Below are positions 1 through 64,000 of a DNA stretch of 64,000 nt, piece after piece. Source of the stretch: Haliclystus octoradiatus. Its lineage: Eukaryota > Cnidaria > Staurozoa > Stauromedusae > Haliclystidae. The translations under genes and the position numbers were made by a program. Numbering within the stretch: position 1 is the stretch's first letter; each line of letters starts with the position of its first letter. The stretch is taken from positions 21,415,482-21,479,481 of the forward strand of contig OU744451.1 in the NCBI GenBank assembly GCA_916610825.1. The letters are read 5' to 3'. Below the pieces are notes generated by a model. That model was not told the origin of the DNA and did no database searches. It saw nothing but the letters and a program-made list of their open reading frames with translations.

Positions 1-144
1 AAACGAGAGAAGTCAAATCTACTGTTATTAAAACGTAGGTACTAATACCATGCACAAGAGTCCAGGTCAGTCAAAAACGAGGAAAAAAGTGAAGTACAAC
101 AACAAAACCAGTACTCTAGCTGGATTTTTTGTTTTCCAGCATAT

Positions 145-387
145 CAATTTCAACAGTTTTCATGAGAGATAATCGATTATCAACGCCTCAATTATCGATG
201 GGCAACGATGCACCGCAGCCACTCACAATGCAATTCTTTCTGGACTATTCCATCGGCCATCAAGAGATGTTACTCATTTGATGTTTTAGATAAAGTCAAA
301 GCTGAGTTAACATTTCGTGGATTTGAACCACAGTTGATCAGATATGATCAGATATGAAGTTCGGTTGCTCTGCCATCTGAGCTAAAC
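145..387 (-). repeat. tRNA-derived SINE (family S1), copy 1
   Basis: On the minus strand, starts with TTAGCTCAGATGGCAGAGC (A box) and has GGTTCAAATCC (B box) about 50 bp later, then a tRNA-unrelated tail shared with the copies near 15087, 42825, 52128, 34035 and 19560. Downstream of the last visible HSF exon. Confidence 0.75.
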
Positions 388-448
388 CCCTTATAACAAC
401 CGGTAAAGAGTTAGCAGAAAAATGAAAATTTAGCTACTTAAATTTTAC

Positions 449-3400
449 CTCATTCCACGTGCTCGGATCAATATCAAGTGCTACGCCAAGTTTATCTTGA
501 AATGCACGTAACTTATCATCAATTGTTGAAATGTTGTCGTCAAGGTTCAATCTAGAAATTATACATTGTAATAATTAAGAAGACTATGAACACAGTCACC
601 AGGGCAACTAAGATGATGCAATTGTGTTAAAGTGCACATGACACCAAAAAATTTTATTCCGGAATCAAGTAGCCCATGCAAAATAAATAGGAATGGCGGC
701 AATAATTTTTCGATTTGGACTCTTATAAGCGGAGATATTTAATTTTGAAAGTACCATATTTCAGAAATTGTGCTCCTTCGAAAGTCGGAACTCATGCCGG
801 AATGACAAGAAAGCCCACTATGGAAAAATAACAAAGTCTAGACTTCAAAAAATCGTAACTTTTTTCTAGCGAAAAAGAAATGGTCCACTTTCCAGAACAG
901 ATATGCCCATATCTTCGGGACACCTTGTTGGCCATATCTGACTGAAATTGAACGTAAAATGTAGAGTTTATAAAGGTTTTATTAGACTTCGATGGAGTTT
1001 TTCTGTCAAAAAGGTGTTAAAACACTGGATTAACGCATGTTACGCATCAAGGTGTTGACTACTAAACCAGTGGCAAAACGCTTTGTATTCACTTCGCCGC
1101 GGATGATGATCTAAACGTCTATAAAATTCATTGCGCTATTTTGGTCGATCTCCCGCAGCTTAACGTCAGTGCTTCACTGATTTGTTAGCTTCAATCTCAA
1201 TGATTGGCTATTAAAAACCATTGCATGACCCCCTGTTTGCCTTGCAGCAGACGCGTTTCTTCAACAAAAACACAATTACTGAAAGATGAAATTTAATATA
1301 GTGTTTAATATAGTTCTATATTCGACGGACAACGGTTGTTGTCGACTTCTTCACAAAGCTATCCTGTCTAAGAATTATATTTAATCAATGAATTTAATAT
1401 GCTGGAGATGTTTTTATCTGATATATAAAATACAATATTATATCACAAAAGACTTTAATATATCAATTGACGACACAGAGAGGTGTCTTACATTTGGGTA
1501 ATGATGGAATAATAATTCACTGAAACCAAAACATTTAGTACGGTTTGGACACACATATGGACAGTTTTACATTAATTTTGACTTTCAAATTCAACTTCAT
1601 TGTTCAAGTAATTTCCATTTTATGTTGACGAAGGCTAAATGTTATTCATGATGATCGTCATGATTTGATTCTGACGCTTGAACAACACTCGCATGCTGAT
1701 ATGCACTGGGCACACTCGAATTATTTCAGGGTCGAGGTAAATATAATACAGACATTGAAGGCGGTTCTACTCGCCATGTGTATCTGTAGCGATGATTCAC
1801 TCACTGAAGTGCTCGAAACGAAAAATAATGCAATATCATATGATTTGTTACTGTACTGTATAATTTCACGAATAACATCTAGTCTTCGTCAACATAAAAT
1901 GTAAATTAGTTGAACAATGAAGTTGATTTGAAAGCCAAAATTAATGTAAAACTGTCCATATGTGTGTCTAAACTGTACAAAATGTTTTAGTTTCAGTGAA
2001 TTATTATATCCATCTTTCCCCGAATATGAGACACCTCTCTGTTTAATATATTACGTCTTTTGTAATATAATATTGTATTTTATATATCAGATAAAAATAT
2101 CTCCAGCATATTAAATTCATTGATTAAATATAATTCTTAGACAGGATAGCTTTGTGAAGAAGTCGACAACAACCGTTGTCCGTCGAATATAAAACTAGAT
2201 TAAGGTATGATATTAAACACATTGCGTGTGTCGATTTCATCTTTCTGTAATTGTGTTTTTGTTGAAGAAATGCGTCTGCTGCAAGGCAAACAGGGGGTCA
2301 TGCAATGGTTTTTAATAGCCAATCATTGAGATTGAAGCTAACAAATCAGTGAAGCACTGACGTTAAGCTGCGGGAGATCGACCAAAATAGCGCAATGATT
2401 TTTTTTTAATTTTATAGACGTTTAGATCATCATCCGCGGCGAAGTGAATACAAAGCATTTTGCCGCTGTTTTAGTAGTCAACACCTTGATGCATAACATG
2501 CGTTAATCCAGTGTTTTAACACCTTTTTGACAGAAAAACTTTATCGAAGTCTATCAAAACCTTTATAAACTCTACATTTTACGTTCAATTTCAGTCAGAT
2601 ATGGCCAACAAGGTGTCCCGAAGATATGGGCATATCTGTTCTGGAAAGTGGACCATTTCTTTTTCGCTAGAAAAAAGTTACGATTTTTTGAAGTCTAGAC
2701 TTTGTTATTTTTCCATAGTGGGCTTTCTTGTCATTCCGGCATGAGTTCCGACTTTCGAAGGAGCACAATTTCTGAAATATGGTACTTTCAAAATTAAATA
2801 TCTCCGCTTATAAGAGTCCAAATCGAAAAATTATTGCCGCCATTCCTATTTATTTTGCATGGGCTACTTGATTCCGGAATAAAATTTTTTGGTGTCATGT
2901 GCACTTTAACCTATTAACAACCAAATGCTTATATACAAAACGCAGAACATTTTTGAACAAAATAATAACTTTTTTCATATTCAAATTCAGTGTTTTGTTA
3001 CTTGTTGCAATTTTCCTTGACTGGTCCAAGTCTAACTTATTTTGATATGCCACATATTTTGATGAGTTCATTGTAAGTGGTAGTGAGAGCAGGGTATCAC
3101 AAATGTTTTTGTCCACCGGCAGCCACGTCGTCAGAATGAGAACCTTCTGGGTTTGAATTGAAAACATTACATAAATCTAAAGAAATTTTACGAAAATTTG
3201 ACTTATTTTAGTGTGAATAATAAAAATCAAGAAAAGGATGAAATTCAGAAATCATACTTTATATAAATGAGAAAACAATTTTTATAATCCAATAATATTC
3301 TGAATTTGTGCTAGCCTTCCGGTGACCAGGTTCCCAAGATCCAGCATTTTGTGACTCACAAAATATCAAAACTGTTATAAGGAAGGGTGAGGCTTAGGCA

Positions 3401-6337
3401 AGCCTGAATGAATTATGAATCAAAACTTGCAGGGCTATGAAGGTGTAATTAAATGATATATGAACAGCGATCAGGGCCCAACAAAAGTTTCAGCCTTCGG
3501 TATCCTAGAAGCTATCCTGTCACTATTATCTTCTGAATCTTTTTGTTGAAGTTTGACCATAATATCAATTTTTTTTCTGAATTCGCACTAACTTTCTGGG
3601 ATCTAGGATTCCTACCTATGTCGAACCCTGGCTGTGATAGAGGGCTTTATAATGTACTATTGATGTGAGCAGTGCTTAATGAGTCCCAAAAGAAGTGTTA
3701 CAGCATTGAGCTTTATGTGTGACTCACAGCAAATAAAATTTTATATTGTATTTATGAAATTACATACATTAAATATTTAAATAAATTAATTTAAATATTG
3801 ATAAAAAACTTTTTGCTTTAGAAGGCCCTGTTACAAGGAGGGCCGATTACTCGGGTAGACGAGTTACCCGGTTCTATTGTTTATGTGCATTTTGTTTACA
3901 AGGAGAGTGAGTAACTTAACCCACCTACCCGAGTTACTCGCCTGGCAGACCGAGTTACCCTATAATCGTGGCCGGCTCAATTTTTGTCTTGTGCACACAA
4001 ATAGGCAAGTAACTCGGGTAAACGAGTTAAAATTCGAAATGGTAGCTTGAATTTTCGATTGTTTCGAATGTTTCTGTTGTAGACATCTTTTGTTCTCCGA
4101 TCGTTCGATTTCAACACGCATGCCTCGATTTGCTTGAAATTATTCAACTCGGGTAAGCGGGTTACTCGGGTTGCCCTTGTAAACACACAGCAAATTTTAA
4201 CTTGGGAAGGCGAGTAACTCGCGGTAAGGCAAATAACTTGTGTACACACTCGCCCTCCTTGTAAACAGGGCCTAAGTTTGATAAGATGACAAGCGATATC
4301 GAAATTGTCAAAATTGAATTATTGATGGTTATAAGTACTAAAACATATTTTTTCAAGTAGGGTGTTGATTGTATACAATCTGTATTTGATTTATTCAAAT
4401 CTGTATTTGATTTATTGAAATCAAAATATTGTAATCAAAGTATTTTAATCAAAACTAATCTGTATAGCCCCACTATATTAATCTGTAGGCCAACAGCTTT
4501 ATCCAAAATGGTTCTTTTATGAAATCACCGTTTGGAAAAAAATTGAATAAGAATGCATGAATTTATATGATTATTAAGTATCATTTTTCCTGATTGGCAA
4601 AAGAAACACAAATTAAAATTCTGAGGCTCTAAAGATCAATTTTAGCTTGGTGCTATACATGTTTGCTTTGGAATAATATATATTAAATGCTGAGTTATTA
4701 TATCATACCCATCAACAACTGGTGAGACAGTATCATCAGGATTCTTTTCCCAACTGATCGATCGATTAAATCCAATTTCTGGTGTTGTCAAAATCTGATT
4801 ATCATTCTGTCTTGAATCTGTTGTAGAAACAGAAGGCGGTAACTGTGATTGCAGTTCATCCAATTTACTTTGTATTGATTCCAGTGATGTATCATCAAGC
4901 GATGGAAAAGATGGGGTTTCATCTGGAGGCATCACAGCTTGTAACGTTGATGGTAATAATTCTGTAACTTGCCCATCAGAACTTGATGGAAGCACAATGA
5001 TTTGCGGACCTAAACAAAATGAACAATATAACTATATCAATTAAAAAATCAATGAATTGTTAACAGGACTTCAGATGTGATGTCTGACAAGCTACGACAC
5101 AAAAACGTGTCTAATTAGTCCCATTTTCAAGTACGAAACACATGTCAGATCATCAATCAATTTAATCAATTATGGAGTTATTCAACCTGGAGTGTGCATG
5201 CGATATGCACCGAGGTTTCCACCATCTTTACAGTTCGTTAACGGGATACCTATTAAGTTAAGATGTGATACCTGATTTCTAATGAGTTCATTGTCAAGGG
5301 TGACACATGTATCAGTCCAGCCTCGTCAATTTGCTTATTATAGTCGATAATGATGTGATTAAAGACGAAAAATAACACAAAAGGTTCACAAAATTTTGAA
5401 ATACAGCAATCTTAATTCATTTTCAGTCAAGTCAGAGAGAACTATTATGCAACTACTATTATTAACCATCATTAGCAGTCCACTGAAAATACAAAATAAA
5501 CTTTTTAATTATTCTCTCTCTCTCCTAGGGTGGTGGCATCAGCAAATAATAATACTTACCGCTCCTTGAGAACGAAGGGGCAATATCACCAATATTTCCA
5601 AGCAGTGTTGAAACATCAACAGGCTAAAACCAAGATTGTCCACAAATTACAATGTGTGTTAGAAATCATTTCAAATGATTCATTTGAATGAATTATGCTT
5701 AACATAACATCTTAATTATCAACAAACAGGTCAATATGGAAATCAAACGTAATCGAGCAACTTGCTAGGATGAATATGGTGGAACTCAAACTCTAACTTA
5801 AGAAATATAAAACACACAATGCTGTATGTGTACATGATCAAACAGCTCCTCGGACTGTTTTATGTGGAATTTAAACTATTGTACAATCAATTTTTTAGGT
5901 AACGATGTTTTTTTTTTTTGGGGGGGGGGATTTAACATTTACAATGAACAGGGTAAGCTAGTAGCTTTTTTCATTGGGTGGTTGACTACATTGAAATTGA
6001 ATTACAGTAAACTGAAAGTTTGTCAAATTAGAAACAACTTGCTCCAAAGCGTGATGTACAATCCAGCCTAGTCTTGTTGTCTAGTGGTTTTTGGAGCGTG
6101 TTTGACTTCAATGACCAATAGTCTTCCTGAACCAACCAATAGTGCTTTTGCCCGTATCTAGGTCTGATGTCCTAACCAATACATTTTAGTCCCTCCTACT
6201 GAGCTTTGACCGTTGATTTACCTACCGATTGGACAGAGTATGATGTTGCTGCTGAACTATTCAATGGTGCTGGCTCAGTGATATCAGTTACAAACGCTTG
6301 ACGCTTTGCATCAACAGGAGTGTCTTCAATCGCCAAT
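449..6337 (-). CDS. HSF: HSF exons 7-10: regulatory and activation region
   Basis: Exons 7 (6337-6226), 8 (5623-5560), 9 (5009-4709) and 10 (551-449) encode acidic, Ser/Thr/Pro-rich sequence typical of the weakly conserved HSF C-terminal half. Recognisable pieces are [14 protein letters not shown] (exon 8), a D/S/L-rich stretch with [20 protein letters not shown] (exon 9) and [19 protein letters not shown] (exon 10). The last two have hydrophobic spacing compatible with an HR-C or activation helix. Exon 9 joins exon 10 across a 4.2 kb intron full of transposons; the phase (two bases plus one) fits and both splice sites are consensus. Assignment of exon 10 to this gene rests on phase, strand and composition. 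Confidence 0.8.
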
Positions 6338-9300
6338 CTAAAAATAAGTAATTTGAAAAAGGCAATTACATAGAATCAATGGAAGTGTATATATAGTCAA
6401 TTAAATGCTTTCAATCTCTATAAAGCGGCCACCTGTCTGTAGTGGTAACTTTTGGTATGTCTAAATAAGTATTTTCCATTAAATCAACCCTGCATAATAA
6501 GGTCAACTGTCTATAGGGGTCAAAATTTGTCTACCTCTTACAGGTGGCTGTTACATACAGGTTTTACTGTAAAACAGTCATTTTTATTTTCAAATTAGAC
6601 TTCTAGTCCAGTATTATTTGCTAGCTAATGGCCAGTTGCTGACCAACGTTTTGTATAACCTTTGATACAATGAGATATGTTTTCTCAATGTGTTTTCATT
6701 CACAAAATATTTCTACGTACAAAAATTTAACAACACCGAAATCAGACAGGACGAACAAAAGAGGTTTTAAAAAAGAGAAACATTAATGTGATTTTAATAT
6801 AATCACGCATTCCCTTGATCAATCCTAAGCACAACATATATAATGTCATACTATGACAATCAAGACTGGTACTTGATAAGAAACAAAAAAATAAATACCT
6901 TTTCTTGGAATTTAAGCGTTGTCCCTTTCCATAGACCAAAGTAACAAAGAATTGGATAAGCTGGAAACAACAATTTTTGAAATGTTAAAAAGCAATACAG
7001 TAATACACGGCTACATTGCAGATTGCAATAAACATTTAAAAGTAGTTAGAAATTTTACCTTATTGATCACTTCTTCGTGTCTTCTGTTTTTCTTAGTCAA
7101 ATTATTTACATGTTGCCATAGAAGTTTATTTTCACTGAAAAAAGTCGCACACAATTCAATGTACAAATCATAATGACACACAATGAAAAGAATTACTTGA
7201 TATTGATTGTCTGACTGATGACAGTGCTGCTTTTGTTAATAAAATACGATGTATTGTCAATTTTTAAGGCAAAATAATTGACAAGCAGTGGTAAAGTAAT
7301 TCAGCAAATGTGAATTAGCCCCGTGAAAAAAACTTTTAGCTTATTCAAGTCCTGAATAAATGATGATGATGATGATGATGATGACGATGATGAATGCGAC
7401 GATGTCCAACAAAAACAACAAATTAAGTAGTCAAGAAATAAACTAGAAACCGAATTTGGAATTTACGAGAACAAAAATAAAATCGATATTGTACAAAAAA
7501 ATTGATATGTATATGATTTATTGGTCAAACCTCAACAAAAAATTCAGAAGAAATTTGATAATTTTCTGATTTATAGGCTAAACCTCAACAAAAAATTCAG
7601 AAGAAAATTGATAATTTTCTGATTAAGAAAATTGATAATTTTCTGATTTATAGGTCAACCTCAACAAAAAATTCAGAAGAAAATGTACAATATTGTTCAA
7701 GATTCCGGAAGGGTGAAATTTTTGTCGGACACTGACAAACAGTGGTTGTACAAGCAAGGTTAGCAATTTGATTGTGAGGTACATCACAATTTTAAAGCAA
7801 TATTCAACTCATGTGAATCAAAGAAAACACCAAATACTTACCCTGTTACTAAATCTAATCTATCAGTGAAGTCTTGGTGCTTTTCTTTGAGCTCTTTTAC
7901 TTCTTCAAGGACTTTTGTTAAATCTTGGCTTTTTGTCTTGCGGTCCTCAGGGTGACCCTTAAAGCAAACAAATGTTTAATTCATAAAAACCAAAGGTCTT
8001 GTCTTTGCCTCATTATAACAGCATGAAAAACATGTTTTGTAATCACTGGTTTCTTAATTTTAATGCCTTTCAAGATCAATTCTTAAAGGTTTTGATCCTG
8101 AACGAACAGGTTAGTTCCTGAATATCTAATACATGTTTGGGCAGAGTGTTAGCAATACATGTGATGTTTTATATAAGGAATAAAATGTGGATGTTACGAG
8201 TCCTGCAGGATAATCAACATTTCAGAACTTTGTCAAACAGAAGAGGCTGTACATAAGTGGTAATACTTTTTAACTTTTGGCAAATCCATACCAATCAAAA
8301 TTGCTGCGAGAATCAGTGTCTATTGTAAAACCTGAATGTAACAGCCACATAGGGATCAGTATAAATTGACCACTATAGACAGGTGATTTTCTTACTAAGT
8401 GGACACTATAGAAAAGTGGCTGCTATGTAGAGATCTCCATTAATAAATTCACAGGCATACAAAGAACATGTGTGGACTGACATGGAATCGAACCCCGGTC
8501 TCCTGCATGGTGCACAATCACTTTGCCACTGGGCTACCAGTACACATCCATTATAACAGGTTTGACTGTACCTTGCGTTTAACAAGTGGTAATTGATTTG
8601 ACTGTCCTTTTTGAAAATTGTGATGATGAAACTCCCATTCTTCGTTATCTTGTTTAAGCCCACCGTGGTCTGTGGCTAATACTTTCCTGAAACCATCTGA
8701 GAAATTGACAGAGAAAATAGCAGTGAAAATTTGGTAGAAGAAAAGTGAAATAATATATCGAAAAGATGTAGGATTCAGATCACATGATTTATAGATCTCT
8801 AACGAGGGTCCAAGTCAATTGCATCGAGATATGAAATTCCCTTCCAGTATTTGTCAGACCTATTCGACGACACCCCCAAGTAGCCATTTGAAGCCACAGA
8901 GCTTGTAATTTACAATGATTTCTCTTGTCTCATTGGGTGTCTGTAATGTTTTCCTAGTAAGAAGTATATAATGTTACTGTATAACAACCCTAATTAAAGG
9001 CTTGGACTTTAATCAATTAATTGAAAGTTTCAAAGATACTGGAACGTGTTAGCAACTTTGCCACCTAACAAATTACGACGTGTCACCCCTCTAAAATTGA
9101 AATGGTTCAACTGAAATTCCCGTATATCAGTAACTTGGTTTTGAATTTTAAAGAATATTTTGTAGTCAAATCGTGGTTAGCCTAAACGACAAAAAATAAT
9201 TGCTTGTGTACTTCATTTGTCGTGATGTGTTTGATTGCCATCAAACATTTCCCTTTTTTTTTAACGGAAAGTCTTGATCTTCCCTTTCAAGCCATTTTGC

Positions 9301-11283
9301 TAGCGTTTTTGATGTTATGGCTTCTCCATGGCTTTCATTAAGCTCAGTCAAGACCCTCTGAGCTGTTCTAGAAACATCTTTAGAAAGTCAGGTATGTTTA
9401 AACGCTCTTGTAAAGGATGCTTCGAAACATGAAAAACGCACATCAGACAAAACACAGATTTGTTGATTGGTAGTTGCCATCGTTTTCACCAGGCTTGAGC
9501 CGTTCACATTGTAGGCCTACCGTAAGGCAGGGATCTGTGAATTTGCAGAATGTATTAATAGCATAGCTATGATCTTATAAGAATCAAAGTAGACTTCGTG
9601 TTTTTCAATGATAATAATACAGAAGAACTTACACATATTCAACTGACGAACAAAACTAGCAAAATTGCTATGTTTGAAATATTTCGGTAAAACATCTTTA
9701 GCAAATGTTGAAGGGTTATGAACTTTGAAAGATGTTCCACTCTATAAATAAAACATATATACATTAAATGACAATTCTAGTCATAGGTTAAAATATTTTA
9801 GTTTAGGTAATGTTCACATGACGTGTAACACGTCACGTGTTAATATAGTCCAATAATATATTACTTTATCATGGGGATTAGCAATAAATCGAAAACGCAG
9901 ATATTTGCGACAGTTTAGATAGATTTTATATCATTATCAAGCAATTGGTAAAGAGATCGATAAACAGTAGAGGTGCATCGATTCAAACGTACTCAAACAT
10001 AAGGATACTACCAATTAATAGTGCCCGTTTTATGGAATAACATGAATGAACAATCAATAAATAACGATCAGGAAGTTGGTTTTCTTATTCAAGTATTATT
10101 GCAGTACTTAATACGGTTCTACATTTTTAAGCAGTACATTTTGAATAGCAAACTTATGGTTAATAATGGTTATTGTATTTTGCAATAATTTAATACCAAT
10201 TTCAAAATACAGTAGGTACAATTTTTTTAGATAATTAAATTAGGATTTGATCTATTAGTTAGTTTGCTTCGCATATATAGCATTCACGTTCAGTGCCAGA
10301 TTGAAAATATTGCAATTTGCGCACCTGAGATTTAATCAAGTTTAGTTGAAATCCTACGTAGGAAAGTCTGCTGCGCAGCACCGCAAACTTTTCAGTCTGG
10401 CTTCAGTGCAGGTTGTGTTATATTTGTCAATCAGGTACGTTTTTAGGTAGCTAGTGAAACTAGAAATCGGAAGCTGTTTGTGCATTTACATATACTTGAA
10501 TTCACTGTCTAATTCTCTCAGCTCGACTGGGGTCTCCCCATCTTACTTTTGAACATATTATGAATGATATATACCATTATGAAATAATTTACCCTTCTAC
10601 AGATATGGCAAATTATCTTTTTTATGGTAGTAGTAGTAGTAGTAGTAGTATAGACAGTCTCATTATAGGAATGATAAGCTCTGGAAGGACTGACTAGGTT
10701 TGCTAAAGAATGATGTCTGAAGGCGACGAAGAAATATGTTTGAATTGAAGTCCTTCCTCAAAGTTTTAATCACGTCACAGGACCAGACAGGAGCACAGGA
10801 CACGAAAGCCTACAAGGGTAAATAAACTAGACTATAAGTGACAACAAAAACCCAAGTTTTGGATTCAGTCCTTGATGTCTGACCTAGAAATTTGATAAAT
10901 GGATTTTTCAAAGCTCCATGCTTCATTGAACTCTGAAGTAATGTAATCATAGTAATGCTAATGCATTCATGCCGAACATAATCTTGAGTGGCGCCAGACA
11001 ACAAATTTGTAAAGGAAAAAAGAAATCGACAATAACATTAATTGCACTAGACAAAAATGTTGCAGTAAGTGAAATGAAGTTGAAAATATATACCAACCTC
11101 ATTCCATGATATTAACTTGGAATATTCTTGATTATTTACAAGCTTCCATAATTTAATCAAAAATGCAGGAACATCACCCGTTAAAAGAGGAGCTGAATCC
11201 ACATTGGATAAAGGCGGTGACGGTGGTGGCTCAGTCTTTGGAACAGTTATAAATGAAGGAATGAAACCGTCATTAATATCCAT
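449..11283 (-). CDS. HSF: Heat shock transcription factor (HSF), 10 exons, 3' end beyond the window
   Basis: HSF proteins are nuclear trimeric activators that bind heat shock elements (inverted nGAAn repeats). Proposed exons on the minus strand, in order: 11283-11098, 9741-9633, 8696-8572, 7957-7842, 7134-7059, 6960-6899, 6337-6226, 5623-5560, 5009-4709 and 551-449. All introns are GT-AG and the frame is continuous, giving 418 codons. The start is the ATG at 11283; it has G at -3 and +4, and the frame upstream of it closes without another ATG. The DNA-binding domain (about residues 37-140) contains [12 protein letters not shown] and the recognition helix [14 protein letters not shown]. The coiled coil follows. 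The last visible exon ends at a donor after TWNE, so at least one more exon lies to the left. It is the next gene downstream of the CAP gene on the same strand, about 2.3 kb away. The HSF family is clear; which vertebrate HSF it corresponds to is not decided. Confidence 0.93.
626..2910. mobile_element. 2.3 kb palindromic fold-back element
   Basis: Two arms of about 1 kb (about 626-1638 and 1880-2910) are inverted copies of each other with only small differences, around a central unique stretch of about 240 bp. The outer end reads AGTGCACATGACACC and its inverse, flanked on both sides by TTAA, which would fit a TTAA target-site duplication. No transposase is encoded; the open frame in the centre (1665-1904) has no recognisable content. 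It lies within HSF intron 9. Confidence 0.85.
3472..3630. mobile_element. Small hAT-like MITE (CAGGG family), copy 1
   Basis: Begins CAGGGCCCAACAAAAG and ends with the inverse of CAGGGTTCGACATAGG. The inverted ends are imperfect over about 30 bp. Related to the copies at 7733 and 30676-30844. Flanking 8-mers match at only 5 of 8 places, so the insertion looks old. Confidence 0.55.
3824..4272. mobile_element. PIF/Harbinger-like MITE, 449 bp
   Basis: Inverted ends GGCCCTG(T)TTACAAGGAGGGC (one T missing on the left copy), flanked by GAA and TAA, compatible with a mutated 3 bp TAA/TTA duplication. The interior contains many variants of a GAGTTACTCGGG-type motif in both orientations. Non-coding; lies in HSF intron 9. 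Confidence 0.7.
4378..4418 (+). repeat. Short tandem duplication, about 19 bp unit
   Basis: AATCTGTATTTGATTTATT occurs twice in a row with slight change, in AT-rich intron sequence. Confidence 0.6.
5940..6180 (+). repeat. Old copy of the SINE at 20640-20842
   Basis: Shares a GGGTAAGCT..AGCTTTTTTCA..GGGTGGTTG stretch with the element at 20650-20695 and later pieces such as CTTCCTGA. It is much diverged. Upstream at 5908-5930 is a T9/G9 homopolymer run. Sits in HSF intron 7. Confidence 0.4.
6411..6577 (+). repeat. Dispersed repeat related to 8322-8440 and 45820-45990
   Basis: Contains ATCTCTATAAAGCGGCCACCTGTC and ends with TGGCTGTTACATACAGGTTTTAC. The same words occur inverted at 8322-8440 and in the same sense at 45820-45990 (and its duplicate near 55123). 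Family not identified. Confidence 0.5.
6899..7957 (-). CDS. HSF: HSF exons 4-6: HR-A/B trimerisation coiled coil
   Basis: Exon 4 (7957-7842) encodes a charged helix with heptad-like spacing ([18 protein letters not shown]). Exon 5 (7134-7059) contains [20 protein letters not shown], matching the ENxxLW signature at the heart of HSF HR-A/B. Exon 6 (6960-6899) gives [11 protein letters not shown], the equivalent of the conserved LIQFL-I-LV segment that closes the coiled coil, followed by a basic stretch ([10 protein letters not shown]) that could be part of a nuclear localisation signal. Exon 4 ends with two bases of a Gly codon completed by exon 5, and the frame is kept throughout. Confidence 0.92.
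7360..7393 (+). repeat. (GAT)n microsatellite
   Basis: About eleven ATG/GAT units with one GAC interruption, in HSF intron 4. Confidence 0.9.
7505..7733. repeat. CAGGG-family MITE fragment with internal tandem repeats
   Basis: Three copies of a unit with TTTATAGG..AACCTCAACAAAAAATTCAGAAGAAA, about 66 bp apart at first and then shortened. The right end (GATTCCGGAAGGGTG..TTTGTCGGACACTG) is the inverse of the CAGGGTCCAACAAAAG terminus. The left terminus is not clear. Confidence 0.55.
8470..8548 (-). repeat. tRNA-like sequence, SINE head or tRNA pseudogene
   Basis: On the minus strand, TAGCCCAGTGGC resembles an A box and GGGGTTCGATTCC is a good B box about 35 bp later, but the stems pair poorly, so a working tRNA is unlikely. 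It lies just inside HSF intron 3, beside a piece of the 6411-6577 repeat in inverse orientation; the two may form one composite SINE. Confidence 0.5.
8572..11283 (-). CDS. HSF: HSF exons 1-3: N-terminus and DNA-binding domain
   Basis: Exon 1 (11283-11098, 62 codons) has a 36-residue proline-rich leader followed by the first helix of the winged helix-turn-helix domain. Exon 2 (9741-9633) carries the core: [20 protein letters not shown], then [16 protein letters not shown], the near-invariant recognition helix of the family. Exon 3 (8696-8572) starts inside the Tyr codon of NMYGFRKV and includes the wing ([17 protein letters not shown]). It ends with LVKRK, the usual junction with the linker. 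All residues that normally define an HSF domain are present and no frame break was seen, so this part looks functional. Confidence 0.95.
10627..10651 (+). repeat. (AGT)n microsatellite
   Basis: Eight GTA/AGT units in HSF intron 1. Confidence 0.9.
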
Positions 11284-13441
11284 ATCTCTTTGATTTACTA
11301 TCAAATAATGTTGTAAAACGATAATTATTTTCCTTCGCAATCAACATTCGCCATATTGAAAATAAGAGCTGATGATGGAAGCGAGGTAAACGTGCTAAAT
11401 ACAAAGAGTTTACGGAAAGAGGCTAAAAAGTGCTAAATATAGAAATGATGTCACTCCAAAACACTGTGTTCATCTCATTTCATTATCATCATTACAATTT
11501 CAGGAACTCTACAGGTGGCAGGTTGACTTACAGACTACATAGCAATGATGATGAATAATTTTATTGTTGTAGACATAGAGGTACGAAAACAAACTAATGA
11601 TTGTGAGCCATAAACGCTCCATAATTAACACATGAAAAAGTCACCTGCTGTTCCTTTGCCCACGTATTGACTTCTGGGGGTCTCCGAACAATATTGACTG
11701 GGGATGTCATTTTGAATACAAGTATTTTTTAATGCAAGACCAATGCTACCAATCAAAGGCTGTACTATTATAGCCTGCGAACATTATACATACCCAAATC
11801 TTTCTTTATGACTACCCTATTAAAAAAATCATGAAAATTGGGTTTGCACACAGGCTAGTATAGTACTAAGTTCGAAATTCCTGATAGTTTGCATTAGAAA
11901 TGCAATTTTGGCGCCTCACAGCAGGATATTTTCCTATTTCACAGCTGGAAACCAGAAATTCGACAGCAGGATTCTCAAATTGAAAATTCGATAAGCTAGC
12001 ATTGCCAGCATGGTGCCAAAATGTTACCCAAAAGGAACGGCACATGACACATCCTATATAGCGCATTTATGGAAGTACAGTACCTCCAGGAATCAGAGAT
12101 GGGAGTTCAACAATGCCGGACGCCATAAAACAAAAATCACTCCTCCGCTTCCAGTGCATTATGATTCACTCCCCATTCCCCCGAATATATATACCTTATA
12201 AACTGCAATACTTGACTGTATAGAAATCTAGCTGACTGACTATTTTCAAGGATGAACGACAGAACTTATACATGATATATAAAACGTGGAGCTATCAATG
12301 CTCGGGAATATTCAACCTTTGTAATATGTATGTATGTATGTATGTATTTTATTTGTCAACAATGGTGACAGGCAAATACAGGGAAACTTGTGGTTCCCAC
12401 TTATGTAAAGCCGTTAAAAAAGTTAAGATATGTTATTAAGATAAAAGTTAAGATATGTTATTAAGATAAAATATGGGGGACGTTGACTTATTAAAAGGGG
12501 ACCTTTCCAAAATTCCCCCGCAAAAATGTGGAATTCGTTGCCATGAAAACTTTTTGATGTATACTAGTTTTGACCTTTGGCCATTTTTTAGCATATTTTC
12601 AAACATTTTCCTTAAAAATTTGTTTTCAATTTTTTTGCCTGTCCTTTGTAAAAATTAGTTTCCATGATACAAACCTTTTTATGGCGATTCTACTAAAGTC
12701 CTTTTTCAGCAACACCTATAATTTGAAGTGCAAAGAGGGTAGTTGCTGTCAGTAGGGAACTAGCTGCTGTCTCGCTTGTGATAGCTGGGTCAGAAATAAT
12801 ACAACTAAATGGCCTGCAGTTGTTGTGGATTGTCTTATGTCTATTGTCTTACACATAATGAATTTCCTTTGTGCACTGTAAAGCTTCCGTTTGTAATCAC
12901 GTATACCTTGTAAATGTAAATCCCTGTCTGTAATGTATTCACCCTCTTCACGTCTGCCCTTCGTGGCGACAGCATCTATGTTAGCAAAGCTGGTCCACCT
13001 TCATAGAGGCTCTGTTTATCATCGGCAATATCAACCCTTCATTCATCCTTTCCCTGTTCGTGGCCAGCTACAACTATCATATCAAATATATATATATATC
13101 TCAGAATCGTCTATGATACGCGTGTGGCATTTAATAGTCATCGATTCGTTCCACCCGCTACACATTAAATTGTACTACAGTATTCGTTATGTCAATTACG
13201 ACTGATAAAGTTGAGCTCATATATCGCACATTTATTAATTACTTATATTAGAATGTGAACAATGAAGACCAGTTTTCTACTTTTCATTTTGTACTCTCTA
13301 AGAATTATATTCCCTAATCGTTAAAATTAAATGCAAGTAAATTAATTATCAATGCTGGATTTTATTCCTCCAACTTTTACAGTGCAAAGCATAGATTAGC
13401 AACAGTTTAATAATATTGATAATCACTTCATTGACAGTAAT
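11284..13441. other. Intergenic region between the CAP gene end and HSF start
   Basis: This must hold the HSF 5' UTR and promoter and the CAP 3' UTR. I see no convincing TATA box, no clear array of heat shock elements and no coding segment; open frames here have no recognisable motif. It contains a (TATG)n tract at about 12328-12347 and a 25 bp tandem duplication at about 12420-12470. Confidence 0.6.
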
Positions 13442-13447
13442 TTTATT
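13442..13447 (-). promoter_or_regulatory. Candidate polyadenylation signal of the CAP gene
   Basis: AATAAA on the minus strand, 119 bp past the stop codon at 13566, in AT-rich sequence. The position is typical; no cDNA evidence is available. Confidence 0.45.
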
Positions 13448-13565
13448 GTAATATAATAAAGACGAGTCTGGAATTGATTGAGATCATTCAGGTTAATAAT
13501 ATCTAACGCGACGTTTACATTCTAATATATACAGTTAAGGAGTTTCGCCAGGACATATTATTTTT

Positions 13566-15711
13566 CTAGAAACTCATTTTTTGTTCGGGATCAAATGTAT
13601 ACATTTTTTTCGTAATCGGCTCTACTAGTCCCCTTTTTGCAGCAACCTCTGAATCTACGTCCGATTTACTATCACAGATATTGAAATCAATTGTAGGTCG
13701 TATTACATTTTCACGAAATTCTCCTTGGTAATTCCCAGGTGGACGATATCGAGCAACATAAATCGTGCAAGGATATCCATTAATCTTTGCTGAAGCTCGA
13801 CCTATACCCATTTCTGCAGTATTTCTCCATACAACTTGTGTAAAATGTCCTGTTGCAGATGAAAAGTCGCCGTTGTTGTAATCGTAAGGAGCATCACATG
13901 ATTCTCTGTACCTGAAACAAAAGAAATTAGTAATTTATATTAAGTACCAAGGACTTGAACATAAAGTAGTTTCTACAAGGTTTTAAATCCAGGTTGAAGA
14001 TAAGCGGGAATTTAATTTATTCGGAATTACACCCAGCTGGTGGGATACACTGTAGCTCTAAAGCCCTGGCCAAATGAACGCGACATTTGCTTTCAATATT
14101 GAGCTCGCGTAGAACACTCAATAATGTGGAGCTCTTGTAAAGCATCTGCAGAGCCAATTATGCGTGGGGGCTAAACGAGCACTACATCCATGCTGAGCAA
14201 ATCAGAGCCATCTATTTACAAGAGTTGGGACACTTCTGCTATTTTTGTATCTTTTTGCCTTGACCCGAGCACGTTTTTAACAGTGCGCATGTGCAGGAGA
14301 ATGTTGTGTGTTTTTTTCAGCCATATTGTATTGTATTTTTTCGCGCGTTTCACTTGAAATGATTGAGAACCTGTTTCCAAAAGAACAAAGATGGCATCCA
14401 AAAATCACGTGACTGGTATCTGTCCAATTGGAGACGATAGCGGCACATGAAAGCGTGTCCCAACTCTAGTAAATAGATGGCTCTGGAGCAAATGTCAAGC
14501 AAATTTTGTGCTGATTTAGCCCGGGTAAAATATCATTACTAATGTCAATTTCAAATAATGACATTGCACAACAAGTTTAATCGATGAACCATGCAGTTGA
14601 TATCCTAATTGTTCTCTTGAGAACTCATTTCTAATGGATTGACTCATCAATAATTATTTGATTGACCTTTCTTAGTTGGAATTTAGAAATAATTTCCCTG
14701 ATTGTTTGGGAATCTATGTGCAAAAATGTGGAAACTGAATTGAAAAATTCTTAATTCAATTTGAAACTTTCGCAGTTCTTTTGTATACACTTAAATATCA
14801 TTTTCAAACTTTCGAAATTCACATTCGGAAAATGCAATGATCAATTGAAAGATTATTTAACCTTATTCACAATGAGAGGCTCTAGCAAGATGATAGAGAA
14901 TATTTGTTAGAAAAGCAAAAACAGAAAGGTGGCTTATAAGTTAGAAAAGATTATCCACAGCTGTTGACAGTACATTGACCGCCTTAGCTGCATCATCCTT
15001 CTGTTTTGATAACGAATAACTATAAATAATTGAAACAGTATCGCCTTTCGAAGACATCCGCACAACTCTTCTATTTCTGGAGGAGTGGCTCTTTTCGCTA
15101 GAATCAGTGATTTTAAATACTCTTTCTTGTTCTCAGACGCGACAGAGAAATAAATTTCAACAGATTTCATGGCAGATGACTCAATGATTGTCAATGCGCA
15201 ACGATACACCACAGCTCGTCACAATTTCCCTGTGGACAACTCCATCCACCACCAGAAGATGGTAATTTGATGTTTGAGATTAGGTGAGGCTGACTTGACC
15301 TTTGGGGGATTTGAACAACAGCCAACCAGATATGATCAGATGTGAAGCTCGGTTGCTCTGCCATCTGAGCTCCGTTAAACGATAGAGATATATTATCGTA
15401 CTTTCATACTAGGATTTTCATCCTCCTTGTCAATTGATTTTCAGAATTGTGCTTGGCTAAATCTTACCAAAGCTTTGTGAGTAATCTTCCAGCATTCTTG
15501 ATTCCAACACCATGTGAACAATCCATAGCCAAATTTTCCCCGTCTCCAATATTTCGTGGATGTCTCAATTGATGAATGCTTGCAAGATAGATGGCGTATT
15601 GTGAAGCTTCCAAGCTCATTGCATCGTTAATTACAAGAGGTGGGGCACCATGCCTTATGCGTAATTCATTGTGCATCGCTAATGTATCCAATTGCAACTG
15701 AGAATAGTTAT
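13566..15711 (-). CDS. CAP module 11, terminal module with stop codon
   Basis: N-exon 15711-15468: LDTLAMHNELRIRHGAPPLV, QLRHPRNIGDGENLAMDC, LLTKLW. C-exon 13911-13566: YRESCDAPYDYNNGDF, TGHFTQVVWRNTAEMGIGRA, PCTIYVARYRPPGNYQGEF, NICDSK, a 30-residue tail and the stop TAG. All four cavity residues are present. There is no hydrophobic tail or GPI-type signal at the C-terminus (it ends in DPEQKMSF), so the product is not anchored at this end. A candidate poly(A) signal follows about 120 bp downstream. Confidence 0.9.
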
Positions 15712-18700
15712 CTGCATGTGTTACAATTGATACTAAAATTAGTAATTATAGAGCTTTTTCAGAGGAACTCGATGAGTCCCTCGAGAATTATTTAAACAAA
15801 AGATTGTTAACAAAAGTTAGAATTTTCAAATTCGAGATGCAGAGACAAATTTAGTTCTACAAATTTGATTTTATTAGCCTGCACCGAAACGTCGTCTAAT
15901 AAAATCAAATCTGTTGAACTAAACTTGATTCTCTGCATCATTGTTAGCCTGGTGGTGTAACTTGAAAAAATGAATGTATAGTTATGGAACACAAACATAG
16001 CTGATGTGAAAAAGTCCTATAGTATAGCTAGTATTTTTGCAATTTTATTTGTCTTGGAAAATACAGTGTTTAAAATAAAATTTACTCTTGTAGCCTTTCA
16101 AGGATTTAACCACAATATAGTATATCAGGGTTTGAGATTATGGTTGCAGATCAGCAGAAATTTCAATTATCCGAATTGTACTGAAACGGGTTACACTGTA
16201 ATGCAACTACAGCTAGGAATATCCAACAAAAGTGATGAAAGCATGAAAGCAAAAGGGATTTAAAAGATAAAGAAATAAAAAAAAACGACCAAACTACATC
16301 AGTGAAATATCGAAACATTGAAGGTGTATATATCTAAATGAGAAATAGTAATGCTAATTAACATTTTAATATTAGCAGAACATTTTATCGATAGTGCTCC
16401 TTTATGAAATATAAATAATTAAGATCAACTTGCCTTCTTCTTCCAATTCTTTATCGGTGTGTGAAATTAACCCTGTCACCGTGGCATCAACTTCATTAGT
16501 TTCATTTGGAGCCTATAATAATGATCGAATTATTGATAGCATATAAAACTAAACATATAACACTCAAGTATAACTTATAGAGAATTGACCACACGGTAGA
16601 TCCAAACAAATGTGTGAAAGTACAATACCCAGTAGAAAATATTAAAATTTATGCTAAGAAATTCTACACCTTATTAAAAAAACACATATTTTATCTTGAC
16701 AGAAAGGGCCTGGCAAAAGAGATCCAATCACACGATTTTTATTTTTCTTTCATTGGAAGCTATTTACATCAAACTCAGCAATAGGGTCGACTCAAAATAA
16801 CTCAAAAATCAAAAGTTTTCCCTTAACTGGTTGTACTAAGTGACTTGATTACTTTGCAAAGTTTTTTCGATAAAAGAATAAGTATAATTTGAGAAGTAAG
16901 CATTTGAAAATGTGAGAATTTCAAATCGACAGTAGTCGTGATCTCATGGCACTCACTCGTCGTGATAGAGAATAAAGATATTTACAGTATGACGTTACTT
17001 AACTTCATTCTCCGTTTTTCAAGATTTGAAATTCTCACTTTTTCAAATGTTTATTTCTCAAAAAAGTACTAATATCCGTTTATGGGAGAAATTTGGCAAA
17101 GTAATTAAGTCACTTAGTACAACAAGTAAAAGTTTTGATTTTCGATTTTTTCTGAGTCGAACCTACATTGAACCTAGGACAAGTTCAGTTATATATTACA
17201 TGTTACAAAACCATTTTGTAGCGATGGTTGATCAAAAATGGCTACTTACGTTGCTCATTGAATTGTCAACAGAAGCATAGGGGTCATTGTCAGGGTCAAA
17301 TTTAGTCTCGATTGCATGTCTTCCTTCTCCTTGTACTAATACTCCACCGAGGTTTTTACACATATCTTTATTGAATTGATTCATTTGAATATTATCTTCA
17401 TAAAACCCAACAATATTCCCAATCGGTTTATATCGGGCTACAACATATGTACATATTTCATTTCCAATTTTTTTATTAACGACTCCGATGCCAAATTCTT
17501 GAGTAGATTTCCATATCATTTGTGAGAACTGTTGTGCATCTGTAAATGTCTTCATTTCCTTGAAGTTTATCCGAGGATTACATACTTCTTTATACCTAGA
17601 ATAGAAGATTATACATGTGAAGCACATTAACAAATGTAGGGACGCTGGAGCCAAGAATTCGTATTCGTATATGACGGTTGTTTCAAATTGCCTCTTTCCA
17701 ACAAGCCAGTCTTCGTTATATCAAAAATATTCAATATCGCTATACACTATTCCGTTATGCATAGGCCTACATCGTTTGCATATTTTTTCAATAATGTAAT
17801 AAAATTGTGCCATATGGCATCGCAATATTCTCGAAATTCATTTCCACTATTTATATAACAAACTAGCAAATTGGATCATTTTCACTGGCCTTGAGCATAT
17901 GTTTGCAATATGATGCAAAAGCAGCACTGCACATCCATCTGCCTCAAGGGCAGGAGAGAAAGCTGACCATCCAGTACCCTACTCCGGCAGGCACCCCTGA
18001 ACAAATGTACTCTAATTTGAATGGCTGCACGACACAGGCTGCTCCAGATACCATTTACTGTACTCCTAACAGAGTCTACTGTTTAATAAAAATATTGCTT
18101 ATTTGATGAATATCTCGTATATAAAAATCTTTGATATTTGGTATAGAGATAACTTTTCTTCATTTGAGTATGTTTTGACTATAAAATATCAAGATCTCTA
18201 GAACATTTGTAGTTGAAATAAAAAATAATTTCCAGCTATGTCAACCCCGGGATGTCAACAAGATGTCCTTGTTTCAAATTTTATTTTTCTTGTTTTGGTT
18301 TTAGTTTGTGCTCCAATTATTCTCAAGCGCATTACGTTTTGGTTGGAGCAAGAAAATTGGTCGAGACCAATTCCGCCTTGCAAGAATCTGAAATAAACCA
18401 GCGGCGGAATATATAAGTATATTAAAACATCGATGTCTCAGTCATTTTTCATCGGATTGGCTTCAAAATAATTTTAGTTGTTTACATCAGAATCAATACT
18501 TTATTTGAAGGCGTTTTTTAAAAACATTTAAAATTTTAGCATTTATATGTTTTTAAAAAACAGCGGAGAATTTTAATGGGATCAGCCACTCTGTTTTAAA
18601 ATTAGTTTGATTTCTCGATAGAACATTTTCTTTTAAATCTGTTTTCTTGAATATGGAAGTGTTTATGTCTGATCCAAACATTATTGAAATTAATAAAATA

Positions 18701-21700
18701 TACTGCAAATTAAGTCTTCTCTTGGAAAACATCTATCGAGAATCATTTAATTGATATTGATAAACAATTACCTCTGAATATCATTTTCACTCCTCTAAAT
18801 CTGTACATACTTTTAAACCTAAATTCAGTTCTGAAAATTTATCAAAATATTTTAGATATAATAAATTTATAATTTAACTGTTATATTACTACTATATTGA
18901 ATTTTGTATATAAAACAACCATTGTTGTTTTTCAGAAATGAAAAAAAAGAAAAATTGATGTTGTACTTGCAGTAGTACTAATAACAATGAACTTAATACT
19001 TAATTCTTACCATAACAACGTTGCATCTTCAGGACTCAAAGCATCTCCTCCACACTGCATTGCTAAATTTTCACCTGTTCCTGCCAACTTTGAAGGCGTC
19101 AAGATACCACTTTGTGAAATGTTTATAGCATATATTTGAGCGTCGTTAGTCAATTCATTACTTAATACCAATGGAGGGCTTGAATGGTAACTTCGTAATT
19201 TATTATGAGCAAGAAGTGATACATTTGCAAATTCTGTTAGATTTCCTTCAAATTATAGACAGTAACAGAAAATTATAGCTCGATTTAAATCATGATTTAA
19301 CTCAAACCTCATTGACGTTGCTTATACGTATAGTACGTAACTGTTAGTAATATTTAATGAAAACAATATCGCCTTATAACTAAAAACGGCCGTATAATTA
19401 TCTCGCTCCTATATTTAGCAGCGCTTCTTCTCGCATAGAGAAATCATGTAATGATTATACCTGAAAACATCACCCGCGACAGTGAAGCACATTTTCAATA
19501 ATTTTTGCAGCTATACCCTGATTAACATTTTTCTATTTATAATATTTGATAAAATTTCCTCTGGAGCATGCAATCCACCATTAGAAGATGGTATATTGAT
19601 TTGATGCTCAGATAAAGTCAAGGCTGAGTTGACATCTGGTGGATTTGAACCAAATTTTATCAGAAATCTTCTGCAATCTTTCGAATCTTAGGGTCTCAAT
19701 TCTCTTTTGATGTGAGATGTTATTCAACAGAGAATAATATAACTTTTCAAACTTGATCTGACATTTTTATTGCCGATATTTCATGTGAAGAATCCGAACA
19801 GGATGCAAAAAACTTTCAATAGCATTTCTCTTCAAAACATTGCAATTTAGAGAAGCAGTACAAGGCTATTATTTTATACGAGACATTTCATATTTTATAA
19901 ATAGAAAAAAAAAATTGCTGGTAGAAAGACGAAGTTGATCGGTCATTTGACAATGGCCGACCGCTAAATATTCTCTGTTATTCAACATCTCCGATGTCAA
20001 AAATGTCACATCCTGTTTAAAAAAAGTCCCTCAACGAGATTTAAAAACAACTTCAATAATTTTTAGATAAAAAAAATTTGAATCATTCGAAATTTAACTT
20101 CAAAATGCTTCGCAGAATTCAATGTTTCTCATTTACCAGTTAATTCATTCTTCGAACCATGAGTCTCATTTCCCAAATCAGCAAGTGCATTATCTAAGTC
20201 CACATCATTTAATGGATTGCTCTCTTCATCCGGGATTGAAATCTTTGTACGACATGCTTCATCTGTATAATTTCCTTTCAAAACATTCTCTTTATATGAA
20301 CCGATTATATTTCCACCAGGACGATATCGTACAGCTACATAGATGCATTGCGTGTTGTTGAAAATTGAACGCTTAACCCCGATACCAATTTCTTTTGTAT
20401 CTTTCCAAATCAGTTGTGAAAAGTGTCCTGCTTCAGTTGCCGTGTCTTGATTGAAAGCGTAATTGCAAACTTCATCGTACCTTATCAATAGAAAACGAAT
20501 ATAAAACTCAAGTACTATTTGAGTCCTGGAGTCAGTTACTAAGTTTCAATCCCTCTTCGTGGGATTACTCTTCAGATCTTTTCTGATTCTATGATATATC
20601 CTTCTCAATTACATCTATTTTTTATTTTTTTATTTTTTATTTATCATTTTTCCACGAACCGGGTAAGCTTACAGCTTTTTTTCACCGGGGTGGTTGGTTA
20701 ATTTGTTAGTATTTTGAAGCTTGTGTGCGTTTAATAGCCGGATGCCCTTCCTGACGCCAACCTGTAGTGCTTCGGACAGGGATTGAACCCGAGACCCTGT
20801 GGGCCGTGGTCCAACACCCTAGCCACTACACCACGGCCGCACTCAAGTTGCATCTACTATCCATAAATTGACCCAATAGCATGTCTATCTTTTGATCCAT
20901 ACATAACTTTAGAAAACCGTCTGATGGAAGTAGTCACAATCAAATCTCTTGCAAGGCTTATAGAATATTTGTACATAATTAAATAGCCTTTTATATTAAT
21001 ATTTATATTAAACGCCTTTATGCAATGTTCTGTAGAGATACTTTCATTTTCTATTTATACTATGTTGCCAATCGAACATACACCTTAATTGTAGACTTAT
21101 TACCTGTCTTTTTTGTATGAAAGAGTTCTGGTTATTGTTCACCCTAATAGCAAGCACCACGATATCATCACTATTATTCAATAATCGAATTTCGTGCTCT
21201 CAACAACAATTGGCTATTATAAACGTACTGGCTAAAATGGAACACGTGATTTAACAGTATCTAAGGACAATAAGCCGGCGTTGTCTAATACAATTATAAA
21301 AACGAAAATGACGGTGGATTAATTTATTACATGAAGTACGTGCCTCGTGCAGTGTATTATACCAACGATAACGATGGTGGATTAATATTATTATATAAAG
21401 TACGTGCGTCGTATGTATATATGCCATTATGTTATCCTATGTTGCATACAGTTCTACACTTACCAGCGATCAGTAACAGCTTCACCAGTTGATAATGAAC
21501 TATTTATTTTACATTCCATATATGCATTCTCTCCATCATTAACTTGCCCAGCTGGCGTGTTATATACATTATTATGTGACATTTGTTCAGCGTATTTTAC
21601 TGCGGCTTCAGACATATCTTTATTGAATTTTAAACATGGGCTGCCATGGATCTTTCGTAGACGATTGTGTTGCTTCAGCATTGATTTGGAAAATGTACCT

Positions 21701-24700
21701 ATAACTATTACATTAAACAGGAAAATCTATTTATTATAGGCTAGACTTGTTTTCTTATGTTAAGAAGAATATATGGTTGTGATTATAAAAGTGTTTGAAT
21801 GTCTCATTTGCCATTAGCAAGATCATCACAATCTGGTAAAATTATCTCTTGAAATATCATTTTGTACGTGCCAATACATTTTTGGTCCTAACAATCCCAG
21901 CATGTAGGCCTGCATTTTTCATGTAGTTTATCAAAAAATCGTTCGTTGAAATTAAATTTCACAAAGACAACACACTTGAGGAAAATGATCCCCAAAGTGC
22001 TTCTTGTTATAAATTTTCAAGAATGGGAGCATCAACATTCTTATAAAACACACCCTTGATATAGGCCTGCAAAGCATACCTCTTAACGTATTCCGTTTCG
22101 GTGAAAATTTTTTCGATCTGGTTGGTATTTATTCGGATCGGGTCTACTTATATTTTAGTACTCGATAAGATATTGCTTCACTCCTCAATAAATATAATCA
22201 AATAGAAAATTGTAGCAAAGTAAAATACATATTAAAAATTAAAAATAGACTAAATTATAAATAAAAACACATTTTTGCATTATGAAAATCAATCAGGCAT
22301 CGAGATGTCTTTTAATATACTAATATCTATCTATCTATTTATCTATCTATCTAATGTATTAATATATTGATATATCATTTTCTTTTTCAGTATTGTATAA
22401 TATAAGTTTATATCTTAGCACATTTTACCTATATAAATCTTGTAATTTCATATAATATTTCTTTTAACCTTGATAATGGCAACAGCCTGTCGAAACGTTG
22501 GAACAAATTTAATCGTGATTTTTTGTCGCTATCTTTCATTCTAAAACGTTTTATTTTTGTTGTAATAAACCGCTATAATAATTCAATATTGGAATTCTGT
22601 TACATCTTGTTATCAATACCTCGGCGTACTATGTATACAAATTTACAGATGTCAAATGAAAGATAAAATTATGAATAAGTTATAGTTAGTTGTTTTGGTG
22701 GAAACAGAAAAGTATCTCATTTTGCTTTTAGGTTCGTCATAATGCATATTTATTCAGAATTTCTTGAAAAGGATGCGTTGACTTTTAGAGACAAATATGT
22801 TTAGTATATTATTATGTTTATTAGCAGCAAAGATATATCAAATACAAGCAAACCTGATGGTCATGTTTAAATTCACAAAACTTTTATTGTGTTGCATCAT
22901 GAAAAGGATTTACTTCTATTGAGTATGAATCGATTTTACCATTTGCTCAATCGCGGTATTAATGATCTATCTTAGCCAGTATTATTCGAATAAAAGTAAA
23001 TTTATGTTTTATTATTATCCGGTTTAACTGCCCGTTCGATGAAATATGGATGTTAGCTTATAATTGATTGGTTTTTCAACTTAGAGAACCAGCAATTATG
23101 TATATAGATGTTATTTGGAGATTTTGCTGATTGCTTATTTTGTAAATGATATTTTAGCCAAATATTAAACATCGCAAGCCAAAATAGTCTGGTCCATGAA
23201 GTTCATAAATTGCATGAACCTAGAAAAAAATGGTATAAAGCTGTATTTTATATCAATAAAATCCTTATATCTTCCAGAGTAACATATCCAAAATCCGCTC
23301 AAATCCGCCTTGGGGAAAATGCTGTAGAGCACTTTTAAAAATTGCTATTTTTTAGTATCATCCGCCATTTCGATTGAATGTTTATATGTGAATTCTGAAA
23401 CTTTTTTGCAATCCGAGAAGGTGTGTTTTTAAGGAAGTAACCGACAATTGAACTAAAAGTTATTGTTTTAATTAAACTGTTGTTTAAATAAGAAAGATTG
23501 CGTCAATCTTCCCGCGAAATAGTACAGAAATGATGTCTTGCATAAATTTAATTTATACAACACGTGTACCTTGACTTGATCAAAAAAGTAGAAGAAGCGC
23601 TGTAATTAATGCAGCTCTGCCAATCTATATAAACAAATATAACAACTATTAATTCTTTTATAACATCTATAAATTATTATATTTAATATTAATGTGATGC
23701 GTGATTATTCTACAACGACTACAACTATATTCACACTTTAAACAAAACAATAAATACATTGTTGCTGATCGCTCAAATATGTACGTGGTAAGTAATTTAT
23801 GTGCATAAATGAAAAATATTTATTTAATCTGTTAAGTAATAAAATATGTAATGATTAACGGATGAACTTCACAACTGAAAAATTTATAACGGCAATCCAC
23901 AAATAGTATGTAAACTTAGTCAATTTTTCAATATTTCACACCCCCTCCCCTATAAGCAGCTGTACACTTTTAGATTTCCCCCTTCCGTACTGACAATTTT
24001 GCTACACCCCCTGCATTTTTACAACATTTGTCTTTGTTGTTTCCAAAAGTATACAAGTGTAAACGTTTTTAAAGAAAAACGAAATTTTCGCTTTTAATAA
24101 TGACTATTTGTAGTTTAATTTTCTGCAGCAAGAAAAATCGATTTAGAACAATCAAGCTATGTATCTTGAGCTGAATACGGTTGTGTATAGTATTGCAGGG
24201 GGACAGGTTCCTAAATGATTCTCTTGGAGGGAAATTCCGGACCATCATAACACATATAGCGACCTAAAACCTACAGTGTGACTGCTATGGCAGTTTTGGT
24301 ATAGGTGTTTTCAATTTTTTTCAAGTTCATAATTATGCTCTTCTTTGTCATGGATTGTTTAGCTTGTTTATGAAAATCAGTACTGAATAATGACAGAAAT
24401 AAAAAGTGATTGCTGTGTAATATGTAATAACAATTTTGAAAGCACTGAGTCGATCAAAGTTTCCAGGAAAGGAATTTTAAGTTTAATCGATTTCTGCTTA
24501 ACACGTGAGAGGTTAGAGCTACACCAATATCTTAGTAAATGTATTGGTCCCACTCACATTGATGAAGTTTTGGTGCACAAGAAATGCCGAAGAGATTTCA
24601 CTGATTCAAAACGTGTTACGAAGCACAAATCTGTTTCGGAAAATGACGTAGTAAATAATAAAAAGAGACTTCGCTCTAGTATGTCCTTTCAATTATAAAG

Positions 24701-27700
24701 AGCAATGCGTGTTCTGTTCAAAATCGGCTGTCATAGATCCAAAGCACCCTGACAGAACTGTGATATGTGCCGTACGAACTATCCCAAGCAAAAACAAACT
24801 CCTTGAACATTGCTTTACGAGGAATGATAAGTGGTCACAAGAAGTTGAGACTGAGACAAAAAATGCACAAGAAGAGGAAGGAAGAGTAGTTCTAGCAGCT
24901 GCAAAAATTATACGTGAAGAACTGAGAGAGGTTAAGTATGATCTCACATCATACCCAACTAATGCAGATATTGGAAACGTCGATAAAGGTATGACTTGGA
25001 TACCTAAGCATCTTCAAACTGTATTGAAAGTTTTAATGCCTTCAACAGCAAGAAAACAAAACAGCATTGGACATGCTATTTTGCAGGCAGCTCGACCTCG
25101 GTCAATAATATCTCCTACTTTATTTGGAGTAGGTGTAGAGCTAGACCATGTGTTTGGCTCAAAATGGCTCGTCGATGAACTATATCAACTTGGCTTCTCT
25201 GTTAGCTATCATGAAGTAACCAGGTACAAACAATCAGTTATTCAAAAATGAATCCCTTGACAGTTTATTGACAGAATACATACCAGGGGCATTTGTTCAA
25301 TGGGTAGCAGATAATGTGGACCATAATATTGCAACATTAGATGGAAAGGGAACATTTCATGGCATGGGTATTATCGCTGCTTCAAGTACTAAAAATAACG
25401 AGATTCCAAAATCAGTTGAATGTCACAGCATGTGCATTTCGCGATTGTAAAGACCTTGTCAATTTTCAAACTTGGTTTTATAACCACGAGCCATTTGATG
25501 GTAATGAGAAAAGTCTTAGTTCTTTGGCATCTGGATTGACAGCATCGGATGGTGACGGCGTGAATTGCGACAATGCAGAACAAGTTGGATTAATGATACA
25601 ACAAAAATTAGATGGATTGACCTTAAACGAAGCATCAATTAAAAGGAAAGATCATGTTAGAACATTAGAAACTCTTCAGCCTGGTGTAACTGTTGAGAAA
25701 TCGAAAATCACCCTTAATCCAACAATTCTGTTTACTAGACTCGTTGCACTGGGCCAACGAGAGGAAGATATGGTTTCTGATTTTGAATACGAGCTGACCC
25801 CTTATCCAACTTCACTGTTCAAAGGTATTATGATGAGAAAAATGAGAGTGAAATGGCTTAAACATGTATACAGAGTGAAATGGCTTAAACATGTCACTTA
25901 TGCAGACATAGCTACTCAATATGTAACTTATGTACGTAGGCAGTATGGACTATGCTGTATTGTCTTCGATGGATATGGTAATGGAGCATCAATAAAAGAT
26001 CAAGAGCACCAGAGAAGGAAAACGAAGACGTTGGCAGATATACAGCTAAAAGAGAATATGGAAGCTTCAAACAACCAGCAAGCATTCTTGAGCAACACGT
26101 TCAACAAGAAGCAATTTATATCTCTCCTCTGCTGGTCCTATTGATTCATCATTGGCAAAACGATATGGAGGATATATATTTCAGATCAGAGGCAAGGAAA
26201 AAACAAGAAAACATATGGAAAATCAGCGATATCATCAACTCCATTGGCACCACATCCAAATATCATACTCTATTCATGCATGCTTGGTCTGGTTGTGATA
26301 CTACATCTGCCACTTTTGGTCATGGAAAAACTGTTTTACTTAAAAAGCTTATTCAATCAAGTTGGCTACAAAACTTGTAAAATAATTTTTATAGAGAAGA
26401 TGCTACTTCTCATGATATTAGTAAAGCAGGTGCACAAATTTTCCTTACACTGTATGGGGGTAAATCAATGTCTTCCTTGAAGAAACTTCGGCACAAGAAA
26501 TTCGTGGAAATTATAACATCTGGTAATTCTGTACTTGATCCTCAGAAATTACCACCTATAGATCGTGCAGCAGATTTCCACAGCCTAAGAGTACATCTTC
26601 AGTTAATCATCTAGAAAAACTCGACGAAGCTGCTCTGGACCCAACGCAATGGGGATGGAAGAAAGAGAATTCAAATTTGGTACCAATCATGACAGACCTT
26701 CAAGCAGCACCTAATCATCTTTTAAAATTTATACGCTGCAAGTGCAAAATGTCCTCTAAAAACCCTTGCGCTAATAATATTTGTTCCTGCCGCAAAAATG
26801 GATTGAAATGTGTAACTGCTTGCGGTGATTGCATGGGAGAAAGCTGCTGCAATTCAGATACTGCAATCGTAGATGCAGATAAAGAGAGCAACAACATAAA
26901 TATTGATACTGAAGAGGATATACTTAGCATTGATAATTGCTGAAATGATTGTAAACTTGGGTATTTTCAAACATGAACATTGGACAATTACAGGGAACTT
27001 ATTGAGACATTTATTTAACTTTGCAATATATAAAAAATACATGTTGATAGAAGTGACAGTTTTGTTATTATAAAGTAATATATATAGAATATGTCTTTAC
27101 ATTATATACATCGCAATAGCCTTCCCGCATCAAGCTCGTAGTAAAATAAAGTATCATTCACGTTGTCTTTATATCTATTTTTGTTGACTATCTTAAATAG
27201 TCTTTATATACTATCTAATTGTTAAATTCATATTCTATTTCATCAAAAGTATTTTCAACATTACAAATCTTCTTTTGGACATCTGTTAGCCATATATCTA
27301 CATTTGTTAAAACGGAATTCCCAATATCAAATGTTTAGCGATGACGTCATTATCTTAAAAGGGATGAAAACTTAAATCTTCTCTAGAATTTTTTGCCCAA
27401 AGCGGATTTTTGCGGATTTTGGATATGTTGTTGCAGAGACTGATGTGGGTAGAATAAAAAAAATTCCAGCTTTATACCATTTTTTTCTAGGTCAAAATCT
27501 CTATGTACCAGACTAAAATCACAATGTGATCTTTATTGTATATAGTTGACGAAAGTATATATATATTCTGTTTACAAATTACGGACTTTAGTCAAAATGA
27601 CAAAGAATTATTATTAGTCTGCAGAATTATTGTATTTGGAAACTTTTTATCAGTGCTATAGAAAAGAATTCAAGCTTTTATTATATGGCTTACCTTCACG

Positions 27701-30700
27701 AGTTATTAAATTTTCATCACATGAGCCATCAACTCCATCTAACGATACAATATTTCTTTTAAGGCATGGCATATAGTTAGCAAGGTTTTCTTCATTTCTT
27801 TCCACTAATATTCTATCTAATATATCACAAACTGTTTCATTAGATTGAATTTTCTCAGAATCCAATCCAATTTCTTGTTTTGGAGCATACATAGCAGTGA
27901 AAAATGTACAAATTTCATTATTCTGACATTTTGTAACTTGCCCCATTCCAAATTCATGACTACTTGCAGATAGCATTTGCGTGAATTGCATTGGTGTAGA
28001 TGATGTTTCCTTGGAATTACTGCAAATTTCTTTGTACCTACAGGATGCAAGTTGGTATGCAAGAAATACAGCATTTTCAAAGCAGAAAACAATGAAATAT
28101 TATTGAGTTGCTCTAAATTCATGATAGTTTGCTGTTGATTTTCAAATCAACATTTCAGGAAGAAGCGCTATGCTATCTTTAATTTGCTTGATAGCACACT
28201 CTGTTCCTGTTACATATTCATCTTCATATTTAATCAAATGTCGAATTCCTTATCAGCATTCAATATATAAACTTTTTTGCCCGGAGGGTTTAATCACGTA
28301 TGACAGCAATACAGGGACGACTCAGTCTTCCACAGTTTGTATTTTATATTTGGTGTTAGGGACGACTCAGTCTTCCACAGTTTGTATTTTATATTTGGTG
28401 TATAGATATTTATGGATACCAAATTCTAATGAAATATATCTTTGGAATAAACATGGTCATATTATTTCAAATTTCTAAAATCATGCCGTTTTTTATCAGA
28501 ATGTAACCTGCCCTACACAGAGCCATCTATTTACAAGAGTTGGGACACTTCTGCCATTTTTGTATCTTTTTGCCTGGACCCGAGCACGTTTTTAACAGAG
28601 CGCATGTGCAGGAGAATGTTGTGTGTTTTTTCAGCCATATTGTATTGTAATTTTTCGCGCGTTTCACTTGAAATAATTAAGAGCCTGTTTTCAAAAGAAC
28701 AAAGATGGCATCCAAAAATCACGTGACTGACATCTGTCCAATTGGAGACGATAGCGGCACATGAAAGCGTGTCCTAACTCTTGTAAATAGATGGCTCTGG
28801 CGCTACAAACATAATCATTTACAAAATGACATGACAATTGTTTCACGAATTGTGTCTGTGGCACAGGCTAGAAATTGAATGAAAACCAAATATGACAGTA
28901 AATACATTTGCAAAAGTTTTCAAAACTGTGATTTTCTTCTCTGCACAATTTTATGGCTTTATATAGGACTTGGCTTTTTTTGAAATTGGTACGCCCCTCA
29001 AAGTATTCTAGCAAGTTATATCTTTGTATGATCATTGGGGGAGGATTCGAGAATTATTAGGAATTCGAGAATAATATATTTTATATAAACTTACCAAGCT
29101 TTTGTTGCAGCAATAGGAGATACACCTGTCGTATTACTTGAACATTGAATTGCAGAATTAACACCAATTGTACTGTTAACAATCATGAGATCAGGAACAT
29201 CATATGTTATAACCATTGCTTCGGCTAGCTCTTGTGCTTCGTGTGATAATCTCTTACTTAGCGTTAGTGGTGCTACATCGTGTATTGATCGTAGAATATT
29301 ATGAGCAGTAAGTCCAATTTCATCAAAAGGCTTGGTATCTTTCAAGATTTAAAGATATAATTTCGTTAAAATAGTTATAATGATTTCACACTTACGTATT
29401 TGGAATTTGATATGTGCTGTTTGTATATTTGCATATTAAGTACTATAAATTTCAATGTGCCCAAATCAACTATTAAGTTTGTTATAATTATTTCTGCATT
29501 AATAACTTTTTTTTTATGTTGCAGTACCTAAAATATCATCTTTACCTTCTTGAATATTCCTGTAACTTTTTAATTTGTTTCATAGTGTATTATTATCAGT
29601 AGACCTACTTTAGGGATTTCTGTTGGAGAAAAACTCCTGCTGATGGTATCATCCTCTTGTAAAAGCGACAGTCTTGTTGCTTTCGTTTGCAATGTTTTAT
29701 AGTCGGTTTTTCAATATATACAACTATATTTCTGGAGTCCGGGTCTGGGATTAAAATATTTTTCATTTTTTTCCGCTTACGGCTCTTAGGCCTGGTTCAT
29801 ACGCCATTCTGTACATGTGCCGATCCTATTATGCGCTTGCCAAAAATCAAAGATCGAGTTCAGAACGGCGTATGAAACGAATAAGAACGCCTTCAATAAT
29901 TGGATCGTGTTCAGGCGTTCCGAACGCCTGCTAACCCGTTCTGAACGAAATCCTTGACCCGTTCATGCATGAAATCCTTGGAACGGCGTCTGAAACTAAA
30001 TTGTTTATGTTGTCGATCTGAAGGCGTTCTCAATCGGAATAGGGTCGGCACATGTACAGAACGGCGTATGAACCAGGCCTTACTATTTCATGAATTTATT
30101 CGATCACGTGAATTATATATGTTCTTTCTTTGTGAATTGATAGAAAGCTTAATCATCAACATCCTAGCGCGTGGTTATATCATTAATAAGAATAATTAAT
30201 TAGACACTAAAATTTCAAGTTTTTGCAATCCAAACAAAGTTCGAATATTTCTACATTGATACCGTAAAATCTCATGAGAATTTGGAGAAGACACACTTTA
30301 AAAATGGCATGTCCCGTATCTCCAGTGCACGGAAGTGCCTGCCAGGGCTTAGCTTGTATGGATTTCTCTATGTTTACATTGGTTGCCATGACCTGGGATG
30401 CTATAACAATAGTAATGATGGTTATATGCTTCCATTTAATAAGATCGAATTCATCGGTCAATTGATCATCAACAGCAACGATGACCCAAACAAAATTTGA
30501 AAACGATTTTATCATTTGAACAAGTGAAAGTGAAATTGAAAACATTACGAGAAATCAAAGGGAGAAAAACCCTCTCTCTTGCCGAGTTGTGGTAACATAA
30601 TTCAAGAAGATCAATTTACAATCGAGGAGGATCGTAAACAAAGCTTACCAAGAAGATATATGCTAATCTTAAGATCAGGGCCCGACAAAGGTGGGGATCC

Positions 30701-33700
30701 TGGAATCCTAGATCCCGGAACGCTAGACATAATTCAGAAGAAAGTTGATGTTTTTAATGATTTTCTGGTCAAGCTTCGACAAGTAAATTCAGAAGAAAAA
30801 GTTGAAATGCCCGTAGGATTCCAGAAGGCTTTTGTTGGACCCTGCTTACGGTAACTTGCCCTCACCTAGCTTTCTTTTATTTGCCTTCTTATTCCATGTT
30901 TTAGATCTCATCACGGGTCTGCTGACTGTTATTTCTGGTATAAAGTCACCCAATGACATTAATTCATCCAAGTTATCACATAGACTGACATTAAATCTTC
31001 CTTTGAAAACATTTTCTTCATATTTCCCCACAGAATTACCTTTGGGTTGGTACATTGCTACTATATAAGTGCATGTTGTATTACCCATTGCTCGAACTGC
31101 TTTCCCAATACCAAGTCTTTTACTATCTAGCCAAATGACCTGCTCAAAAGCAGTCGTTGTGTTGTCATCAGTAGGTTTGAAGTTATACCCAGAAGTGCAT
31201 ACTTGACCATACCTATATGTTTATCAAATATAATTACACTTGAAAGAAGATGATTTAAAAGTTTTAGTGAATCAATATATCCGGTAAATGCCGTTTTTCT
31301 GATCTAAATGTGACACAAAGTCACCATAACTTTAATGAATTGAAATTTCAGCTTTCCATTGAATCCCGGATTGAAATAAATGAAAAACAATGAATCGTTT
31401 TTGGTGTATGCATGACTCATGAATGTGTATACACATATATAGTAAGACTATATATAGTCTATGTATAGTAAGACTGCTGGCAACAATATTGAAAATGAAC
31501 TTATGAAATCGATAAACGTTTCTCAACGCTACCGCGAAATCTTTATAAAGAAATGCTGTTTTTAATAGATAGGTGACAAAACCAACGCTTGCGATACATT
31601 AATATAGACGGTAAACATCTGCGAATTAGACATATCGCTCTTGATATTTCGCTATAACACCCGAAATCAATGCAAGACATATATTTTATTACATACCATT
31701 CTTTCATGATGGTTTTTGCTAATGATCCAGTATCTGTATCACAATATTTTGCATGGTTTTCCCCTATTGAATCTGACTCATCAATACTATCCGCAAGTTG
31801 ATCTGCTTCTTTAGCAGCTACGGTTGAAAGTTGGCGATCAAGCACCATGGGAGAAGCGGAATGCAACGCTCTTAAGTAATTATGGATATCAAGAAATTCT
31901 TCAGATAGGTAATCGATCACTAAAAAAATAATGTAGGTGATAATAAAAGTTATGTTTATCTAATGGCAGATAATATAGGGCTCTATATCTGACAGAGTGG
32001 TAAATAATAATAATATTTGGTGAGAGAGTAAAAAAATACACTTTCTTTGCCGGAATAATCGTAATTATCAAATGTGAACTATGTAGGAAGCTGTCTGTGG
32101 CTTAATGGGTCTTTAATGGTGCTATTATTTAATATTCATGATGATCAAAATGAATTGTATTGGGTTGGGCTCAAGTATGCAATGCCTTTTGCTGTGATGT
32201 GAAAATGCTATTCTTTACATTTTGCTTTGCATTCTACACTACACGTCCCTCTACTTATTGCCTGTATGCCGAAATCGCATTAAATATGAATTTCGCTTTT
32301 ACAATGAGATTCTTACTTCTTTTTTGTCTTCTTTGATGTAATTTGATCTTGTTTGATTTTATATCTCCTGCGTGAATAGCCTTCTTTTGATGCTGCTTAA
32401 AGTGCATTGCTTGTTCCTTCCTGTGAATATAGAGAACGCGAAAACCCTTGCATCTATCTGTATGTAATGTAATTTAATACTAAAACTTCGTTCAAAGGAC
32501 AAAATTCGAGCTATTTATTGGCAAACATTGACACACACTTGATTTGATCGTATCTGTGGACAACACCGACAACGTATCTAAGCTCTTCCGGAGTCTCAAC
32601 TGCTTTCATTGTCTAATATTTCCCAAGGGAAACCAAATATTTGGGAATAAAATCTGCATATATTCAAGTGAAATGAATGTTTGTGATTTGTTTAATAATA
32701 CGATTAGATAACGATTGAACAGACAAAATAGACAAAACTGATAAAAGAAAATGAATAAATATAGACAACATAATTTAATGGCCATGAAAAAGAGGCACAT
32801 CGACCAGTTCACTAACAACAAACGAGAAATCCACATCGTAAACGAGGCCGCGAGTGGGTCTAAATTTCGATGGCCCACGAACAAAAGTGATGTAATCATT
32901 TTAATAATCAATCAATTATCTCTCATCAAGTTCACCACAACACTGATTTGTTCTCTAATTTAATGGGTCATTGATTTTTCATTAAATACAATTGGAATGA
33001 AATTCTTACGAATATCATTTCAAAATATGAAGCGAAGATTCCAACATAATTGGTTTTCAAACATGTTTGCAATATTAAAGATATAGTAAAAATTACATCT
33101 AAATATAGCAAGTCCCAAGTTGTAGCTTTTTTTAATTTCTCAAGTTGAATTTTCAATTACAGAGCATAAATTTAATTTTATTTTATGAAAACATATTTAA
33201 TCTGTCGCAGCTCGTTGCCATTTTGAAAACACATGTTCTAGCTTTTTGGTTGAAACCGTGTAGGGGTCTTTATCCACACACGTGCGGGTAGACCTATACC
33301 TGCACTCTTTTAGTGGTTACCATGGAATCTCCTGGGTTTTCTTGACATAACTGCTAAACACGTGGTACAAATCCACCAATCGTGACTTGAGTTTCTTTCA
33401 AGTGATTATTAATGTGTAATACTATACGTAAAGCTGGAAGGCTACACGTAAAGCCTAAGAGGCCCAGGAAGCTACATTTCCACGGTGAAAATATGACTAG
33501 CGATACTAATTTTGCGGTTAATATCTTCTTATAAATTTGATAAAAAGGAAGCAATTTTTACCATGATTATCGTTAGTTTGTGCGCTGAAGGTCTGATCAC
33601 ACTTGAATATTATTGAACTAATAGTTTGAAGCGTTATACATAATTCTAGCAGTAATAACATATACGTGGAAATTAATTTCACAGGAAAAAGCAGAAATGT

Positions 33701-36700
33701 TATTTAGCTCCTGCATATAGTCTTATACGTTTCCACATTTCAATTACTGCACCATGGCAGGGGATAAGCAAGAAGCAAAATATTGATCATCTGCAGAGAT
33801 TACAAGAAGGAAGATCGAGGCTACCCTCTCTTTTGATTATATTGAAGTTGCGTTTGTAACATGCTAAGCATGTTAGAGACATAGCATCTCATCAGCTACC
33901 TTACACACATAAACTAGAATCCGATTTCTTATTTTCTTTCTACTCTATTTCAGTATTTCGTACTCTACAAGAACATAAAATCGAGTACTTGATACGGTAT
34001 TGCCCTCTACCACTCTTCTGTTTCTAAAGAAGTGACTCATTTTGCTAAGATCAATGATTGTAAATGTCAACGACAAGTCGACCTTCGGGGAACTTGAACC
34101 ACAGTCGATCAGCTATGATCAGATCCAAAATCTGGGTGCTCTGCCATCTAAGCTTATTCTCCCAAGAACACGTGGCAACCCCATAGTGGCATATGCATCG
34201 AATCCATTCATCAATCTTAATTAATTACTAGTATAGATTAGCTAACAATGTCAATTTATCGTATTTGTAACAAATCACAGCAAAAAATACAGGATATCAC
34301 AACGTCTGACCAATACATCTTCTCTCTTCACGTATATATAAATACAAATTGAATAGATACAAATTTATATAGTATAGAAAAGCTATTGTTAAAAAACACA
34401 GCTACAAAGAAGTTAAACAAACATTAAGTATTCTTTAGTATCTGATTGCTGGTTGAGTGTTTGCTTGATCCACCTGTTTACAAGCATTTCATCATCATCA
34501 AAGTCAGATTGATTGTTCTGGATAATTTAGCCATGCAAATGATGAAGGTGAGAGCAAACACTCAATAGACCATTGTTTCCTAATTATCAATTAATTAGTA
34601 ATAATGTCAACAAATATTATACATTTTTTTTGCGGTTTCTCTGAATGTGACATTTGTACGATTATCTGTAGAGGATGAAATGGAGAAACAGCAGGCAATG
34701 ATGTTAAAAGCAATTTTGAATTTATATGTCACCATTTAAATGAATATTTTAACATCGTGCTGATAACTGCATAATGTTCTTTCTTGTACGTTCTTTTACG
34801 TTCTTGATTTCTCCATTTCATCCTTCATGTAATTGTACTCATCTTCTGCCGTGCGTTATACTCTAATGTGGAATAATAAATCAAATTACTAAGTATATAC
34901 TACTATAACTATGATAAATAAGTAAGAAAATAATTATATAATATAATAAAAACTATTATTATTATTTTTCCACTATTTCTATTTCTACAAACTATTTCTC
35001 CAGCTATTTCTATATATCTTCCAGTAGTACTTTACAATGCATCTTAACATATAAAAGAGAGCCACTTCAAGCGTATGTACCCTAATAGCACTCCCAACTC
35101 TCTATAAAAATGTTCGAAAATAGTTTCATTTGAATCACCATGTTATGATCAGAGTTTTTATTTCGCTTTTTATTTCATTTTCGTTTTGTACTCTTCGTAT
35201 CGAAACAAAATGTATTTTTTCATTTTTTGGCCTTTGCGGCATTATGTCATCGTTGCTATTGATTGCGGAAGATCTCTCAGTGGATCTACCAAATCAATCT
35301 TGACCGCTCAGTAAATTATGGTGAAATCGCACGTGCTCTTTCCAATCGGACGACTTTTTATTTGAAGCTGCAAGTTCACGGTTTTTGGTAGTTTGTAAGC
35401 GCGAACGCGGAGAAGCTATCGAATGATTCAAACTCAATGTTTAATGTAATATCTGAGGTAATTTTACCTCTGCTCAGAGTAACCCAGCAATGCGGGAACC
35501 TGATTGCTAATACCAATAAAATATAGTGAGTCAACAAAGAGAAATATCTATTTTCGCTACTTCGCCTGATTAAGCTTGCTTCTAATTTCATAATATCTCT
35601 TTTTTGGCTTAATTTTTATTAAATTTCAAAGCTCCTACCATTCTACGCAGAAAACAAGCGCAGATAACTTGACCTTATTCATCGATCAAATTATAGTTAT
35701 AAAGTCGATAGAATATTACCGATTTTCTAAAAAATGCGATCTATTTTATCTTGAGATTTCCTCGCGTGTTTAACGCAAGTTTTCTAGATGAATTATAATA
35801 GATACAACAGAACATACAACAGAACAGAATCATGACAACATATATTCACAGACATACCATCTATCTGAAATAGCTTTCTCTTCCTTCATACTATGCTTCT
35901 CAATTACACCATCACGTTTTGTGGAATGTTTGATGTGTCCATCTGATTGAGCTGAAGTTTGAAATCGAGGTAGTCCACCAATCGAAAAATCGATTGAGGA
36001 TGATATGAATCTCATTTGATCTGAAATAATTAGAATTAATATATATATAATCAATTAAATAAACCGTCCGAAGAGCGTCTTTACGCGAAACTCAGAGTAA
36101 CGGAGTAAACTCGTGATCTTTGATCTACTATTTATATTGCTCTGCTTTTAGCATTGAGCACTCAAATTGATGTTTTGCCCACACAATTACTTTATACATA
36201 TATATATATATAATAGGCCGCCATTCTATGGTATGGTATAAATCTATGTGGGCAGACTACCCGGCGATAGCTCAGAATGATAGCATGAGATATTTTTTTG
36301 ATATGTATTTACAATCCAATAAATATCTCAAGTATAGCAACGATTTATAAAACAATATTTAGCTGAAGATGAGTTAAATTTATTGAAAAGCAAGGTAAAT
36401 GAGTTATTGGTTGTTGTTCCTATTATGTCAATGGAGTTCCTTCTCGATGGCAATTCCTAGGCAATACGTAGTCTTTGAATGAAATTGCATTAAACAGGTA
36501 CAAATTAGTAAACACTGAATTGCTATGGTTGTTGGTAATTGGATTTGATATAAAAACACATCGTTTAGAATAATTCATGTTAATTACTACCAGAAAGCGG
36601 TCTCAGGATGTATAGCTTGTCGAGAGAATTTTTTCTATCTTTGAAATCGAACCCATGGCTTTTCACACTTATAAAAACAAGGGAGTACGTTACAGCCCTA

Positions 36701-39700
36701 CTGAAAGCACATGGATTGTGCATAATTGTATACAGAAAATAATTGCATCATATATATATATATATATAACTAGTTAAGTGAACCCGCTGGGTGAAATTTG
36801 AAAATAAAAAAATAGATAATTTAATTGCTAGAAGTTGGCCCAAATGATAAATAAACAATAGAACTGAACGTCAGTAGGGTGTGAAAGATATTGCGTGACG
36901 AACATGAGAATGTAATTCGTTCTTTCTATGGAACCCCAAGAGAAATCCTAATAAAAAAAATACACTTCGGGTCGTCAATTGAAGGAATATAAAGATATAA
37001 ACATAAAACATGCATGGCATATGTTGCCGCAAAAAATTATAAGATACCCAACGGAAAGTATGTATTTGATACATTCATGAGAAGCGTGAATCTCAAATAC
37101 AGTAGATACAAACAGACATATATCCACGTTTATATACAGTAGTAGATTACATTTCTATTTCTTCAAATTTGTTATACCTTTTTTATCTCGAATTGTATCT
37201 CTCATTAAATTTCTCGATATTTTTTTGTCACAATTTTCCTTTTTGAAATGTCCTTCTCTTATGTTACGTTTATACTTGCCAACAATATTTCCGACCGGGA
37301 AAAAGCAGAACGTAAACAACCAACACGTTTTCTTATCAATTTTTGTTGAACGTGCATACATTCCAAATCTTTGAGTTGACTTCCAAATGATTTGAGTGAA
37401 ATGCTGTGAGTTGGAATCGTCTTCTTTTTTGAAATCGTATCCATTCCGACAGCTTTCCTTATACCTATAGAACACCGTAAGAAAAAGCTACAAGATTCAA
37501 CAAATTTAGGTGGCTAAATTCAACAAATTTTGTTAGCAAACAGAATTATATTCCAATGAAATGTTTTGCCTGGAATTGTAATTCAAATTTGTTCTATAAA
37601 AAACTGTAGCTGGAGTTTGAATGAATGATAAGTATACGGAATAGGTTAGCAACATTTCTATGCGAGTTTTCTAATTTCCTCCGAAACTGACCGTATGATA
37701 AATAACAATTGATGGTGTAAGACTGTAGGGTGAACGCTTCATTTAAATATGACTTGAGTTCTTTCTTCAATCACTGTATTCGTGTGACTCGCACAACTCT
37801 CATTCACAACATTTCTTTTACTATGGTTTAACATTAGCAGCTACTCACAATAATAATGATTACAATGTCTTACAGCAACCACAATCGTTCAGAAACACCA
37901 TAACTACATACACGACATCAAATATCAACACTTTATACAACATAAAAACAATATATATATTAATACATACAGATGGTAAACAAATGAAAAACGGATAGAA
38001 CAATCGAGTAAATACCTACCAATATTCAAGTACTTCATTGGCAGTGAAATGCCTGTGTGCATTATCAGAGCAATTAACAGATGTAAATATACCACCTTCT
38101 GTACCATTCGCAGGTTTTTCCTTTGTTGTTTTGAATGTTTCCATGGCACTCTTCGAGATGTTAAAAGCCAACATATTTAAGGTTAGATCAATCTGTAATG
38201 GAGGTGATAGATGGATTTTACGAAGAAGGTTGATAGTGTAAGCCCCATTGATTTGTATATCTTCCATATCTAAACAAGAGGAAACAGAATATATTAAAAA
38301 AAAACGATTAGTATACTAATTCATACGGTTTCGAGGAGTTCAATTCGCGATATATTTGCTTTTTCCTACTGGCTCGTGCAAATTTAAGACTTGTTTGAAA
38401 ATGTGTAAGTGAAAATTAACCCAGATTGAAAGAAAAACCATATGATTTCCTTTTGTTCATACACAGTATCTACAAACATCTTCATGAAAATCACAAATAC
38501 CATGGAACAATGTTTCCGAGAGAGAAAAAAGAGAGTGATGTGTTGCCTCAATTAATGTGTTGCCTCCCTACACCAAGCTATTGATATTGCATAGCGGCAA
38601 TAAGATGGACAAATCTACATAAATAAAATGTGAACTTAATTCTACATTCACAGATAATAAATTTTTATCGAAGCACTGATACAATTGCCCTTGAATTGTA
38701 TTCAACCTACTATATGAAAGATTTCATTTTGAGAGATTTTTAAAAATTTCCTTGCTGTTATATGCATTAATTATCAAATTTAAGGACTGTTGTAAACACG
38801 ATGAAAATAAATATTTATAGGATTGTTGACATCATTATTTCTCTATTGTCAAGACACAATAATTCATGCAGCATTTCATTCAATTGAATGATCTTCGTAA
38901 CAATTGAATCGAGTATTGGTTATTCTCAATTGGAGATGAGATGTTTACATCAGTTCAACAATATTCCATCGGAGATATAGCCCACGATTCATTATCATTC
39001 GGGTCCACAATAACTATGCATGTTGCCACAAAAAAATATGTCATTACTGTGTTGGGAATTATATAGAAGGAATCTTACTGTTGGTATGTAGTGAGCCTCG
39101 CTTTGAAATACCTGTGAATATAAGATGCAATGTGACTAGATCATATAAGAGTAAATTTTTCTCTAATGTTAGTAACGTGTGAGTGCTGGAAATTATAATT
39201 AATAAAGTTTATCGTGTATTAAAAGGGACAAAAGTAGGGGATCCCAATGGGTAACCTCAATATTTTTGTTGACTATAAGGGCTGGACTTTCAAATATTAA
39301 AGATTACCTTCTTCAAAATTCTTAAAAAATATTGACGGTATTCTTTTTATAAAGATTTATTAAGGTATGCCTATTCTTTGACATTTTGAAAATTTTGAAA
39401 AATTTTAGTTTTTCTTGGTCAAACTTTATTGGCATTTGTTTTTTAAGGTATAACTAGTCCTTCACAAGAACATTTTCGGGTATCATTTTCATGATCTGAA
39501 ACTTTTTTACGGCCAATCTTCCAAAGTCCTATTTGAACAAAACCCGTCGAAACGCAATGTAAGTTGCCCTCGTGAGGGATCCCTTCACGAGGTGCAATTT
39601 TTATGAAAAATAGAGTTTAAATGATATGTACAATATCACAATCTAAGATAGGATTCCATTGTACCGGATAGAAATCGTACTGGATAAGATTGCATGCATT

Positions 39701-42700
39701 ACTCTTGAGAAGACACAAATCGAACCACCTCGCGTTCGATAATTCATTTGCTGCTGATTGGGTGCTTCGTAGCACAAAACAATCTGTATATTGAAAACAT
39801 GGCTTGAGCATAAGTAGTATTACCCTGCGTCACAGATCAAATTCAGTTTACGTTAGAACAGGGGTTTGTGTAATTTACGCCATTGTTCTGTCGCTATCCA
39901 GAGATATCATGATAGGAAGTAATGTTGTATCGCTTTGTTGTTTTGTGTTTGCAGTGCTACTTGAGCTGTAACATCAGATTTTACTTACACATCCATCTCT
40001 CATTTCACACGGAAGACGACAAAACATTTGATGATTTCCGTAAATAAGAGTGTATATTACACACACCAAACACTATTGTGAATGATTTACGTTTTTTACG
40101 CAAACTACAGGAGTATATGATTCGATCAATCACATTGCAACTCTCTGCGTCAGAGACCTACTGGATCAATCTTTACCCCCACGTTCGTAGCAGCGTGGAT
40201 GCTCGTCTTGAGAAACACCACGACATACCAGATTACTTTTGTATGCTGCAATTGAAATGCCTATGCAGTACGAAAATCACTACGCTCGAATAGCTATCCA
40301 GTATACTGAAATCCCAACCTATAGCGTCTCAAATCGCCAGAGAATGTTTTACTGTTTTTGTTGTTACTGTGAGACGAGAGGAGATTCGAAAAATACAAAT
40401 TGGGTAATACGTAATTGCATGTAGTCGAGTTTGGTTTCTGCTCAAAATGTCACTATATTTTCAACCAAGCCTGCTCGTTCTATTCCACTTGGTCTCAAAA
40501 GGTGATAAAAAGATTCATCGGAAGGCAGGTACATTAGGATAGCATCTTCTTTCCAGTATATGGGTTTATAAATTACCTACCAATGGTATATACAAAATAC
40601 AAATACCTAATGCATGCATGCATATTAGCATGTCGACAAGACCATTTACTATTCAGAAAAAATCGACTTTCGATAAATCTGATCACACACTGCTGTTTGC
40701 ACCATCGATAGTGACAAGAAAGTGTAACAATGTTGAGCCAAAATTGTCCAGCTCATTGTGCTGCAGAAATATTGGTCTCCAAAAATATATATTATCAACT
40801 GAGCGAGAAAACTGATTTATAGAAAAAAACAGACACAACGTTCCATTATGGATCACGTCAAATTTTGAAATAACATCATCTGACGATCTATGCTTACTCA
40901 AACCAAATGACACTCATAAGTAACAAATTCAACAGTAAACTGAGGGGTTTATCATTTAAATAGACTTGGAAATATATTGAATCCTATCAAAAGTAGCCTA
41001 TCAAATTCAGTTGCCACTCCTATGAAAGATCTTTGTATGATATTTCTTCCTAATTGAACATTCTGTGCGTACGGAATCGTCCACCATCGAGCCATCAAAT
41101 TTTTGTCAACTGGAACGTTCCATCCAGTCTTTTATGTAGATGGTAGATGAGTGGGTGAGACGAAAGAGAGATTTATACGTTGTTATTTGATTCTTGCTGT
41201 CACCAATCAAATTAAGTGGAATGTGGACAGGAATCGGGAGAAAGACAGAGAATTCAAGAAAATGAAGTTCTCCCGAAAATTAACAAAACTTTTCAGTTTT
41301 CTACCGTCTTAAAAGTTTCTGAAGAGGAAAAACGCCTAAATTAATATTTTCCGATTGGTCATTCAAATATTCAATGAAATTCTTCCTTGTGAATTACTCC
41401 CGGAATTCGGTCTGACTCATTGACAACTGTTCAAGAGATTTCCACCAATTTGAAATTTTATGTGAAAGATAACTGTATATCACTAAAAGGAACTAAATTG
41501 GACAAAAAATACGATATAATAACATCAATATTGCATTTTATTGGATTAAGAATCTCATTTCGCTACAACGTTTGGCCATTTCTTACTTTTAAAACAAGGT
41601 TTTAACAAACAAATTAGAAATATTTTTCCTAATGATAATCATGCATAATATAAAGTGGAATTAGATGGTTATTCGGAGTGATAAAATTAATCAGTATATT
41701 AGAATAATTAGTAAGTTTACAAAGTTTCCTCAGTTCTGTTCCGGGTTCTGTTAGTTCTTGACTGTATAAAATGTTAATTTTATTATCAGCTGCCATAGCT
41801 GCCATATGATTAATCAATTAATTACTTTTTCCCAATAATAAATTAAATAGTTAATCAGATAGTGGCATTTTATTTCTCTTACTTGAATCAAAAGCTGTGT
41901 TTCTTCTCTGCCGTAGCCTTTTAAGCTTGTGTTTCTTGTAAATAATCCCTGGTGGAAAAAATTCATTGCTGTTGACGCGATGATACAAAAATTTGCGAGG
42001 ACATAAAATTAAACTTTATTAATACAATAGTTGTTGTTTAACATGTCATGCCACGAAAATATAGGCATGCTATATTTACATTGGGAATTTACATATAGTG
42101 TAGGGTGGGGTTACACATATTCAGGGAATATTCTTGGAGGCTATAATTGAAATGCAATAAATACATATCGAACATATTATGGAAGGCTGTTTTAGAAAGA
42201 TCAGGATGTTTCGTCCATAATAGGAATGAAGTTGAGGATAGCTAGTGAATATATTTGCAGTTGAGATGATATAAAATTTTGTCAATTTGACGAACATATT
42301 TATCTATTTAATTAATATTAAACAAATTTGAAAGAAATGGAGTTTGAAACAAAATATGAATTAAAGAGCAATGAAAAGTGATCGACATACAATTCTACCT
42401 ACTTCACAATGAGACAGTGTTTATTGCGTCTATTTTCGCGCATTATAAATGATTATGCACAGCTCAATACGAGGCTGTGCATTTGTAAAAGTGAAAGATA
42501 CAATGCAGCTATTCGTGAAGCATTTTTGTTTCTCCTCAAAAATTCCTCACATATGACGGAAGATGATTTTGTGTAATGAAACGAGGCCAATAGATGTCTT
42601 GGTATTTACTTGGTTGGTAGAAACTTCTAATTTAGTTTCCAGCCAACGAAAGGAGCTACAATTTGTTTTGATTTAAGTTGACCTTTTTCCAAAGCAAGCA

Positions 42701-45700
42701 GTAACTGAAATTTAGTACTTTGTAAATATCGCAGGCTCTATCCCAGATAAAGTAAAGTAAGTAATGTAAATGGTGTCGCCCTACCGAAGGAACCCATACC
42801 ACTCATCTATTTATAGAGGAATGGCTCTTTTCGCTAAGAGCAATGACTTTAAACGCTCATTGTTGATCTCAGTCGCGACACTGCAGATTAATTTCAACAG
42901 ATTTCATGGCAGATACGTCTCTATTATCAATGCGCAACGATGCGCCGCAGCTACTCACAATGCAATTCTCTCTGGATCATTCCATCCGCCATCCTCAGAT
43001 GGTACTCATTTGATATTTTAGATAAAGTCAAGGTTGAGTTTACCTTCGGGGATTTAAACCACAGTCGATCAGATATGATCCGGTCTGAAGTTTGGTTGCT
43101 CTGCCATCTGAGCTAATAATTTTAAACACTCTTGGCATGCTATGGTTTAGTAACGATTTTTTATTTACATATGTATGTAGTATGGCAATAATATCTTACC
43201 CTTTCCATCGTTTAATTGATTCATTTTAGGATATCCTCCTGATATTACCGATCTTAATCTTGCAGTTACATTGGATTTGACACCAAGATAATCACAAAGT
43301 TTACGATTAAACTTCCCCTTCATAACATTCCTTAGGAATTGACCTTTGATATTTCCAGCAGGACGATATCGAGCAACAGCGTAAGTGCACGTTTTCCCAT
43401 TTTTAATTACTTTAGCAGTTCCAAAACCAAACAAACGGCTTTTTCTCCAAATCACCTGTGTAAAATGACCGAGGTATGTACTGAATTTTCCTAATGCGAA
43501 GCTGTACCCTGGATTACATACTTCACTGTACCTGAAGAAAATGAAGAAATATATTCTAATTTTACGCGGAAATAGTTATTGTGAACTTGACAACAACAGT
43601 TGACAACAGGTTAGTACAGGATTTTTGTAAATAGTGTTCATTGTTGTCAAGCGTTAGCTAGTTATCGTCATTAACTAGTTATTATAAATGTTAATTAGTC
43701 ATCTAATGACAACCGATGAAACAAAAAAAATTGACAAACGATCACATTTCAGGTTAACCCATGGCATTTCAGCTTAACTATTAAAGCAATATGGAATTTC
43801 CATTTCAGACTAAAATCCTTAAGATAGATATGCAGGTATTGAACTCACCAATCAGTTGTAACTGCTTCTGCTGTTGTAATTGAGTTATCATCTCCACATC
43901 CAAAAGCAATGTTTTCCCCATCACCATTTAATTCTCTGGCATGGGATAGATTACCAGTCTTTACCAATTCCTCAGCATATTTCTTTGCTTCTTTACTCAT
44001 GTCCGAATCTAATTTCAGTTTAGGCGAATCATGGATTTCACGGAATGCATTATGAGTCTTCAGTGCAGCTTGAGAAGCAGCTTTAAAAACGGAACAAAAT
44101 GCAGTCAATCAATTATTGATTAGATATGTTTTTATCTATTGGAAATTTCTAATTTAAGCAAACTTAATAATCACTTGAAAAAAACTCGAGTCACGATTGG
44201 TGGATTTGTACCACGTGTTTAGCAGTTATATCAAGACAACCCACGAGATTCCATGGCAACCACTAAAAGCGTGCAGGTATAGGTCTATACCTGCACGCTT
44301 TTATGTGCTTTGAAAATGGCGACAAGCTTCGACAGATGGAATATTTTTTCAAAATCAAATTAAATGTATACTCCGTAATTAAACAACTTGGGACTTGCTA
44401 TATTCAAATGTAACTCTTATTTTATTTTAATATTGCACATATGTTTGAAAAACAATTATGTTGAAATCTTTGCGTCATATTTTGAAATGATATTCGTAAG
44501 AATTTCATTCCAATTGTATTTAATGAAAAATCAATGACCCATTAAATTAGAAAACAAATCATTGTTGTAGTGAAATTGATGAGAGATAATTGATATTCCA
44601 GACAAAGGTTATGTTACATGATTATTAAAATGATTACATCACTCTTTGTTCGTGGGCCATCGATATTTAGACCCACTCGTTCTCTAACAACAAACTCGTG
44701 GGTCTAAATTCCGATAACCCACTCACAAGAGTGATGTAATCCCTCATTAGTATCTGTGTGATATTTGTTGTATAATGTGGGATTAGGGTTTAATTCTTTA
44801 TTATTTCACTGCATGATTTCCAAAATTGCTATTTGCTATCAATCTCTATAAATAACCCTTGCACAATTTTATGTGATGGAGTTTCAAATATGCAAGTTTT
44901 GCAATAGTTTAGACGTTCATTGAAAAAGTAGCCAATAAAATGGAGAGTGAACGATGATTACCATGCGATTATTGGAGATAGTCTAGATTATCCATTATGC
45001 ATATTCTAATCGTATTAGAACTATAACATTATTATATCAATCTTCATATATCCAATAAGAATATTCACTGCTAAGATCCCTTTACTCAATGTCCCTTACT
45101 CGGAGATTCACACGTTTAGAAATTGCTTGGAGACCCTTAGTTGCGGAGAAGGCTGCTGCCTCATCTTTGTTTACTATTAAACATTGTAATCTATTTTACC
45201 TACTAAATCACCGCCTTCAAAAACATGCGTGTATCCAAGTTTAACTCAATACAATTAATCAATTATCTACGTTTCAGAAAGAATTGTTTATAATGTGGGG
45301 GCAACACTCAACAATTATATCGGATCTGAAAGCTAGCGTCATCACTACGACTACTAACAACATCAATACGAAAAGCTGAATTAAAATTTCTTGTTACTGT
45401 ACTTACAATCTTTTGTTGAATCAGAAGTATCATATGACGGCATTTCCAAGACATGTGAAATTGGTCTCCTGATATCATCACATAATGAACGTCTAAATGA
45501 ACCACGTTTCACATTATCATGGAATTCAGTAGCGTCATTGCCTTTTTTACGGTATCTTGCAACGATATAGGTACAATGCTGACCGTTTCTACTAAAACTT
45601 GCTTTACCAATACCCAATTGAGTTGATGATTTCCAAATAAGTTGAGTAAAGTCTTGTACATTGTGACCTTTTCCAGTTGTGAAATCATATCCATTATCAC

Positions 45701-48700
45701 AAACTTGACCATACCTGTATTATCATATAAAAATTAGAAGAATATATTGAATTATTTTTTCAAATGTCAACTAAATTTTGAATTTTGCAAGATAATAGTT
45801 TGAACAGTCGAACCTGTAATCACTATTACCTATTATATAGCGGTAATAAATCTAATGGCCACTATAACTCATGTATTTCTGTTAAATATCAATCTCTATA
45901 TATGAAAGCCACCTGCATATAATGTTCAGTTTATCTACCTCTCATAGCTAGCTGTTATATGGACTATAAAGGTTTCTCTGTAATAGAAATTGTATATAAA
46001 AGACTCACATGTTTCAGGGCTTAAAAAGCCCCCAGACAGATATTAGTTCAACAATCCAAAGAGGTATATTTATTATTGATCTTAGGTTCATATATACTAT
46101 CAACCAATAGGGAATGTAAACAAGAGATTCACCCAAATTTAATGATCTATTTTGTACTGTGAATAATTTGTTATAGCTTGAGAAAAAACAGGAATGCATT
46201 TTGCCACGAGCTCTTATACAGGTATCTCAAATGTATGCCGAATATAATTCATTATTGTTTTGCAGCTTTCTGCTGCAATTATTTTTGATTATCATCAATC
46301 TAGAATTCTGGTTTTGAAAGGCTAAACGATTAAAAGGTTCATTTTCCTACAATCCTATGTTGAGTTCAAATAGTTTCATTTTTTCAACGCATACCATGCT
46401 AATATTGCATCAGCTGCTGTCATGTCTTCATCATCCAATTTACATTGCATTGCCAAATTCTCTCCTTCGTTTATAGTTCTGTCATGATTTATTTTACCAC
46501 TCTCAGCTAGTTTTTGTGCATACGTTGCTGCTTCTTTAGACAATTCTTTATCTAATATCAGCTTTGGAGCGGAATGAATTTCACGATAGATGTTATGAAT
46601 TTTCAATGCTGCCTCTGGAAACTCTAAAATGAGATGAATTGTATACTTAGTAGCAAATTTGATCGTTCTATTCTACTTCTGGCTGATAGTAAGATCAGGG
46701 TATTGGCTCAAGCTCAAATACAAGATAATTGGTATTGATTTGTATCACGGAATATCCAGTTATGTCATTAAAACTGAAGACATTACAAAAGTTAAACTAT
46801 ATGGGATTTTAGTACGATATCGGATATAGCTTCATACTTGCCAGCCTATATTGGAACGTTTGTTGCTAGAACAAACGTTGCTTAAAAATGGTGACGAGCA
46901 GCGGTAAATACAGAGACTTTTTTCGGAACAAGGAAATTCAAATTTGGAGATTAAAGATTCAATTTACAAATGTTGAATTCAAGTTTAATATAATCACCAA
47001 GTAATGCCCAATTAAATTAGGAATAAAATCATTATGAAACTGCTCAGCGATGTTTCAAACAAATATTGTGTTATCTATCGAACAATTTGAATACTTTGCG
47101 ACTTTCGGTAATTAAAGAAAGATTACTTGATTCTTACATGACTATTATAATGATTACAAAATACTTATGAGTTGGTCACTCCACTAACTTAGATCCAATG
47201 TAACACGTTAAAAATCATTTGAAAACTCAATCAAGGGACTGGAAGCTAAATAGTAGATTGCTCACTTATATGCAGAAGATCTGTGCTAGATTCCTAGTTG
47301 GTGAACAACAATATGTTTTCGTATGTAAACTTGATTGAAAAAATTGTTTAATTGTAATTCAAATTTGNNNNNNNNNNNNNNNNNNNNNNNNNNNNNNNNN
47401 NNNNNNNNNNNNNNNNNNNNNNNNNNNNNNNNNNNNNNNNNNNNNNNNNNNNNNNNNNNNNNNNNNNNNNNNNNNNNNNNNNNNNNNNNNNNNNNNNNNN
47501 NNNNNNNNNNNNNNNNNNNNNNNNNNNNNNNNNNNNNNNNNNNNNNNNNNNNNNNNNNNNNNNNNNNNNNNNNNNNNNNNNNNNNNNNNNNNNNNNNNNN
47601 NNNNNNNNNNNNNNNNNNNNNNNNNNNNNNNNNNNNNNNNNNNNNNNNNNNNNNNNNNNNNNNNNNNNNNNNNNNNNNNNNNNNNNNNNNNNNNNNNNNN
47701 NNNNNNNNNNNNNNNNNNNNNNNNNNNNNNNNNNNNNNNNNNNNNNNNNNNNNNNNNNNNNNNNNNNNNNNNNNNNNNNNNNNNNNNNNNNNNNNNNNNN
47801 NNNNNNNNNNNNNNNNNNNNNNNNNNNNNNNNNNNNNNNNNNNNNNNNNNNNNNNNNNNNNNNNNNNCCCTACACCAAGCTATTGATATTGCATAGCGGC
47901 AATAAGATGGACAAATCTACATAAATAAAATGTGAACTTAATTCTACATTCACAGATAATAAATTTTTATCGAAGCACTGATACAATTGCCCTTGAATTG
48001 TATTCAACCTACTATATGAAAGATTTCATTTTGAGAGATTTTTAAAAATTTCCTTGCTGTTATATGCATTAATTATCAAATTTAAGGACTGTTGTAAACA
48101 CGATGAAAATAAATATTTATAGGATTGTTGACATCATTATTTCTCTATTGTCAAGACACAATAATTCATGCAGCATTTCATTCAATTGAATGATCTTCGT
48201 AACAATTGAATCGAGTATTGGTTATTCTCAATTGGAGATGAGATGTTTACATCAGTTCAACAATATTCCATCGGAGATATAGCCCACGATTCATTATCAT
48301 TCGGGTCCACAATAACTATGCATGTTGCCACAAAAAAAATATGTCATTACTGTGTTGGGAATTATATAGAAGGAATCTTACTGTTGGTATGTAGTGAGCC
48401 TCGCTTTGAAATACCTGTGAATATAAGATGCAATGTGACTAGATCATATAAGAGTAAATTTTTCTCTAATGTTAGTAACGTGTGAGTGCTGGAAATTATA
48501 ATTAATAAAGTTTATCGTGTATTAAAAGGGACAAAAGTAGGGGATCCCAATGGGTAACCTCAATATTTTTGTTGACTATAAGGGCTGGACTTTCAAATAT
48601 TAAAGATTACCTTCTTCAAAATTCTTAAAAAATATTGACGGTATTCTTTTTATAAAGATTTATTAAGGTATGCCTATTCTTTGACATTTTGAAAATTTTG

Positions 48701-51700
48701 AAAAATTTTAGTTTTTCTTGGTCAAACTTTATTGGCATTTGTTTTTTAAGGTATAACTAGTCCTTCACAAGAACATTTTCGGGTATCATTTTCATGATCT
48801 GAAACTTTTTTACGGCCAATCTTCCAAAGTCCTATTTGAACAAAACCCGTCGAAACGCAATGTAAGTTGCCCTCGTGAGGGATCCCTTCACGAGGTGCAA
48901 TTTTTATGAAAAATAGAGTTTAAATGATATGTACAATATCACAATCTAAGATAGGATTCCATTGTACCGGATAGAAATCGTACTGGATAAGATTGCATGC
49001 ATTACTCTTGAGAAGACACAAATCGAACCACCTCGCGTTCGATAATTCATTTGCTGCTGATTGGGTGCTTCGTAGCACAAAACAATCTGTATATTGAAAA
49101 CATGGCTTGAGCATAAGTAGTATTACCCTGCGTCACAGATCAAATTCAGTTTACGTTAGAACAGGGGTTTGTGTAATTTACGCCATTGTTCTGTCGCTAT
49201 CCAGAGATATCATGATAGGAAGTAATGTTGTATCGCTTTGTTGTTTTGTGTTTGCAGTGCTACTTGAGCTGTAACATCAGATTTTACTTACACATCCATC
49301 TCTCATTTCACACGGAAGACGACAAAACATTTGATGATTTCCGTAAATAAGAGTGTATATTACACACACCAAACACTATTGTGAATGATTTACGTTTTTT
49401 ACGCAAACTACAGGAGTATATGATTCGATCAATCACATTGCAACTCTCTGCGTCAGAGACCTACTGGATCAATCTTTACCCCCACGTTCGTAGCAGCGTG
49501 GATGCTCGTCTTGAGAAACACCACGACATACCAGATTACTTTTGTATGCTGCAATTGAAATGCCTATGCAGTACGAAAATCACTACGCTCGAATAGCTAT
49601 CCAGTATACTGAAATCCCAACCTATAGCGTCTCAAATCGCCAGAGAATGTTTTACTGTTTTTGTTGTTACTGTGAGACGAGAGGAGATTCGAAAAATACA
49701 AATTGGGTAATACGTAATTGCATGTAGTCGAGTTTGGTTTCTGCTCAAAATGTCACTATATTTTCAACCAAGCCTGCTCGTTCTATTCCACTTGGTCTCA
49801 AAAGGTGATAAAAAGATTCATCGGAAGGCAGGTACATTAGGATAGCATCTTCTTTCCAGTATATGGGTTTATAAATTACCTACCAATGGTATATACAAAA
49901 TACAAATACCTAATGCATGCATGCATATTAGCATGTCGACAAGACCATTTACTATTCAGAAAAAATCGACTTTCGATAAATCTGATCACACACTGCTGTT
50001 TGCACCATCGATAGTGACAAGAAAGTGTAACAATGTTGAGCCAAAATTGTCCAGCTCATTGTGCTGCAGAAATATTGGTCTCCAAAAATATATATTATCA
50101 ACTGAGCGAGAAAACTGATTTATAGAAAAAAACAGACACAACGTTCCATTATGGATCACGTCAAATTTTGAAATAACATCATCTGACGATCTATGCTTAC
50201 TCAAACCAAATGACACTCATAAGTAACAAATTCAACAGTAAACTGAGGGGTTTATCATTTAAATAGACTTGGAAATATATTGAATCCTATCAAAAGTAGC
50301 CTATCAAATTCAGTTGCCACTCCTATGAAAGATCTTTGTATGATATTTCTTCCTAATTGAACATTCTGTGCGTACGGAATCGTCCACCATCGAGCCATCA
50401 AATTTTTGTCAACTGGAACGTTCCATCCAGTCTTTTATGTAGATGGTAGATGAGTGGGTGAGACGAAAGAGAGATTTATACGTTGTTATTTGATTCTTGC
50501 TGTCACCAATCAAATTAAGTGGAATGTGGACAGGAATCGGGAGAAAGACAGAGAATTCAAGAAAATGAAGTTCTCCCGAAAATTAACAAAACTTTTCAGT
50601 TTTCTACCGTCTTAAAAGTTTCTGAAGAGGAAAAACGCCTAAATTAATATTTTCCGATTGGTCATTCAAATATTCAATGAAATTCTTCCTTGTGAATTAC
50701 TCCCGGAATTCGGTCTGACTCATTGACAACTGTTCAAGAGATTTCCACCAATTTGAAATTTTATGTGAAAGATAACTGTATATCACTAAAAGGAACTAAA
50801 TTGGACAAAAAATACGATATAATAACATCAATATTGCATTTTATTGGATTAAGAATCTCATTTCGCTACAACGTTTGGCCATTTCTTACTTTTAAAACAA
50901 GGTTTTAACAAACAAATTAGAAATATTTTTCCTAATGATAATCATGCATAATATAAAGTGGAATTAGATGGTTATTCGGAGTGATAAAATTAATCAGTAT
51001 ATTAGAATAATTAGTAAGTTTACAAAGTTTCCTCAGTTCTGTTCCGGGTTCTGTTAGTTCTTGACTGTATAAAATGTTAATTTTATTATCAGCTGCCATA
51101 GCTGCCATATGATTAATCAATTAATTACTTTTTCCCAATAATAAATTAAATAGTTAATCAGATAGTGGCATTTTATTTCTCTTACTTGAATCAAAAGCTG
51201 TGTTTCTTCTCTGCCGTAGCCTTTTAAGCTTGTGTTTCTTGTAAATAATCCCTGGTGGAAAAAATTCATTGCTGTTGACGCGATGATACAAAAATTTGCG
51301 AGGACATAAAATTAAACTTTATTAATACAATAGTTGTTGTTTAACATGTCATGCCACGAAAATATAGGCATGCTATATTTACATTGGGAATTTACATATA
51401 GTGTAGGGTGGGGTTACACATATTCAGGGAATATTCTTGGAGGCTATAATTGAAATGCAATAAATACATATCGAACATATTATGGAAGGCTGTTTTAGAA
51501 AGATCAGGATGTTTCGTCCATAATAGGAATGAAGTTGAGGATAGCTAGTGAATATATTTGCAGTTGAGATGATATAAAATTTTGTCAATTTGACGAACAT
51601 ATTTATCTATTTAATTAATATTAAACAAATTTGAAAGAAATGGAGTTTGAAACAAAATATGAATTAAAGAGCAATGAAAAGTGATCGACATACAATTCTA

Positions 51701-54700
51701 CCTACTTCACAATGAGACAGTGTTTATTGCGTCTATTTTCGCGCATTATAAATGATTATGCACAGCTCAATACGAGGCTGTGCATTTGTAAAAGTGAAAG
51801 ATACAATGCAGCTATTCGTGAAGCATTTTTGTTTCTCCTCAAAAATTCCTCACATATGACGGAAGATGATTTTGTGTAATGAAACGAGGCCAATAGATGT
51901 CTTGGTATTTACTTGGTTGGTAGAAACTTCTAATTTAGTTTCCAGCCAACGAAAGGAGCTACAATTTGTTTTGATTTAAGTTGACCTTTTTCCAAAGCAA
52001 GCAGTAACTGAAATTTAGTACTTTGTAAATATCGCAGGCTCTATCCCAGATAAAGTAAAGTAAGTAATGTAAATGGTGTCGCCCTACCGAAGGAACCCAT
52101 ACCACTCATCTATTTATAGAGGAATGGCTCTTTTCGCTAAGAGCAATGACTTTAAACGCTCATTGTTGATCTCAGTCGCGACACTGCAGATTAATTTCAA
52201 CAGATTTCATGGCAGATACGTCTCTATTATCAATGCGCAACGATGCGCCGCAGCTACTCACAATGCAATTCTCTCTGGATCATTCCATCCGCCATCCTCA
52301 GATGGTACTCATTTGATATTTTAGATAAAGTCAAGGTTGAGTTTACCTTCGGGGATTTAAACCACAGTCGATCAGATATGATCCGGTCTGAAGTTTGGTT
52401 GCTCTGCCATCTGAGCTAATAATTTTAAACACTCTTGGCATGCTATGGTTTAGTAACGATTTTTTATTTACATATGTATGTAGTATGGCAATAATATCTT
52501 ACCCTTTCCATCGTTTAATTGATTCATTTTAGGATATCCTCCTGATATTACCGATCTTAATCTTGCAGTTACATTGGATTTGACACCAAGATAATCACAA
52601 AGTTTACGATTAAACTTCCCCTTCATAACATTCCTTAGGAATTGACCTTTGATATTTCCAGCAGGACGATATCGAGCAACAGCGTAAGTGCACGTTTTCC
52701 CATTTTTAATTACTTTAGCAGTTCCAAAACCAAACAAACGGCTTTTTCTCCAAATCACCTGTGTAAAATGACCGAGGTATGTACTGAATTTTCCTAATGC
52801 GAAGCTGTACCCTGGATTACATACTTCACTGTACCTGAAGAAAATGAAGAAATATATTCTAATTTTACGCGGAAATAGTTATTGTGAACTTGACAACAAC
52901 AGTTGACAACAGGTTAGTACAGGATTTTTGTAAATAGTGTTCATTGTTGTCAAGCGTTAGCTAGTTATCGTCATTAACTAGTTATTATAAATGTTAATTA
53001 GTCATCTAATGACAACCGATGAAACAAAAAAAATTGACAAACGATCACATTTCAGGTTAACCCATGGCATTTCAGCTTAACTATTAAAGCAATATGGAAT
53101 TTCCATTTCAGACTAAAATCCTTAAGATAGATATGCAGGTATTGAACTCACCAATCAGTTGTAACTGCTTCTGCTGTTGTAATTGAGTTATCATCTCCAC
53201 ATCCAAAAGCAATGTTTTCCCCATCACCATTTAATTCTCTGGCATGGGATAGATTACCAGTCTTTACCAATTCCTCAGCATATTTCTTTGCTTCTTTACT
53301 CATGTCCGAATCTAATTTCAGTTTAGGCGAATCATGGATTTCACGGAATGCATTATGAGTCTTCAGTGCAGCTTGAGAAGCAGCTTTAAAAACGGAACAA
53401 AATGCAGTCAATCAATTATTGATTAGATATGTTTTTATCTATTGGAAATTTCTAATTTAAGCAAACTTAATAATCACTTGAAAAAAACTCGAGTCACGAT
53501 TGGTGGATTTGTACCACGTGTTTAGCAGTTATATCAAGACAACCCACGAGATTCCATGGCAACCACTAAAAGCGTGCAGGTATAGGTCTATACCTGCACG
53601 CTTTTATGTGCTTTGAAAATGGCGACAAGCTTCGACAGATGGAATATTTTTTCAAAATCAAATTAAATGTATACTCCGTAATTAAACAACTTGGGACTTG
53701 CTATATTCAAATGTAACTCTTATTTTATTTTAATATTGCACATATGTTTGAAAAACAATTATGTTGAAATCTTTGCGTCATATTTTGAAATGATATTCGT
53801 AAGAATTTCATTCCAATTGTATTTAATGAAAAATCAATGACCCATTAAATTAGAAAACAAATCATTGTTGTAGTGAAATTGATGAGAGATAATTGATATT
53901 CCAGACAAAGGTTATGTTACATGATTATTAAAATGATTACATCACTCTTTGTTCGTGGGCCATCGATATTTAGACCCACTCGTTCTCTAACAACAAACTC
54001 GTGGGTCTAAATTCCGATAACCCACTCACAAGAGTGATGTAATCCCTCATTAGTATCTGTGTGATATTTGTTGTATAATGTGGGATTAGGGTTTAATTCT
54101 TTATTATTTCACTGCATGATTTCCAAAATTGCTATTTGCTATCAATCTCTATAAATAACCCTTGCACAATTTTATGTGATGGAGTTTCAAATATGCAAGT
54201 TTTGCAATAGTTTAGACGTTCATTGAAAAAGTAGCCAATAAAATGGAGAGTGAACGATGATTACCATGCGATTATTGGAGATAGTCTAGATTATCCATTA
54301 TGCATATTCTAATCGTATTAGAACTATAACATTATTATATCAATCTTCATATATCCAATAAGAATATTCACTGCTAAGATCCCTTTACTCAATGTCCCTT
54401 ACTCGGAGATTCACACGTTTAGAAATTGCTTGGAGACCCTTAGTTGCGGAGAAGGCTGCTGCCTCATCTTTGTTTACTATTAAACATTGTAATCTATTTT
54501 ACCTACTAAATCACCGCCTTCAAAAACATGCGTGTATCCAAGTTTAACTCAATACAATTAATCAATTATCTACGTTTCAGAAAGAATTGTTTATAATGTG
54601 GGGGCAACACTCAACAATTATATCGGATCTGAAAGCTAGCGTCATCACTACGACTACTAACAACATCAATACGAAAAGCTGAATTAAAATTTCTTGTTAC

Positions 54701-57700
54701 TGTACTTACAATCTTTTGTTGAATCAGAAGTATCATATGACGGCATTTCCAAGACATGTGAAATTGGTCTCCTGATATCATCACATAATGAACGTCTAAA
54801 TGAACCACGTTTCACATTATCATGGAATTCAGTAGCGTCATTGCCTTTTTTACGGTATCTTGCAACGATATAGGTACAATGCTGACCGTTTCTACTAAAA
54901 CTTGCTTTACCAATACCCAATTGAGTTGATGATTTCCAAATAAGTTGAGTAAAGTCTTGTACATTGTGACCTTTTCCAGTTGTGAAATCATATCCATTAT
55001 CACAAACTTGACCATACCTGTATTATCATATAAAAATTAGAAGAATATATTGAATTATTTTTTCAAATGTCAACTAAATTTTGAATTTTGCAAGATAATA
55101 GTTTGAACAGTCGAACCTGTAATCACTATTACCTATTATATAGCGGTAATAAATCTAATGGCCACTATAACTCATGTATTTCTGTTAAATATCAATCTCT
55201 ATATATGAAAGCCACCTGCATATAATGTTCAGTTTATCTACCTCTCATAGCTAGCTGTTATATGGACTATAAAGGTTTCTCTGTAATAGAAATTGTATAT
55301 AAAAGACTCACATGTTTCAGGGCTTAAAAAGCCCCCAGACAGATATTAGTTCAACAATCCAAAGAGGTATATTTATTATTGATCTTAGGTTCATATATAC
55401 TATCAACCAATAGGGAATGTAAACAAGAGATTCACCCAAATTTAATGATCTATTTTGTACTGTGAATAATTTGTTATAGCTTGAGAAAAAACAGGAATGC
55501 ATTTTGCCACGAGCTCTTATACAGGTATCTCAAATGTATGCCGAATATAATTCATTATTGTTTTGCAGCTTTCTGCTGCAATTATTTTTGATTATCATCA
55601 ATCTAGAATTCTGGTTTTGAAAGGCTAAACGATTAAAAGGTTCATTTTCCTACAATCCTATGTTGAGTTCAAATAGTTTCATTTTTTCAACGCATACCAT
55701 GCTAATATTGCATCAGCTGCTGTCATGTCTTCATCATCCAATTTACATTGCATTGCCAAATTCTCTCCTTCGTTTATAGTTCTGTCATGATTTATTTTAC
55801 CACTCTCAGCTAGTTTTTGTGCATACGTTGCTGCTTCTTTAGACAATTCTTTATCTAATATCAGCTTTGGAGCGGAATGAATTTCACGATAGATGTTATG
55901 AATTTTCAATGCTGCCTCTGGAAACTCTAAAATGAGATGAATTGTATACTTAGTAGCAAATTTGATCGTTCTATTCTACTTCTGGCTGATAGTAAGATCA
56001 GGGTATTGGCTCAAGCTCAAATACAAGATAATTGGTATTGATTTGTATCACGGAATATCCAGTTATGTCATTAAAACTGAAGACATTACAAAAGTTAAAC
56101 TATATGGGATTTTAGTACGATATCGGATATAGCTTCATACTTGCCAGCCTATATTGGAACGTTTGTTGCTAGAACAAACGTTGCTTAAAAATGGTGACGA
56201 GCAGCGGTAAATACAGAGACTTTTTTCGGAACAAGGAAATTCAAATTTGGAGATTAAAGATTCAATTTACAAATGTTGAATTCAAGTTTAATATAATCAC
56301 CAAGTAATGCCCAATTAAATTAGGAATAAAATCATTATGAAACTGCTCAGCGATGTTTCAAACAAATATTGTGTTATCTATCGAACAATTTGAATACTTT
56401 GCGACTTTCGGTAATTAAAGAAAGATTACTTGATTCTTACATGACTATTATAATGATTACAAAATACTTATGAGTTGGTCACTCCACTAACTTAGATCCA
56501 ATGTAACACGTTAAAAATCATTTGAAAACTCAATCAAGGGACTGGAAGCTAAATAGTAGATTGCTCACTTATATGCAGAAGATCTGTGCTAGATTCCTAG
56601 TTGGTGAACAACAATATGTTTTCGTATGTAAACTTGATTGAAAAAATTGTTTAATTGTAATTCAAATTTGATGTGTATAATTGTAACTGCTTCGTATCCA
56701 CACAAAACGAGTTTTAGCAGCTTTAGCTTATGTAATAGTTGTATATAAAAATTTAATTTACGACATAAAAGAGAAATATCACCACACAATCTAGCCTGCG
56801 TTACAGACTGCGATTCATAAACGAAAGAATAGGGTCTGTGTGAATTGCTCGGTTGCTCTAGCTGTCCAAGCCTCGTATCAGAATGATATTGATGTCATAT
56901 AATTATGCAGGATTAAGGTGATTCTTACCAGGATTCTCACATTACTTTGTCTACTTCAGTTGACATGATTGCAATAAGTTCTATTTTAGGCTTCGTAGCT
57001 ATGACAATTAATTGATCGGACAGAGGTGATGAATTTATTATCTAAGAACAATAGATTTACCACGCATCGATCAGAAACTTCCGCTCTACGTTTTCGTAGA
57101 GTGGTTGGACAGAGAACTGTGCAAACCACACAGACCCTATTCTTTTGTGAATGAATCGCGGTCTGTAACGCAGACTACACACAATCCTGATGTAAACACT
57201 TTTACTATAGGCTTTATACTTTTTCATTTAATTAGATTACTTACTATACATTGCCTTTACTCTTCTAACATATGTCATACCAATGTGTGGAATTCCAGCT
57301 CTGTTATCATTCTCAGGTATTTCACCCCCTGAACGCCGTTTATTACACGTAGAACTATCAAATGAACCTTTTTTAACATTCTGTTTAAAATCACCAGCCA
57401 TATTTCCAGGCTCCTTATATCTAGCAACAATCCACGTACATAAATTCCCATCTTTCTTTGAAGTGGCTTTACCCATTCCTAATTTGGTGCTGCTCTTCCA
57501 TACAATTTGTGAAAAATGACCGGTTCCACCGCTAAAAGATCCTTTATCGAAATCGTAACCGGGATCACATACTTCTTTATACCTATATAAACAATAAAAT
57601 TATGCCTTTAACCACGGAAAATAATGAAACAGTTAATTATTAACAATAATTATTTTTAAATAGTTGGAAGTCTACGTAATTGGTAAAATCTAACACTTAT

Positions 57701-60700
57701 TTATTAAACGAGTTCATAGAAGTGAAAACATGTTGATTTATATTTTGAAAATTTCAATTGACACGAATGGGTGGATTTTGTTGATCCACTGACATGATTT
57801 CGGAGGCATATTCGATTTATGGACTTGCCTCTGAGCCAAGCCAAAATTTAAAGGCTCACACATTCACTTATAACTCTATATCAGTAGGTAATCAATGACC
57901 GGTTTTCAGAATGCAGCTAGCGTGAATGTATCTATTTTAGGATATACTAGATATACTGTTTATGATCTTACCAAGTTTCAGTAGCTTCACTTGCTTTCAT
58001 TTCTTTTCCCTCGCTGTCACATTTGTACGCAAGATTTTCACCATCATCTGTGTCCTCAGAATGTTTCAGTTTGCCGATTTTAGCAAGTTCTTTAGCATAT
58101 TCCTCTGCTTCTTCGTTCATTGATTCATCGACTGACATATCTGTTGCTTCGTGTGACTTTCTGTATGCGTTGTGCGCTTTCAATCCATCTTTGGCAAATC
58201 CTGATCGTTTAATAATCGATATATGTTGTAGCAAAGTTAATAGTCACTGGTAGAATTATTCCTCCTGATAGATATCCAATCGAACTTCCGCATAATATAT
58301 TATGCAGACAAATGAATAATACACAGATAAATGAAGAACAATTTTAACAATTTTAAAAATGAAATAAAGGAAAACCAGCATCTCGTATAGCAAGATAATC
58401 AGCCAACTTGCCATACATCTTTTGAAATTGTATCAAACTTGTATCAAAAATATTTACAGTACTATGTCCCACAAAACATTTCGATAAAAAAATAAAATAT
58501 ATCCAAAATCAATGATTTCATTTTATGAATGCAACTATAGAATGGATACTTATATAACAAATACAGATGTTAAAGCCCAAAAAGTTTGAGGATGAGTTGA
58601 AAGATGGATGAGGAAGGGAAAGATAACATAGTTTGCAGCTGTAAGGAATACAATTGAGAATTTCACATACCTCCGCTTTCCTCCTTTTCCCCTTCCTTTT
58701 CTCCCTTATCTTCTCCTTTTTCTCCCCCTTTTTCTCCTCCCTTTTCTCCCCCCTGTTCTCCGCCTTTTTCTTCTCCCTTTTCTCCTCCATTTTTGTCTTC
58801 CTTCAATTCTTCCTTTTTTTCCTTATCCGCTGCTTCAGATATCAATGCAGTTAAATTTCCACAAATTTTTTCTTTATCAAATTCTCCTTTTTGAACATTT
58901 TCTTTGAATTCTGATGAATTTTTACCATCTGGCTTGTATCTTGCAACAACAAATGTACAAAACATTCCATTCCGTTCCATTGTTGCCATACCCATCCCTA
59001 ATTGTTTTGTTGATTTCCAAATGAGTTGAGAAAAACGATCCGTGCTATGTGAGCGATCGGGTTTTTCAAAATCGAATTCTTTGCGACATATTTCTGAATA
59101 CCTGTAAAGTCAAAGTAATTTTAATTTAAAAATAATGCATTACAGAAAAGCTTGTCGTTAATACTGATATGCTTGCTTAATTAACTTCTGTTAAAAGTTT
59201 ATGACACAAAAATACGTAGGGAAATAATAGTACGTTCAGTACTCTGACTGCTGTCATAATTTATTGAAGAATCTCAAAATGTTGTACCTCTTACAATACC
59301 AACACGTTTGTTGCTGCATATATAATATAAGACAACATTTTCAGCATGTTTACAGTAATGACGTGGTTGTTCCTCCATACATCCATTATCCACGAAGAGG
59401 TAAGAGTTCATCCCATAAATGCTAAGAAGGCGTTGATTGCGAATAACAAACATTTGAGTGATCTTTTAAAATTGCAACAAAATGTTGAAGTGAAGCAAGG
59501 CAGAGGCAATCCATGGACACGTTTAAGTGGAGTATTCTGTTTGGGTAAACCTGATGCTTTGAATATGTACTATTCTGTCTATTACATTAGTCTAATAAAT
59601 CTATATCTTAGTTCCATGTATAAATAGTATAAATAACTGACATAGATAATATAACTGACCAAGGGCGGATCCAGCCAAACATCTGAGGGGTGCAAGAATT
59701 CTGGGGTAGAGGGGCGAATCCCCGTCCATCTAGGGGGTCCGGGGGCATGCCACCCTGAAAATGTTTGAAATTAAAACCTCTTAGGATGTCTATAGCATCA
59801 TTTTTGCATATACAAATCGGACTTTCAAGTAGCTACAAAGTATGGTCTATCTCATAGTTATTCCAAATTTACAGCGACAAAAAATGTTGTAACCAAGAAA
59901 AACAAGTATATATTCAAGTTAAATATATCAGCATTTGTAAGAAAATGGTAAATACAAATTTAAACAATGTACCCTGGAGAGAGAAGAACATTTGTCTTGT
60001 TTAGTATTTCCGGAGTTTGGATAAGGATGCCTCTTGAACCAAAATAAGTTTACACAAATTTTAGATGACCTTATGAGTTTATGAGTTTGCTCTGTGACGA
60101 TGCAAACTGCAACTCTGAAAATTCACAAACTTCTACAAGCATCGTTCAAATAAAATGACACCTTGAACTCATGTGAAATATTCTCCTTGGAGTATATGTT
60201 TTCAAACTGCTTCAGTTTTATCTTGATAAAGATCTCCATCTAAATGTTTTTAACTTCCAACAATGATTATGAATTTAATCCTTCGCTTTGCGCCATTTGT
60301 GATAGTAAGTTAACAAAAGTAGGCTAGATGACGATGACTGATTCCAGGGTTTAAAAGTAACAAAAATAGAAAAGAAAGTACAAGCAGGACAGTAAGCAAG
60401 ACAAGCTTTGTTATTCACGGGTGCCGAAGGGGGCGAACTATGTCAGGAATGTGAAATAGAGCATTATCATTGGTTTATAGCTAAATTCTTTGAAGGCTAC
60501 GTCATCTGAGGGGAGCGAAATCAAAGCAATCTATTGGATGCTCTACTTCCGCGGTAGCGAAATCAGTGTCGTTGATTGGTCAAATTAAGTTGACGTCCTT
60601 CTAGTCTAGTATCCAATCATACGATTATTATAACAATCGTACTGCTACTTCCAATCTGCTATAAAAAATATGACGTTCTCAGAATGAAATTTCAGTTACA

Positions 60701-63700
60701 AGTAGTTTTCTCAGTTATTGTTTTCGTAAAGAATGAAAGCAAAACAACAGCAGCGGCGATATGAAACAGTTTAAAAATCTGACGGGTGCGCTTGCCCCTG
60801 TCGCTCCCCCTGGATCCGCCCCCTGTAACTGACATAGAATTGAAACAAAATTGAGGCAATAGCATTTTCCGTTACTTGGAGCTTCAGACATTTATTTTGC
60901 CATCATCACACGGTTTACTCAGTCTCAGCCGTCTGATGATTGCAAAAATAAATGCGTGGAACTGCGAGCAACGGAAAAGGCTTTGCCTCATCTTTGTGTC
61001 AATTCCATATTATGCTGTGTTTTAACAAGCATTGAGCATGTGTTTACCTCATATTATATTAAATACCTGACATGAAATTTTATGTTGTTTAACTCACCAT
61101 TCTTTCGTAGCATCAGCTGCTGTCATTTCTTCTGTACCTCCTGTACACCTATAAGCAAGATTTTCACCAACGCCATCCAGTCCTTTATCATGTCGTAAAC
61201 GACGTTTTTCAGCTAATATCTTCGCATATTCAGAAGCATCTTTACTTAACGCTTCATCCAATTGTAATTCAGGAGAACCATGGATTTTACGAAATACGTT
61301 GTGAGCCTTCAGGCCTCCATTGGCAAAATTTTTACCTTGTGGAAAACATATCGGAATCAACATACAGTTAACCATTCATGAGCAACATAAAAAAACGCAT
61401 AAAAATCCTAGTCTGCAAACATCTTCTAGCTTCATTAAAAGGAAGTTCCAATTAAAAGATTTTCACAATATTAGGTAATCTATCGTCATTAATAATATGA
61501 GCCCGAATATAGGGTCTGTGTAAGAAAAACGTGAGAAACCTCATAACCAGATATCTGAATTATGGATAATCTTCTTTAATAATCACTTGAAAAAAACTTG
61601 TATAATGATTGGTGGATTTGTACCACGTATTTAGCAGTTATGTCAAGATGCGTTATATTTTTAAATGGTATTCGTAACAATTCCATTCAAATTGCATTTC
61701 ATGAAAAATCAATGACCCATTAAATTAGCCAAAACAAATCATTGTTGTAGTGAATTTGATGAGAGATAATTGATGTTCCAGACAAAGGTTATGTTACATG
61801 ATTATGAAAATGATTACATCACTCTGTGTGTAAGAGTGATGTAATCCCTTATTAACAGCATCCACAAAACGCCAATCATGTAAACGATAGATTAGCATGA
61901 AATACGTCCAACCCAATCAAACCTTATGCCGGTGAAAATCGTTGAATGTTTTAAGTTTCAGGTTTCAAGTTGAAAGAATTAACATGTTTCTTCCGTAAAT
62001 CATATCAAATATTCAACATTAATTTTGTATATTCTACTTTATTTATTACCCAGGGATGTTTCCTATTGCTTACTTGCTGTGATATTTACAGTTTGTTTTT
62101 ATTTTACAGAGTAGCCACATGGCAAACGTGTTTGGATCGCATCAAGGAAACACGAGCCAGTAAGGCAAGTATTTTTCAGGTTTCGAGTGTCTCCCAAAAT
62201 CCCAAGTGCTTGGATGAGGCGATCCAAACACGGTTGTCGTGTGGTAACTCTTTTATAAATTGATTCTACTCGATAAATATAATAAATTATCAGCATTATC
62301 TTTAATATATCGGAAAATATTGTAGCACTATCAAAACTGATAAATTTGATGTTCTCATAAAAAGCGTCCGACGATTCTATCAGCCAAACAAATTTATTTC
62401 CTAACAAAGAGGTCTAATATGAACCAATGGGAACCACTGTATATCCAGTAACAAAAGCATGTGAAAAAAGAGATTGTAGTTTTGGTAACGAAAATTTTGA
62501 TTTCCGATCGAAAAATAAAGGACAGCATGTCTTTTCCTTGTAAATAAACGAATTATAATATTAATAACCTACATCAAGTATTTCTAGAACAATTATTATA
62601 TGTAAATGATTTTATTTTTAAGGTTCAATATAACTGTTAACGTTTGAAATGGTACAATTGTTGAACATCGAATCAAAGCCTGCAGCGGAATGAAAATTCA
62701 TTTCTCGAGCCGTGTGTGAGATGTATTCACAGGCTGTGTTTATAGTAACTGACGTTGAATTTATCTGATCCTCTTCTTTTCTGCTGCCACGTGCACTGCT
62801 TTATGTATGCCCAACAAGTGAACCGGCACCACATATACAGGTAGAAATAAGTTGTAAATATATACCTGTATCTGACTCAGGTTTCTTTTCTTCTATTTTA
62901 GTTTCGTTGCTCTTTGATCCATCTGGATTATCTTCATTTTTAATAATATCAGTTGAGTTTCCTTCCTTTTCGCAATTGCAATCTGTGCTATTATCCCCAC
63001 CACCTCCAGTTTTCCCTCCTCCTTCTCCGCTAGCACCTCCAGGCTTTCCATCTCCTTCTCCACCACCACCATCACCCCCGGGTTTATCCCCTCCTTCTCC
63101 TCCGCCACCTCTAGCTTTGTTTTCTTCGTTTTCGCCTTCTTTTCCTTTGTCTGGCTCTCCAGTCTTCTCCCCCTTCAGATCTTCTTCGTTGGTTTCCTTT
63201 GATAAATCCCCGAGGATGTCATCAATTTTACTGCATTTGTCTTTCGTAAAGGATCCAGCTTCAACGTTCTTTTCAAAGTCTCCTTGCATGTTACCCGGCT
63301 CTTTATACCTTCCAACTACATATGTACATGTCATACCATCTTGCTTTCCAGATGCCATACCCATTCCAAGTGATGTACTACCCTTCCATACAATTTGGGT
63401 GAAATGACCTGTTCCACCACTAAATCCTTGCTTGTTAAAGTCATATCCAGGTTTGCATACTTCTTCATACCTAATAAAGTAAGCAATGATTGGAGTTAGA
63501 TAGTTCTCCACAGAAACGGAAATTTTGCTCTATCTCAAGTCATTCGTCTTAATACAATGGTCATTACAAGTGTTGGATGTTATCCAATATGTAATGTATA
63601 ATAACAAATATAATTTTCAATGATGTGCTTTATACAAAATTCTAAATAAAGTTTAATGACTTATGAAGACAGAAGTTACTTTCTTTCTGTTAAACATTCC

Positions 63701-64000
63701 ACCTTCTCTATATATTAGTGAAAATGAAGCTCTCGAGTTTGGAATATCGAATACAGTTGTCAAACAAATATATTATTATGTGTTCACTCAAACTGATGAA
63801 ATTTTGCATCGTCGAATGTTAAAATTCTTAAAAAATGTATCCACGTATGAAAAAAGTTGTTATTTATATCATAGATACTTTTAACCAAGAGGTGTGAATT
63901 TCGCTATTTTCCACTAGTATACAAATTCTTACCACATCTTTGTAGCTTCCACAGCAGTCATTGGTGGCCCACTTGGTTTACAACCATATGCAAGATTTTC
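13566..64000 (-). CDS. Giant multi-CAP-domain gene (GLIPR2/GAPR-1-like modules), 5' end beyond the window
   Basis: Minus-strand chain of CAP (SCP/TAPS) domains, each coded by an N-exon and a C-exon, plus one linker exon. N-exons hold the [A/T]HN..R..H and GEN motifs. C-exons hold YxExC, [G]HF[ST]Q[VIL][VI]W, CTYxVARYxPxGN and NV..G.F motifs. The C-exon wording (VARYxPxGN) is closest to the GLIPR2/GAPR-1 branch. Every N-exon begins in phase 1 and ends in phase 2 inside a Trp codon. C-exons complete that Trp and, except for one, end in phase 1. No signal peptide, start codon context or internal terminator was seen between modules, so one long transcript is the simplest reading; several neighbouring genes remain possible. 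The coding sequence ends at TAG 13566-13568. Conserved cysteines suggest a secreted or extracellular product. Function unknown; CAP proteins bind lipids or act in signalling and defence. Confidence 0.82.
14203..14485. mobile_element. hAT-like MITE (CAGAGCCATC family), copy 1
   Basis: TIRs of about 30 bp begin CAGAGCCATCTATTTAC, and the element is flanked by a perfect 8 bp duplication GAGCAAAT. Both are features of the hAT superfamily. About 283 bp, non-coding. It is in the intron of CAP module 11. A second copy is at 28518-28799. Confidence 0.9.
15087..15372 (-). repeat. tRNA-derived SINE (family S1), copy 2
   Basis: Same layout as the copy at 145-387, with the tail extending to a CTCTTTTCGCTAGAATCAGTG segment. 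Sits in the intron within CAP module 11, in the sense of the host gene. Apparent open frames here are chance. Confidence 0.75.
15836..15939. repeat. Hairpin-forming inverted repeat
   Basis: Arms of about 42 bp (15836-15877 and 15896-15939), beginning GATGCAGAGA and ending TCTCTGCATC, around an 18 bp spacer. In the intron between the linker exon and module 11. Probably a very small fold-back element. Confidence 0.75.
16434..16512 (-). CDS. Linker exon between CAP modules 10 and 11
   Basis: 79 bp open segment after a TATAG acceptor encoding APNETNEVDATVTGLISHTD and a short Glu-rich end (KELEEEG), with one N-glycosylation sequon (NET). It enters in phase 0, matching the module 10 C-exon, and leaves in phase 1 at a GCAAGT donor, matching the module 11 N-exon. 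This complementarity is the main support, as there is no domain in it. Confidence 0.62.
16782..17165. mobile_element. Fold-back element, 384 bp
   Basis: Ends TAGGGTCGACTCA and its inverse (TGAGTCGAACCTA). The arms of about 140 bp match imperfectly throughout (for example TTGTACTAAGTGACTTGATTAC against its inverse), around about 100 bp of other sequence. Non-coding, 85 bp downstream of the module 10 C-exon. Confidence 0.75.
17250..19245 (-). CDS. CAP module 10
   Basis: N-exon 19245-19011: LAHNKLRSYHSSPPLVL, GTGENLAMQCGGD, ATLLW. C-exon 17595-17250: YKEVCNPRINF, QQFSQMIWKSTQEFGIGV, EICTYVVARYKPIGNIVGFY, DMCKNLGG. The cavity Glu residues are kept, while both His positions are changed (Q in QQFSQ). 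Unlike all the other modules the C-exon ends in phase 0 (GTAAGT after MSN) and is followed by the linker exon at 16512-16434, which restores phase 1. The N-exon has no ATG of its own, so simple ORF calling misses it. Confidence 0.84.
19560..19655 (-). repeat. SINE S1, truncated copy
   Basis: Keeps the B-box region (GGATTTGAACCA on the plus strand) and the adjacent AGATAAAGTCAAGGCTGAGTTGAC tail part but loses the A-box end. In the intron between CAP modules 9 and 10. Confidence 0.6.
20137..21698 (-). CDS. CAP module 9
   Basis: N-exon 21698-21464: MLKQHNRLRKIHGSPCLKF, GQVNDGENAYMEC, VTDRW. C-exon 20480-20137: YDEVCNYAFNQD, AGHFSQLIWKDTKEIGIG, QCIYVAVRYRPGGNIIGSY, EACRTK. Glu, Glu and the second His of the cavity are present; the first His is missing. 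The linker is acidic with an NET sequon, and the donor is GTAAAT in phase 1. A tRNA-derived SINE lies in the intron between the two exons. Confidence 0.86.
20640..20842 (-). repeat. tRNA-derived SINE, second family
   Basis: On the minus strand, GCGGCCGTGGTGTAGTGGCTAG begins the tRNA-like head and GGGTTCAATCC is the B box. The body includes a GGATGCCCTTCCTGACGCC segment (plus strand), of a kind seen in widespread animal SINEs. Lies in the intron inside CAP module 9. Confidence 0.75.
22320..22355 (+). repeat. (TATC)n microsatellite
   Basis: About eight TATC/TCTA units with one TTTA variant, in the intron between CAP modules 8 and 9. Confidence 0.85.
23187..27514. mobile_element. 4.3 kb TIR-bounded DNA transposon with a decayed gene
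   Basis: The ends are inverted copies over about 130-150 bp: AGTCTGGT at 23187, then CCTAGAAAAAAATGGTATAA and further in CATATCCAAAATCCGC, each found inverted at 27420-27514. The element is flanked on both sides by AAAAT, a possible 5 bp target-site duplication, though weak evidence in AT-rich DNA. It carries the plus-strand pseudogene at 24390-26943, antisense to the host gene, in the 6 kb intron between CAP modules 8 and 9. Superfamily not assigned. Confidence 0.75.
24390..26943 (+). pseudogene. Broken mobile-element gene with a CXC-like cysteine-rich C-terminus
   Basis: Fragments in successive frames form one intronless gene. The N-terminus has a CxxC zinc-binding-like start (CCVICNNNF, later VHKKCRRDF), then PFNYKEQCVFC, then a conserved middle (TWIPKHLQTVL, ADNVDHNIATLDGKGTFHGM), then FDGYGNGASIKDQEH, then WSGCDTTSATFGHGK (reminiscent of PIN/FEN-type nucleases). 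Next come DPTQWGWKKE and a Cys-rich end (LLKFIRCKCKMSSKNPC, CSCRKNGLKC, CGDC). I recognise this as a multicopy uncharacterised family of invertebrate and fish genomes; its activity is not established. Frame breaks fall near 24684, 25245, 25400, 26120 and 26585, there is an in-frame stop at about 26378, and a 24 bp tandem duplication lies near 25850-25893. It cannot make a full product. Confidence 0.8.
27694..29338 (-). CDS. CAP module 8, most degenerate cavity
   Basis: N-exon 29338-29095: EIGLTAHNILRSIHDVAPL, IGVNSAIQC (GEN changed to GVN), ATKAW. C-exon 28037-27694: YKEICSNSKE, MQFTQMLSASSHEFGMG (His changed to Gln, Trp lost), EICTFFTAMYAPKQEIG, VCDIL, then a linker with two extra cysteines (MPCLKR, GSCDE). 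Only the Glu of YKE remains of the four cavity residues. The frame and splice phases are intact, so it is probably still translated. Upstream in the transcript is module 7; downstream is a 6 kb intron holding a large transposon. Confidence 0.82.
28313..28401 (+). repeat. Direct tandem duplication, about 45 bp unit
   Basis: AGGGACGACTCAGTCTTCCA..TTTGGTGT occurs twice head to tail with no visible difference. In the intron inside CAP module 8, just left of a hAT-like MITE. Confidence 0.9.
28518..28799. mobile_element. hAT-like MITE (CAGAGCCATC family), copy 2
   Basis: Over 90 percent like the copy at 14203-14485 by eye, same termini, flanked by GCCCTACA and GCGCTACA (7 of 8 identical). In the intron inside CAP module 8. 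Confidence 0.88.
29789..30079. mobile_element. PIF/Harbinger-like MITE, 291 bp
   Basis: Termini GGCCTGGTTCATACGCC and inverse, continuing as TTCTGTACATGTGCCGA, with a perfect 3 bp TTA duplication on each side (29786-29788 and 30080-30082). The interior repeats a GTTCTGAACG/GGCGTT motif. In the intron between CAP modules 7 and 8. Confidence 0.85.
30676..30844. mobile_element. Small hAT-like MITE (CAGGG family), abutting a CAP exon donor
   Basis: Termini CAGGGCCCGACAAAGG and the inverse of CAGGGTCCAACAAAAG; 169 bp. Flanking 8-mers CTTAAGAT and CTTACGGT agree at 6 of 8 places. Its right end lies 15 bp from the donor of the CAP module 7 C-exon. Confidence 0.7.
30860..31919 (-). CDS. CAP module 7, degenerate cavity, GC donor
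   Basis: N-exon 31919-31697: FLDIHNYLRALHSASPMVL, DSIGENHAKYC, IMKEW. C-exon 31212-30860: YGQVCTSGYNF, TAFEQVIWLDSKRLGIGKA, TCTYIVAMYQPKGNSVGKY, SLCDNLDEL. The cavity has GEN but lacks both histidines (TAFEQ in place of GHFTQ) and has Gln in YxE. The C-exon ends with a basic linker (KKANKRKLGEG) and the donor appears to be GCAAGT, giving the usual phase 1. A small hAT-like MITE ends 15 bp into the following intron. Confidence 0.84.
32850..33412 (-). repeat. Dispersed repeat R1, copy 1
   Basis: Inverse orientation copy of the element at 44166-44750; shared end TAATAATCACTTGA (inverse) at about 33400 and shared GGGTCTAAAT..GATGGCCCACGAACAAA at the other end, where the second hairpin arm is missing. 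Confidence 0.65.
34035..34155 (-). repeat. SINE S1, shortened copy
   Basis: A- and B-box segments are present (TGCTCTGCCATCTAAGC and GGAACTTGAACCAC on the plus strand), but an internal part of the tail is deleted. In the long intron between CAP modules 6 and 7. Confidence 0.6.
35858..36020 (-). pseudogene. Orphan, shortened CAP N-exon (relic half module)
   Basis: Minus-strand open segment between a TTTCAG acceptor (phase 1) and a GTATGT donor in phase 2 after KAISDRW, which is exactly how functional CAP N-exons end. It is only 163 bp against 223-250 bp for the others. It lacks the HN..R..H motif, GEN and the family cysteine. No matching C-exon was found down to module 7, so if included it would shift the frame. 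Modules 6 and 7 can splice directly together in phase 1 across it. It is read as the remains of a duplicated module that has lost its second half. Confidence 0.55.
37178..38269 (-). CDS. CAP module 6, divergent
   Basis: N-exon 38269-38020 starts AT|ATGGAAGAT after a TTTAG acceptor. It has YTINLLRKIHLSPPLQI in place of the usual AHN..R..H, and GGIFTSVNC where other modules have GEN, so the first Glu is lost. C-exon 37464-37178: YKESCRNGYDF, SQHFTQIIWKSTQRFGM (His kept), then CWLFTFCFFPVGNIVGKY, where CTYxVARY has become a hydrophobic CWLFTFCFF. Four family cysteines are kept and one is added. This is the shortest complete C-exon (287 bp). It is open and in phase, but its cavity is unlikely to bind metal. 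Confidence 0.82.
38270..43199 (-). other. Long intron between CAP modules 5 and 6
   Basis: Mostly unique AT-rich sequence with a SINE S1 at its right end. I see no CAP exon or other coding motif in it; the many short open frames lack recognisable features and keep the same sequence in the duplicate at 47868-52502. From 38566 onward it belongs to the duplicated block. Confidence 0.55.
42825..43116 (-). repeat. SINE S1, full-length-looking copy (again at 52128-52419)
   Basis: The most complete member: A box, B box and about 230 bp of tail, lying 84 bp beyond the C-exon of CAP module 5. The second occurrence belongs to the duplicated block. Confidence 0.75.
43200..44080 (-). CDS. CAP module 5, intact cavity
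   Basis: N-exon 44080-43849: ALKTHNAFREIHDSPKLKL, NLSHARELNGDGENIAFGC. C-exon 43531-43200: YSEVCNPGYSF, LGHFTQVIWRKSRLFGFG, TCTYAVARYRPAGNIKGQF, KLCDYLG. All four cavity residues are present. A Lys/Arg-rich stretch follows the fold (KGKFNRKLCDYL and beyond), then a 30-residue linker ending before GTAAGA in phase 1. A tRNA-type SINE lies 85 bp downstream of this exon in the following intron. Confidence 0.88.
44166..44750 (+). repeat. Dispersed repeat R1, copy 2, with terminal hairpin (again at 53469-54053)
   Basis: Begins TAATAATCACTTGA. Contains a perfect 18+18 bp palindrome with a 2 bp loop at 44265-44302 (AAAAGCGTGCAGGTATAG and inverse) and ends with an imperfect 44 bp-arm hairpin at 44632-44741 (GATTACATCACTCTT..GTGATGTAATC). 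No coding capacity. In the intron between CAP modules 4 and 5. The copy at 53469-54053 is the assembly duplicate. Confidence 0.7.
45407..46623 (-). CDS. CAP module 4, degenerate cavity
   Basis: N-exon 46623-46395: ALKIHNIYREIHSAPKL, KINHDRTINEGENLAMQC. C-exon 45714-45407: YGQVCDNGYDF, VQDFTQLIWKSSTQLGIGKA, HCTYIVARYRKKGND. Two cavity residues are changed: Glu of YxE is Gln (YGQ) and the His of HFTQ is Asp (DFTQ). The fold motifs and all four cysteines remain. The donors are GTATGC (N-exon) and GTAAGT (C-exon, phase 1). The C-exon is short (308 bp), with a compact linker after the fold. Confidence 0.87.
47368..47867. other. Assembly gap of exactly 500 N
   Basis: A run of 500 undetermined bases, a round-number placeholder of unknown true length. 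The sequence left of it ends with the last bases of an 8.8 kb block, and the sequence right of it restarts at the first bases of the same block. Confidence 0.99.
52503..53383 (-). CDS. CAP module 5, second copy (in duplicated block)
   Basis: N-exon 53383-53152 and C-exon 52834-52503, identical in protein to the exons at 44080-43849 and 43531-43200. If the block is an assembly artefact this copy should be removed from any count of domains. Confidence 0.8.
54710..55926 (-). CDS. CAP module 4, second copy (in duplicated block)
   Basis: N-exon 55926-55698 and C-exon 55017-54710 encode exactly the protein of the exons at 46623-46395 and 45714-45407. They lie in the right copy of the 8.8 kb block beside the N gap, so this is probably the same gene segment assembled twice. 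In this copy the right-hand neighbour is unique sequence leading to module 3, which is what the real gene should show. Confidence 0.8.
56793..57176. mobile_element. TA-flanked MITE, 384 bp
   Basis: TIRs of about 50 bp start [G]CCTGCGTTACAGAC / GTCTGCGTTACAGAC and include AATAGGGTCTGTGTG, with TA next to each end, as in Tc1/mariner-type insertions. Lies just left of CAP module 3. A fragment with GAATATAGGGTCTGTGT occurs at about 61504-61522. Confidence 0.7.
57245..58200 (-). CDS. CAP module 3, intact cavity
   Basis: N-exon 58200-57972: GLKAHNAYRKSHE, KLKHSEDTDDGENLAYKC. C-exon 57582-57245: YKEVCDPGYDFDKGSF, TGHFSQIVWKSSTKLGMGKA, LCTWIVARYKEPGNMAGDF. All four cavity residues (His, Glu of GEN, Glu of YKE, His of GHFSQ) are present. 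The open frame reads through into a stop 6 bases past the end, but a strong GTAAGT donor sits at 57244 in phase 1, matching the other modules, so splicing to the next module is preferred over a stop here. Confidence 0.87.
58671..61335 (-). CDS. CAP module 2 with Glu/Lys/Gly repeat tail
   Basis: N-exon 61335-61098: GGLKAHNVFRKIHGSPELQL, RLRHDKGLDG, GENLAYRC. C-exon 59101-58671: YSEICRKEFDF, DRFSQLIWKS, LGMGMATMERNG, MFCTFVVARYKPDG. The second cavity His (HF[ST]Q) is replaced by Arg, so the metal-binding tetrad is incomplete. The C-exon ends with roughly 45 residues of imperfect GGEKGE repeats before a GTATGT donor in phase 1. The 1,996 bp intron between the two exons carries the hAT-like element at 59660-60825. 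Confidence 0.88.
59660..60825. mobile_element. Non-autonomous hAT-like element, 1,166 bp
   Basis: Termini CAAGGGCGGATCCAG and CAGGGGGCGGATCCAG (inverse), flanked by a perfect 8 bp duplication TAACTGAC (59652-59659 and 60826-60833). No transposase-like frame inside. Occupies most of the intron inside CAP module 2. Confidence 0.9.
61575..61855 (+). repeat. Dispersed repeat R1, copy 3, internally deleted
   Basis: Same start (TAATAATCACTTGA) and same end (GTGATGTAATCCCT) as the copy at 44166-44750. About 80 bp of the middle is missing and the terminal hairpin is reduced to ATTACATCACTC..GAGTGATGTAAT. In the intron upstream of CAP module 2. Confidence 0.65.
62866..64000 (-). CDS. CAP module 1 (N-exon cut by the window edge), Gly/Glu-rich tail
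   Basis: N-exon 64000-63935 is partial and begins at the ENLAYGC motif; it ends before a GTAAGA donor. C-exon 63470-62866 has YEEVCKPGYDF, TGHFTQIVWKG, MTCTYVVGRY and KEPGNMQGDF, with the cavity Glu and His present. The C-exon is unusually long (605 bp). After the CAP fold it continues for about 110 residues of acidic then Gly-rich low-complexity sequence (repeats such as GGGGEGGDKPGG), then an Asn/Asp/Lys-rich part with NST sequons, ending at a GTATAT donor in phase 1. The tail looks like a flexible linker or glycosylated spacer. The first cavity His lies outside the window. Confidence 0.88.

What the first reader, a model, noticed from the sequence alone, without database searches (positions are those of the whole stretch)
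13566..64000. A serial CAP-domain gene: at least eleven two-exon modules chained in phase 1
Seen: eleven distinct CAP modules on one strand over 50 kb, each built from an N-exon (phase 1 in, phase 2 out inside a Trp codon) and a C-exon (phase 2 in, phase 1 out). Only module 10 departs, and a 79 bp linker exon repairs its phase. Known: most animal CAP proteins (GLIPR2, CRISP, venom allergen-like) have one domain, a few have two. Inference: the symmetric 1-1 module is what allows repeated internal duplication, giving a very large beads-on-a-string CAP protein. The gene continues to the right of the window, so the true number is higher.
Basis: partly seen in the sequence, partly recalled or inferred. 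Interest (0 to 1): 0.8.

Follow-up and report, generated by a model that had tools for sequence, protein, structure and literature searches.

The report
Giant 28-unit CAP-domain gene in cnidarian
The window holds the last eleven units of what looks like one huge gene for a secreted protein built from about 28 copies of a common protein domain (CAP) joined by flexible linkers; strings of up to eight such copies were already reported, so this is an extreme case of a known design, still to be confirmed with RNA.

Summary
In detail: eleven distinct CAP (PF00188) modules lie on the minus strand, each an N-exon and a C-exon split inside a Trp codon. Thirteen are printed, but 38566-47367 and 47868-56670 are the same 8.8 kb on either side of a 500-N gap, an unmerged contig overlap. 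The genome search placed the window at G000:C7:21415482-21479481, and the array runs 117 kb further right. There I read three tandem same-strand genes: A (12 modules plus a decayed exon), B (2, tentative) and C (28). Gene C opens with a CAP exon carrying its own Met and signal peptide (extended coordinate 124199), stays open through 56 modelled exons (6,587 aa) and stops at window 13566; the window is its modules 18-28. Against this: no RNA; four inner N-exon ORFs of gene C also show a Met plus hydrophobic run, one of them stronger than gene C's own start. The '79 bp linker exon' is unnecessary. CAP strings are a known kind (8 in Hydra predictions found here; up to 8 in a 2023 review), so 28 would be a new extreme, not a new class. 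Function is inferred: a secreted, disulfide-rich scaffold.

The parts
63933..64000 (-). Module C18, N-exon (cut by the window edge; full exon 64164-63933 in extended coordinates)
62866..63470 (-). Module C18, C-exon with Gly/Lys/Glu-rich tail; donor choice uncertain
61098..61335 (-). Module C19, N-exon (its ORF also has an upstream Met with a hydrophobic stretch)
58671..59101 (-). Module C19, C-exon
57972..58200 (-). Module C20, N-exon
57245..57582 (-). Module C20, C-exon (site residues complete)
55698..55926 (-). Module C21, N-exon
54710..55017 (-). Module C21, C-exon
53152..53383 (-). Module C22, N-exon
52503..52834 (-). Module C22, C-exon
47368..47867 (.). 500-N scaffold gap between two overlapping contig ends
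38566..47367 (.). Left contig end, the same sequence as 47868-56670 (second print of modules C21 and C22 at 46672-43168); most likely a false duplication
38020..38269 (-). Module C23, N-exon
37178..37464 (-). Module C23, C-exon (weak donor)
31697..31919 (-). Module C24, N-exon
30866..31212 (-). Module C24, C-exon
29095..29338 (-). Module C25, N-exon
27694..28037 (-). Module C25, C-exon
21464..21698 (-). Module C26, N-exon (acceptor 21698 or 21704)
20137..20480 (-). Module C26, C-exon
19011..19245 (-). Module C27, N-exon
17250..17595 (-). Module C27, C-exon, the one with a phase-0 donor (AAC|GTAAGT)
15468..15711 (-). Module C28, N-exon (acceptor 15711 in phase 1 or 15697 in phase 0)
13566..13911 (-). 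Module C28, C-exon, terminal, ends in a stop codon with no phase-1 donor scoring above -1

Best explanation
The window holds the 3' part (modules 18-28) of one long cnidarian gene for a secreted protein of about 28 CAP domains (model 6,587 aa). Read from the sequence: each module is an N-exon (phase 1 in, phase 2 out) plus a C-exon (phase 2 in, phase 1 out), so whole modules can be duplicated or skipped without a frame change; the first exon has its own Met and signal peptide; the last C-exon ends in a stop with no donor; the joined exons are open. Inferred: the exons belong to one transcript; the array grew by tandem duplication of this 1-1 module and by duplication of the whole gene; the product is exported; each CAP domain folds with conserved disulfides; Gly-rich spacers in the middle keep the domains apart. 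With the CAP site residues complete in only 13 of 28 modules, the protein more likely acts as a multivalent, stoichiometric scaffold or ligand-binding matrix protein (perhaps of nematocysts or extracellular matrix) than as an enzyme.
For: Gene C model: 28 N-exons and 28 C-exons in strict alternation; 19,764 nt, one terminal stop, 28 CAP hits of 128-240 bits. With no phase imposed (my count from the listing) the top acceptor is phase 1 in 25 of 27 non-first N-exons and the top donor is phase 1 in 25 of 27 non-terminal C-exons. The first modules A1, B1 and C1 each carry a Met plus a hydrophobic run and are related: A1's best hit in another gene is C1, and B1 and C1 are each other's. The last C-exons of A, B and C end in stops with no phase-1 donor scoring above -1. 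Modules of A and C match in order as reciprocal best hits, A2-A5 with C2-C5 and A6 with C7, as expected if the chain is one inherited unit. Across species, the first module of the 5-CAP protein P0005 pairs with C1 (103 bits, next 85). Relatives with 5-8 CAP domains exist as single predicted proteins. In a relative's model (P0085) 4 of 5 N-halves run to this same Trp. Signal-peptide-like exons between window modules are not enriched: 10 on the coding strand, 14 on the other, 8.1 in shuffles. Four cysteines are kept in 27 of 28 modules.
Against: No RNA evidence. Four inner N-exon ORFs of gene C also have an in-frame Met upstream with a hydrophobic stretch (96131, 75457, 68475, 61097); the one at 75457 (3.75) is stronger than gene C's own start (3.15), although its 98-99% identical twin 81970 has none. 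A C-exon without a donor is not proof of a gene end: the first C-exon of gene B (138372) also has none, so gene B is tentative. Several acceptors are weak, and the C1 C-exon donor scores 0.2. In Gly-rich tails GGT codons themselves put GT in phase 1. The C27-C28 junction breaks the phase rule. Phase 1 was imposed when the model was built, and three boundaries were set by hand. The pairing of Hydra's last module with C28 is a tie in bits with A7 (135.0 each) and is not resolved on a tree (p-AU 0.489); Hydra's first module does not pair with C1. Function is not tested.
Confidence: 0.7

Rival explanations
1. Gene C is really two or three multi-CAP genes lying head to tail, with a hidden start inside it (best candidate: the N-exon ORF at 75457), so the window modules belong to a shorter gene of about 11-15 CAP domains.
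For: In-frame Met with hydrophobic run at 96131, 75457, 68475 and 61097; gene boundaries do occur in this array; weak splice sites at some joints.
Against: The twin of the 75457 exon lacks the Met although the DNA aligns at 89% over 446 bp; the C-exons before these N-exons all have a candidate phase-1 donor; none of the four modules resembles the first-module type A1/B1/C1 best.
Confidence: 0.2
2. A tandem array of separate single-CAP genes, each with its own promoter, signal peptide and poly(A) site.
For: Such an array is known in Lucilia cuprina (16 genes in 53 kb; abstract of PMC7694928). Phases alone cannot exclude it, since signal-peptide exons often end in phase 1 (recalled).
Against: Most C-exons have a donor before their stop; signal-peptide-like exons between window modules are not enriched; one interval between modules is only 470 bp, though that interval does hold one weak signal-peptide-like candidate; cnidarian relatives are single multi-CAP proteins.
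Confidence: 0.06
3. The gene is one unit, but alternative splicing of the 1-1 modules gives mostly shorter proteins, and the 28-domain form is rare or absent.
For: Two Hydra models of LOC100206500 (P0003, P0004) have 7 CAP domains where P0001 has 8; symmetric modules can be skipped in frame.
Against: No expression data for this species; the Hydra isoforms are predictions.
Confidence: 0.3
4. The 9.3-kb repeat at 38.6-56.7 kb is a real duplication, so the window has 13 modules and gene C has 30.
For: The assembly prints both copies.
Against: The copies end exactly at the two edges of the N gap and differ by one homopolymer base.
Confidence: 0.03

Closest known systems
Hydra vulgaris LOC100206500 (P0001, 2,362 aa) and LOC105846415 (P0002, 2,136 aa), predicted proteins
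   Same: Eight CAP domains each on one predicted chain; P0001 begins with a signal-peptide-like stretch before its first CAP domain
   Different: 8 against 28; Hydra repeats are mostly recent copies of each other; LOC100206500 has long Ser/Pro/Asn-rich and Ala/Lys-rich stretches where gene C has Gly-rich linkers
EukProt TCONS_00024097-protein (P0005, 1,372 aa; Clytia by recall)
   Same: Five CAP domains, signal-peptide-like start, Gly-rich linkers; its first module pairs with C1
   Different: Five domains only
Algal CAP strings (Raphidocelis, up to eight, PMC10189770 passage; Tetradesmus obliquus P0008, six)
   Same: Serial CAP domains in one predicted protein
   Different: Other kingdom, fewer domains
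Animal proteins with 3-6 CAP domains: frog P0079 (6), tsetse P0082 (5), fish, tick, beetle and myxozoan hits (4)
   Same: Serial CAP domains
   Different: Fewer domains; the fish hits are named GLI pathogenesis-related 2
GAPR-1/GLIPR2 (PDB 1smb)
   Same: Nearest solved CAP structure by sequence for a profile of 5 window modules (E 1e-34)
   Different: Single domain; lacks the conserved cysteine pairs aligned in the window modules (alignment)

Membership tests
CAP superfamily (PF00188) | Match to the CAP profile above the curated cut-off | tested here: met
   Spliced window chain 420 bits against 21.1, 10 stretches
CAP superfamily (PF00188) | His/Glu/Glu/His site residues (positions by recall) | tested here: inconclusive
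   Complete in 13 of 28 gene C modules
Multi-CAP concatemer (as in Hydra) | Several CAP domains in one open chain with one signal peptide and one stop | tested here: met
   Gene C model, 28 domains, one stop; joints chosen by me
Multi-CAP concatemer (as in Hydra) | One transcript | not testable with these tools
   No RNA data
CRISP family | Cys-rich domain after the CAP domain | tested here: not met
   Pfam finds only CAP in the spliced window chain; modules 1-17 were not scanned with Pfam as a chain
NOWA (nematocyst outer wall antigen) | CAP with minicollagen Cys-rich domains | tested here: not met
   Pfam finds only CAP in the spliced window chain; NOWA layout partly recalled, named in PMC3627010 passage
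Tandem array of single-CAP genes | Signal peptide start and terminal stop for each module | tested here: not met
   8 of 45 N-exon ORFs have a Met at least 12 aa upstream with a hydrophobic run, 3 of them the proposed first modules; 26 of 27 non-terminal C-exons of gene C have a phase-1 donor above the cut

The most novel reading that the evidence does not exclude
A single secreted protein of about 6,600 aa with 28 CAP domains and silk-like Gly/Ser spacers of up to about 420 aa, one of three tandem concatemer genes (28, 12 and 2 units) that grow and shrink by whole-module duplication. It would be the longest CAP string I know of, and a repetitive extracellular or nematocyst material in which CAP domains are the folded beads and half have lost part of the conserved site.
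Probability: 0.55. Interest if true: 0.7.

Novelty: new member of a known kind. Interest (0 to 1): 0.55.

Why it matters
CAP proteins are studied mostly as single domains whose molecular role is disputed. PMC10189770 argues that concatenation points to a stoichiometric rather than catalytic role (passage). A 28-unit string in which four cysteines are kept in 27 of 28 units but the four site residues in only 13 of 28 is a natural experiment on that question. The locus is also a clear case of a symmetric 1-1 exon module that was copied within genes and as whole genes.

Tried and rejected
Real 9.3-kb tandem duplication: rejected as the main reading. The last module as a separate single-CAP gene: 'LLILVSIVTHADNYSQ' looked like a signal peptide, but that ORF has no Met at least 12 aa before the domain, and other N-exon ORFs show similar intron-derived hydrophobic runs. 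The 79-bp linker exon: one weak candidate at 16746-16668, dropped; an unseen linker is not excluded. One gene for the whole 167-kb array: rejected, because signal-peptide N-exons and stop-ending C-exons mark two inner boundaries. Orthology of single modules by tree: unresolved, 20 of 30 inner branches open and bootstrap not settled; one clade of all ten window modules was rejected (p-AU 0.0089), as may happen with old paralogues. A strict signal-peptide scan was replaced by a looser one with two control peptides, because its threshold was close to the Hydra signal peptide. NCBIfam on the two Hydra proteins gave only matches below cut-off. The held library has no paper with the two Hydra LOC names or the TCONS name. 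Balasubramanian et al. 2012 is not held; I know it here only through PMC3627010. PMC11876637 (Hydractinia atlas) has no whole-word CAP or SCP. The species was not identified; 'cnidarian' rests on the best protein hits.

Full report
Observation. Ten stop-to-stop ORFs of the window were scanned with Pfam; 7 of 10 matched PF00188 at E up to 0.1, four of them above the curated cut-off and one phage family as well at 0.036. Single exons hold half a domain, so weak scores were expected. A profile built from the window's modules found 25 CAP exon ORFs at iE<1e-3, all on the minus strand. They alternate N-exon, C-exon from the right edge down to 13569. N-exon donors split a Trp codon (TG|GT, phase 2, 10 of 10); C-exons start AG|GTA (11 of 11). 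Joined, they give 2,123 codons without an inner stop, in which Pfam reports ten CAP stretches.

Assembly copy. There is a 500-N gap at 47368-47867. The 8,802 bases before it and the 8,803 bases after it are the same sequence but for one homopolymer base, and each copy ends exactly at the gap. That is the signature of two overlapping contigs scaffolded without merging. Two modules (C21, C22) are therefore printed twice; the distinct number in the window is eleven, the first being cut by the right edge.

Outside the window. When the genome search answered, the window lay at G000:C7:21415482-21479481 in a 261.9-Mb, 33-contig assembly, with more CAP exons to the right on the same strand. I fetched stretches reaching 138.6 kb to the right and joined them with the window (extended coordinate = C7 coordinate minus 21415481). 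CAP exons on the minus strand go up to 180685. Leaving out the assembly copy there are 43 N-exons and 42 C-exons: gene A 13 and 12, gene B 2 and 2, gene C 28 and 28. One N-exon of gene A (148960) is decayed and has no partner, and a second gap (2,500 N at 170368-172867) lies inside gene A.

Gene boundaries. Three N-exons carry a Met and a hydrophobic run in frame with the domain: 180389 (4.04), 140413 (3.26) and 123906 (3.15). These first modules are related. C-exons at 141966, 128359 and 13569 run into a stop with no phase-1 donor scoring above -1; the first two belong to closely related last modules (A12 and B2, 72% identity). On this reading gene C runs from 124199 to 13566, 110.6 kb in the assembly and about 101.3 kb after removing the copy and gap. 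Its model has 56 exons, 6,587 aa and 28 CAP domains. Weak points: five N-exon ORFs that are not first modules also show a Met plus hydrophobic stretch (159475 in gene A; 96131, 75457, 68475 and 61097 in gene C). The one at 75457 (3.75) outscores gene C's own start, but its 98-99% identical twin 81970 has none, so it is probably intron sequence. The first C-exon of gene B (138372) also has no donor, so a missing donor alone does not mark a gene end, and gene B is tentative.

Phases. With no phase imposed, the top acceptor is phase 1 in 25 of 27 non-first N-exons of gene C, and the top donor is phase 1 in 25 of 27 non-terminal C-exons (my count from the listing). Part of the donor bias comes from Gly-rich tails, since GGT codons put GT in phase 1. 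In the model, where phase 1 was required, 26 of 27 non-terminal C-exons have a donor above the cut. The one clear departure is C27 (17250, GTAAGT, phase 0), which can join in frame to 15697; the phase-1 acceptor 15711 scores slightly better (-1.2 against -2.3), so an unseen linker exon is not excluded.

Anatomy. Four cysteines are kept in 27 of 28 gene C modules. The His/Glu/Glu/His site (positions from recalled CAP structures) is complete in 13 of 28, nine of them in the run C10-C18, and in 4 of the 11 window modules. Linkers 1-6 are 9-45 aa, 7-20 are 18-422 aa with up to 57% Gly, and 21-27 are 3-22 aa; lengths depend on the donors chosen. Window modules other than C18 are old (median pairwise identity 33% among ten); C12/C14 and C17/C18 are recent copies (98-99% and 84%). 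The nearest solved structure by sequence, for a profile of five window modules, is human GAPR-1 (1smb, E 1e-34), then yeast Pry1 among others.

Relatives. The chain query (1,809 aa, without the last module) found 11 proteins. By profile count (171 proteins): Hydra LOC100206500 isoform X3 8 CAP domains and its other two models 7, LOC105846415 8, a EukProt protein named TCONS_00024097 (Clytia by recall) 5, Tetradesmus 6, an unnamed EukProt protein 6. A shorter query found 93 further proteins, among them a frog (6), tsetse (5), and fish, tick, beetle and myxozoan proteins (4). So CAP strings are widespread, and 28 is 3.5 times the largest count I met. Hydra repeats group among themselves on the tree, so the expansions are at least partly independent. 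Reciprocal best hits pair the first module of P0005 with C1 and Hydra's last module with C28, but the latter is tied with A7 at 135.0 bits, and Hydra's first module does not pair with C1.

Literature. PMC10189770 (one passage): up to eight CAP domains in an alga, read as stoichiometric function. PMC9778506 (passages): Trichuris proteins with 2-3, one with CAP domains over its whole length. PMC7694928 (abstract and outline): a 16-gene CAP tandem array in a blowfly, the model for the single-gene-array rival. PMC3627010 (passages): CAP domains in many Hydra nematocyst proteins, with a suggested structural role, and mostly short single-CAP proteins in Nematostella. PMC5566210 (passages): one CAP-containing polar capsule protein. 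The searches listed no paper whose title or abstract start told of a string longer than eight; I did not read those papers whole.

Verdict. A real, well-formed and very long CAP-string locus: a new extreme of a known design. That gene C is one transcript is inferred, not shown.

Noticed in passing
window 38566-47367 and 47868-56670: Unmerged contig overlap across a 500-N gap: a false duplication that automatic annotation would count as extra exons.
   Followed up: yes
window 626-2910: Large inverted repeat: arms 626-1651 and 1866-2910, about 93% alike, with the outer 503 nt 98% complementary.
   Followed up: partly
window 24655-26943: Plus-strand ORFs in the intron between modules C25 and C26; no Pfam match for the five pieces scanned there; perhaps a decayed mobile element.
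   Followed up: partly
window 11050-11340: Minus-strand exon with the start of a heat-shock-factor DNA-binding domain (Pfam E 0.0019, below the curated cut-off), downstream of gene C: probably the next gene.
   Followed up: partly
window 32851-33412, 44164-44679, 53467-53982 and 61576-61829; 14203-14489 and 28518-28803: Dispersed repeats within introns, likely mobile-element copies.
   Followed up: no
G000:C7:20893056-20946202 (plus strand): A second cluster of CAP exon matches half a megabase away on the other strand.
   Followed up: no
G000:C11:3754574, C8:1254922, C11:80476 and others: Near-full-length CAP matches in one open frame, without the intron at the Trp codon, elsewhere in the genome: intronless or differently split CAP genes.
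   Followed up: no
extended coordinate 148960-149220 (right of the window): A decayed N-exon without a C-exon partner in gene A: a dying module.
   Followed up: partly
protein P0085 (EukProt gene1836-16326_t): A relative's gene model made of five CAP N-halves with Gly-rich linkers and no C-halves: either a mis-model that skips C-exons or a real N-half splice form.
   Followed up: partly
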